From Clavelina lepadiformis (lineage: Eukaryota; Chordata; Ascidiacea; Aplousobranchia; Clavelinidae), in NCBI RefSeq assembly GCF_947623445.1, contig NC_135243.1:22576479-22640478 (forward strand): DNA of 64,000 bases, read 5' to 3'. A model generated the notes under the pieces. That model searched no databases. It was not told the origin of the DNA and saw only the letters and a program-made list of their open reading frames with translations. Shown here one piece after another: positions 1 to 64,000 of this stretch (positions are counted from its first letter, which is position 1; every line of letters starts with the position of its first letter). The translations under genes and the position numbers were made by a program.

Positions 1-107
1 TTGGCCGGCGACACAAATCAACCGCTACGCATTTTATTTTTATTTTTTACGCAAATTAGCATTGTTGTTTATTCAAATTATATGATTTAAGTGATAATAT
101 GATTTAA

Positions 108-211
108 GGTCAGTTGGTTCTAGGTAAATTTACGTCACGGTCAGTTGTCCCCCGGTCAGTTGTCCCCGGTGAGTTTGTTCGCGGTCAATTTCCCACGGTT
201 AATTGTCGTGG
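108..211. repeat. Degenerate short tandem repeat around GGTCAGTTGTCCCC
   Basis: Five imperfect tandem units follow each other, of the form GGTCAGTTGTCCCC, GGTCAGTTGTCCCC, GGTGAGTTTGTTCGC, GGTCAATTTCCCAC and GGTTAATTGTCGTG. Unit length is roughly 14-21 bases. No coding frame is associated with it. Confidence 0.6.
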
Positions 212-888
212 AACCGGATTTAACCAGGGTGTTCCTTCTATCATCCCCTAACAGAATAAATAATTATATGTTGATTCTTGAACGTTTTCTTACGATTAGA
301 GGTATTTAAAGAAATAAACATAAAAACAAACATCGTCCATTGGGAAATAAGAACAGTCCTTCTACAATCTACAATATAATGCAGATATTTGTAGAGTTTG
401 ATTTAAATCAATACACTGTACAGTAATAGTGAGTAAACTGATTATATGATAATATAAATCTCTGTATCTTGGGTATCTTGAGTATCTTGGAATATAAATT
501 AGACAAAGCATTTCAAGGCGATGATCGGCTAATTTTATGATATACACTGTCATGCCTTACCCACGAAACTAAAATTGACATAGCAAACATATTATACGGT
601 GTACAAAGATGAATTGTTTGCTCTTATACGAACAAAGCATCGGTTTAATCAAACACGGGATCGCTACTTCAACAGCGGCCAGTTGGAGACAAATGACCAC
701 CGGGTCGGATTTTGGTTATGTTCGTGTTTTTATGTTACTTTATTTATTTTGACAAAATGATAATGTTTACCTGTAGACGAAATATATTTATGTTTCAACG
801 TTGCACAAGTCGACTCCGGTTTTATCTTACATTTAACATTAGCTTGTAGTAATAATGTTACAAAATATACAGTACTTAGTTGAAAAAT

Positions 889-1394
889 CAACCCTATCCA
901 AACCGGGTTCGCCACATTACTATTTTAACTAGGTGTGGCCAACACTGCACACGAATTTTCAATTGTTAATTACTCGAAAACTATACGTCGTAAACTGATC
1001 TAAATTTTACAGGTTATTAGCAAAAACATCTGGATTCCTGTATACATCGTAATTGTAAAATAAAGAAAGTGCATTAAGTGTAACTTAAGTATTTCTACAA
1101 TTGATACATTTCTGGAATTTTTTCTTGTTACGCCGTGTCCCAGCTCTGCGCAAAACCAGCTGACCGCGAAAAGAGAACACAAGAGAATAGTTAGTCGAGT
1201 TAGCAGTGCGTAAATGAGTAACAGAAACGATACGCTTCAATGCGGAGAGAGCAAAATTATGAAAATATGACAATATCTCAAAAATTACAAAATCCAACTT
1301 TATAAAATAAACATGGACAAATAGTTGAACATTTTTTAGGAAAAGTCACCAAATTTCCAGTTTCTACAGCAAACAATGCAATAGTACGCCACGC
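889..1394 (-). mobile_element. Truncated copy of a TIR element (second copy at 16055-16618)
   Basis: This segment matches the element at 16055-16618 in reverse orientation. It begins at the terminal inverted repeat (AACCCTATCCAAACCGGG) and runs through shared blocks such as the CGGTCAGCTGGTTTT region, up to the shared block CAATGCAATAGTACGCCAC near 1376-1394. Similarity is then lost, so the far terminus is missing. Short open frames inside it on the minus strand have no recognisable protein features and I treat them as chance. Confidence 0.65.
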
Positions 1395-1866
1395 AAATGG
1401 ACTATAACTAAACAATTCATATAGCAAAACATTTTTTCGTGCAGAAATTGATTGTTTGACCTGACATATGACCTGAAATATTGCACGACTTTCCGTATTA
1501 TACAAGAATTATGTTGTTTTCCATAGCGAACCTGGCCAATCGTAACGCAATGCGTTTAGCCATTAAACAATAACTGATTTGCTATAGATGAAAACATTCA
1601 ACATTAACAGGTCATATTATGCCGATTAGTACAAGCTGCTAACTTTCCAAAGCAAACTAAAAAAAGGATTAATTTGTAATCCTAAGTTTCTTTAAAGTAA
1701 TTTAATTAGTCTCATTTTTCTTTTTGCAGGAAAGTGAAAATTTACTTAATCTCGTTCTTATAAAAATATTACAATACCTCTTAAAAATATTGTATTTCGA
1801 TAAATACTTTTTTCGTTAGTTTAAACTGTTTCTTTAGAACGCCTACAACTATAAAATGTTATTCAC

Positions 1867-4250
1867 CTGGAAGTTTGTTCTCGTCATTTAATCCAATATC
1901 TTTTTCAATACACAGAATATCACAGATTTCTTTTGCCATAGTTCTCATATTCCTGAAAATACCGGCAAAGTTATTACTTGCCAAACCCAAAATTTTCAAC
2001 TTCAATGTAGCCTTAAATTCAGTAGTAAACAATTTATATTTTAATTCGATTTATTTTATATGTATGTTGTTCGGCATCGTTAAATTTTCAAATTTTTTGT
2101 TTGTTGATGCATAAAATTTTTTGCAATTATTTCAACAACAAAAACGTGACATTTTTTGTCAAACTTAAGCTCTTACTCGACAGGATCTTTTATGCTGATG
2201 GTTTTTAAAATTTTTAATAATTCATCTTGTTCGCTTATTTTCCCTTTGTTTTCTTCTGAGCCGCTAATATTGCCAACAATCTGCAATGAAACCTCTCTAT
2301 AACTTCCTTTTTCTGCATTGAAAAAAAAAGAAGTTAAACATACATTTTCCGACCGATAACTGAAGCCAAATAAAACCAGTCAGCTGAAATATACTATAAA
2401 CAACTTTATAACATAATTCTTCATACTTTCAGACAACAATTTACGCCATAGTTTAATGAACATATCATGGAGCATATTTGTAGGCTATTCAATAGGTCGT
2501 AGATTTTTGCCTTGCAAAAAATGGTAAATCGCACCTGATTTTAAAAGAGATGTGATAAATTTCATTGATTCTGAAACATCAAGGATTGTCCTTGCATTTT
2601 CCGTACAGCGAGCGAGTCTAGCCAAACCCTCACACATTTCAAAAACCGAAATAAAGCTTTTTTCCAGTTGGATATACTTTTCTTTATTGACGATACATTT
2701 GCTTATAACCTTCATAGAATTGAATCAAAATTAAAAAAACTGTGTTGAAAAATACTGTATTATAACAATAATTTACCTTGAAAGAACGTTTTTTAATCAA
2801 AGAATTTTTTATTCAACTTACACTAGTTATATAGCCAATTAGAGATTGATGGACTTTCAGCAGAGGAATCTGTTCTTTCTCTGTCACCAGAGACAGCAAA
2901 AAGGCGGAAAAGGTTAAAATTGACTTTCTTTTTAAGTCCCGTGTGAAGTAAATTAATATACTTTTTTAAAACAGCGCAATTAATACAAATGCTATCTGCG
3001 ATGAGATAACTTACAAATAATTCACATTTACAATGAGCACCAAAGTTTGGTAATAAAACTCGAAGTAATAAGTAGGACCAAATAAAATTAACTCTATTGC
3101 CAGCAAATAACATTTATTTTGTTCTTTCGGTGCTTTTAAGTAAGCGTTGTATAAAAATATGAGTTTTACCGTTTCTTTGTCCATTTCTTTTCTAAATGGA
3201 GACATTATTTCAAAGATATTCAGCACTTTCACATGCATCAGACATTCTGGTGTTTTTGCAGAGTTGAACAAAATTTCTATACACGTCTGTTCCACGAGTT
3301 CTTTCTCCTATACTCGTATACAACATACCGTACATAAGCAAAAAGTTAAACACTACATTCTTCTTCACTCAACACTACATTTTCTCCAAATAGTAACTTT
3401 ACATGATGCTAAATAAGACACCTTAATTATTCTGGTATTAAATTAAATCGGCAGGCGGGCAGGCACGTTATTAGTTGCTATTTATATTACCTCTGTTTCA
3501 AGCCCAGAACAACTTTGTACGTGGCGTAAATGAACAACCATCAGTGTTATCAAACCTTCTTTTCCACATTGTACGCAAAATGCAGGACTAAACTGGGAGA
3601 GGCTTCTAATTGTTTGTTTGAAATATTCCAAAAGGGCACACTTATTGCTATAGAAACAAAAGAAACGTTTACATTATAATGCTGGATTTAATCAACAAAG
3701 TTGTCAGTTAATTTATTCTTTGTCATACTTTTAATTTTGATGTCATACTAAAAATACAATTTCATAAAAACTGTCTATTCACGTAGAACTATCTATGTCG
3801 ACAACATAAATCTACTGTAGTTAAACTTTGTGTCAGACAACGACATAAAAGCATCTCCAGGCTATTGAATAACTAAGGCGTTGTGAAACCTGTCTGTTGG
3901 GTAAACATTTCCATCCTCAATTAATAGCTTGAAATACTTATGGAAGAGTGAAGGAGCATTGCATCGTAACACCTCATCAGCAACTTTATTCCGAAGTAAC
4001 TGTAAAAGATTTCGAAAATTTGACCAAGTGGCTAGATGTAATGAGATAAATATTCTGTTACTTAGCACCAGAATTGTAAAACATAATATCAAACAATGAC
4101 TTAGAGAAACCTTTGAGATGTTTGGGGTTACAAGTCTACATAGGTTCCCCAGCTTGGTTCCTACAGTTTCTATGACTTCATTGTTCCATTTGTTTTCCAA
4201 TAAACCACAACCTCTTAAATATTCAAAGCAGTCTGGAACAAATTCTTTTG
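1867..4250 (-). other. K1 ARM-like module, exons A-H
   Basis: Exons: A 4111-4250, B 3890-3999, C 3491-3647, D 3170-3307, E 2822-2938, F 2535-2709, G 2177-2312, H 1867-1952. Each aligns with the same-numbered exon of K2, K5 and K6: A carries CFEYLRGCGLLENKW, B LFHKYFKLLIEDG, C AFCVQCGKEGL, D EILFNSAKTPECL, E SLIGYITS, F MCEGLARLARCTENA, H NMRTMAKEICDIL. The pattern of short amphipathic helices with Leu/Ala/Cys/Asn repeats suggests an ARM/HEAT-type solenoid; I cannot name a family. Exon E would start after CACACGG instead of CAG. The exon G donor is GA|GTAAGA, and an alternative reading stops at TAA there. Confidence 0.72.
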
Positions 4251-7200
4251 CTTTTAAGAAAATTTTAGAAGACTTTTCCCAGTTATACATATTCATATAA
4301 TGAAATACATTTGTAATAAACTGTTTTTATTTCATTAATTGCAATGCGTATTAATTGCATTCTTATTGTTTTCCTAAAATTGTTTTTAGTATTATACTAG
4401 TATTCGATATTGCTAATTATTTCTAAATATAGATATACCTAATATACCTAATACCTAATATACCTTTCACGTTTGTGATCGAGTCATTTTTTGACGACAG
4501 AGCTGGGCTATCTTTTCTTTGACCTAGGTAGAACAAGGATAGAATACAAACATTACGGTTTGCTGCAATGTTTGCCATGCGTAAGCTTCGACGTACAATA
4601 CTTGGTTTACACAAAATGTTTCTAAAAGAAACTTCTGAACACACTACTATTTTCTATTGGGATATGAAGCAATATTCATGTCATTTGCAAAAATGCCATG
4701 CATACAGTATATACGATAATTTTACTTTAATGTATAATTAATACAATTTATTTTACAGAACTTTTGGTCAGTTTCAGAAATGTACTTTTGTAGAAATCTC
4801 TTCTTTGAAATAGAAACAATAATATTCTAATAACTAATGTTAAAGTCATCGAAACTAAAATTAGGTGTGTTAATTTGTATCTTTATTTATTATTTGAGAA
4901 TTTGTGATTCAACAAACCACAACTGTTCAAACTTGTTGTTGTTAATTGCAGCATGCTTGTACTAATAATACAGTTAATAGGAACACAAGTACAGTGTGGC
5001 CACAGTTTAACGCATTATAAAATTATAACATTGTCAACATTATAATGATAGTGCAACTTTATACGTAGTGTGAGACAAAGAACTTTAAACTTAAGATCAA
5101 CTGTGTGTTCACAACAGGTAAATGATTACTTGTCTGTCGGGCGTTCAACTCCAGTTTGTCTTCAGGAAATTCGCTACTGCGTGACATACATTCCCTATCG
5201 TTCGATGATTTTTTGTCCGAAGAAGCATTTTCTAAAACAAATAATTTGTTGATTTAATTTGCAAAATTAAAGTAAATTTTTATTTTCAATTTGATTTACA
5301 ATAATTAAAATTAGCAGTACATTCTACTTTTGATATTTTCCTCAACACATATATTTAAAATGCATTTCGAAAATGAAAACGTTTTTAATTAACATAATGT
5401 TGTAGAGTTTATATTGTCATATAGCGCAAGTTTCCAATATTTGGAGTCTCTTGAAATTTCTTAGCGCTCATAAAAGTCAAAATTAAAAAAACAAACTTTA
5501 AATTTTCATTTACTTCTGTGTGTCAGCATTCGCTCGTCCTTGGCAAATCCTAAAATAATGTTGCGTTTGTGTGTTTAATAAACGTTTGTTTTATACCTTG
5601 CTCATGCAATACCTGGAGCAGAATTTTCTTTAATTTCTTCGCTTTGACAGCTGTCACCGTGAAGCTCTGGTGGTACTACATTAGTATCTGGGAAACCTAA
5701 TATAAATGTTTTAAATAAATCTTTACCAGAACAGACTCCTTTTTATTGACAGTACAGATGCACTACACAAAATATTCTATGACATAAGTAACCATATATG
5801 TATGTTTACATATGCTAACTGAAACAAAATGAAAAGTGTGTGTATATATTTAAATAAATACTTTTTTGAGCATCTAGATCATATGTTTGTGCTGATTTTT
5901 GGGCAACATTTTAACCTTTTGCCCTTTTTACTTAGATTTGCTTATATAAGTTACACACCGTCATATGTATACATAGTATGACACATGTATGCTTACAACG
6001 ACTATAAATGCTTCACATTTTTATACTCAAATACTTTTCAGATATAGATAACCGAACTAAGAAACGTATGAAATTTCTGTTATATATTTAGTTATCTTTC
6101 AACACAAGGCATTACATTACATATCAAACAATACAATTAAATAAACAGCTGTTGTCGACGTTGCAATTTTTCTATTGCCTAATGTGGATATTTTCTATTG
6201 CTCATGTAAAAAAACATCGGAGACGTGGTTTGTAGTTAAACACTTCGATTAATTTCATGAGATAAACGTTAACTTGTATTCCATTTTGTTATCTATCAAT
6301 ATTTGGTTGGGGCAACCCTAGACAAGGAAACATTCGTAAATTATAATTTAAATTATTCTTAAGTTATTTTAGGTTATTATTGATTCTGTGTGACACAATA
6401 ACATACATACCTTCTGCAGATTTTTCGTCTTGTTCTGCGGGTGATGGATTGGCTGGAGTACACGTCTTGTCCAAACTTGGTTAAAGAAAACTATGTTTGA
6501 TATTTTCATTTGTTTCTGTACCAGAGTGAAATGAAGTATATAACAAAACAAAGTTTTACAACAAAATTTGGTTTCAAATTTACTCTCGATTGAAGTGCCT
6601 GTGTTTGCTGTCAATGAAGAACTTCTTTTCAAAGTTGCGTCGTTTTCAATGGTTGAGTGGATTGCTGATAAGGATTCTGCAAACATAGCGTTACTATAGT
6701 ACGTCAAAGATTACGATGTTACAAAAATTCTTCAAGGACTTGTGTAAAAAATGGAAATAATAGCCAGTAAATAAAAAGAAGCGTATTGACTTTTACTGAA
6801 TGAGTATATAAAAGTTTAATACTAAGCTAATCTTTTGCGTAGCCACAATTGAGATACAAGTACATAATGCTTCGCTTAAAATACCGTTTTGACTGAAGTC
6901 TGGTGGACGAAAATGATTGACCGTAACACATCCTTCTTTAAAAACAGCCTTCTTGCAAATTGTTATCCCTTCCAGTGCTTCGTTAACTTGTTTTCGAATG
7001 AGTTGGAAGTCATGGTCAGCTAATTTACTGTACAAGCTCTCTTTCACATCAATCATAGTTGGTCGATCTGCAGGATCATGTTGCCAGCATCGGGTCATTT
7101 GTTCTTTCAGAAAGCGGATTATATCAGCAAAACTAACAAGCCCTTCTACTTCCAATTTCTTTAAATATTCCTGAATTCTTTCTTCACTCGGTTGTTGACC

Positions 7201-8266
7201 TTCCATAATTCTCTCAGTAAAAGTTTGCACTGGTGTCCCTGTGTCAAGTGGCATTTCTCTCGCTAAAATCATATGCAAGGTCATTCCATAGCTGTACGTG
7301 TTATGTTTGGGAGACACTTTTATGTTGATATTGCGTAATCGCTCAGGAGCAGAGTATAGTTTGGTCAGTTGAATAGAGTTTGAATCTTTGTAACCGGTTA
7401 ATGTTGTACAACCAGTATAATTGGACAACTGTGCAGTACCAAAGTCTCCAATCTTACAATGCAAATCTTCGGTCAGGAGAATGTTTTCTGGTTTTATATC
7501 TCCATGCAACAGTCGTTTGTCATCAAAAAGATTGTGGATGAAAGCAAGTCCGTTGGCAATCTCTGCACCAAATCTAGCTCTGAGTAAAGGACCCAAGATG
7601 ATGTCTTCATCCATAAGAATTGCTTTCAGATTGCCAGCAGGAAGAAACTCCATGATAATTGCTACTGCACCAGGCCAGTGTGTCCAACCGTAAACACGAA
7701 CTATGTTTTCGTGGTTGGCTTGCTGGAGGTGGTCAATTTCTTTTTTAATTCTATCGGGTTACACGAAAGATATTAATTGTTAAGATTCTATAACATTAAG
7801 TTTGAACTTTGTCCTAACGAGAGCCAAATGATGTCAAACTGACCTCTTCTCCAACAATTTTTTCTCCTGCTTTCCTCTCTTCATTTCGGAGCATTTTATT
7901 GCAATTTCTCCTAGACGTTTATGATATCCAAGACGAACTTTTCCGTACGATCCTTCCCCGAGATCTCCTTCATCATCATCAGTAAGGCAAAATATTTCAT
8001 CGCATTTAAACAGCTTGATCTATAGAAAAAGAACTTGCTGTATTAGTCATAAAATGTTAAGTAAAGATTTCGTCTAATAACCACAATTTTTTTCTGCAGC
8101 AACTTTCTGTAAACTTGGCAACAATTTGGTAAATTTTCGAAATTTTTATCTTAGTTGTCAGGCTTATGCTTAATCTTTGTATGACTTTAAGCTATAATCT
8201 TAATTTTCAAAGTAATTAAGAAGAATATAAAAGTTCTTTGTTTAGTTTTACCTGGGTTTGAGTCAT
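1867..8266 (-). CDS. K1: non-RD protein kinase with ARM-like repeat module (may continue left)
   Basis: Predicted intracellular Ser/Thr (TKL/RIPK-IRAK-like) kinase joined to a helical-repeat tail. Exons read on the minus strand: 8252-8266 (MTQTQ), 7844-8019, 6885-7750, linkers 6584-6676, 5613-5687 and 4464-4523, then module exons from 4250 to 1867. The N-lobe exon shows the glycine loop GEGSYGKV and the ATP-binding Lys in IAIKCSE. The long exon shows LLHGDIKPENIL (catalytic Asp, but Gly instead of the HRD Arg), GDFGTAQ, SAPERL and the αI motif CWQHDPADRPT. The usual αF Asp is Asn here (NTYSYGM). A further linker-like exon near 6411-6475 does not fit the phase and is left unresolved. The last exon ends in phase 1, so the protein may continue. 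Module exon E lacks a normal AG acceptor. Family assignment is by motif recognition; activity is inferred. Confidence 0.8.
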
Positions 8267-11200
8267 GATTGCTGTAGCAGTTATTTAACTATAACAAAAT
8301 TGGAGTAATAACTTTGCTAAACGTTCATGTTAAAGATCCTTCCACCCAGTTTTCAATCACTATTATATCTGTTCAAAAATCAGATTTATATCAATATGCC
8401 AAACAGAAGAGAAGTTTCGAGAAACTTGTAGTGTGACAACATTTTTGTCACTATCACTACCGCGATGAACATCGATTTCTATTATAACCCAGGGTAATAT
8501 TACTTATAATTTGATAACACAAACAAAGCAGAAAGGTCATTCCAAGACTGAGCTATTTGCGGTTTCTGGCTTTGACGTTTTACTTAAAGTGTGTTCTTCA
8601 TTTTGAGTTTAATGTAATGTTTTTAACTGCTTCATAACCATCGACAAAGGTAGAAGTGTAAAAGATTTGACCAAGCGGTCTATAGTCGTTATTCAAGGAA
8701 AAGTACCTGGCGGTGTAGGTGACTGAAGAAAATCTAGTCACAGCAGCTTTACTTTCATTAATTTTAAAATTATGTATTAAGCTTAAATTTAACAAAATAT
8801 TGGCAATATTTTATAACAACGTTTACTACAAACTATAATAACAACGTTTGAGAAAAATATCGCCATTTCAAAACCAACCGATCATCGGAGTATTTTGCAA
8901 TTTGCCTCTGCCACTGCGCACTCTAATGATACCGTAGTCCAAATATTAAATATTAACTAATTATATCATTAACTAATTATTATCTGGTGGGATGGGAGAC
9001 TGGTACGAAACGCGGTCTTTCACAACTGAGACAAATCGACTTTGGATACAAAAAGTGCGTAAGTTTGAACAATACAATCACTTGGCGAAGTATCGAAAAA
9101 TGTCAAATATTTATAATCGTAGCGATTTTTGCCACTGGTCGCTGCAAATCTTAAGATCTTTCACATGGCTTCACTCGACTTCAATGTTTTTTTCCTTACC
9201 ACCAAATTCGGGGTGTACTGTAAAACTGTGTAGCGAGAGGCAATAGCATATAGCATATCTTGCATATAGCTACACAGCATAGATGTCTTATATATATGTA
9301 GTTTTTAAATGTCGAACAATTTTGCGAAAAGTGAGATATGGCCTAATGGTTAAAGCGTTCGCTTTCTCTGCTGGAGACTCGAGTCGAACGAGAATTCTAG
9401 ACTTTCCAGAACGAGTATTTGCGGCTCAATTGCTTGGTGTTAAGCGTTGAGAATTTAGCGTGAAAAAGTCAATACGCAGTGTCACTGACTCTAAATTAAA
9501 ACGTATGCATTTTTTTCTATTTTACTGCCGAATCTTGGTCTGGGGTTGTATTGGCTGGCAGCTGGATCTGAAAACAATTTGTAAATTTATGTCAAAACAA
9601 AAATATTTACGAAGTTCAGTTTATTTTGATTTTATAGTCGTCTATTTCATTTGCGTTTGATTGAATTATAGTGATTATTGATTTTGATCTATCAAACCTA
9701 CCACCATCACAGAAACAAAAGTCTATTAAATTATATCGCAAGGGATTTGACAGAAATTAAACACAAACATTTTTTGTTGAATGAAAGTAAACGCAAGTTG
9801 TACGCTACCGTATATTTTCACAAAAAAAGTACACAGTGTAACAGATTTTAAGTTTAATTGACCACCTAATTCTTTTAAGCATACATCTTGTATCACAACG
9901 CACTGAAGGCAATAAAAACACGAGCGTATATATCATTACAAATTTTTTTTTCACATGTAAGTAAACATATATACCTTTAATTCTGACATTTTTCCTACAA
10001 AGTTATCAATTAACGGCAAAACGCTTTTTTCATGAACAAAGCCAATCTAGCTTTATCCAAACTTATGAAACCACTGCTACTGCTGCAACTATACGTCGGT
10101 TTCTGCACACTGTTTGGAGCAAAACTTTACAGTGTGTTCTCGGAAACAACCAAGAACAAGCAAAAACAAGGCAATCATTTACTTAAAATAATCTGTTAAT
10201 AATTAATGACTGAACAAAGCAAAAAAATTCATCAGTTAAAAAGTGCATGTGGCCTTATCGGCGCTAACCGCGAAAGTCAAATAGTTTTCTACATGCATTC
10301 GATTGGATTGAGCACAACTCAGTAAACAATTGCGGACCGGTCGATAAATGAGGATGGACATGGTGAGACAAATAGTCTCCATCAACTATATACTGCGTTT
10401 ACAAAGTTACTCATAGTTTTTGTTAAATTTAAGCGCTAATTGCAATAAAAAAAACTAAGATAATTTATTTTCATCTAACCCAAATCTATCAGTATAAGAC
10501 AACGTCCTTACTAATCATAGCTAATTGCTTACAGCTATAGCACATTACGTTTTTCGGCGAGCTTTGATCTTTGCAAAAGTAAATTTTTTCAAATCAAAAG
10601 TGGCTTATTCAAAATGTGGTATGGTCCAAAATCTATTATTAGGCCTATTGTAATATTCGCTCGTATTAAAGCCCATCATGAACGAGACCAACAGCTTTTT
10701 GATGTTTATTTATTAGTAAAATTTCAAGCGCTACGTTTATTTACACACGATTGAACAAAAGCACGATAACTAAAGCAATAGCTACATGTAGCAATATTGG
10801 TTAGTAAAGCAATCAACATGTTAAGTTTGAGTGAATTTATGGTAGAGTATGACTCAATAAACAGTTTCCTCCAAAAGTCTCAGGCACAAATAACATCAGA
10901 ACAAAAACAACAACTGTTTGTTAGTCCTTGTGAATATGCTCGAATGTAATGAGTTGCTAAATTTCACAGCAATTTGTCATTAAACAAATATAAGAAGTGG
11001 CTTTATCGCCATGTGGTTGCAGAGAAATAGATCCGCCGAAAAACGGCAAAATTGCTGAGCCTATGATTTACTTTTTGTAGTAATAAAGAAAGTAATAATT
11101 TTCGAAAACATTCATGACGCAGTACTTTAACATATGTTTGAAGCTTTAAACTTTTCTGGGTTAATAATTTAAATATTTGCTGGGGTTAAATAAGCTGTTT

Positions 11201-11849
11201 TACACTTGTATCAATATACTGTACATACGAAAGCTTACATTCGCTAATAAGGTGGAATATAAAGCACCTATACAACAACATAAGGCATACGTAAAAATAA
11301 TTATTCAAATGTTACGGACGCATTACACTGTGACGTAAATATCGAATCTTACTGATTCTCCGATATTGATTTGAAAACCAAAGTTTTCGTGTAATTTTTG
11401 TTTTGCATTTCTAAAATCTTTCAAACGTGAACTACGTGTAATTCATTAATTTAGGCAATATCCTGGAAAAGGCGTTTATATGAAACAATAATTAACTTAC
11501 ATTTTTCTGATAAATAGCCTTTAGCCTTTAGCCTCCAAGTTCTTAAAGTCTTAGTAAGAAAAACGATTTAAGTTCTTTTGCCTTTATGTTGAAAAGTCAA
11601 ACTCTCATAAATCTCATCGGCCTTGAGTCTCAAAAGTCTAAAATTTAAATAAAAAACATTAGGTTTTTCACATTTGTTTTTATTTTATTTAATTTAATTG
11701 GTATTTTATAATAAAGTCGACTTACCGATGTCACATTTTAAGTTGTATGTTGCTAACAAGGTTGATTTTAAGAGCACTATGTAAGTTAGGGTGATTGCGA
11801 CAGGTGGTTAAGAAAAGCTCTCATTATTTTCCCAACTTAATTACTTTAC
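8267..11849. other. Intergenic: K1 upstream / K2 downstream, nothing coding seen
   Basis: The K1 promoter side (8267-9000) and the long AT-rich stretch to 11849 show no exon with family similarity or splice support. Short open frames near 8598-8795, 8992-9246 and 9460-9660 have no recognisable composition. The only named feature is a tRNA-like sequence at 9334-9395. I looked for a K2 module-2 exon H below 11850 and did not find one. Confidence 0.5.
9334..9395 (+). repeat. tRNA-like sequence, probable SINE head
   Basis: A box-A-like block (TGGCCTAATGGTTAAAGCG) is followed about 40 bases later by a box-B-like block (GAGTCGAACGA). The stem positions do not pair well enough for a functional tRNA, and an AT-rich tail follows. 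A tRNA-derived SINE or tRNA pseudogene fits best. Confidence 0.4.
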
Positions 11850-14148
11850 TCACTGAGCTGGGTCTTTTATTCGTATGCTTTTCAGAATATCAATAACGTC
11901 TACTTGCTTCCTGATTTTATCTCTGTTTTTCTTCAATAGGCAGAGGTTATAGACCAGGTCCATTGCAGCTTTTCTATTTGGTTCATTCTCTGTTAAAACC
12001 GAATAAAGAAGTAAGTTGTAAGTGGCATTTCACAATTTATTTTTAATATATTACAATATAATATACTTTCTTATACTAAAAGCAATAAACCACCAGATAA
12101 TATTTCAATAGAAAAAAATATTGCTTCAATACGATGCGACGTATTGCACAAATATATATTAGATAGTAAATCATTTCTGAAAGCACACCTGATTTTAAAA
12201 TTCTCATAAAATGTTGGAAGGAATCAGGACATTTTAGAACAGCAGATGCATTTTCTTCATTGTAAGCAAGCTGAGCTAAATCATCGCAAATTTCCGAAAG
12301 GGAATAACTTCCTCTTTTAAGCCTAATGCGTTTGTTGTTTTGAATACCTCTGCTAAGAACCTAGACATTTTCAGTAAGTAAAAAACATAAGTTCTGTTTT
12401 CTAATAAATTATATACCTTTATGTTGTTTTAAATCAATCTTTGGAATACTCACCGAAACAATGTACTCGATCAAAGACGGATGCACTCCCAGAAAAGGCA
12501 GCTGCTGTTCTTCTACCATGTAAGTCATACAAAAAGCGATGAAGGTTAAAAACTCCTTTCTCTCAGGTTTCTGTTATACATAACACAACATTATTAGTTC
12601 AAGTAAATTCAAACTTAAATGCAGTAAATTAAAAAAGATAAACAAAGAAAATAAAATAGTCAGTATTTTCTATATAAAAACGTTTTAACGCAATTATAAA
12701 ACATAAAGTGTATTCTTAAATAATTTTTGACATTTGTGTTTCAACAATTGTTTATGAAAAACTTTGTCACTGCTAGTTAGTTCTCTTATACTCGTATACG
12801 TTTCCTTTAATCAAAGAAGTGCTTTTGTTACAAAAATATGTTGTAATATTTAGTTTAAAAAGTTTTCACTATATTTTGTTTCATTTAACTCAATTCTAAA
12901 ACTCTGTATTTTTATTTTAGTTTAACCGTGATTAAATACATAACTTACCACCTCTCTGGACATTTCACATCTGAATTTAAAAAACAATTCAAATAAGTTC
13001 AGTTTATTAGTAGATTTTGAAGACTCTTGTCTCCTGGCACAGTTGTATAAAATTCCTACAGTTCTGTGTTCCGCGTGCTCTTTCACCTAAACATTTGTTT
13101 GCAAATAAAGTTTATTTCCAAACGTGATCACTATAGTATCCAGTCCAAATAAGAAATATAACACGTTAGGTGTTAGTTAACCAAACCTCTGTCGGAAGCC
13201 AAAATAACCCCTGTAAATGTAGTAGGTGAACAGCCATCAATGCAATTAAACCTTGTTTGCCAATTTCACAGCAGAATCTAGCACTAGCTTTAGTGAGATT
13301 CCCCAGTAATCCTTTTAATATTTCCAAAAATCCATACCTTACACTATAAACAAAAGTTAAGTAATACTTGTGTAAGTCGTACTTTTATAAGTATTTTAGA
13401 AAGGTAAACTTGTTGATGTTCAGAGTGGAGAACTTGAGATTTTGGTTGTGACTATTGCTTCGACTTAACCATTACTATAAAAACATCGCTATTATGCATA
13501 ACTACTTTATTACATTGGTCTACATCGATTGCAAACGTACTGTTTGTGTTATTACAATTGTAAATATTTTGATATTAGATTTGTACAGGATTTTCACGTT
13601 CTAAAAACATTAAAATGTTAAACATTAATGCATGAAATTTCTATTAAGTTTTTGAAACCAACCTACTTTTTATAGTTTGAGATTTAATTTTAAATAAACT
13701 AACCAGCTCTTAAAATTTACATCAAATTTTCAAAAACAATTTGAAAACCTTGCTGGCTATGGCAAACCTGTCAATTGGATATTCATTTCCTTCATCGATT
13801 AAAATCTTGAAGTACTGAACAAAAAGTGAAACGACATCTTGGCGTAACATGTCATTTACAAGTTCAAGTTGAAACTCCTGCATATGGATTTAAATATATT
13901 ATAATAATGTTCAGAACAATATCATAATTCCACATATTTTTTCTTTTTCAAGACATGTACTAATATTTTACAGGCTTTTGCATTTGTTGGTTAACAACAA
14001 TAAATAACCTTGGAGTAATTAGATGTGGTATAGGTTTTAATTTTCATTATTTGTTTTTGGGGAACTTCAACCAAATCTTCATTCCATTCATTATCCAGCA
14101 AACCACAGTTTTTCAAGTATTGCAAGCAATTACGAACGTCACTTTTGG
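11850..14148 (-). other. K2 ARM-like module 2, exons A-G
   Basis: Exons: A 14009-14148 (CLQYLKNCGLLDNEWNED), B 13768-13877 (LFVQYFKILIDEGNEYP), C 13187-13343 (RFCCEIGKQGLIALMAVHL), D 12949-13086 (TVGILYNCARRQ), E 12454-12570 (GVHPSLIEYIVS), F 12189-12360 (SEICDDLAQLAYNEENA), G 11854-11989 (AAMDLVYNLCLLKKNRDKI). Exons A to E match the length of those of the other modules, F is a little shorter, and all are open. Exon H was not found; the TGA at 11850-11852 would end the protein after KDPAQ. The module is close to module 1 but clearly diverged, so the duplication is not recent. Confidence 0.78.
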
Positions 14149-17100
14149 CTGAAAAGGAAAAATTTGAACGTTTTTCCACGGTAATTAAAAATACTGCGAT
14201 GATATAGTTTTTACCATTAACCTTGCGCTTTTCAAAGATTCTTAATTAAAATATATCAATTGTTAAGAAGTCAGTGAAACCTGATTTTGTTGAAACGTGA
14301 GTTGTTTGTTTGTCATTTTATTTTTCGAATATATTCTTTTAAAGTTAAGTTTTAAACTAAAATTATCTTGATGCACATCCTAGAATGACGAATCCTAAAG
14401 AACCGAATCTCAAAAGATTCGAATAAAATTTTCGTATTTTTTCCGAATCTAAGCAATCGTTTTTTTATGATTGAAAATTTTCATTGGCACGTTCAGGAGA
14501 TACTGGTGCCGATTTTTTATTTTTTATATTCCAATACTATTCGCTTAGTGCGTTAATCTTTCATGAATTAAATCGTGTGTCATTTCAATTGTTAACTTGT
14601 TTGAACCATAATAATTTTTTTGGACTATTGCAAAGAAAATACAGGTGCTTAATTTTGTCCACTTTTATGTTATTCTAGAATAGGATCCGAAATTCTTGAT
14701 CCGGAATAAATTATCTTAAGTAATTCTAGAATGGTCAATTATTCTGTTTTGTACGTCCTTATTGAAAGATCAACATTTATAATCAATCAATCTCCCGCAT
14801 GACAACATAAAACCACAGAAAATCACAAACTTGCTCTACAGAAAGCAATATAGAAGGCAGGGACCTTAAGTAAGGTTTGATGAAAAATTTCATTTTGTAA
14901 CTTTGTTTTGTCATGAAGCTTGTCACCTCAAATCAGAAAGTGTATATAAATTAGGCAGCTCAAAACTTAATTTGAATTTATTTTACCTTTTTCGTCGTTT
15001 ACTTCTTTTGTTGACAGCACTCTCTGCAATGTTACTTCTGAAAAAAACGCGTTAAACTTAAGACCCTGGAAGTTTTTTGTAGAAAATTAGCATCGTTTTT
15101 TTCTCCGTATAAAATATGTAACTTTACCAGAAATATTTTTTAGCAACTTTTAGCTTAAGCTTGTGAATTACGTTTTGCATAAAAACAATGTTTCAATACT
15201 GGTAAAGCAGTATTTATCAAATTTAAAGCTATTATATTACAAAATAACTGAGTATAGACATTAAAGCTTGACAAAATTTTTAAAGTTTTATTTACATGTT
15301 TACATATTTGAATAACTTTCTTGGAATAAAAGGAAGACTTACTTGGTTTATATGGTTAATATTTATAATTTAGTGCTATTTTTTTAGTGCGCAGGACTAT
15401 TGTATTGAGGTTGTATAAAACTTATTTCTAAATGTGACTGAGCAAAACATTTACTCTGCAAATAACTATAATATAACTAGTATATGAGCCCAAACGCTGG
15501 ATACAAAGAATTTTTGAGGTACATGATATGAAAAATTAAGAAGGAAAAGAAACCAACTCTATCATTCAAATTAGTATCAAATAAATAGAAAAGTCACAAA
15601 TACATAATCAACTGTATGTGAGATAAACTTGGGCTAAAACAATACAAATAATTGTAAAGTTTTTACCCCTTCTTTCATCTTTACTTTTTGAAGACACTAT
15701 TTCTGTAGCTGAAATGAGTTGATAAATTTTGCTGGATATTTCTTTCAGGTTTCTGTGAACGAAATACATTTGTTAATCTTACATCGTCTCACTAAATTAG
15801 ATTACTGTGTGGTTTCTGATTTAAATAAATTTGGTTTCGTTAAAGTGATCAGTGTTGGTCAAAGAATTCCGATAAACTATTTTGCTTTTGTAATGTCTAT
15901 TTACTGACTTAATAAGAAAATGCAGTATTGTAGCAGTTAGGACAACGTAAACATATTTTCAATCGTAGTGAGATGTAAAAAAAACAAATATGAAATGAGT
16001 GCGTGTTTCTTTGCGTTACTAAGTCAAGAGGTTTTCATAGAATTAATTGATCAACTTAACCCTATTCTAACTAGGCTTGGCTTCTCCCGCACACTGTCAT
16101 AGCAAAACGTGGCGTACAGTTGCATTGTTTGCTGTAGAAACTTGAAATTTCGTGACTTTTCCTAAAAAATGTTCAGCTATCTGTCCATGTTTGTTTGATA
16201 AAGTTGGATTTTGTAATTTTTAAGATATTGCGATATTTTCATAATTTTCCTCTGCTTTGCTCTGCTCTCCGCATTGAAGCGTATTACTCATTTACGCACC
16301 ACTAACTCGACTAACTATTCTCTTTCGTTCTCTTCTCGCGGTCAGCTGGTTTTCCGCACAGCGGGGGCGCGACGTAACAAGAAGAATTTCTAGAAATGTG
16401 TCACTTTTAGAAATACTTAATTTACACTAAATTCACTTTCTTTAGTTTTACATTTATGATGTATACAGGAAGCCAGATGATTTTTCTACAAACCTGTAAA
16501 AATCCGATCAGTTTACGACGTATAGTTTTCTAGTAATTAACGATTGAAAATGTGTGTGCGGGGTCGGCCATACCTAGTTTTTTAGTAAATTCGCGAGCCT
16601 GGTTAGGATAGGGTTAAGTAGAAAATTGCAAAAAATTAAATCTAATATGAAATTTAAATGTAGTAAGAAATAGATGTAAGTATACTGTAATACAGTTCTT
16701 GTATTTTGGTATAATAATTTGAAGTTATATCTTACTTATCGTGATCTTGTTTCTGAGACTTTCGCAAGAAATCCATTATTTTTGTTGCTTTGTTGATTTG
16801 TTCTCTGTTTTCTTTCGGCAAGCACAGGTGGTACAATAATTTCAACGAAGACTTGTTTTCTGTAACTGATGCGTGTGAATGAATAAATGCACTAGGAAAA
16901 GTTATTATTTCGCATTTAAAAAAAAATAAAATCCAGAAAACATTTTGACTTACATAAAATATATATGGTTGATAAAAAAAGCCTAATTATTATAAAGTAA
17001 TATATATACATTCTTCTGAAATACTTAAAAAAGAAGATAAAAAAGGTAAAAAAATATTGCACCATTTTAAACAACCTGAATTTAGCATCGACGTTACACA

Positions 17101-20100
17101 TTTAATTGATTCAGATGCATTAAGTATGGTTCTTGCATTTTCTTTGTTGCGAGAAAGTTGAAGTAAGCCATCACAGATTTCGTTAATCGAAAATACGATT
17201 CCACTATCAAACTCAATATGTTGATTACCATGAAGACCTTTATTGATAGCCTGAAAGTAGTTGATTTTGTAAAATTTATAGTATAATATAATTTTATTAC
17301 GTTAAGAAAAGCCTTAATTTTAAAAAGTTTAAAAAAATCAAATTTGTCAGTGGGCTATACAGTCTTTAGTATACTTTAAGCTGTCACGACTCATGTGTTT
17401 GATCAAATATTAACTTTTTATAACTTACCTCGACAATGTAATTTATTAGAGACTGGTGGACTGCAAACAAATGCATTTGGTGATCTTCAGCCAGATAAGC
17501 CAGTAACAAAGCAAAAAAGGTTAAAAATTCCATTCGTTCCCTTGTCTGTGCAAACATAATTTATCAAACACAAACTTTTTCGTAACAATTTTATTAAATT
17601 TCCAAGCTTTCCATTGTTGTAAAAAAATATGTGTGTACGTACAATTTGAAACATTGCTTTTTCTAAGTGGTTTAAATAAGCTGATTTTAGTTTTCTTAAA
17701 ATACCGATCGTGTGTTTTCAAACAAATGAATTAAAAATGTTTTTTTGTTTTGTTCTGTTTTTATTCTCGTTAGCTGTGTTCTGGAAAAATTATACCTACA
17801 GAAAAACTGTACCATTTTGCAAAATAAATTTGTTCACACAAGATAAGCATCAATAACTTTTAAGAATCAAAAATTGGTAATTGTCTATTTTTTTGAATCA
17901 TGTTGTTACAATTCATATTCAATTTGCAAAACACATAGTAGATACAGTAAAAAGAGCAAAACAAATGGTTGCTCTAGTCTATAGTATACTATAACTTTAG
18001 CAGAGTGCATAGGTTAAACAAAGCTATAGATCTGTATTGTACAACTTACATTTTTTACAAGTTAACTGCAAAGTTAAGCCTTGCTTAGGTTTTGCACTAT
18101 TAACGCATTTCAAAAAATTTATTAAGATATTTGTTAAGGCTTATACCTCGTGCCGCTAAGGTATTAAAACTAGAAATTAGGAGAACATAAAACGGATTTT
18201 TACACTCAAGTATATTCAAGTTTTTTTCTGAGTTAACATTCTGCTATTCTGCTTAATACAACGATGTACCATTTTTGTCACCATTTCTTTTCTGAATTGG
18301 GATGGTATGTTTGCAATACTCAAGATTTGTGTGTGCTTTAAACACCACAATCTTCTTGAACAGTTATACAAAATGCCCAAGCAGCTTCTCGAGGCGTTTT
18401 CCTTTGTCTGTTAGAAACAAAAATAACAAAATAATGTTTTTTAACATCACAAAAATAGCGTGGATCTGTCGAAAGGTGTGTTGTTGCAACAAAAAACTCT
18501 TTCAAAATTGCATTACGTAAAGTGAGCAGTTAAACCTTTGTTGTCAGCCATGTCACACCCTGGATATAACGAAAGTGAACAGCCATCAATGCGATCAAGC
18601 CGCTCTTGCAAGATTCAACGCAAAATGCATCACTGGCATCAGAAAGATTCCAAATAATTCTTTTAAAATGATCCAAGAAAAGACATTTTACGCTTAAAAC
18701 AAAAAACAAAAAAAAACTAGTTTAGTACATTGTCAATGTGCAAATAACTCATGGAAAAGTTATTGCACAGATTTAGGTTGTTATAGTAAAGTATTTGTAA
18801 TACCACCAATACGTTGATACTTTTAAGGTTACCTAATGGTTATTCGAATCAGTTAATCTTAACATTTTTGCAAAACCATGCAACCTCCATCAACAGCGTA
18901 AAACGTAACGTGTTAGTCATGCAACAAAACAAAAAGCTGAAAATGAATAACCTGTCCTTTGGATAGACATATCCATCATTGATCAAAATCTTCAAATGTT
19001 GAAGAAACAACGAGATTGCATTTTGATGTAAAACTTCATCGGCAATTTCTTGCCGGAACAGCTTTCAAAAGATTTCGACTTAAATTAAATTAATTAAATT
19101 CGAATTACAAATTAAACGTTAGTTGTGTCAATTTTTTAGGATGATAAGACCTCTGCTACTGCATTACTTATTTGTAGCAAAATTAAATCAAACATACAAA
19201 CGTAAGACAAGCAATACCTTGGAATAACAAAGGCTCGTATAAGTACTTAATTGTTTCAATTTTAATTTTGCATTATTCACCACTTCCGTACTCCATACTG
19301 TCTCCAGCAAACCACAACGACTTAAATAGTCAAGAGAAGTTTTAACATCAGCTTTCACTTTTAAAACAATAAAAAATTATTGAACAGTTATTTGTTCAAC
19401 GTTTAAGTTGGTAAATGCTAATATTTAACGGTTTTAACACATTCTTTAAAATCTAATGGTTTTGCAAAACGACAATTAGTAAGCTTAAAGCAGCTACTGT
19501 GTATCTTTTTTACTACCTTCATCAACAGTAAAGACGTAATGGGACGACGTTGTTGAACTATTTGATTTATCATCAGCTGCAACCATTTATAAATCTTTAT
19601 CTGTTTTCTACCTTTTAATTTGATAATAAAAAGTTGTTCATAAATATGAGAAAAAAATCAAATCTGCAGCAGTTTTATGTTTTGCAAGGAAATCAGTTCA
19701 AAATACAAGATTAACTCAATATAAGAACAATCTATATAAGTCTCATGTTCCAATTATAAGCACACTAGCTATGTTAACTCAGCTGCTACCATTTTTGTGG
19801 CTTTGATCCAGCCAAACAAAAATTCAATTAGATTGATATATTTTCGCCTTAAAACACTATACAAGCAATATTATAACAGATATTAAATGGAGTTTTCTAC
19901 AATATAAGTGAATGTCACCTGGTGTCGAATCGGATGGATTTGGTTGCTCATGCGGTCCTGTTGTTGAGGGTTCCAACACTAAAAGTAATGGGGTTAAAGA
20001 TCTAAATAGAAAAAAAACAAAGCTCTTTTTTTACGTTTAATGAAGAAAACATTGAACAATTTTTTCTTGTAACCTAATGACCCTTTTTATATTTTTGTAG

Positions 20101-23100
20101 TTTTTCAAATTTTTTCCATCATCTTTCAGTTTTAATATTTCAAAAATTCACCACCATTGTTTAGAATTATGCCAAATTTGTCGGAATAATCTTTTAAAAT
20201 TTTAACGTTACAGACCTGTAGTATCTGCTTTAGAATTGTCTCCAAGTTTTACCCGATAATAATTGGAGCCATAACAAATTTGATGGTTTTTTTGGGAATC
20301 TACATGTAATAAATGTAGCAAAATAATTAACTTTATAAAATCTTAGAATACAAAACATGTACAGATTTCTTATAAAATTTAAATGACTGACTCATGCATA
20401 TATGCTGTTTGAAGCTAAATGTTGCTGATTCTTGGAAATGTGACCATGGGTCCGACAATCCCAGGATATGTGTGAGCGTAACATGGGATCTTTAATGGCC
20501 ACGGTGATTTTTAGAAAATTTATTAAAAAAAAAGACAGATCATTTCATTTCAAACACAAATAAGGTTTTTTAAAGAAGTATGAACAGCAAAACATTTTAC
20601 ACTTCTTATGTGATTTGCATTTGCAGTAATTTTGCTGTAAAGCTTAATAACGGGAATGTGTTACCTTGATTAACTATTACAAATTATTTTTGGACACTTT
20701 TAATCAGTGGTTCGAATGCTTCAAATTTTTAAATTTTAAAAAATTTGCAGCTAAAAAAACATTGGAAACTATTTTTGTTAGGTAACATCGCCATTTTCCT
20801 GGTTTATCTTTTTTACTACTCAAACAATATATGTACCGTAGTGTCATAAAATGCTACCAAAGGTAAAAAGCCAACTGCAAAATATGCAGCTTTATCGGCA
20901 TAATCCTTATTTTTAGGTTTTACTTTCAAAAGAAACTCCTTCAGTCGGTTCTTTTTCTTCTTTCGCTGAAGCTGATGGTGTTACTTCTATACTTGCATTG
21001 TTTTGGGTGGTTGGAATCAATGACATTAAAACATGTTCTATAAACATTGTGCATTCAATGAATCCAATATTAGTCAAGTTAAGAACATAATGTTGGCCCT
21101 CTACAGATACTATATTAAGTTTCACCTGATGTCAAATTGGATGGACCTGGTGGAAAGTGTGGTGATGAAGTTAAAGAACCAAATTCTGAAAAAATATGAT
21201 TAAAAAATCAACCGTACTTTGAGAAAAGATACAAGTCTTGCTCTTGTTCAAAAAATCTGGGCAAATTTTGATATGTGACGTTCAACACAATAACTTTTTT
21301 AAACACATTTTTTACGGTAAATACAATTCAATTATTCTAAAAAATGAGTCAATTTTTCAGTTTTATTGCTGCTTAAATCATTGAGGATTACGCAGTACCT
21401 GCTGTAGAATTTCCATTAGGCTCTACATGTTGAACTGACCGGGCAATCCTCTGATATGTCTCTGAGAAATCTAAATTCAATTTAGAGAACGAAACATATT
21501 TTCATTTCTAATGCAAGGGAGCAAAAGTTTTTATTTATTCAAGATTATCAGTTGCAGTAACTTACTTTATGTATTCACCTAAATATGTTGAGCATGAATT
21601 CCATGCGGGACACACATTTGCTAATTTATGAGTGCTAGTTTCCCAAATTAGAATAAAAGAAAAACCTAGTATAGGAAAAAAATCATACTTATTTTACCAT
21701 TCAAATCGAAGTCAGGTGGACGGAATTCGCTGACAAAAACATATTTTTCTCTGTCCAAAGATGAAAGGCGAACGTCCACGTTTCTAAGCGCTTCACCAAC
21801 TTGTTCATGAACAGCCTGGATGCTGTAGTTCCCCAGAATACTGTACAGATCGTTCTTTATTTTCATCATAAAAGGCCGATCAGCAGGGTCTTGTTGCCAA
21901 CAAGAGATCATTTCCTCTTTAAGAAAACGAAGCACATCAGCATCACCATCTGGAAATGTTTCCTCTTGCTCCCGTATCTGTTCTTCGATGCTTTCTAGAC
22001 TTGGTCGTTGGCCTTCAATAATTTTCTCAATGAATGTTTCTGGTGGTACACTCGCGTCAAGTAGCGGTTCTCTTGTCAAAATCATATGCAAGGTCATTCC
22101 ATAACTATACGTGTCATGCTTTGGAGTCAACCTTGTGCCAATACTTCGCAATCGTTCAGGAGCAGAGTATAATTTGGTCAGTTGAATAGAATTTAAATCT
22201 CTGTAACTGGTTGATGTGGTAGAGCCAGTATAACTGGACAGCTGTGCCGCGCCAAAGTCTCCAATCTTGCAATGTAAATCCTCGGTCATGAGAATGTTTT
22301 CTGGTTTTATATCTCCATGCAACAGTCGTTTGTCATCAAAGAGATTATGGATGAAAGCAAGTCCGTTGGCAATCTCTGCACCAAATCTCGCTCTAAGCAG
22401 AGGACCCAAGACGACGTCTTCATCCAAAAGAACTGCTTTCAGATTACCAGCAGGAAGATATTCCATGATAATTGCAATTGCTCCAGACCATTGCGTCCAT
22501 CCGTAAACACGAACTATGTTTTCGTGGTTGGCTTGCTGGAGGTGACCAATTTGTTTCTTAATTCTGTAAATACATACTGTAGTTATAACATTTTTATGCA
22601 GGTCCAAAAAAATAAAAAACAATGAGTGCTTTTGCAGTTTTCTTAAGTTTACGTATCATTTTAATTTACTTGAAACCATGAAATTTGGCAGAAATCAGTT
22701 GTAATTAATGTTTTTTTTTTCGGTAATTTATTTTTGTTTTTTTGCACAAAAAGTTTTCTCTTTTTTCAGACAAATTCTGCTTCAAGTTTGGGCCGATTAA
22801 CATTGTATTGATATATTAGTACGTATAGCAAACAATTTGCAACAACATGACTGGCAAGCTTGTTACGCATCATTTGCTCTCGAATCGTACCATTGATGTC
22901 ATAGCTACGTAAAAAGAATTATTACAATTAATATTTTTTCTCATTTGAAAAAAATCTACGTTAAGCCGTGAATAATCATAATAGATTGCAATTTGCTTTA
23001 ACGTTTTGAGAAAAGCTACAAAAGAATATTCAAAACAAACTTTTTTTAGGCAAACTAAATCGACACCTACTGAAACGCACAGTAGCTGTAGCACAGCAAC

Positions 23101-23876
23101 ACCTAGCTGCATACGAACCACACATACACGGTCTGTTGATATAACAGCGATTTTTCTCTTCGAAGTCAGTAAACGCAAAAAAAACGCAAAATATGTTGAC
23201 GCAAAGGCACATCAATTTTGAACAAACCTTCAGGCCTATACATATAAGCACGTACGCAATTACATTTTAAATCTGCTAAACCAATAATGTTAACAAACAC
23301 ACCAATAAACAAAAAGAAAATTCAAAACTTACTTCTTTTCCAGTAAATTTTTTTCCCTCGCTCCACCTTTCATTTCAGAACATTTCACAGCAATTGCTCC
23401 AAACTTTTCATGAAATCCGAGACGAACCTTTCCGTATGATCCTGCTCCGAGGTTGCCTTCATCATCATCATTGGCAAGGCAAAGGATTTCATCAGCTCTG
23501 AATAATTTAATCTAAAACAAAAAGTCAATTTTAAGGTTTCAGTTCTAACAATGCACTCATCAAGAAAAAATAGTCTATTTTATTCCACATTTGCTTATAT
23601 TTTGCTGTTTTGATGATGTAGGACAATAGTCCTATATACTAATTTATACGTCGTTTATACTTCATTACATAAATTATACTTTATTTAAAATCATTTTGAA
23701 ATAAAATGCATTACGAAACGTAATTCGGGTATGCATTACTTAACTTTAAGATTACTATTAATTCCGACTGCGACTTATCAAAGATTTTTCCAAATAAACT
23801 TTATTATGAATACCTAGTTTGTTTGTTAAATATAATCTAACCTATTTTCAAATAAAAAACATTAACTTACCTCCAT
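11850..23876 (-). CDS. K2: non-RD kinase with two tandem ARM-like modules
   Basis: Largest gene in the window, about 1,200 residues by my exon sum. Exons on the minus strand: 23871-23876 (Met-Glu), 23333-23511, 21698-22563 (kinase), six linkers (21399-21470, 21126-21185, 20924-21037, 20216-20299, 19919-19978, 19517-19576), module 1 (15667-19357), a linker 14987-15037, and module 2 (11850-14148). The kinase shows GAGSYGKV, IAVKCSEMK, HGDIKPENIL, GDFGAAQ, SAPERL, DTYSYGM and DPADRPF: complete catalytic residues with a non-RD loop. The linker exons are all multiples of three in phase 1 and rich in Ser/Thr/Pro/Asp/Glu. The start exon differs from the MTxTQ of its relatives; the ATG-GAG-gtaagt reading is plausible but the weakest part. 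The end is either TGA at 11850-11852, read straight through from exon G, or an unseen exon H after the strong GTGAGT donor. Confidence 0.82.
15667..19357 (-). other. K2 ARM-like module 1, exons A-H
   Basis: Exons: A 19218-19357 (DYLSRCGLLETVW), B 18952-19061 (QEIADEVLHQNAISLF), C 18536-18692 (AFCVESCKSGLIALM), D 18270-18407 (ILYNCSRRLWCLKH), E 17429-17545 (AVHQSLINYIVE), F 17076-17250 (INEICDGLLQLSRNKENA), G 16736-16859 (LYHLCLPKENREQI), H 15667-15752 (NLKEISSKIYQLI). All frames stay open. Exon G is four codons shorter than in the other modules. Exon H ends in phase 1 and passes into a 51-base linker and then a second exon A, which is the direct evidence that the module is duplicated inside one gene. 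A TIR element (16055-16618) sits in the intron between G and H. Confidence 0.78.
16055..16618. mobile_element. MITE-like element with 23-bp terminal inverted repeats
   Basis: The left end reads CTTAACCCTATTCTAACTAGG and continues CT; the right end is its inverted copy with two mismatches in 23 bases (16596-16618). The 564-bp body has no coding potential. A partial copy lies inverted at about 889-1394. I could not fix a target-site duplication. The element lies inside a K2 intron between module-1 exons G and H. Confidence 0.75.
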
Positions 23877-26284
23877 TTTATGGTTATGAACAGGAACTGG
23901 CTGACGCCGTTCACAAGAACTGTTACGCACACTGACACAACAATATGCTTCTCGGTTCGCACAATTATCGCTTACAGTAGCTATAAATATTTTTTCGTCA
24001 CGCGTAACTGAAAACCATGAGCTTGAAAACAAGTTGAGTAAGGGTAAACTTTTTGATGATTGATGTCATTGACTTGTGTGGTGTTAAGTTTCCATACCCA
24101 AATATTTGTTTTTTAAAAATATTTGTCAAAAACTGGGAACATTTTCAATAAAAGTTAAGTTCTATTCCAAATGATCTTACTTTAAAAAGCTTTTTTTTCA
24201 ATGATTTTACACCTGTGTTTATCATCAAATTTACCGCACATAATTAATCAAACTAACTAGAATAGGGCAATTTCAACTTTTGCTAAATAAAAAAAACGCG
24301 ATAAATAAAACTGAGGAACGAGATAAACAGTTTACACTTTTTTGCTGAGATTCGCGCTTACTAAGCAAACTTTGCAAATCGTAAGATAATAATGTTAGAT
24401 AACAGTAGGCTGCACTTTTCTTTGAAACTGCAACTAACTCCATGCGTCAGCACGACTCAAAAACATTCACTTCGGTTAAGGGTTAGGGTTATAGCTAAGG
24501 GTTATCGGTTTTGCGGTTTAACGGGCGGCTTACCAGGCATTAACTTTACTTTTCTTAGCTCAGATGTTTCATAACTACCGTACAAGCGAAGTAAAAATAT
24601 TAAAACCAAATCAACCGTAAACTTGAAGCGTAAACTTCTACGCAGCTCATTGCAATAATAAACGTTTAGTCCAAAAGTAATTCACTGAATGGTATTGCAA
24701 ATATGACCTTACTAGTGTTGTATACATAAAAGTGATGATATAGAATATATACAAAGACCTACGAACTTACATAATCTTAGCTAGCCATGCAGATCAGATG
24801 TTACTATATTGTACGATTCAATTATATCTATTCAAAGAAAACTAATAAAAGTAGACTAACTGGTCGTATGTTGGTTGTACGAGAAAAAAATTGAACAGTG
24901 TTATAAACAAGAAGTAAAATTATGAACAAGTGTGCATTCAAAGACTGTTACCTACTGCAAAATTTAACTTTTACACTAACAACCACCTGTGGTCGTTATA
25001 GGTCTGCGTGTTTGTTTAACGAAATCTAGCAAGTATCGACATAGCTTATATCGGGTTTTAACACCACCTTGCGGCTAGGTAATTCACGCATGTTTCCCCG
25101 CATGTTGTCTAACACAAGTCATGTTTTCATTACATTATCCCAGTTGAAAATTGAATGAATAAATTGATTGCTTTATCAGTTTGCAAAATAGGATGGTGTA
25201 ACATGCAACATGTTTCATCATGACTGTATTTCTATCGCAATTTTTACTTTTGGAATAGTTGCACAGTAACTTACTTTTTCAGTAATTAGGTTTCTAAGAT
25301 TTGCGATAAGTAAAATTTTTTGAATTTAATATGAGGAAACAGAATGCGTTTTCAAACTCCAAAATTTTACCGGTGAAACCTCATAGTTTTATAAGGATTT
25401 CCTAGTTAATTTCGCTGGTTAAAAATCGTGTGATAAAAGTTGCACCAGAGCAGCATTACACCAGAGCAGCATTGCAACAGCGTTGCAACCATTGCTACAC
25501 AAACATAAACAAACAAACAAAACAAACAACCACTGTACGATGCAACAATTGACCTTTAAGTAAACAATTGTATGCAGTGACGTAGATATATCTTAACATG
25601 GATTATTATGACGAATATAGCGCTGGCTGCTGGCGACGTTATTTTCAATTATACACTGTTTTGTCGAAACATTGCTGGGCATCGATCATTGCGTTTTTTT
25701 TTTGTTCTTTCTTATTGCGTTGCTGAAAATATCATTTAATATGAATGACAGTTCAATACGAATATATCCCGCGTTCTTTTTAAGCGGCCAACGATTGATA
25801 TCCATCTACCGTAGCAGTGTATTTACGTTTATAGTAACCACTGGTTGGCTTCTGGTTATGAGCAGAAGCGTTAATGGTACAATTCACGACAGACAAACAT
25901 AGACCAACCAGTAAAAGCGTGTGTGAAATTAGTAAACGTAATTGCGGAGTTTCCAACCAGCTTTACAAGCCGCGCTAAGGGTTCACATTTGGCTGTAACC
26001 ATGTGTAGCCTGACTAAATTTCGTTTAACGTGTCTCGTTACATCGTTTGTATTGGGCCAGCATTCTATTAACAGAGCCATACACAGAATTATATTTTTTT
26101 AGATCATAGATTAAGTTCATAGCTCTATGCTTACACACAAACTCATTGCAATGTTTTGCAAAAATGCTGATGCTTGCGCAGTTTTATTTCAAAGAGTAGA
26201 AATTAACAGAATAAATAAATAATAACAAATCACGGTCTTTGACAATTATATTAATATTTAGTATTAGTTTTAGTAAACAATAGT
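23877..26284. other. K2 upstream region, no gene seen
   Basis: AT-rich intergenic DNA between the K2 start and the K3 remnant. It includes a short telomere-like run near 24475-24505 (TTAAGGGTTAGGGTTA) and a small direct repeat CACCAGAGCAGCATT at about 25443-25473. Open frames such as 24392-24574 and 25672-25902 show no domain or splice support. Confidence 0.5.
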
Positions 26285-26672
26285 TCAAGTCGTGCAAAAT
26301 TTCACAGCAATGTGTTTATACTTTTGATGAATTCCGAGACGAACTTTTCCGTATGATCCCTCACCGAGGTTTTCATCATTCTCATCAACAATGCAAAAGA
26401 TTTCATCGCATCTATAAAACTTAATCTGTCGAAAAGATTTCACCGTTAACTACATATAGAAAAATGTTTTGCCGTTTGGTGGCATTTTTGAAATAAGCAC
26501 ACGTTCTACTCGTGGTAGTCGTTCTAAGTTCACACAAGTTAACGACGACATACATAACTTAAAACTGTTTCAAATAAGTTATAAGATTTCGAAAAGCATA
26601 CATATAACATAGATGTTTTAAATTAATCAGTGTTTTTAACAATTTTTGCCTTACCTGCTGTGCTTCATTCAT
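26285..26672 (-). pseudogene. K3: truncated kinase remnant (exons 1 and 2 only)
   Basis: The first exon at 26655-26672 reads MNEAQQ followed by gtaagg. The second exon starts at 26425 after CGACAG and reads IKFYRCDEIFCI, a glycine loop GEGSYGKVRLG and IAVKF. It then departs from the family sequence where other copies have CSEMKGG and meets TGA at 26285-26287. No kinase C-lobe, linker or module follows before the K2 promoter region. The copy therefore lost everything after the ATP-binding Lys, or was duplicated only as promoter plus two exons. Confidence 0.75.
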
Positions 26673-27622
26673 GATGACCAACTTCACCGATATAACTGGA
26701 GAACTTTACAGTAACTTCTACGACTTGACACGATGCTGATATTCTGCTTTGTCGAATAAAGATGCTCCGCCCTTTCTGCTTCTTCCCAGCAGGTTTCGTT
26801 TGAGCCCGCCAGAAGGTAAACATGAGCTCTTTGGAACGCCAACATTTTTATACTTTTCATCAAGTTTGTTTTAATCCGTGATTATATTTGCAGTTTTCAG
26901 CGATCTCTGGTTGGTAGATTACGTGTCTGGTGTGTAGTGACCCGGTTTCATGCGTATCCTTTTATGCCAGTACAAATCACAAATATCCCCCGCAGAATAA
27001 AAACCCAACTAAAACGCCGATTGGAACTATCGAAACATAATTCGTTCATTCGTGCAGTAAAGCATAACCCATTTATATAGACAGTATTAATCACTTGCGA
27101 GGAATCCGCCTAGAGCTACAAAACTTTAGAACCAGAGCGCCATGTGACATGATTGCGTCGCGTGGAACGTCTTACTTGATAACTAATTTCAGTTGCCAAC
27201 AAAAAGTTATTTAGTTGTTTTATTATCCAAACCTTATATTATAGAATTAAATATTTAATGACATTAATTATATTTTGAATAGAAATCTTATTAAACCAAC
27301 TAATAGTTGGGCTATGATTGCTGACTAGCACAAAATAAATATATAAAATTTGCAAAAAACACAATGGTTGTTGCGAAAACGATTGCTATATTTGGGCAAT
27401 AAGTTAAGTTAGCTATCTACAGTAAGCAACATATGACAAACTTTGAATGATCTAAGATTTTTTCGCTCGTTCTCCAAGTTGTTCATCAACGCAATAACAC
27501 TGGTAATGATTAACCATACAGGCTTAAGGGTCTGCACACTATGTGTGCTAGGGTGGGTAACTAATTTTAAACCACTAAATAAATAAATCAATCATCGGGA
27601 ACTGTTTGAAGTGCATGGTGTA
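26673..27622. other. K3 upstream DNA up to the retrotransposon
   Basis: No coding exon seen. A block near 27215-27300 (TTATCCAAACCTTATATTA and the following AT-rich sequence) recurs near 34345-34385, and a looser version lies upstream of K4 near 39350-39400, so part of this is repetitive or duplicated upstream sequence. Confidence 0.4.
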
Positions 27623-27626
27623 TGTA
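27623..27626 (+). repeat. Target-site duplication TGTA, left copy
   Basis: TGTA directly precedes the 5' LTR start and is repeated at 30645-30648 directly after the 3' LTR end. Four bases fits Ty3/Gypsy integration. Confidence 0.6.
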
Positions 27627-27698
27627 TGTTACGTGTTTTGTGCTCGTTTGACGTGCCTTTGTGTTTCTGCCTTCGGCCGGAGGCGCTGATGGTTGTAA
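27627..27698 (+). repeat. Truncated 5' LTR (72 bp)
   Basis: Identical to the first 72 bases of the 3' LTR; the match stops at GGTTGTAA, marking the left break point of the internal deletion. Confidence 0.85.
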
Positions 27699-27743
27699 GT
27701 TGTAATTTGTAACAGGAATGATAAATGTTTACACTCATTCAAC

Positions 27744-29813
27744 TTGTTGAAAGACGCACTCGTGACAAACCCGGTATTGAGATACCCGGACTTTACGCAG
27801 CAGTTCATCCTCGATACAGATGCTTCAAATTCTTCGCTCGGCTGTGTTTTGTCACAGATTGTAGATGGTGAAGAACACCCAGTTTCATACGCAAGTAGGT
27901 CTTTAACGAAAGCAGAAAGAAATTATTCCACCACGAGGAAGGAACTCCTGGCAATTGTTTATGGGGTGCAGAAATTTCGTTGTTATCTTGGCACACATTT
28001 TCTTCTTCGCACGGACCACGCTTCGTTACGGTGGCTGTGGACAGCTAAATAGACATACGGTCAATGGGCGCGCTGGTTTGAAATATTGGCTAATTTTGAT
28101 TTTAAATTAATACATCGCTCTGGATCAAAGCACTCCAATGCAGACGCACTTAGTAGAAGGCCACAGAGCAGCAAAACAAGTGATTCTAATAGCGTCGAAG
28201 TGAATCCAGAGAGGTATCCGTTTGAAGTTGAAGAAAACTTTAAAACCTGTAAGACCTTGACGGAAAGTGTTTTAAGTATTGATCTTCGTGAGGGTTTCGG
28301 TTGGACTCTTGATCAAATTTCACAAGCTCAAATGTCCGACGAACATCTTTTCGTAGTACTAGGTTGGATTAGAGCCAGCGCAAGACCCCCTTTTAAGAAA
28401 ATTAAGAAGTTGAGCAGTGAGATTCGACATTACTGGTCTTTGTTTGGAGAGTTTTTTTTAGTACACCAGTGCTTGTACCGCAGTCTGGAAGACACACTGG
28501 AAGGAAAACGTCTTCAGTTACTGGTTCCTAAAGAAATGCGTCCGAGAGTCCTGAAAGAGTTACATGACGCATCACATGGAGGAGGACACATGGGTGTTGA
28601 TAGAACAGCTGAAAGAGTTTCAAGACGATTTTACTGGCCACGCTGGAAAACGGATGTCCGTGAGTATTGTGAGCGTTGCACACTCTGTGAATTACGTAAA
28701 GCTCCTTCTAGAACACCAAGAGCGCCCTTGGTACCTTCCGATGAGTTGGAGCCAATGCAAAGAATAGAGATTGACGTCCTTAGAGGACTTCCTGTGACAC
28801 ATTCAGGAAACCGTTACATACTGGTAGCCACTGATATGTACACTAAATATATGCAGGCTTGGTCAATGCCATCACAGACAGCCCAAGAAACAGCATTTGT
28901 TCTTTATCATAACTGGATGACGATTCATGGTGTTCCGGAGCGGATTCACAGCGACCGAGGAGGAAACTTTGAGAGCCAGTTGTTTAAAGAGCTTATTGAT
29001 CTTCTCGGCTGCAAGAAATCAAGAACCACAGCATACCACCCTTCTGGGAACGGAGCAGTTGAAAGGGCCAACAGAACCATCCTTTCCATCATGAAGAATT
29101 ATGTCCAGCGCGATCCACTATCCTGGGATAAGTCTCTCTCCTCAATTTGTGCGACCTATAACGCCAGTCGACACGAAGAGACAGGTGTTTCTCCACATTT
29201 CCTTCTGACTGGACGAGAATTGAGATTACCAGCAGATTTGATGACTGGACAGCCTTCAAGTCGTCCATCATCGTCGGCAATGTTCGATTTACAAGACCGT
29301 ATGCGGCTTGTCCACGAAGTCGTGAAAACGAGACTCGACCAACGTCGGCAATCCATGAAAGAACGTTACGACAAGTCGGTATCGAGACAAGCGGAGTTTC
29401 AAGTAGGAGATAAGGTCATGCTGCGAAACACTGTCATATCAAAAGATGAAAAGCGAAAGTTTCACCTCCCTTATTCAGGCCCCTACAAAGTTGTTGAGAC
29501 TTTTCCGCCGGTAAATTATCTGATTCGCAATCACGAACGGACGTTAAGAGTACATTTTAACAAGCTAAAGCTAAGCAGAGGAGACCATCATACAGGGATG
29601 CCTTCCTATAGTCAAGCTAGTTGCCCAGAAGATGTCCCCCAGCAATTAGACATGCCCTTGACTGGAGCTTACTTTTTTAATAGGCCTAACCGATCAAATG
29701 CAAATCGTCACCAGAGTAACAATTTTAATAACGCTTGTAACTCTCGAAATAACGGTCGACTTCGCCGAAGCCCACGTCGCACTATTCGTTACCCAGACGT
29801 CGAAACGTATTAA
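27744..29813 (+). pseudogene. Partial Gypsy pol: RNase H and integrase, one in-frame TAG
   Basis: The frame begins at the tail of reverse transcriptase. RNase H follows, with its Asp-Glu-Asp set visible in LDTDAS, RKELLAIV and RTDHASL. A TAG at 28050-28052 interrupts the frame just before the conserved TYGQWARWFE block, and the frame then stays open to 29813. Integrase shows the HHCC zinc-binding region (about 28560-28700), the catalytic Asp in IEIDVLRG, the second Asp in IHSDRGGNF and the Glu in GAVERANRT. A C-terminal DNA/chromatin-contact region (about 29400-29570) and a basic tail follow. The lost RT, gag and protease mean the copy cannot be autonomous. Confidence 0.88.
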
Positions 29814-30428
29814 TTGTTTATTTGTGTGATGCTTGATGTTATGTTGTTGACTACTTTCCTATGATTTGTGTTTTATATACCACAGTTTCACATATACCAA
29901 GTATGATGGTATTTTATTTCGGATCCGCTTATATATCGTCTATTTTAGCTATCAATCTCACGTTTTTATACCTTTTGTTGTGTTATTGGCATGAAGCATT
30001 ATTTGTAACCCATCTTTATTGTGTTTGTACTATTGTTTTGGTATAGTCAACAAATGTTTGAATTTCTTTTATAACAAGTTATTTAAAATTTTGCTGTGGT
30101 TTTCAATGTAATGTTTGTATTTATATTATTTACATAGAAATGCTTTACCTTGATTTCCGTTTGTTTTTATTGGTGTGATAATCATAATTTTTTCGCTACT
30201 GCACCGTTTTGCTGTGTTTGAGGAATCGTTTTTGTAAACCGTTTTTTTGTGGCCCACTGTGGCATGCGTGGTCGACAATTTTCTTCAAGATTAACACATT
30301 CATCTGGGTAACAGAAGTACTAGCGGTTGCTTCGTGATTATATTGTCATTTGTCGTTTTATTTTCCATATATTTAGCTTATAGCCAGTTATGTTCATGTC
30401 GAAGAGAAATTTATTGGAGGGGGAGGAG

Positions 30429-30644
30429 TGTTACGTGTTTTGTGCTCGTTTGACGTGCCTTTGTGTTTCTGCCTTCGGCCGGAGGCGCTGATGGTTGTAA
30501 TTGCGCCTTGCTAGTTGGCGAACCAGGTTTTACCGATGCCTGAACTGTGTGCAGACGTGCCCTGTTTTTATCATTTTTATCAAATACAGTTCTTTAGTTT
30601 AACTGCAGGTCTCTTCGAACCAGCATAGAAAAAGGCCGGTAACA
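30429..30644 (+). repeat. 3' LTR (216 bp)
   Basis: Begins TGTTACGTG after the polypurine tract and ends CCGGTAACA, with perfect short inverted ends (TGTTAC/GTAACA). The right flank is TGTA, matching the left flank of the element. Confidence 0.88.
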
Positions 30645-31019
30645 TGTACACCAGGTACAGCCATGTACCATGTACAGCAGGTGCCAACGATTCCGTGCGA
30701 GGTTTCATTGAATCGTTTTTGACATTTTCTTACTAAAATTCAGGAACGAATTTAAGCCACGCCGGCGAAATATTTTCATTTTTTTATTATCGCTTCTTCT
30801 TGAATGCACTCATTATATAAAGATTGTCACGTGAGCGACGTTCTTCATTGAACTTTGTATGACACTAAGCGCGCGGTCCATTTTTTGTCTGTTTCGTTTG
30901 TGGTTTTTTCTTTGCACAAAACTGATGTAAACGAATATGCTGTATAGTCATGGATAGAGAAATAATGCATAGAGATTCTTTGTTTTTGTTTTACTGCATT
31001 CAAATAAAATCCATATAAA

Positions 31020-31097
31020 GTGTGACCGTGGGTAGAAGCCAGAACACGGATCGTATTATTGCAATCCCAGAGCTCTAACTACTCGGCTACTAAAGCC
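31020..31097 (-). repeat. tRNA-like SINE candidate
   Basis: On the minus strand a box-A-like block (TAGCCGAGTAGTTAGAGC) is followed by a weak box-B-like region. The end near TGTGACCGTGGG recurs at about 52930, consistent with a dispersed repeat. It is not a plausible functional tRNA. Confidence 0.35.
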
Positions 31098-32289
31098 ACA
31101 ACTTAAAATATCTTTTCCATGTCAGTTGACACATTATAACATACTGGCTGTCAAGACGTCAAGGATTCTATACAGGCTTTATTTTGTTTGCTGGTTTTTC
31201 AGACTTTGACTTTTTCAAACGCCGCGATTAACACCGTTTTGAGATTTTGCGAAAACCAAGAACATTTAGGAACTTTTTGAATATATATTTTCTCCGCCAA
31301 AACGTCTGTAAAATGTACAGTCAGCGCCAGGAAACGATGAATTTTGCATACTTCTTTAGGAATGTTAAGCAAGACTTAAACTGTGTCAGAAATTGATTTT
31401 TAATAAACCAAGTCCGGGTCTAGAAGTTCATTGAACCCATAAGTATGCATCTCGAAATCCATAAACTAAAAGTTTTCTCCAAAAACAAAACATTTCAAAC
31501 AAAAAAACGGAAAATTTTTATATGTCCATTTTTGGAAAAGCGAATCAGAAGCAACAGTAGTAACGGGAACGGAAAACAAAGTTACTAAACTATGATCTGA
31601 GAAAAATGCCGTTGCCATTTTGCGAGTTTTCAATTCTGCACCCGTTGCCTTTCTGCAGGACTACGTAAAATTATATCCGCTGTGAAGACTCTTTCGTGAG
31701 TATGCCTAATTTTTTGTGGTTTGTCATTCATTCAACTAGCTTTATGGGGCGATTTATTGTGTTGTGATTTATTTATTTACTATTAATTGTGACGCGTGTT
31801 TCGATTTTGACGTGCAATTTGACCAAGTTACTTCAGTTTTCTAATTTACTTTACCATTTTTAGCACATTACTGAATGTGAAACAGTCCCTGATTTGTAAC
31901 GGAAGCTTATTGTGTTCGTTTTTCCAGCCAAAGTGTGATAAAGCTTGCCCAGCGCGCACAGTCGTCGTTAAAGGCACGGATTTTACAATGTTATAAATCA
32001 TGGTTCAGTACATTTTTTGATTACGGTGCTATTTTGATCTTTGCTGCCTTATTGTCTGGTTGCCCAAACCTAACTTGTTAATGGTAGATCCCTGTTGTAG
32101 ACAGACATACTTATCACTTATTATTTTGCTACTACTGTATAGACAATATATGAATTAAAGCATCCATAAAACCTTCATGTAATACCGCTAATAAGAATAA
32201 TAATACAGGTAATAATAAAAATAACGATGAAATACAAAACAAGTAAAGAAAAATGAATACAACAAACAACAAACAACAAGAAAAAACAG

Positions 32290-32680
32290 AAAAAAGCACA
32301 AAAAACTTGATTGGAACCATTAGCAATTTCTGTTATTATTTCTAGTTGCAAATGTTATTTTGGAAATTGTTACGATATTTACGAGTAAATGATACGTTTT
32401 TTTGTTACTTAATTTTGTTACTCCAGAATTTTTATCCTTCGTGTTGCACATACTTTTAAGCACAACGCTGCCGTCGCAAAGATTAAGTGGACATCATTTA
32501 CAACTGTCAATTTTTCTCGACCGCGGCTGGGAAGTGTTGCGAGCGTAAAATGCAATCTCAATAGCGCTTTGTCAACACCAAGTGGTCAACTATGTTATAA
32601 CGAGAAATGCGGTTTTGTATTTATTACAAGGTCATTTTAGCTAGATTGCAGCTTGCTATGCTGTGCTTCGGATAATGTGA
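32290..32680 (+). repeat. Dispersed repeat R2, copy 1
   Basis: Shares the core GCGCTTTGTCAACACCAAG followed by TGGTC with three other places in the window, plus flanking similarity (TTGGAACCATTA..., GCTAGATTG...). The most diverged of the four copies. Confidence 0.6.
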
Positions 32681-33699
32681 TTATTAGTAAATCATTAAAT
32701 TAAGTCGTAGTCAGCTAGAACTATGAATCATAGTCATAGCCAGCGCAGCTGTAGTTTAATTCAAGGTGGTCCACGATGGCGAGCATAATGGGCCACATTA
32801 TGGTTTGAGGAGAACTTTGCGGGCAACGAATGGAGAAACTCCACTATCAGCAAAGGATTAAGGTTGCTGTTCTAATCGATTTGATGCTTTGCTGCGCGAC
32901 TAATAACGCACATCTTGATACTTTTTACTGGCTTGCGACTGTGCTTGCAACAAAAGGTTAAAATCTTCGCGTGTATGTATCGCCACACAATATTCTGTTA
33001 GCCGTAAAAAGGTATTATCACCCCATAATAATCAGATATTGACTTGCGACTCAATGATGTGCGACTTGTCTCAGGCTGTGGCTAATGCAACCTTAAATAG
33101 AATGTAATGGTCATATTGTATTATCCTTAATAAAACGCCGATGTATTTCAACAACTGCGGTTTTTGCACTGGAAATACAGCTCCTGATGCTCCATTAAAA
33201 CTCCGCAAATATTTGCGGGTTGCATAAAATCTTTTGCGGGACACATGCAGCTCACGTGCCAGGGTTTAGACCATCCTGGTTTAATTTATGAGAACATGTA
33301 TAATTCTATCAGCATTTAAACCTCCCCCATCCAATACACATTATTTACATGCGAGTACTAACTGTATTTGTATTTTTTATTTTGTTTTATATTTATTTGA
33401 GGCAAATCTTTTGACGTGTGTAATTGGTCCGAGTTGTTTGAATTGTCACGTGGTCTATGCCAGCTGACACATTATCGCTTGTGAAGCTGTCAATTATTTG
33501 TAGGAAGACTTTTGCATTCTACTTTTTGTATTAATAGTCACCATGTGTTTGAAGTTGTGCAACAGCAAGTTTAAAATTATTTCGATCGCAAGGTAATTTA
33601 TAAAATCCTCCCGGAGCATAACAGCCGCCGAATGAAAAGGGCGGATTTACAAAAATAAATATGTTTTATGAAATAAATGAAAATGTTTTCGAAACATTT

Positions 33700-34340
33700 A
33701 GTGTCTACTTGAAAAACGCTGGGTGTTGTACACGGTTTTTCTTTAGATCTACCTTAAACTCTATAACTGGTGGGATAACCGTCATACGTCCGTTGAGACG
33801 TATGGTATTTTAGTCGAGTATGACTGTGAATTAGCACTGAACACTGACGTGAATCTCTGGGAAAAGACAGAAAAATTTATTACGGGTTATTTGCTGTACG
33901 TATGAACAACATGTTTATTTCAACATCCACAAACTCTTTCTATACGGAGAGAACTAAAGAATGCTTAGTAAACTGAAATTACAAATAAAACACACATGAT
34001 TGAAGCCAATTACTTTACTGTTACTGATTCCAATCGTAAATGTTATCTCTGCAGTTGTTACGCTATTTACGTGCAAATTAAGGTTACATTTGGTATTTAT
34101 ACTTATGTTACTCGACAATTTCTATCGCTTGTGTTGTACAGACTCACTCAGCACTGCCGTCGTAGGTTTAGTGTACATAAAGCTGTCGCTTTTTCCCACG
34201 GCCGTGAGGAATTTTGACGAGCGTTCATTAATTGGATGTATGTCGAATGCAGTCTAAATAGCGCTTTGTCAACACCAAGTGGTCTGTTGTGTTATATTTT
34301 GCAATGCAGTTCTGTGTTTCGTTGCCAGCAATAATTTATT
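33700..34340 (+). repeat. Dispersed repeat R2, copy 2
   Basis: Collinear with 51540-52090: shared blocks include AACCGTCATACGTCC, CATAAAGCTGTCGCTTTT plus TCCCACGGCC, and the GCGCTTTGTCAACACCAAG core. No coding frame is conserved between copies. Confidence 0.65.
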
Positions 34341-34971
34341 ACTTGTTTTATTATCCAAACATTATATTATAAAATTAAATATTCAACTTCCGATGTCTAT
34401 GGTCACAAGTCAACTCACAGATATTCGCACAACCAAACCTATATGGCGGATCACTGTAAACCTGGAACATTGATACCGCAAACTTTTTATGTAAACGTCA
34501 GACACCACTAACAACCGCAACATGTAGTCAACCGCAAATATTAACGACCTGACGTTAGACGCTGGAATAAATCTGGAGTCGACAAAGAAGTGATGTGTTT
34601 TACAGCAAGAAGAAAAATAAAAATTTTATTTATCGAACAGATTATTTTATTTACACTTGTATATATAATGACGAAAACAAACGTTGAATAAAATGCAAAA
34701 ATAGCAGAACATTTAAATTATCAACGTATGAAATATTGCTCCCAGCAGTCATAAAAGTAATAACTAATAAGTAATTCTTACTGAAGCGATGTAAGAGTGT
34801 TAAAGTTATTAACGGTTTATGATGAGATGAAACAAATCTTAGAAATCGGGGTGAAAATAATTCAGGTTTCAGATTTATATATGTATAGCAGCTGGTTTGG
34901 GTGAACCGCGTATCCTTGCATTAACTAAATGTTTGTTGTTTACTTCTAGAAACTTGTTTTTGCGCCTTAGA

Positions 34972-36949
34972 TTAGGATTTGAATTTATCTATAATAAAAC
35001 CTAGCAACAAAATTAAAAGCAAAAACACAAACAAAAGATCACCAATTAAAGAAGAATAAATGAAGCAAAGAATAAACAACAACAAAAATAACAACATAAA
35101 CAATGCAAACTCCTTCTCTTTATCTTTTATTGACTCCACTAACAAAAAACATACAAATGCATATTTAAATAAATAGTAACCATGTAATAAAATAAATGAT
35201 ACATAATAATTAAACGCTTCCATACGTCCATAATTTGACCAACATTTACTCAGTTTACAAATTCTACTTTCTTTCAACTTTTTAACATCTGGGCAGGGTA
35301 CATCCCCGTATTGTAATGGGCGAGAGATGTGTCTGCGCCTTTCCTGCGTACCATCTCCACAGCTTTGGCTGCAAGCGGACCAGCTTGACCACTCCGAAAT
35401 CTGATGAATTTTGTACACAATTCATGTAACGCTACCTTATCTACTTATGGATGTTGATTGCTATAAGCATTATATTGCAAACTACTGACCTTATAATATC
35501 GGGAATAAATACTAGTATTAACCTTAAAGTTTGCTTTTGGTTTTCTGAGTAGTTATTTAGTGTTACAAAACTTAAACTTAAAAATCTGCTAGCTTTTATA
35601 GTAGTCGACTGTAGTAGTCAACTGTAGTCGACTGTATATGCAGTTTATCCCAGATGAGTGTACTGCCACGTGTTAAGTCACAGATACCTCACAATCCATT
35701 GGACAGTCCATCATTGTGCAGGTTCTCATTTCTTTCATAGATTGTTCCTCTGGACATGGCAAACCACCATGCTGGGCTTTTTTAAGAACGTATCTTTGCC
35801 TTTTTTGGTTTCCAATATCACAACTCTGGCTGCACTTTGACCAACTTGACCACTCGGACACCTAGAACACAAGAGCAAGCTTTTATGCTACAGGAATTTT
35901 CAGTGCAGGTTTTGTTTATCAAATACAAGTCATGCAGTTTGGCTTAGTTGTAACGTTTAATCTCCTTTGATTCAATCATTTTAAAATTTAACAGAACTTT
36001 CAAATTCACAAATTTTATCAATGGATTTGAAAACCGCTTGAATTTACGCAAACAAATAATGGACAGATATTTTTATTGCAAAAAGATTCGAAAACGCAAC
36101 GTACTTAAGTCTTACTTACTTGGCAATCAACTGGGCAGTCCTTCAGTTTGCAGATTTGCGTTTCCCTCATTGCATCTTTTTCTGGACATGGTAAACCACC
36201 GTGTTGAGCTTCGTTAATAACGTATCTTTGCCTTTGTTGGTTTCCTGCACCACAACTATGGCTGCACTTGGACCAGCCTGACCATTTAGAAACCTAACAA
36301 TAATGCCTTGGTGGTCACCGCATTTATGTTTTTACTAATTTAATTTTTTTAATGCCGTTGTGACCTTGTATCGTTTGTGACAGTGTACTGATTATTTTGT
36401 AAACATTGTTTTTAAACATTATATTTACAGGCAGCAAACGCCAAGACAGAAATATCATTTAATCATCACAAAGTTGTTTAATGCTTAAATATTTACCTTA
36501 CAGTCCACTGGCTCCTTGAAGAAAAAAGCAGAGCAAAAAAATATCAATAAAACCAAGGAGATTATTTTCCACCATTTAGTCACTGTCAAAATTATTATCA
36601 ACTTTTGCAGTTATAGTTTGTGTTTATAGCCTAATATCTCAAGTAAGACTTAGAAAAATATTCAAATATTCTGTTTATATGTTGATCACAAATTTATAAA
36701 TTTGTAAACTTATAAATTACAATTCATAATATAAACTTTATCATATCGAAGATCGGTACAAGTTTTAGGATTTTGGCTTAAAGGTCTGTAACACTTCACG
36801 AATTTGAGCCTTAAGCGTAAAGATTAAATGAATTATTGCCACAGATAACACATAGACATTCAAAAAATACTTCACAATATCGTATATACCGTTTCGTCCT
36901 CGGTCATTTTCATAAATTTGTTCTGCATCACTCCTTTCAGTTTTTGTCC
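34972..36949 (-). CDS. Thrombospondin type 1 repeat membrane/secreted protein
   Basis: Minus-strand exons: 36890-36949 (possible start ATG at 36926-36928), 36497-36601, 36120-36293, 35688-35861 and 34972-35400. Three TSP1 domains are clear, each opening WSxWSxCSxSC with the CxxxCP and CPxDC cysteines: VSKWSGWSKCSHSC, VSEWSSWSKCSQSC, ISEWSSWSACSQSC. The first two domain exons are exactly 174 bases in phase 0. The exon before them encodes a hydrophobic stretch (ISLVLLIFFCSAFFF) running into EPVDCK, read as a signal peptide or signal anchor. After the last TSP1 the frame continues through at least two strongly hydrophobic segments (FALFMLLFLLLFILCFI and LLFVFLLLILLLGF) before the stop. TSP1 domains act outside the cell in adhesion and innate recognition. 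The 5' end is uncertain: exon 36890-36949 in another phase resembles a kinase linker of K4, and the 18-base EPVDCK part could be a micro-exon. Confidence 0.7.
35601..35637. repeat. Short tandem repeat GTAGTCGACTGTA
   Basis: Three imperfect head-to-tail units of about 13 bases lie in the intron between the second and third TSP1 exons. Confidence 0.55.
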
Positions 36950-37654
36950 CTGTTAATGAAGATCATGTCAGATTATTAGCATTGATAAAACTTAATTGCT
37001 TTTGCTCACTGGGTCAGCTACAGGCGTGCACGCAATATGTTTTTAATTGGTGTCTAAATATTTGTTTATCATATGCTGCAAAGGACGCTGAAATATATTG
37101 ACAAAGAATCGTTGTTGAATCGTTGTCCTTTCGTAAAGCGGCTTTATCAGAATCAATACAGTGACTGCTTCTAAAATACAGATAGCGTTGCTGGATAAAT
37201 ATTTAAAATTAACTGAATTAACTGGTTTACTGAATAAAGTCAGCTCTAAAACAGGCAAACAGAAACTTTATGTACGAGTATTGCAAAGGTTGTGTTCTCT
37301 ATGCATAAAACGCCATACATTTCTTCACTAAAATGCTTTGACTAAATAAATTACCAGCAGTTTCTTACTGCTTTAACAAACAATACTGTATTTATACGTA
37401 AAATTTTTTAATACATTGTAACTTTGACCACAACGCGACCAAACCATCTTCGTTATAATATTTTTGCCCAAAAGTTGGTATATTTTCGTTTTTAAATGCC
37501 GTACGCAAAATAAGTTGTTTTTCTTCTACGAAATCCTGCATCGCCATTGGATTATACTCCAGATATTTCAATTAAACCAAAAATAAATAGAAATAATATA
37601 CTGAGTATGACGTTGATGATCTTATCAACAATAAAATTAATAACAGCAAACTAC
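36950..37654. other. Junction between the TSP1 gene and K4
   Basis: AT-rich DNA with no family exon. In every other full copy, linker exons and module exon A begin within about 4.5 kb of the kinase exon. Here only one candidate linker (36890-36949) and then TSP1 exons are found. Confidence 0.45.
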
Positions 37655-39049
37655 CTGTAAAGCCTGGTGGGCACAAAGAACTTGCTGGAACGCAGTCATT
37701 TTGAACATAAGGCGGTTTCCCCACAGACAAACTTTTTAAAGCATCCAAAACTTGTTGGTGAACTTCACTAGAACGATGATCGGCCAGTTCAGTTTGCAGC
37801 TGATTTTTTACTTCAGTCATGGTCGGTCGATCAGCAGGATTCTGTTGCCAGCATCGGGTCATTTTGTCTTCGAGAAAGCCAATGATTGACGCATAGCCAC
37901 ATTCGCCTTCTGAGGTTAGTCTGCTTTTATAATCCTGGATGTTTTGAACACTTGGTCGTTGACCTTTGATGATCCCGTCAGTAAATACTTCTTCTGGAAC
38001 CCCAATATCAAGCGGCATTACTCCCGATAAAATCATGTACAAAGTCATTCCATAACTGTAGGTGTCGCATTTAGATGTTAGCTTGGTGCTGATATCCTGT
38101 AATCGTTCAGGAGCAGCGAACTGAGAAGTAAACTGAACATATCCCGCATTTTGGCGATCAGCTGGTGCTGCAGTACAGGTGTAACTTCACAGTTGGGCAG
38201 TACCAAAGTCTCCAATCTTGCAATGTAAATCTTCGGTCATGAGAATGTTTTCTGGTTTTATATCTCCATGCAACAATCGTTTGTCATCAAAAAGATTGTG
38301 GATGAAAGCAAGTCCGTTGGCAATCTCTGCACCAAATCTTGCTTTAAGTAAAGGTCCTAAAACGATTTCTTCATCTAAAAGAATTACTTTCAGATTACCA
38401 GCAGGAAGATATTCCATGATAATTGCCACTGCACCAGTCCAGTGCGTCCAACCGTAAACACGAACTATGTTTTCATGTTTGGCTTTTTGGAGGTGGCCAA
38501 TTTCGTTTTTGAGCCTATTAAATTTTTATAATGGATATAAAGCATATCCACAATTTTATTTTTGAATATTGCTCACTTTAAATTTTATCTCGGTCAATAT
38601 TTTTTTTGTACAACCTAATGTTTTACTTTTAGTAATTTTAAAGTAATTAGCATTTTCTTGTGAATTACTTCTTTTCCAATAATTTTTTTTCTTGTCTTCC
38701 TCCTTTCATTTCAGAACACTTTACAGCAATTGCTCCATATTTTTCATGAAATCCAAGGCGAACTTTCCCGAAAGATCCTTCTCCGATACATCCCTTATCG
38801 TCATCAGCAATGCAAAGAATTTCATTGCATTTGTAGAGTTTTATCTGCAATTAGAAAATAGTTCATCGCATTAACTTCATATAGTTTCCAGTTTATCTAA
38901 TTTTACCAGAGTTTATGGTATAATTTAAATTGTTTAATAATACATAGTACAAAACAGTTTTAAGTAAAAGCTGTGAAATTTTAATGCTTATAAAATTTAC
39001 CACATTTTTTAAACATACAGTAATTTGGTCTTACTTGAGTTTCAGTCAT
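37655..39049 (-). pseudogene. K4: kinase copy with in-frame stop and no ARM-like module
   Basis: Exons: 39035-39049 (MTETQ), 38669-38844 and 37655-38514. The N-lobe (GEGSFGKV, IAVKCSEMK), HGDIKPENIL and GDFGTAQL are intact. The codon after AQL is TGA (38187-38189) where relatives have Ser. The frame then continues open and homologous (FAAPERL, DTYSYGM, CWQQNPADRPTM) to a normal phase-1 donor at 37655, so there is no frameshift, only one stop and a two-codon length difference from K1, K2, K5 and K6. If the stop is real the product ends in the activation segment and cannot be an active kinase. The promoter is nearly identical to that of K5. It may be a recent pseudogene, a polymorphic null allele or a sequencing error. 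Confidence 0.78.
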
Positions 39050-39059
39050 GATGACGAAC

Positions 39060-39165
39060 TTCACAGATTTACCTGACAATAACTGACAATAACTACACAG
39101 GCTTGCAGCAGCTGACGCTTTATGCTATGTCAACGTTGAAACTACACAGCTTCGTTTAGCTGGAA
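39060..39165 (-). promoter_or_regulatory. K4 proximal promoter, shared with K5
   Basis: On the minus strand a TATA-like CATAAA lies at 39119-39124, about 70 bases before the ATG. It is flanked by an E-box CAGCTG, and by TTGACATAGC where K5 has TTGACGTAGC. The whole block is nearly identical to 50890-50995 upstream of K5, differing mainly by an extra CTGACAATAA unit here. Conservation in non-coding DNA fits either recent duplication or selection; I cannot separate these. Confidence 0.5.
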
Positions 39166-40699
39166 AGCTTGAAAGGGCTTGAAAGAGAACATGTTTGAGC
39201 TTGCTAGAAATGTAAACATATTCTGATACGAATACATCACGATTCAAACATCATTAACCTCCATCATGTTTGCTTTGCGTCTGCTGACAAGGTTTTTTAG
39301 AAGTAGTTATAACTCCAGGTGCTCGTAACAAGTTGTTCAGTTAATTTTGATATTCAATTTTACGCAATAAGTTTGAATATTTAATGATATTGATTATTTT
39401 GATTCATTTGAAGGAAAATAATACATCACATTATTATTACTACCAGAGCATGCTGTAGAGTAATGGAACGATTACAAAATATTTCCCGAATTTAACTAAA
39501 CGATTTAGATACCACAATGCGTTTTATTTGTAACAAATTCTATAGGTTTTTTTCACAACAAGAACTGTCAAGCAACTTTGGCCGAATCTCTCTTAAATTC
39601 TAACCCGGAATATATGAGGTTGCCTAAGGTAAAAAGGTTCAAATAAAAGCAAACATCGTCGCTCTTTATGATGTTTGCTCGGTCTCCGTTCACTCGATCA
39701 CTTATAAATTAATAAAATACTTTCAGTTAAAAGCGATAAGTACTGAACCTAAATTATTGCAATGAAAAGTAAACATTGGTAAAATATTAACAGTACGCAG
39801 TTTAAATTACATTTTTTGCTTACACACTACAACGGAATTGTACAGGAACTAAACCGGATGCGTTAAAATTTTTAAAGTGCGATACAATAGAAGTGTATAG
39901 AGCTCACAACCATATCCAGGATATAATCTAAGATATGCAGTATAATACATACCATGAAATTTAATGATAAATAATAAAACTTCAAAATAAAGCGACTCTA
40001 TAAGGGTTGTTTATTTGAACAATAATGAACTAGTGAAATATTCAATAGTGAAATAGCCAAATGAGTGTTGAAGTCGTTACCATGTTAACCCGGTGTTATT
40101 CGTCTACTCGGACTAGAAGTAGGAGCAAGATTCAAGCAGAGACTGGGTGGTGCTGTCATGTATAATTGGCAAAGCATTTGGTAGATGTGACAGTCGGATA
40201 CGTTCTGTCTGTGCTCGTTCTTGCTTCAGTCACAAGCCGCAGAGTTGTCCACCTCCTTTTGTGGTGAGTTGAGGAGAACCCCGTCACACCAGTAATGTAG
40301 GTATACGTGGTTATACGCAGTATCCAGTCAATCTTGATAACCAAAATGTAGTGAAATTGGTGTTGGCACCGAGAATAAATTTGCAAAATCTTGCAACGCA
40401 CTTTCGCCTGAAATTCTTACATACTTAGTCGGCCCAAAAAGTTGGCGGAAACGTTTTGGGAGAAATGTTTCTAGAATCACAATGTATGGATCCATTTCCC
40501 GGCGAGCGAAACAAACATAAATTTTTTTTTATTAAATCCGGCAGGTTGGATGTCAGAAGGAGTTGAGGTTGCCAAATTGTGTGGACACCGACAACCGGCC
40601 GCAACACACAAAGCACCAGGTGTAGAAATGCACCACTGTTACGTAGACCATAAGATCTGGACCTAACTGACCTGTCCGTGAGCAAACGAAGCGACTTAC

Positions 40700-40860
40700 A
40701 GGCAAGGCCGCGGTGTTAAAATACAGAGCCAGTCATTATTGCATTCGAACCAATGCTCATTATTCAAGTTTTGGGTCCTGGTCCTGGCAAGAATGATCTG
40801 GCCCACGGTTGTCATTTCATACAGAAATCGTTTTTATAGAAACCTTTCTCACAATGATGG
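40700..40860 (-). repeat. Dispersed repeat R3, left arm
   Basis: Reads as an inverted match to about 52620-52800. Shared blocks include the GCCTTGCCTGTAA motif, TGGTCCTGGCAAGAATGATC versus its counterpart, and AGAAACCTTTCT. Confidence 0.55.
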
Positions 40861-41809
40861 TGTTTCGGTGGTTTGGCTTTCAAGGCTTTTGAAGGAAAAA
40901 TACAAACAATTTTAGGTCGTCAACCCTTTGGGCCCTTGGCGTTTGCTGAGGCTGTAGGATTGCCACAATAATGGTTCTTCTCGAAAAATTTTTGTCGCAA
41001 TGAAGAAAAAAGATGAAGAGATACCAAGACTTCAGCACCGAACCAGCATGGAAGATAAGTTCCAAATACAGATGATTTCGGGCTTTGTATGGTGGCGGGC
41101 TACGGTTAAATCTTCTGGGGGAAATCTCCAAGGATGTTTTTGTCATCAGGTTATACCTTTCACAGATCATACTGTCTATTGTAACAATTCTAGATCACTA
41201 CCGGGCTTTTCTCTTACATCCCTTTTTTGCATCACAATTTTAAACCGTTGAAAATCATAAACAAATTTATCCCATCAAATTTATATTTACTGTAAAGGGC
41301 AGTTGGAGAGAAGAACTCTCTTGACTCTGAAGAACTCTGTTGATTTTCTTTGTTCACAAGTTGACGCTCATTCATTAGCAATGAAAAAGGACAAAATGTT
41401 AACAAAAGGACGTTTGTACCTATTTGTAAATCTTGTCGCTTTCTTTACAATCCAATTTTAGACTTCGGCTTGACTGATATAGCCTAAAATTCAGCATAGA
41501 GCAAAAATATGGGTCCACATTAAAATGTCCACAACTCCCCATCTGATGTTAGGTGGGGTAAACGTTATAGATTCAACATAGAGAGTATACAATATTGTAT
41601 TCACAGACGGCACAACTTGAACTTGAAAGATAACACCAAATTTATACATCAGGTCAGGGACAAGACAAGATCAGAAAATAGCCAATAACAAACTCAAATT
41701 TACTAATTCATAGCCGATGAGTTATTAAGTAATTATACATTAGGTTTTTTCTACAAAGTCAATCTAGATTCTAGAATATTCCGTGATGATTGCAATACTT
41801 AATTTAAGC

Positions 41810-42170
41810 TATAGATTGGCCAACAGTCACATTATAATCAGCAAAGCACAACACGCTACAATCTAGCAACAACGACACTGCACTGAAACACCGACCGGCA
41901 TTTCACAATATAGCACAGTTGACCACTTGGTGTTGACAAAGCGCTATTTAGACTGCATTGAATCTGTACCCAATGAATCAGCGCTTGCCAAAATTCCCCT
42001 GGACCGTGGGAAAAAGCGACGGCTTTATGTACACTAAACCTACGACGGCAACGCTGAATGTAGAAGCCAGTACAACACAAGCGATAAACATTCTGGAGTA
42101 ACATAAGTAAATAACAAAAATAACCCTTCATTTTCTAGTGAATATCGTAACAACTGCCAAGGTGACAACG
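41810..42170 (-). repeat. Dispersed repeat R2, copy 3 (inverted)
   Basis: Reverse complement of the R2 core, with GACCACTTGGTGTTGACAAA then GCGC, and the CACGGTCCAGGGG/AAAGCGACGGCTTTATG region. Closest to copy 4 at 51540-52200, including the CAACACGCTACAATCTAGCA block. Confidence 0.65.
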
Positions 42171-42276
42171 TATGACAACGTATGACTTATGACGTATGAT
42201 ATTTACAAGTTAATTGTAATAAAAATAATGCAGCCGATTCTGCAAGCAATCAAGCAATTACATTTAAAAACGTTCC

Positions 42277-42282
42277 TTTAAT
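42277..42282 (-). terminator. Candidate poly(A) signal of K5 (ATTAAA)
   Basis: ATTAAA on the minus strand, about 43 bases after the K5 stop. A common variant of the canonical hexamer, suggestive only by position. Confidence 0.35.
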
Positions 42283-42324
42283 AAGCTTATACTTAAACTT
42301 TTACATAAAGCACAACAGTACAGT

Positions 42325-45300
42325 CTATTTCTTCGATTTAAAAATACTGAAGAATGATTCTTCGGTGATTAGGACTTGATAAATATCATCTGCCATTTGT
42401 CGCAAGTTCCTGCAAATTACAAAATTTGTTACCAATAAAAGCATAATAATCGGAATTTTTGTAATAAAAGCGCTTATATTTAAAGTTAAATTTTATTTTT
42501 GGTTATTTTATGATCAATAGAACAACACTTTTTCGAGTTGTTGCTGATTTAAAAAACGAGGTACTCCACAGTAACGTTATTAGTAATCCATAGAAAATTG
42601 CTCCTGTGATTACAGTATATTAAAAAAGAATAGTTATTTTAAACGTTGTGTTAAAATGAATCATTCTGAACTTACTTGTCAGGGTCATTTATTCTCATTT
42701 TTTGAAAAAACAAAACCAAAGTTGTTTGTTTTTTGAATTTTTCCTGAGTTTTCTTTGACAAACACATATTCCTGATCAGCTGTAAAGCACATTTTCTCTC
42801 CATTTCATCTTCTGTAAAAATTAAAATATGAAGCGTAACAATTTGTAACAACAACAACTCCTTACATTTATTACAACTTTCTATTTAATAAATAATGAAA
42901 TAAGCCAACATAATCAACATAATGAAAAAGTCTAAAACTGAAAATTGCATTTTATAAAACTGCTTAAAACTGTGTTAAAACTTTTGTATATAAATTTAAC
43001 CGGTTCAAAAACGAATAAAATTGTTCCATATGAAAAATTGTCCAAGTGACCATGATCTTTTCTTCAGAAAATTAAACTATATGTCGTATTTGATGCATAT
43101 TTTTTAATTTTTATCGGTTCATTTTAACTACTAAATGCCCTTAGTAGGATCACGTATTGTGACTGTGAGATTATGACGCCATAACACATGGACATTTAGG
43201 CACATGTGATCGTGCATAAGTGAATTAAACCTTTAAACTAAATTCTCATGACAAAATACATTTTGTAATTCGATAAAACAATATCGTTGAAAACCATCAA
43301 AGAAAATTTTGGGAACGTTACATAGATCATGCAGTCAACAATTTTCCAGAAACGTTAATTGAGTAAAACCGTTTTCTGCAGTTTTAGTAGAAGATTTTTC
43401 TCAAACTGTACGAATTGTGAAGTATCATGCAAGAAAATAATGATTATTATCTCCACGGAGATATTTAAAAGTAAATTACACACCTGATTCTAAAATGGCG
43501 ATAATATACTTGGGGAATTCAGGAGCATTAAATAATGCTGCTGAATTTTCTTTATTGCGGGCAAGCTTGGCCAAGCCTTCACACATTTCCAACAAGGAAA
43601 CTTTACTGGTTTCAAGATGAATGCGTGTTTCTTTCGAATAACACTGACCCTCAGTCTCAGTGTATGATCGTTTATTTTCGATTCCTCGTCCGATAACCTA
43701 TGTAGTTATTCAAGTAATAATGACATTCTAACAGCAATAAAATTACAGCAATAAAAATAAGCAAAACGAAACATTAATAAATTACCTGCGAAATCAGAAA
43801 AATCTTCAAAATTTAAACATTATAATAACAGAAGGGAAACGCTGAAACCAGTTTTGTTTCGAAAGTTTTCTTACAACTTTGCAATTTATAGAGTATACTG
43901 AAAGTTTTACGGAAAACAATAAAAAACCATATTATCGATAATATGGTCTGGAGATAATTGTTTATATTATATATCATAATGAGCGCTTTAAATTAACATA
44001 AATTGAAATAAGTGATTTTATTAATAAATTTTAGATTTCCTTAAAATATGACTATGTCAAATTAGTTATCAAAAATAGGAAACTGACGACGTTGTTTAGT
44101 GCAAAAGTTTCAGTGTGCAGTTTAGTGCATTCAGTGCAAAGTATATATTTAAAAAAGGGAAAATTTTAGTAGAATTACGAACTTGGTTGAATATCAAAAA
44201 TTTCTGACGTTCTATTGCTTAAACTCACTGACGTACTTTTTGTCAAAACAAATTAGCAAAAACCAAGTAAAGTTGAATTTTAATGTAAAACAAATTATAA
44301 CATACAGTAATTAGCAAAAAGCGTATGTTAACTTTTTAGAGGTGTATCGAAATTTCCGCAGGCGAAATGTGGTAAAAATGTCTAATTTTGGTTTTCGGCC
44401 GAAACCGGCTTGAAAATTCTTTTCTTGTAATGAAACTATAACAACAGCAAATATGATTGTTGTTGTACGTAACAAGAAATCTAAGCATGTCAATTATGTA
44501 TGCCTTTCTTTTGCGGAATAGAACTATTTAGTTCAGTACACATAAGTAAGCACATATGTATATATGTAAGTATACGATAGTTCAACTCTCGTATTTTCTT
44601 GATTGTAAAAGCCGCAATATATAGGCACTGTTTTCTTCACTTTTACGATATAGATACTTGCAATAATAGATTGAATGCTTCGGTCGAAATAATTTGGTTG
44701 CATTTTTCGAAAATTCCGACCGAATCCAAAATACACAATTCGGTACACCCCTAAACTTTAAAATATAGGACCTGAACAATATATTGTATCAATGTCTGGT
44801 GTACTATCAGCGAATGCATTTGATCTTCTTCTGCTACATAAGCTAGCAAAAAAGCGGAAACGCATAAGAATTCCTTTTTTGTGGACTCCTGCATGAAATA
44901 AAATTTAACAAGGTGTTATTCATTTCCATAAATATACAGTTAGTCAAAATTACAACAAACCAATTTTAAAATTGTTTATTTCTTTGCATTGGCATTTCAT
45001 GGTTATTAACATATGAAATTATACAATTTTGGGAAAGACGTAAGCAAATAATAGCGAAGGTTTGCATAAGTAAGGACTCTGTGTTTACAAAGCATATGAT
45101 GAGCATATAATCTTCATTGAATTTAGCAAAAAACGTAACTAAAAGTCGCGTATTGGAATTGCCGAACCTTGCTTGCTTGATTGACTTTAAATTTAATTGG
45201 CCTCCGAACGTTTTTATCACGCATAAGCCAAATATCAGTCTTGAATGCTTGTGATGAATACGTTACATTTATCATACTATGATCATTCGTGGAAACGCTT

Positions 45301-47573
45301 GGCAAAGTTTTAGATGTTACTCGACACCAAACTTAATTACAAACCACAGTACTTTGCAGAGAAACAGTAATTAACAAAATTCACACACTCTACATACCAT
45401 TATGTCGAACTAAAACTATCATGACTTATGCACTGCTTAACCTATATCACTTGATTTGATGTTACCGATGCTAACACGCGTTATTTGTTGATTCTGGTTA
45501 TACTTTTCTGTTTACTGTAAATAACTTAAAAATTAAGGTGATTGTAAAAGACTTACCGCTTGTTTGACCAATTCGTTTTTGATATTAGGCATAATTTCAT
45601 ATAGATTTAACAGTTTTACGTGCATACAAGATTCCATTCTTGTTGCACAGTTGTGTAAAATGTGAACACTTGTGTTATCGGAGAATTGTATTATCTGTAA
45701 AACAGAATTTGTACCCACACGTACATTGATAGAATTATTTCTGGCATGCTAACAAAAGTGTTTTATTTTGTTTTTCCATGCGTCGGCAAACTCCTATACT
45801 GCATTATTGTTATAGCATTTATTTAACTTCATACATTCTATAGCAAGACTATTACGTTCGAAATTGAATTGTTTCTCATGCACGTATTAAACTGATTTCA
45901 GGTTAGAATTATACGATTTCGTATGGTTTTAAGAATTTATACATTGCGATGACGCTTTCAATCAAATTAAAATGTCACTTTGCTTCAAAAACTAGCACAA
46001 GGCGATCAAACTCCTAAGAAATGATTTGAGTTGTCCTGTACAAGTAGGAAATAAGAAGAAAGCAATGCAGACAAACCTTTGTAGAAAGCCAAGAGCACGT
46101 ATATACATGTTGCAAGTGAATTGCAATCAATGCAATCAATCCTTGCTTGCCGCATTCAACACAAAATGCAGCACTTGGATCAGTTAAATTCCAGATTGCC
46201 ATTTTCAGAGTTTCCAAAAGCAAAACTTTTGTCCTAAGTACAAAATAAAGCTTTATCAAGGGTTCTGTAAAAAAAACTTTAATTTGATTTTGCGAAGACT
46301 TTTAGAAATAGTTTTGTAAGCATTTATATTTTTTGACATTTGACAAAAGTTTTATTACAGTTTTAAAGAAAATTCAACAATTATGCGAGACATTTTTGCT
46401 TTGTCGTTTTGTAGATTTTGTCTCAATAAATCGATAATTAATAAGCATCACGATCTTGGAAAAGCATATTACAACTCATTAGCATATATCACATGCCTAA
46501 CTTTATCTTTTAATTGCTCCATAGCTATTTTAGTTAACATATTCATATAGTATGTGATTATGTAAAATATCGCATAGGAGCGAGCAAAGTAAACGTTTCA
46601 CTTGTCTTCTGTATTTCAATGTGTTTGTTGAGCGAAAGTTACACACAAAAAACATACGCAGTAATAATGAAGGAAAGATTTCAAATAAGTTTTAGCTTGT
46701 TAAAATGATAAAAAAGAGAACGAAACGATAGAAGAGATGACAATTGAAAATTACCACTGCCAGGTACTAAATAAATATAAACCACAACTATAACAACAGA
46801 GGAAAACCGGTAATAAAAATTAGTTTATATCCTATGAAGTATCCTAATAAAGAAAGATCTAGCTAATATAACCTTTGATCTGGATACAGTTTCCCGTCAT
46901 CAATTAGCATCTTGAAATATTGGAGAAACAATGGGATAGCATTGTTACACAACATTTCATCTGCCACGTCCTTTCGAACTTCCTGGAAAAAAGCAATTGG
47001 AAACACAACGTCACGGCAAAGTTATTTAAACTCCATAAGTACGCATTGTATTACATATTGTAAGTTATTTAAGATTCAAATCTCACTCAAGCTTCAAATC
47101 ATCTTTAACGGTGCAAAAAAATTGATTCTTTTTAAACTAATTAATTCTTTTAAAATTATATTTAACAGAATTTTGTAATCTATAACAAATGCTATAAATC
47201 TTCAGTATAGCGTCTGTCTTTTCGAACTAAAAGTTGTCAAATACCACAAAACCAAGATGCTTTATGAATCGGCGAATTTGCCAAAAATTGCTATAAATGA
47301 TGACGAACTTAAGTATATTGACCGGAAACCAAACCCAATATTCACTCTCAAAAGTGCCATAAAATAAAATACCAAACAACACATAAGCAATAGATATTTT
47401 TATACAGAATTATAGGCATACAATCAAAGAAAAAAACATCACCAATCCTGAAGATGTGAGACGAGATAAAAAGTCAAGTTTTTCTGTGGCAGTTTTCGCC
47501 TCTTCCTCATTCCATTCGTTCAACAAATTACAAGTTCTTAAATAAACAAGGCTGGCTCGAACATAACTTTTTG
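42325..47573 (-). other. K5 ARM-like module, exons A-H with stop
   Basis: Exons: A 47443-47573 (SLVYLRTCNLLNEWNEEE), B 46873-46982 (VADEMLCNNAIPLFLQYF), C 46077-46233 (AFCVECGKQGLIALIAIHL), D 45557-45694 (HILHNCATRMESC), E 44772-44888 (IVHQTLIQYIVQ), F 43484-43697 (EMCEGLAKLARNKENSAA), G 42676-42811 (ALQLIRNMCLSKKTQEKF), H 42325-42409 (NLRQMADDIYQVLI, then a stop after KSKK). Exon F is longer than in relatives by an insert of about 13 codons near its start. Exon A is three codons shorter than in K1 and K2. The exon E donor is a poor GTCCTA. This is the only copy in which the module runs undamaged to its own stop. Confidence 0.8.
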
Positions 47574-50500
47574 CTAGAAATAAAACATAAAAGCTTTCGA
47601 AAATTCTGTTAAAGACTAAAAGAATATACTGTACTTTGTCTCAATGCAAATAATGTCACAACATCGTTGTAAACAAAACCTTGTAAACCAAAATTATTTA
47701 TTTATGTATCTTGTGACAACGCTGACAGGTTTATGTTGCTTAAAAAGTTTGCTATTTGTTGAGTAAAATTTATTGCAAACCATAAAAACATGCATACAAC
47801 CATAAATAAATGTTTAATAAACGTGCGTTTTCATCTCGTGTTGCTAAATGGGTAGAATAAATATTTATTTACCTTGTTCGATTGTGACCTCGCTATCTGG
47901 AGACGGAGATTTCATGTCTGCAACGTCACCGCCTAAAAAGAAACACAAACAACTTAATGGGATAGTTCGTATATTCATATAGCTTAACGTTTGCTACAGT
48001 TAGTTAGCTTCAGTATATACGGGCAAATGTAAACGACATCATTATAAAGATATGAAGCTGTAAAATAAACATGTCCAAATGACCTACTTGACGATAAACT
48101 TGCACTTGTATTACTTTCGTTCTGGCTATCCAACGTACTGTCTTCCAAAGACAAGACATGGAGATTGGAAGAGATTTCGTCTAGCAACAAATTCATGTAA
48201 AGGATGAGTCAAGTCGTGTCAATCATAAGAAAGTTTAAGTATTTCAGTTTTGTTTGAAAATCTCCAACGTTTTTTAGTTTATTGAGCTACTGCTGCAAAG
48301 ACATGCCAAAATATGAAGTTTTATCTTCACATTTTCTTGGCTGATATTGTTTTTACTCAAGTACCTGGCGTTGTAAAAACTGGACGGGAACCATCTTGGG
48401 TTTTTGCCAAAGTTGTTTCCACCGGAGCATGTAACACTGGAACTTGGAAGTTTAATTAACAGTATAAATGTGAAGTCAGTATAAAAATTAAAATTAAATG
48501 TGAACATACATAATGTAAAAAATTATTAGAAACCAAAGATAAATGAGTTATACTGTTGATCAATAGTGTTGGCTATTTGTTAATTTGTGACCAATGATCA
48601 AAAATTGATTAATGTTTTTTGGCTCAAACCAACAACAACAACATTCGGACGTTTTTGAGCAAAGACAAGTCGACTATTTTCTTATGTTATATCATTTGCG
48701 CTATGTAAACAACGCACAACGAATTAATGATTCACAGTAGGCAGTACCTTGTTTAAGTGGTCTTCTAATATTTGCCTCCTGATCGTTAAAAGAAGGTTTG
48801 GACGCTATATATATTTATGACATTCATTGAAAATCGTTTTCTTACTTCCAAAATATTTCATTATTGCACATTTCAACACACATGTTTGATTAGTCAAATC
48901 ATAACGAGCGATATTGTCTATTATGAATTAGGAGAATTACCCGTAAGGATTGGTTTGTTTTATCAACCAGAAGTAGTTAACTTTGCACCAAAAGTGTTAA
49001 AGACTGGGTTTGAGTATCAAAGTTCTGTCAATTTTTACGTATTAAAGTACACGTCTTGCAGTTGCTGCAGCAAATATATCTGGTTCTTCAACTTATCTAC
49101 GTACCTTCTGCAGGTGCACGAAGCTCTGATATCGAATATGATTCATTGCTAGAGGTTCCTTCGCTTCCTGATGTTGATCCAATTCCTTAAAACATCGTTA
49201 CCGATGACTGTTTGGTGTTTTGTTATGTTTTGTATCAAGGTACAATAATAGCTTCTTTAACATCAATATATTTCAAAGACATGATTACGTAAGCAACGAC
49301 CGCAAGGATTTTATACAGAAAGCGGAAGGAGAATTTATACTAAATGGCAGTATAGTTGAAAGAAAATACAGGTTAAATATATCGTTGAGTTGGAGCAGGT
49401 GAACAATTGCAAATTACTCGAAATATTTAACTAGTATGGCGTTCAACTAAAATTGGTAGAATTGCGTTAAATTGTATAACTTACCTCCCAACATAAAACT
49501 TGGTGGAACAAAACGACTAACCGGGGCGCATTCCTTTTGAATGAAAGACGGCTTTTTAAGGCACAACTCTTGCGAAGCATCGTGGACAAGCTTATGAAAC
49601 AAGCTAAGATCGCGATTTTGCAGTTGGCTCTGTAAACGGTCTTTTACTTCTGTCATGGTTGGTCGATCAGCAGGATCTTGTTGCCAGCACCGGATCATTT
49701 CCTCATTCAGAACACGAATCATTGCTGCATCTTCGCCTGTACCTTCATCCCCTAATCCTTGTATATACTCATGGATGCTTTGAACGCTTGGTCGTTGACC
49801 TTCGATAACTCGGTCGGTAAAGGTTTCTAACGGTGTCCCAACATCAATCGGCATTTCTCTCGCTAAAATCATGTGCAGAGTCATTCCATAGCTGTAGGTG
49901 TCGTATTTGGGTGTCAGCTTGGTACTGATATCTTGCAGACGTTCAGGAGCAGCGTAGAGAAGCGTCATCTGAACAGAATCTTTAGCTTTGTATCCAGCTG
50001 TTGTTGTAGATCCGGTATAACTGGACAACTGTGCAGCACCAAAGTCTCCAATCTTACAATGCAAATCCTCGGTCATGAGAATGTTTTCTGGTTTTATATC
50101 CCCATGCAACAGTCGTTTGTTGTCAAAGAGATTATGGATGAAAGCAAGTCCGTTGGAAATCTCTGCACCAAATCTCGCTCTAAGCAGAGGGCCCAAAACG
50201 ACGTCTTCATCCATAAGAATTGCTTTTAGATTGCCAGCAGGAAGATACTCCATAATAATTGCAACTGCTTTAGGCCATTGCGTCCAACCGTAAACACGAA
50301 CTATGTTGTCGTGGTTGGCTTGCTGGAGGTGGCCAATTTCTTTTTTTATCCTATAACATTGTATTAACTTCATAAAACATCAGCCATTTCCAATGTGCTT
50401 TTTCAGTTGTTGGCAACTTTTCTTTAAAATAAAACGAGTTACTTTTTTTCCAGCAAAATCTTCTCTCTTTTCCCGCCCTTCATCTCAGAACATTTCACAG

Positions 50501-50883
50501 CAACTGCTCCAAACTTTTTATGAAATCCGAGACGAACTTTTCCGTATGCACCTTCCCCAAGATCTCCTTCATCGTCATCAGCAATGCAAAGGATTTCGTC
50601 GCATCTATAAAGCTTGATCTGCATATAACAAAGTTTAATCGCGTAAACTGCAAAGTGTTATATTTGGTCGCTGCTTTGCTGCATATCTGAAGTAAATACA
50701 CGTGTTCTATATATGATCTATAGGTTCACCCTACTTAAGTATAAATTTCCAATAATATACTTAGCTCAAAACTATTTTAAGTGTAAATTGTAAAATTTTT
50801 ACAATGCAAAATTTTCCTTGGTTTTAAAATCTACCTCATTTTTTAAACATACAGTAATTTGGTCTTACTTGAGTTTCAGTCAT
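42325..50883 (-). CDS. K5: complete non-RD kinase with one ARM-like module
   Basis: Best-preserved copy, about 820 residues by exon sum. Exons: 50869-50883 (MTETQ), 50443-50618, 49485-50350 (kinase), linkers 49105-49185, 48748-48804, 48365-48442, 48088-48180 and 47873-47932, then the module 42325-47573. Kinase motifs: GEGAYGKV, VAVKCSEMK, αC Glu in IKKEIGHLQ, LLHGDIKPENIL, GDFGAAQ, YAAPERL, DTYSYGM, CWQQDPADRPTM. Every splice phase agrees from start to stop. The kinase is likely cytoplasmic, since no signal peptide or membrane segment is seen. Non-RD kinases of this type (RIPK, IRAK1) relay immune or stress signals; that role is inferred for K5. The Ser/Thr-rich linkers could be autophosphorylated. 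Confidence 0.88.
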
Positions 50884-50889
50884 GATGAC

Positions 50890-50995
50890 AAACTTCACTG
50901 ATTTACCTGGAAACCTGACAATAACTACACAGGCTTGCAGCAGCTGACGCTTTATGCTACGTCAACGTTGAAACTACACAGCTTCATTGTAACAG
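50890..50995 (-). promoter_or_regulatory. K5 proximal promoter, shared with K4
   Basis: TATA-like CATAAA at 50951-50956 on the minus strand, about 70 bases before the ATG, next to TTGACGTAGC (CRE-like half site) and CAGCTG. Nearly identical to the K4 block at 39060-39165. Confidence 0.5.
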
Positions 50996-51539
50996 AACAT
51001 GTTTGAGTACTGTTTAACTACATGTTTAACTGAAATGTATACAAACTCTGATACGAATACGTCGTATTATAAACTCTATTCCATCAAGTTTGCTCTGTGT
51101 TTCCTGCCAAGATTTTTAATAAATAACTAACTTCAGTCACTTTTTAGTATTCAATTATTACACCATCATATCTTACAATTTTACAGTGAAACTAATTATT
51201 TTGAAGAAGATAGTCATAACAATTCAAATGCTGAATGTCTGGATTTAACTTTGTCATTCTCCGTGTTGTTCAATATATTATAACTGCGTGGTAATAATTA
51301 ACCACAAACTCAACAGACTATGAAACACTATGAGGCATGAACACAGCTTAGGTGGCTGATTCTAAGACAACACATAATTTTCAGCAAACTTCTCGTGTTG
51401 GCTGTGAATCTAGTTTTTTCAAAATTACTTTTTTTTAGACCAAATCTGAACACTCTTAAGAGTTGCTTCATTCCCAGTTGAGGTGCGTCCAACACAACAG
51501 TTCACCCTGTTAGCCGTAACGTCACAGATGCTACTACAA

Positions 51540-52200
51540 AGAGGATTCAGGGTCTACCTCAAAAACGCTGCGAGCTGTATACGGGTTTCCTGCTGACCTG
51601 CCCTAAACTTTAGTTGCCGGGTACAACCGTCATACGTCCACCGAGACCCACTTTTAAGACGGAAAAGGTCACAGTGAAAGATACTGACCCGGAAAATATT
51701 AAGAAATAACGTAACCTTTTATTACTTGTGACATACGACTTGATACGACTATGTTTTATATCATTCATAAAATCTTCTTGTATACGGGTTGAGACAAAAA
51801 GAAACTTAGGAATCTAAAATCACGACAAACAACACAAAAAACACTTCATCGGAACCAATTACTGTATTGTTACTGATTTCAGTTGTAAAAGTTACTTTAT
51901 CGCTTGTGTAGTACAGGCTTCCACACTCAGCGTTGCCGTCGTAGGTTTAGTATACATAAAGCTGTCGCTTTTTCCCACGGCCGCGGAGAAGTGTGACGAG
52001 CGTTGGTTCATTGAGGATAGATTGAATGCAATCTGAACAGCGCTTTGTCAACACCAAGTGGTCTATTTTGCTATATTGTGAAATGCCGGTCGGTGTTTCA
52101 GTGCAGTGTCGTTGTTGCTAGATTGTAGCGTGTTGTGCTTTGCGGATTATAAAGTGACTGTTGGCCAATCTATTGCTTAGATTAAGTCTTGCAATCATCA
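51540..52200 (+). repeat. Dispersed repeat R2, copy 4
   Basis: Collinear with 33700-34340 and inverted relative to 41810-42170. Shares AACCGTCATACGTCC, CATAAAGCTGTCGC and the GCGCTTTGTCAACACCAAG core, and continues into TAGATTGTAGCGTGTTGTG, shared with copy 3. Confidence 0.65.
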
Positions 52201-52619
52201 CGGAATATTCTAGATTGAATTCAAAATAAAAAGTTAATGTAATTACGCAGAGCCGACCTAAGCAAGTGCGAGGCTCAATGCAAGAGCTAATGGCGGCCCC
52301 TTGCCGATTTTAAATAACTTATTGTAATAATAATAATAGTAATAATAATTACGTAAATAAAATGTCAATTCTTTGCCAATTAGCTCCCTTCAAAACTTTG
52401 CTTTGAGATAGAATAGATTTAGATTTAGAATAGACAGATAGATAGATTTCAATAGATCCTGTTTTTTCAAGATCAAATTGAGAAGTAACAATTCGATTTG
52501 AGCGAAATAAAAGCTAAATTGTTATTTTAGTTTGGTGCTAAGCAGCGTGGGGCAAAACGCAATCGCATCGCTCGAATTACCCTAAGGCCAATCCTGTTAA
52601 TACGTAATAATTCCTCGGA

Positions 52620-52800
52620 CAAAAATCAGTGACTGTGGTTATTGTAAGAAAGGTTTCTATGAAAAAGATTTCTGTGTCGGACCCTAGACCAGGTCATTCT
52701 AGTGGCTCAAAAATCAATGAACGAATTTGGTTCAAATGCAATATGACACCGGATCTGTATTTGAACACCGCGACCTTGCCTGTAACTTGCTAATTTGCCG
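52620..52800 (+). repeat. Dispersed repeat R3, right arm (inverted to 40700-40860)
   Basis: Imperfect inverted match to 40700-40860, including AGAAAGGTTTCTATGA, the CCAGGTCATTCT block and GCGACCTTGCCTGTAA. A second GCGACTTTGCCTGTAA follows immediately. Confidence 0.5.
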
Positions 52801-55800
52801 CGACTTTGCCTGTAATGGTAAATAAAATGATCGTCGTTGATATTTAGGACCGGCGAGAAATGTTTGCGGTGTCAATATTTAAATAAAATTTTCTTTAGGG
52901 TTCTTTCCCATAAAGTGTTCTTCGCGCGAATATGTGACCGTGGGCTGTAGGGCCTTCCGTTTATACCAAGAGTTGTCTCTATGGGTTTCAATCGGGGCTA
53001 CCACATAAAGGGGCTTCCAGGCCAATTCTCAAACGAAAACCAGTTGCTGGTAAATTCATATCGTGCGTTCTGACATATTCATTCGTGCGGTTGTGACTGC
53101 GCACGACAACTTTGCCATCCACATGTCCACCGCAGGTCATTGGTTGGAGAAGTGCCATTGCCATTGTGACGCTTATTTTCATGGCTCGGATTATTATTGG
53201 CGGGGGACCGATTAAAAAGGTGGTTCTGTTACAAATGCCTGTGATAACAACGACGCTCTAGCGTTAAACACGCGACGCAGATGTAACTAATGTGACTTCA
53301 CTATATTTGTTCTTACACTTTATTTAATTTGTGTGTGCGTGCACTTGTTTGAAACTTTTTGTTTTAGTGTTTACGCATTTAGTTTGTGTCTTTCGTTAAT
53401 TGGTCTGTTCTGTTTGTTTTTGTATTTTTTCTTGTATACTCAAATAGTTTATTTCATTAATCATTCCAAAGTTTTGTGTTTTGCACCTTTGCCTTATTGT
53501 GATTAGTTTTGTCGCAAATGTTACGTGGTCGGCCTCACCTACTCACCGTATAGAATTTTTATGGCTTCTCTCTGCAGTGTTGTTTTGAAAAAATCAGGCA
53601 GTTCGGTTAGTTAGTGTTGGTGGCAGGGTGTTTTCTCTACTCAGTTTTTAAATACAAGTTTTCACCAGCACTCTTTAACTTAACTTAACTCTGTAACTTT
53701 GTTGTTGCGGTTCGCCGTGAAAGGAGCTACAGACCTGGCTAAGACACTCATGTATCACGTAACGGTTAAACTGCAAAGTAGTAAATATATTTAACTATAC
53801 GACAGGTAAACTAACTTCTCTTGTACTCTTAGTTTTGTGAGATCAATGGAGCATGTCTTATTTTTCACGCTCAGCGAGACAGCTATACTCGAACCTTGCG
53901 TTGACGGCGACCGACACATGATAGAGTAGGGTCATTAGCACACAATACAATCGCGGCAAATCAAAGGATATCCAAGGCAAAGCATGAAAAATGAGCCAAT
54001 TGCAAGAATAATAATTTTTAAGCGATTATCGTTATTACTATGAAGAACTAATGCTATAAATTGAAAGCAAATGGATTTATCTTTCTATCTGTAAAAAGCC
54101 TGTTTCTGTAGGGCAAGTCATTTTTGTTTAACAATCGTTTAAAATTTCAGTGCCGATTCGACACTGGGGTTGGAAGGTAGGTACTGAAAATGAGTAAATT
54201 AAATAGGGTTAACCAAAAACTTGGGTGACACCTTTCGCCCACCATGCGGCAGGTCAAAACGAGCCCACATGTGACGTTAATCGACAATCGACACAACATT
54301 TTAAGCGAATGAGAACTATAAATAAAGAACAGTATAACTGAAAGCATTCCTATGCTGAAAATAAACATTACCTACTACTGATCACCTACCTATGGAGACG
54401 TATTCCAACCAAAACGCTTTAGCTAGCCTACTACCACTACCATACCTTATATAAAAACCCAGGCATTAATTGTAACAACAAGTGTTTAACAACTACATAT
54501 TAAAAACCCTTTCTGCAGCTCCGGTATCTTTACTGGCAACTACTCTTTAATTTAAAACAAACTTGTCTTTGGGCTTGCCCCTCACTTTAATAACTTAAAA
54601 AACCAATAAGAACCGCTGAAGGAATTATGTTGTCGGCAACAGCTTTGCCTTGAAATCCGGTATTATCTCGCACTAAGTTGAAGTTTTCAAGTGAGACTGA
54701 GGGTTTGGGTTTATAATATTTCAGAGAAGAAGTTGCCACTGAGGCAGATGCAATGACCCATGCATGGTTTCCGAAGCAGAAACATTTTGCGGGTTGGTTA
54801 ACACACTCGGTGACTCGTGCAAGGCAATCCAACAATCAGGTAATTCTTGAAATATTTGTGACGAACGACGAACTGACGGCTTCCATGGAGTTGTAGACCG
54901 GAATCACTGAACAGGAATAGGTCGTTCATGTCTTGCACAAGAACATTTCGAAAAGGGTTTACATCATTGTAAGCTATAGGCACTATAAACACTCCCTTAT
55001 ATCGCGCTGATATTTCGCTCTCCATACAATGTTTTCTATAGAAGTAGCATACAGTATGCCAGGCGTAAGACAAACTATTTTTTGCTTGTTTTTTTGAAAT
55101 ATTAACGGCCTGTAATCGGGCATATTTACTGTATATGCGCTATACCAGATCTTGTAACTGAAAAATCTATCGCCTGATATGTTTTTGTAAAACGCTTTTT
55201 TTCATACATTTTCTTAAATATAGATGTGTGCATACACCAAGGACGTTTAAACCTGTAGTCAAGCGAACGGAGTAGAGACCTGTAGTGAAGTGAACCAAGC
55301 TTCACGTCACAAGAAGTGATTAACCAATTTGTTACGTTGTTCATAACAAAGGAAACTGACGTGAAACAAAAGGCGCTCGAAACACGTCATAGTTGCTCTT
55401 TGTTTTGCCTTAGCTGTGTATGTTTCAGTGTGGGACGATTAGGGTAATAGAATAGGACAACTATCTAAAATATAAATACTCCGCAGTTATATAAAGGCAA
55501 GGAAGTAGACAACAAAGTTGGTTTTATTACAAATATTTTTTGGGTTAATTGTAAGAATTTAATAATTTCATCAGATGTGATTGGTACTTTTATGACAATT
55601 TTGACAAAAAACTAATTACTATTCAATCGTATTGCATAATAAGTGTAATACTAAAGCAATTGAATAAATCGTTACTATTGTAACTAACCTTGCTCATGTA
55701 AATAATCAGGTCAGCAAACATAAAGAAATATCACGGAGGGTTTGAATTACAACGTATTTTTGTTAAAAATTGTTAACTTTTAGGCAAACTCAAATAGAAT

Positions 55801-55893
55801 CTGATGTGTATAGTTTTATTTTCAAATCTGCATAAAGCGTCATCTGCAGTAAATTGGGGAAGTTGTTCAGGATAATAACTTAATTTTAACATC

Positions 55894-58800
55894 ATGACTG
55901 AAACTCAGGTAAGAGCAAACTATTTTTAAACAATTTGGTTTAAACAATGTTAAAATTTTACAACTTTATAAAATAGCTTGGAAATGTGTATTTCTTGCAT
56001 CATTAGAAACTTGATCAGACTTATATCGATTAGAAAATCTGCCATTACTTTAGGAAATCAGTCCAGCAGCCAAAAGTTTACATTTTGAAATTTAGGCGGT
56101 TGAGGCTCTCACATACAGATCAAGATCAAGTACCTATATAGATCAATAGATCGTATCTATTTGATTTGATCTATAAATCAAATATAGAACATTTGTGCTT
56201 ACTTCAGATAAACAGCAAAGCATTTACAACACATTACACTTTGCAGATTACGCGATTGAACTTTGTTACATGCAGATCAAGCTTTATAGATGCGATGAAA
56301 TCTTTTGCATTGCTGATGACGAGGAGGGAAACCTCGGAGAGGGATCATACGGAAGAGTTCGTCTCGGATTTCATCAAAATTATGGTGCAATTGCTGTAAA
56401 GTGTTCCGAGATGAAAGGTGGAAAGAGGGAGAGGATTTTGCTAGAAAAAAGGTAAAAGGTATTTAATGAAACTTGCTAAGTTTATAGACGAAAATGTCTA
56501 CGATTAGAAATACTCATAAAAAAAACTTGTTTTTTGTGTAATCAATAAAATATAACAGGATCAAAAAAGAAATTGGCCACCTCCAGCAAGCCAACCACGA
56601 AAACATAGTTCGTGTTTACGGATGGACGCATTGGTCTGGAGCAATTGCAATTATCATGGAATATCTTCCTGCTGGAAATCTGAAAGCAATTCTTCTGGAT
56701 GAAGACGTCGTCTTAGGTCCTCTACTTAGAGCGAGATTTGCTGAAGAGATTGCCAACGGACTTGCTTTCATCCATAATCTCTTTGATGACAAACGACTGT
56801 TGCATGGAGATATAAAACCAGAAAACATTCTCATGACCGAAGATTTGCATTGTAAGATTGGAGACTTTGGTGCTGCACAGTTGTCCAATTATACTGGGTC
56901 TACAACAACAGCTGGTTACAAAGATTTAAAATCTGTTCAGTTGACAAAACTGTACGCTGCTCCTGAACGTTTGCAGAATATTAGCATGAAGCTGACACCC
57001 AAATGCGACACTTACAGTTTTGGAATGACTTTGCACATGATTTTAGCGAGAGAACCTCCGATTGATTTTGGGATACCAGTGCAGACCTTTATTGATAGGA
57101 TCATTGAGGGCCAACGACCAAGTCTAGAAAGTATCCAAACCTACATAAGGGAGCTGGAAGCAAAAGGACAAAGCGATGATGCAGCAATGATTCAATTTCT
57201 GAAAGAGGAAATGATCCGATGCTGGGAAAAAAATTCTGCTGATCGACTGACCATGACAGAAGTTAATGAGCATTTGCAGAGTCAACTGCGAAATCGTGAT
57301 CTTAACGTCTTCCATAAGTTAGTCTACGATGCTTCAAAGACTCTGTGTCTGAAAAAGCCATCTTTCGTCCAAGATGAAAATCTTCCTATTAGTCGGTTTT
57401 GTCCACCAAGATTTTTAGTTGACGGTAATTTGATTCGTCAAAGCGAAAATTAGATGAAGTAAAATCCATATAGGAATAAAATAATAAGCATGTTACAAAC
57501 GTTATTGTCAATGTTGTCCGTCGAAGTAGGTTACCACTTTTATTTCTGTTGACTTTTTAAGCACCTGGAATGTCCTCAACCAAAAATGCAATTTCGATCA
57601 ACTATTCTACTTTCGTATCAGAAATAACTGATTCGTCAGGAGGTAAGAAGGTATATATATTTCATTTTAATATTTTGATTAAGCAAATTTAAGTATCTAG
57701 ATTGTAGACATTACGTGTCATTGATGGCATGCGTACATAGGGTTATTTTTGTGGTACTACTACAAGATTCATTTTGCAGAGTCACATCGCAACCAATCTA
57801 GATCCAGCAAATCACTTGATCAAATTTATGAATCAGCTTCTGCTGAAGGTATATTGTGCACAAAGCACGTGTATTTACTCAAAATCATCTTTTGTCCGCG
57901 GGTTCATAATGTACATCCCCCAAACTAAAGTTTTTGCCTGCCACTATTTTTGCCTGTCGACTGCAATATAATCTTTCGATGAAGTTTGCAATATAAAGCT
58001 AATTGTCTTAAATGTGGTCAAAGTTTTATTTCTTTTACAAGCATACCGAATATGCCAGTGGCGACCAAAAATCAGGCAAACCGTATTTTTGTGCAAGCTT
58101 TGGGTACTTTACCAAACGATTCTGGCATGAATGAAAAAATACTAGGTATATCAGTAACTCGGTAATACAATATACCGTAGTACCACTGTACTGCCCACCT
58201 CTTGTTGTTTCTTAAATCCACAAGGTTTCTTGACGGTTTATTTTACACTAAATATCCTTTTATGTTCATTGAGTTTGTGAATTGAACGTAGTTAAGTTCT
58301 AATATATATGATGTAAAAGAAAGAAATAGTCTACCCTTTTTGTTCATTTTTATAAATTGCAATTTTAAGACCATAAATTATATTTCATATATTTTTAAAT
58401 AATTTAATTAATTAATAATTAATAGTTTAATTATAATTTATGTCTTATGTTTATAAATAAATTATAATTAGTACACTTAAAATTATATATGTAATATGTA
58501 ATTATAATAATATAGTTTATAAATTTTAAAATATACATAAGTTTTATAAAAAGAGAATATACTATCATTATTTATTATTGAAAAAAGTGTTTACGGAAAA
58601 CCAATAATGTTTTGTCTTCTTACAGATTTACAGATTTGATTTACTTACAGATTTGATTTACTTACAGATTTGATTTACTTACAGATTTGATTTACTTACA
58701 GATTTGATTTACTTACAGATTTGATTTACTTACAGATTTGATTTGCTTACAGATGTAATTTGAGGAAAATTATACGAAAACTCATAAAGCAAACTTTGAA

Positions 58801-61800
58801 TTTTTACTATCTGTGTTTTTTAACAAAACTTACCGCAAATACATAAAAATAACTATAAAGACATAAAAACACAGAGAATTTAGAATAACTAAATACGTAA
58901 AACTTCTCGTAATTTTTATATATTTCTACAACAAATTTTACAATTTAATAGTAACGTAACAAGATAGAGTACATGGCCTTTGTTTTTTCCTCAAATTTCT
59001 TTTTAAATTTCTTCTCTATAGCTTTGGAACCTTCAATGGAGTTGATTGATGCTGAACCTGAAATTAAAGACACCATAACTGGTAGAACATAAAAGTTAAA
59101 ATATCTTAACGCCTAGATATGAATCTATAATCATATTAAATTATTTAAGGTTTCGCCTTGTTTGTCATGAAATATTGCGGTTATAGATTATAGCAAACTT
59201 CACTAAAATGTTTATTATGAGTTCTACTGATAACGCCAATAACAAACTGTCCATGGCTTATTAGCAGACTTGTTATTGCAATTGAATTCATTTATATTTT
59301 TCTCGTCAAGTGTCTCCTACTAGTTTTCAGTCATCTCATGCAAATACGTCAACCAACAACCAAATTATAACAGGTAATCAGAATGACTCTATAACTTTGT
59401 ATTTTGTTTGTATTTCAAATATTCGACAGATTCGAAACCAATTCGAGTTCGCAGTCAAGTCCTGCTTTGAAAATTGTAATCCGAATCAGTTCAAGCCGTT
59501 TGGCAAATGAGGTGCCAGTTAAGACTAAAGCCAAGTCACAGAAATAGAAAAACACATCTTTTTTCAACAAAATCAAACGAAATTTCGAACGTTTAAAAAT
59601 TTGCTTGTTTTGCTTCGCACGCGTTCGTATAGATAAAAATATTTTTAAATTACACTTTAATGTGATTTGACTAAAAAATGAGAAATTCACTTCAGAAATG
59701 CAGGAAGCCAATCGAGTTAAATCAATAGTCATTGTGTGTTTTCAAGAGACTTAAATCGAGTCAAGTTTTTTGCAAAAATTGCCCTAAGTCAAGTTACTGA
59801 CACGATTCATTACGAATCTGAGTTACGATATTTAACTGAAAAACAATATTATCCCTAAATTAATACAGTTTCAATTTTCATTTTTTTGTATGAAGAGGAA
59901 ACTATTTTAAATAGGAACATCGGCAAATCTCGGAAAATTGCATTTGGGAGAAAGGTTCGAGCAAGATGAGGAAACTTTCTCTTTGTCACAAAAAGGTGAT
60001 AAACAGCATTGAAATGACTTTCAATTTGTTTTTTTTTTCAATTGTCTTTTATTCTTTGGTTAAATAACAATTTTTAAACAACGTTATAGTTAATTTATCC
60101 TATTAATTATTGCTGGACGTATAGAGCAGTATAACTATGTATATCAGATTGTTTTATTAACCTTTTTCAAAATGTGTACTATATACATTATACATATAGC
60201 TTTGCAAGTTTTCCAGGGCATGTGTAAATATTCTTCAGAAAAAGCAAGGTACGACGATGACATACAATACAGAACTTCTGTATATTAGTCATGTATAACA
60301 CATCAACTTGGGTCATAGGTTTCCTTTATGAAAACAACTTTACGTGCCTTTTAAATACACTTACTGTCATTGCTTTATTAAGTTTTTAGGCAAGCGCTTA
60401 TTTTTGTTTTGTTGAAAGAAAAATCTGATCTTGAAGAGTGCCTTAAGTATTTAAAAACTTGTGGTTTACTGGACAACACGTGGAACGAAGAAGTGGTGGA
60501 AGTCGCCAAAGAAAAGCTACAAATCATGAATGAGTTCTTTGATCCGAGATATCAATCCAAGGTTTTAAAATTAAATAATTTTCTGTCAACTATGCTGTAG
60601 TAAACTTATTAGAAACTTTTACATGTCCTTAAGCAAATTTGTTTCATGCATCTTGGTTTTCTTGTTATAATGTCCAGCAAAAAATGTCGATTGTTAATAA
60701 TATATAAAGAACATTGCGCTATACGTTACAGCAAGTTTCAGTATACAATAAATACCGAATGTGCATATATACTGAATACATATTGATATGGATAGATGTA
60801 TTAATATGTCATCTACTGGACCTTGTCCTTGCGTTCGCCAACTAGAAACGTCGGAAAGGAATTCACATTCTTTAGGTTTTCACAAAAATTTAAAGCATAT
60901 TTTTCGATTGCATTACAGTTGTTTAAAAAAAACATTGTCCTTGGAATGTTGCGTCAGGATGCGATAACACTGTTTCTTCAGTATTTGAAGTTGCTGATCG
61001 TTGATGGAAAGGTGTATCCGAGAGAAAGGTTGTGACAATCATAATAATTTTTGGATGATTTGAAATTTCATGTCTATTTTACAGAACCGAGCGAAAAACC
61101 GTATATAGCTGCTAGTAATATCATACCCTATCAGTATATTTAAAATATGCTAATTACTATAAAGAGTTATTATTAGAAATTACAGCAACGGAAAAAATTA
61201 ATCCCAGCTGAGTTTTATTATTGTTTCTTAGCATTTTTTGGACAATTCTGGAAAACATTAAATTACTTATCGGGAAAATCGCTTACTGTAGTGTTGACTT
61301 TTGCGTGGAATGTGGTAAATAAGGATCGGTTTTGTTAATGGTGACTCATTTACAATATGTCCAAGATTGTCTTTGAATTGAAACAGAGGTATAGTGTAGA
61401 AACTCCTCTATGTGCTTGTAATGGTTTGTGATACAGCACTTTTAGCACAAGAAATGTTTTTATTGTAAAATTTATAATTTACTACAATACAGCTAGGCGG
61501 TTCCATTGTGTCTTGCCCTTAGGCATTTTTGGGAGCACATAAGCTCTTTCAAATGTTATACTTTGTAACACATAAACTTATTACCGCAAACAAAACGATT
61601 TTTTAGTTCTTTAATTCCGTTTGTTCGCAAACATTAGATTAAACAATGGTCGGAAGATCTTTGTGTGGTTTTTTTGCTCAACTGTGCAAAAAATCGAGAG
61701 TCTTTGGCCTATGTAAGAGATACGGAAATTATTCAAATAATGGCCACCTACAAAAACCAAATGATTGGAGAACCCGTAAGTAAACCCGCTATATTAAATT

Positions 61801-63243
61801 TTAACTGCAATTTTCTGCTTTGTAAATACAATATACACATATGCATATATGTTTTATTACGGAAGTAATCAAGGAAACTTTAAATATGCATATTTTTGTT
61901 CTTAATTTATAAACTGCGTATTTTTTGTTAAATATTTAAAATTCAAAAGAAAATTTAAAAATTATAAACTGCGCATTTTAAAAGACTAAAGTGTTCAAAC
62001 ATGTTGCATAGTTTGAAAATGTTTACAGTTGTAACTTTTATTGATAGAACCTAAAAAATAACATTGAAATTTAATTGCACAATTCGAAAACGACTCGAAA
62101 ATGAATAGTTTTTTGTGTATATGGAATCCTGCTGACTGCATTTATATAATCTTAACTTTGTTATAAGAATACTAAAGGTTTATCATTCATTTACTTTAGA
62201 ACCCTGACAGAATAGAATTCCTATCATATTACGCGTTCTTACTGGCGTACATTGTGGATGAGTTTCAATTGCACATGCTAGAAGTCCACCGAAATCTTAT
62301 CTCATACCTTGTTAAGGTTTGCATAAAAAACCATAAAACCTTTATAACGTGCATAAGCTTAAACCTGTTTGTGAATTGTTACTTTTATAAATAAGAATTA
62401 TCATTTGCATATTTTTTATTACTATTTTTTATGAATATTTATTAATTTATTTTCATATTTATTTTAACCTTTTTTGTTCTTTTCAATTATTTTTTACACA
62501 ATCCAGTGCATAAATGAAGCTCTTGAAGATAAAAATCACTACTGTGCCCACGAACTTGCGTCATTGTCGGAATTGTGTGATGGTTTGGCTCAACTTGCGC
62601 GATACTGGGACACTTCGGCAGCCATTTTAAAAATTCCCAAATCTGTAAAACACGTCACTTCTGTTTTAGAGTCAGGTGCAATAGACACAAGGTGGATAAT
62701 TCAAATAATCTTTACGTTGTCACATTCTGATAATATTTGATTTCTTTTGCAGATGATGAAATTGAGAGAAAAGCCGCTTTGCATCTCATCCACAGATTGT
62801 GTCAGTCGAAACAAAATAAAGAGAAAATCAAGACACACAAAAAGTTATTGGATCGTTTAGACAACATGCGACTTTCAGACCCAATCAGGTAATTTTACTT
62901 GACCTTAACTTACGATTAATCAAGCTTTGTACAAAAACAGAACACAAGAATAGCTTTGATCGATGACGCCAAGACTCATGAGTCATGACATATATCTTCA
63001 TGGCTTGTACTGGAAATTGAAATGCAGCTGCTTTAAGACATTGTTACATCATGAATGTCACATCACATCAATCATCAATCATCCATCACATCATGTTACA
63101 TCTTTAAGACATGAATTTGAATATATTAGGTTAATGAAATGTTGTCATTTTGTAGGGATTTTAGAAAAATAGCGGAGAGACTTCATCAAGACTTGATTTC
63201 TCTTCCAAAGACGTCACTTTTGGATGTATTAAAACGACAATAA
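55894..63243 (+). CDS. K6: non-RD kinase, ARM-like module broken by stops in exon C
   Basis: The only family member on the plus strand. Exons: 55894-55908 (MTETQ), 56276-56451, 56559-57424 (kinase), linkers 57562-57642, 57780-57848, 59022-59081 and 59311-59373, then the module 60419-63243. Kinase motifs: GEGSYGRV, IAVKCSEMK, HGDIKPENIL, GDFGAAQ, YAAPERL, DTYSFGM, with SADRLTM where relatives have PADRPTM. Catalytic residues are complete, so the kinase half looks functional. Exon C has the normal 157-base length and phases but carries TAA (61320-61322) and TGA (61374-61376). Exons D to H are all open, as if decay is recent or the stops are errors. Without C the frame from B to D would break (phase 2 to 0), so skipping does not rescue it. 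Confidence 0.8.
58381..58560. repeat. Extremely AT-rich low-complexity tract
   Basis: Almost pure A/T with many TAATTATAA-like inverted stretches, inside a K6 linker intron. No coding or regulatory signal is discernible. Confidence 0.6.
58621..58755 (+). repeat. 17-bp minisatellite, about 8 units (ACAGATTTGATTTACTT)
   Basis: Nearly perfect tandem units of ACAGATTTGATTTACTT; the first is truncated and the last ones vary (TTGCTT, GATGTAATTTG). It sits in the K6 intron between linker exons ending at 57848 and starting at 59022. Each unit contains TTACAG, which looks like a splice acceptor. Confidence 0.9.
60419..63243 (+). other. K6 ARM-like module, exons A-H
   Basis: Exons: A 60419-60561 (CLKYLKTCGLLDNTWNEE), B 60919-61028 (LFLQYLKLLIVDGKVYP), C 61232-61388 (DFCVECGK then stop), D 61638-61775 (VFLLNCAKNRESL), E 62200-62316 (EVHRNLISYLVK), F 62507-62675 (ELCDGLAQLARYWDTSAA), G 62753-62888 (AALHLIHRLCQSKQNKEKI), H 63156-63243 (DFRKIAERLHQDLI, ending LKRQ stop). 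Phases match K5 throughout. The terminal exon is a clean end point that confirms exon H as the last exon of a single-module gene. Confidence 0.78.
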
Positions 63244-64000
63244 AAAATATATAAAAGTTAAACCGTTATTATACGATTAATTCCTTGACTTGCGTTTGTA
63301 ATAATAAATGACGTACATATATGTAGACTGAAACTTGTCGTTTTGCTTACGTTGTATTCAGGTAAGCTATAGTTTAATTTCTATAAAGGCTGGAAGACCA
63401 CTTGAAAAATAAAAGTCTTAATGGTTGTCAAAGTCATTTTAGGCGGTTATAGCCATCACATTAAAGTAATAAGTAAATGTATGTTACGTAAAAATGCCCG
63501 TGTCACTCAAGCAATACACCAGCCCTTTTTATAGCTTAGAACGTTTTTCTCTTCATAAAACGTTTTTATGATAGTGCAGTATTCTGACACAGAACCAACA
63601 CATAGCGAACATAACAAAACAACAATGGGTGAAATAACGGAAAAATTGTTTCAAGAGCTGCAATCTAAACATAAATGTCTCAGAGGCTGCGTCAGCACTG
63701 TAAACTGAAGGAATTACAAAAAAAGGTTTTGAATGCTCCGCTTAAAAGAGTTTATCCAGGCAGAACATATTTGCAAGAACCTCCAAAGAACATATTTTAA
63801 TTAGAAACCAACTGTTTTAGGTTGGTGCTGGTTTCATTAAGCAGGTCACCTGAACTGCTTGATGTATTGTTGCAAACTTTTTATCAAAGTAACTTTCCTG
63901 CTTTCGTATTGTCGAATGTCATTGCGTTACATTTTTACTTTTTTTACTTTTTTACTTGATAAAGATTTCCAGTTAGAGTTTTACAAGGATATATATACTA
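63244..64000. other. K6 3' flank, no further gene seen
   Basis: After the K6 stop comes AT-rich DNA with a poly(A) signal at 63303-63308. Nothing coding is recognisable to the right edge. Confidence 0.5.
63303..63308 (+). terminator. Poly(A) signal AATAAA of K6
   Basis: Canonical AATAAA about 60 bases after the K6 stop codon on the same strand. Confidence 0.6.

What the first reader, a model, noticed from the sequence alone, without database searches (positions are those of the whole stretch)
1867..63243. Tandem family of non-RD kinases fused to a modular ARM-like tail
Seen: five kinase genes (K1, K2, K4, K5, K6) and a remnant (K3) within 62 kb share the same exon plan, and all except K4 and K3 carry a homologous eight-exon helical module. 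Known: non-RD TKL kinases such as RIPK and IRAK1 act in immune and cell-death signalling, using death, CARD or RHIM regions as adaptors. Inferred: here the adaptor is an unfamiliar ARM/HEAT-like module, which would make this a lineage-specific kinase class, possibly in immunity.
Basis: partly seen in the sequence, partly recalled or inferred. Interest (0 to 1): 0.85.

Follow-up and report, generated by a model that had tools for sequence, protein, structure and literature searches.

The report
Sea-squirt RIPK-like kinases with ARM tails
A sea squirt carries a tandem array of kinases resembling the vertebrate RIPK immune and cell-death kinases, but with a repeat-protein (ARM) tail or, it seems, a membrane-anchored thrombospondin tail in place of the usual death-signalling adaptors; an immune role is a reasonable guess that was not tested here.

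Summary

Corrections: K2 has two ARM modules, and more modules follow K1 beyond the window. K6's module has two in-frame stops. K3 is a lone exon of a gene intact in another C. lepadiformis protein set.

All modules found lie at 22.29-23.06 Mb of one chromosome, while at least 66 loci genome-wide match the kinase. Sixteen of 20 fetched 10-kb stretches hold no ARM module; several have other tails, some TPR-like. On a kinase tree the TSP1 tail falls in two places among ARM-tailed kinases, suggesting tail exchange or gene conversion.

I judge it a new variant of RIPK-like TKL kinases in a birth-and-death array. An immune sensor or adaptor role is plausible but untested; taxonomic restriction is only weakly tested.

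The parts
1862..8019 (-). K1: kinase exons E1 7844-8019 and E2 6885-7750; linker exons; ARM module M1 4111-4250, M2 3890-3999, M3 3491-3647, M4 3170-3307, M5 2822-2938 (acceptor GG), M6 2535-2709, M7 2176-2312, M8 about 1862-1951. The start-exon pattern found for K4, K5 and K6 has no match here
   Evidence: NCBI protein P0009 (LOC143453058) and other-set protein P0004
11571..14149 (-). K2 second ARM module (M1 14009-14148 to M8 11571-11639)
15668..23511 (-). K2: kinase E1 23333-23511, E2 21698-22563, linker exons, first ARM module M1 19218-19357 to M8 15668-15754
26300..26449 (-). K3: remnant E1 exon, 90% identical over 50 aa to P0008 (kinase, membrane helix, TSP1), whose kinase has no match above 82% among the 68 found in this genome
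33405..39049 (-). K4: start exon 39035-39049, E1 38669-38844, E2 about 37650-38514 with one in-frame TGA, hydrophobic exon candidate 36488-36610, TSP1 exons 36111-36281, 35682-35861, 35269-35403, last exon 33405-33473
   Evidence: homologues P0011 and P0008
42328..50883 (-). K5: start exon 50869-50883, E1 50443-50618, E2 49485-50350, linker exons, ARM module M1 47443-47573, M2 46873-46982, M3 46077-46233, M4 45557-45694 (absent from NCBI isoform X2), M5 44772-44888, M6 43484-43697, M7 42675-42811, M8 42328-42411
   Evidence: P0001 (LOC143453331)
55894..63243 (+). K6: start exon 55894-55908, E1 56276-56451, E2 56559-57424, linker exons, module M1 60419-60561, M2 60919-61028, M3 61232-61388 (two in-frame stops), M4 61638-61775, M5 62200-62316, M6 62507-62675, M7 62753-62888, M8 63156-63243
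   Evidence: P0007 ends at the M3 stop

Best explanation
These are cytosolic, RIPK-like, non-RD TKL kinases in which one or two (in K1 perhaps three) C-terminal ARM alpha-solenoids take the place of the death, CARD, RHIM or ankyrin adaptors. The ARM groove binds a partner (a peptide or protein of the host, or of a microbe) and so recruits or clusters the kinase. Clustering lets the kinases phosphorylate each other and pass a signal on. Sister genes carry a membrane helix and TSP1 repeats instead, and would do the same from the cell surface. The array evolves by tandem duplication, tail exchange or gene conversion, and pseudogenisation, as arms-race receptor families do. Shown: gene anatomy, non-RD motif, RIPK-like kinase, low dN/dS, tandem array with broken and open copies. 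Predicted: ARM fold, membrane helix. Inferred: tail change (from the kinase tree), partner binding, clustering, catalytic activity, immune role.
For: Kinase profile closest to RIPK1, then RIPK2, RIPK4 and IRAK4. HGD in 23 of 23 motif-bearing family ORFs of the fetched loci and 5 of 5 in the window. ARM fold predicted for three modules in two models; that ARM grooves typically bind peptides is recalled. dN/dS 0.22-0.27 for kinases and 0.20-0.40 for modules, the latter with dS near saturation. At least 66 loci match. Tail types cluster by kinase clade except TSP1, for which one change suffices in none of 200 bootstrap trees. K3 is a remnant here but intact as P0008 in another protein set, and K4 and K6 are broken. 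[quoted passage not shown] only the start of its abstract seen, in the listing).
Against: No expression, ligand or infection data were available. Pfam finds no death, CARD, TIR or NACHT domain in P0001, P0005, P0006, P0007 or P0008 to tie the genes to a known immune pathway. ARM tails serve many non-immune scaffolding jobs, and large tandem families also serve chemosensing, reproduction and allorecognition (recalled).
Confidence: 0.42

Rival explanations
1. The same kinases act in a non-immune self/non-self, regeneration or developmental pathway of this colonial ascidian (allorecognition, budding, dormancy), with the ARM tail as a localisation scaffold.
For: ARM domains of beta-catenin, APC, p120 and Vac8 are among the nearest solved folds and are scaffolds (recalled). 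Variable tandem families fit allorecognition as well as immunity.
Against: The nearest solved kinases are RIPK and IRAK, used in immunity and cell death (roles recalled). I found no link to a developmental pathway, but did not search for one beyond the paper searches.
Confidence: 0.3
2. The ARM tail is an autoinhibitory or oligomerising part of the kinase and is not an input module; signalling input comes from elsewhere.
For: In P0001 and P0005 a serine-rich linker joins kinase and tail. Linkers are under pLDDT 50 in both models, but so is most of the badly modelled kinase, so this is weak.
Against: Module number varies (one, two, perhaps three), and TSP1 replaces the module in sister genes. 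This fits an exchangeable input part better than a fixed cis-regulator.
Confidence: 0.15
3. The array is mostly a decaying by-product of segmental duplication with little function.
For: K3 is a remnant, K4 has a TGA in its kinase exon, K6's tail has two stops, K1's M5 acceptor is GG.
Against: K2 and K5 are open throughout; dN/dS is well below 1 in kinase and module. Relatives of K4 and K3 without these lesions exist in another C. lepadiformis protein set.
Confidence: 0.13

Closest known systems
RIPK1/RIPK2/RIPK4 (TKL, receptor-interacting kinases)
   Same: Kinase domain is the nearest solved relative (with K5 alone RIPK1 and RIPK4 tie at 84 bits); non-RD catalytic loop (that RIPK1, 2 and 4 are non-RD is recalled); N-terminal kinase followed by linker and C-terminal adaptor
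   Different: Adaptor is an ARM solenoid, or TSP1 repeats; no Pfam death, CARD or ankyrin match in P0001, P0005, P0006, P0007 or P0008; RHIM not searched by motif
IRAK family / plant RLK-Pelle kinases
   Same: Next-nearest kinase groups (IRAK4 118 bits, BRI1 104 bits); HGD as in IRAK1 (recalled)
   Different: No N-terminal death domain; no plant-type N-terminal ectodomain
Kinases with ARM or HEAT tails such as ULK4, STK36/Fused, VPS15 (recalled)
   Same: Kinase followed by a helical repeat tail
   Different: Other kinase groups; single conserved genes instead of a tandem array (recalled)
ARM domains of beta-catenin, APC, Vac8, SmgGDS
   Different: About 9-15% identity and rmsd 4-8 A; these proteins are not kinase fusions (recalled)

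Membership tests
Protein kinase superfamily, TKL/RIPK-like | Pfam kinase domain above cut-off | tested here: met
   PF00069 114.7-123.7 bits for the E2 exons of K1, K2, K5 and K6 (cut-off 31.7); 137-144 bits for P0001, P0005, P0006, P0007
Protein kinase superfamily, TKL/RIPK-like | Catalytic lysine, HxD, DFG, APE | tested here: met
   K in VAVK/IAIK/IAVK of E1 in K1, K2, K5, K6; HGD and DFG in 5 of 5 and APE in 4 of 5 window ORFs (K4's ORF is cut by its TGA before APE)
RIPK family | Nearest relative among solved kinases | tested here: met
   RIPK1 161 bits, 30 bits above RIPK2; by profile score against solved structures, not by a tree with vertebrate RIPKs
RIPK family | Death, CARD or ankyrin adaptor domain | tested here: not met
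   Pfam finds only kinase domains above cut-off in P0001, P0005, P0006 and P0007, and kinase plus TSP1 in P0008. Hence 'RIPK-like', not filed as a RIPK
RIPK family | RHIM motif | not tested
   no motif search was made
IRAK family | N-terminal death domain | tested here: not met
   K5 and K6 proteins start MTETQ just before the kinase; no death-domain hit in the five proteins scanned
Non-RD kinases | Residue other than R before the catalytic D | tested here: met
   HGD in 28 of 28 motif-bearing family ORFs (23 in fetched loci, 5 in the window); R in 8 of 8 controls
ARM repeat domains | Alpha-solenoid fold matching solved ARM domains | tested here: met
ARM repeat domains | Sequence match to a curated ARM model above cut-off | tested here: not met
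   8 modules scanned, none over any cut-off shown; nearest V-ATPase_H_N 22.5 bits (cut-off 25.7), ARM_PUB 16.4 (33) in one, ARM_ARMC5 in 4 of 8 at best E 0.017
TSP1-bearing membrane kinases (K4 type) | TSP1 repeats and a membrane helix in one gene with the kinase | tested here: inconclusive
   P0008: three TSP1 stretches, family above cut-off and hydrophobicity 2.40 at 448-467; for K4 the helix exon is only a candidate, P0011's model lacks it, and no transcript was seen

The most novel reading that the evidence does not exclude
One chordate kinase cassette is mounted on exchangeable input parts: soluble ARM solenoids (one to three), a membrane helix with TSP1 repeats in the reverse orientation (kinase inside, C-terminal ectodomain outside), and elsewhere in the genome TPR-like and ankyrin parts. 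The array exchanges tails between neighbours, making an animal counterpart of the plant receptor-kinase / cytoplasmic-kinase immune repertoire.
Probability: 0.25. Interest if true: 0.82.

Novelty: new variant of a known kind. Interest (0 to 1): 0.55.

Why it matters
Vertebrate RIPKs signal through a few fixed adaptors. A tunicate, from the sister group of vertebrates, appears to have built a large RIPK-like repertoire by changing the adaptor, with ARM solenoids and possibly TSP1 ectodomains as inputs. If these act in defence, they would show how a kinase core is rewired to new recognition parts, and would give a defined, compact array in which to watch tail exchange and gene loss between individuals.

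Tried and rejected
Module named by Pfam: rejected, none of 8 modules scores over a cut-off. Module related to a solved sequence: no significant match for profile A1 (best E 0.12); only the fold comparison was informative. Solved ARM families absent from the fold lists are not thereby excluded.

Module shared with all kinase paralogues: not so for the loci fetched. Of 20 fetched 10-kb stretches the module HMMs ring in 4 (L009-L012, C4 22.28-23.07 Mb) and in none of the other 16. The 10-kb limit may cut off distant tails, and one of the 16 (L027) lies elsewhere on C4. Genome search with the K2b module hits only C4 (46 matches).

Search for the module in other animals: searches gave only Clavelina proteins, but also missed known Clavelina copies, so they are not evidence of absence. 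I had no tunicate genome other than the window's own to search.

Literature: nine searches showed no paper on these kinases. Only listings and starts of abstracts were seen, and three listings were cut (15 of 34, 12 of 32, 10 of 29). Four passages of PMC12373286 were read: it uses Clavelina as one of the species for orthology; the dispensable genes it describes in those passages are those of lancelets. Rfam and tRNA scans of the window were empty. NCBIfam gave only distant kinase models far under cut-off, plus one weak non-kinase row for P0001. The kinase parts of both AlphaFold models are poor (shallow alignments) and were not used.

Full report
Identity. The genome holding the window has 209 Mb in 95 contigs. 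NCBI proteins of Clavelina lepadiformis match the window nearly letter for letter, and the contig length given with those proteins equals that of the window's contig, 25,070,715. A genome note gives 210.1 Mb with 9 chromosomes (PMC10884593, start of abstract). C. lepadiformis is an aplousobranch ascidian.

Kinases. Six places hold family exons: K1, K2, K3 (one exon), K4 and K5 on the minus strand, K6 on the plus strand. The plan is a tiny start exon (MTETQ; pattern found for K4, K5 and K6 only), E1 with the glycine loop and catalytic lysine, and one large exon E2 with the rest of the kinase. They carry HGD where other kinases have HRD: 23 of 23 family ORFs in the fetched loci and 5 of 5 in the window read HGD, and 8 of 8 control kinases of the same genome read R (only ORFs of 90 aa or more that hold the motif were counted, so copies without it would be missed). 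A profile of six family kinases ranks RIPK1 first (161 bits), then RIPK2 131, RIPK4 120, IRAK4 118 and RIPK3 108, then BRI1 104. With K5's E2 alone RIPK1 and RIPK4 tie at 84 bits, and IRAK4 (60) falls behind TYK2 (70) and plant kinases. NCBI named the K6 product RIPK4-like. I file them as RIPK-like, not as RIPKs: no adaptor domain of that family was found in five proteins scanned, and no tree with vertebrate kinases was made.

Corrections to the finding. K2 carries two modules (P0005, 1186 aa). In another C. lepadiformis protein, P0004, K1 carries two; in this genome two further modules follow K1 beyond the window's low end (L009), the first matching P0004's second at 98% in M3. K6's module has two stops in M3, and NCBI's K6 protein ends there. 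K1's M5 acceptor is GG, and NCBI's K1 model starts inside the kinase. K4's kinase exon has an in-frame TGA, but the gene does not lack a tail: TSP1 exons at 36111-36281, 35682-35861 and 35269-35403 and a hydrophobic exon candidate at 36488-36610 follow on the same strand, as in P0011 (TSP1, no helix in the model) and P0008 (helix and TSP1). K3 is E1 of a P0008-like gene; P0008's best kinase match in this genome is only 82%, so an intact copy seems absent here while present in the other protein set.

Genome context. The K2b module finds matches only on C4, 22.53-23.06 Mb, and L011 adds 22.29 Mb. P0008 gives 68 matches, which I merge to 66 kinase loci, a lower bound; the two C7 loci among them are distant. 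Of 20 fetched 10-kb stretches, 4 in the C4 array region hold the module and 16 do not. Loci on C2, C3, C5 and C9 have two large ORFs downstream of the kinase; the four such ORFs scanned, from C2, C5 and C9, give TPR matches, all under cut-off. P0016 has N-terminal ankyrins.

Evolution. dN/dS among K1, K2, K5 and K6 is 0.22-0.27 for the kinase (6 pairs) and 0.20-0.40 among the five modules (10 pairs), with dS of 1.3-2.4 in the latter. This indicates purifying selection, though the module values are near saturation and do not set the broken K6 copy apart. On a tree of 29 kinases (18 labelled by tail, labels mine; TPR label partly by ORF resemblance) TPR-tailed ones form one group (98/99). ARM and TSP1 kinases form another, with TSP1 in two places: K4/P0011, and P0008 beside K6 (94/93, short of the starred level). 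One change suffices in none of 200 bootstrap trees, but well-supported branches alone force only one, and 56 of 500 shuffles do as well for TSP1. Tail exchange or gene conversion of the kinase exon would both explain it.

Mechanism. Shown: a kinase joined to a predicted ARM solenoid, a sister type with TSP1, and a dynamic array. Inferred: the tail binds a partner, clusters the kinase, and so starts signalling; defence is the likeliest setting given the RIPK-like non-RD kinase and the birth-and-death pattern. Non-immune scaffolding, cis-autoinhibition and decay are the rivals.

Limits. No other tunicate genome could be searched; the protein search scores only candidates sharing short words, and its two module queries missed known copies. 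No expression data were available. Gene models are mine or NCBI's.

Noticed in passing
window 27699-29813 (+): Retroelement remains (RT RNase H, integrase zinc-binding and core domains by Pfam), close to the K3 remnant exon.
   Followed up: partly
window 32346-32641, 33972-34470, 41768-42186, 51818-52309: A dispersed repeat family in both orientations, seen as homologous six-frame ORFs.
   Followed up: no
window 1003-1508 and 16074-16530: A second repeat pair, in opposite orientation.
   Followed up: no
window 58628-58754: 17-base tandem repeat, 7.5 copies, 99% matches, between two K6 linker exons.
   Followed up: no
L019, L020, L021, L023, L024, L026 (C2, C5, C9, C3): Loci with the same non-RD kinase followed by two large ORFs; TPR matches under cut-off in the four scanned. 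Probably a second tail type of the family.
   Followed up: partly
L010 (gene of P0006, K7): The K7 protein starts MGNIISPCC, which looks like a myristoylation and palmitoylation signal (recalled motif); it suggests membrane anchoring of an ARM-tailed kinase.
   Followed up: no
P0018 and P0014 (unnamed ENA contigs): Relatives from elsewhere: kinase, hydrophobic stretch and Kelch repeats (P0018), and a double kinase (P0014).
   Followed up: partly
P0002, P0003 (other C. lepadiformis protein set): Two K5-like proteins with nearly identical kinases but different modules, suggesting copy-number differences between assemblies.
   Followed up: no
L013 3174-3665 (C8): The nearest kinase outside C4 (P0013, 48% to K5) has a 164-aa C-terminal exon with no Pfam match and no match to the ARM module HMMs.
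   Followed up: partly
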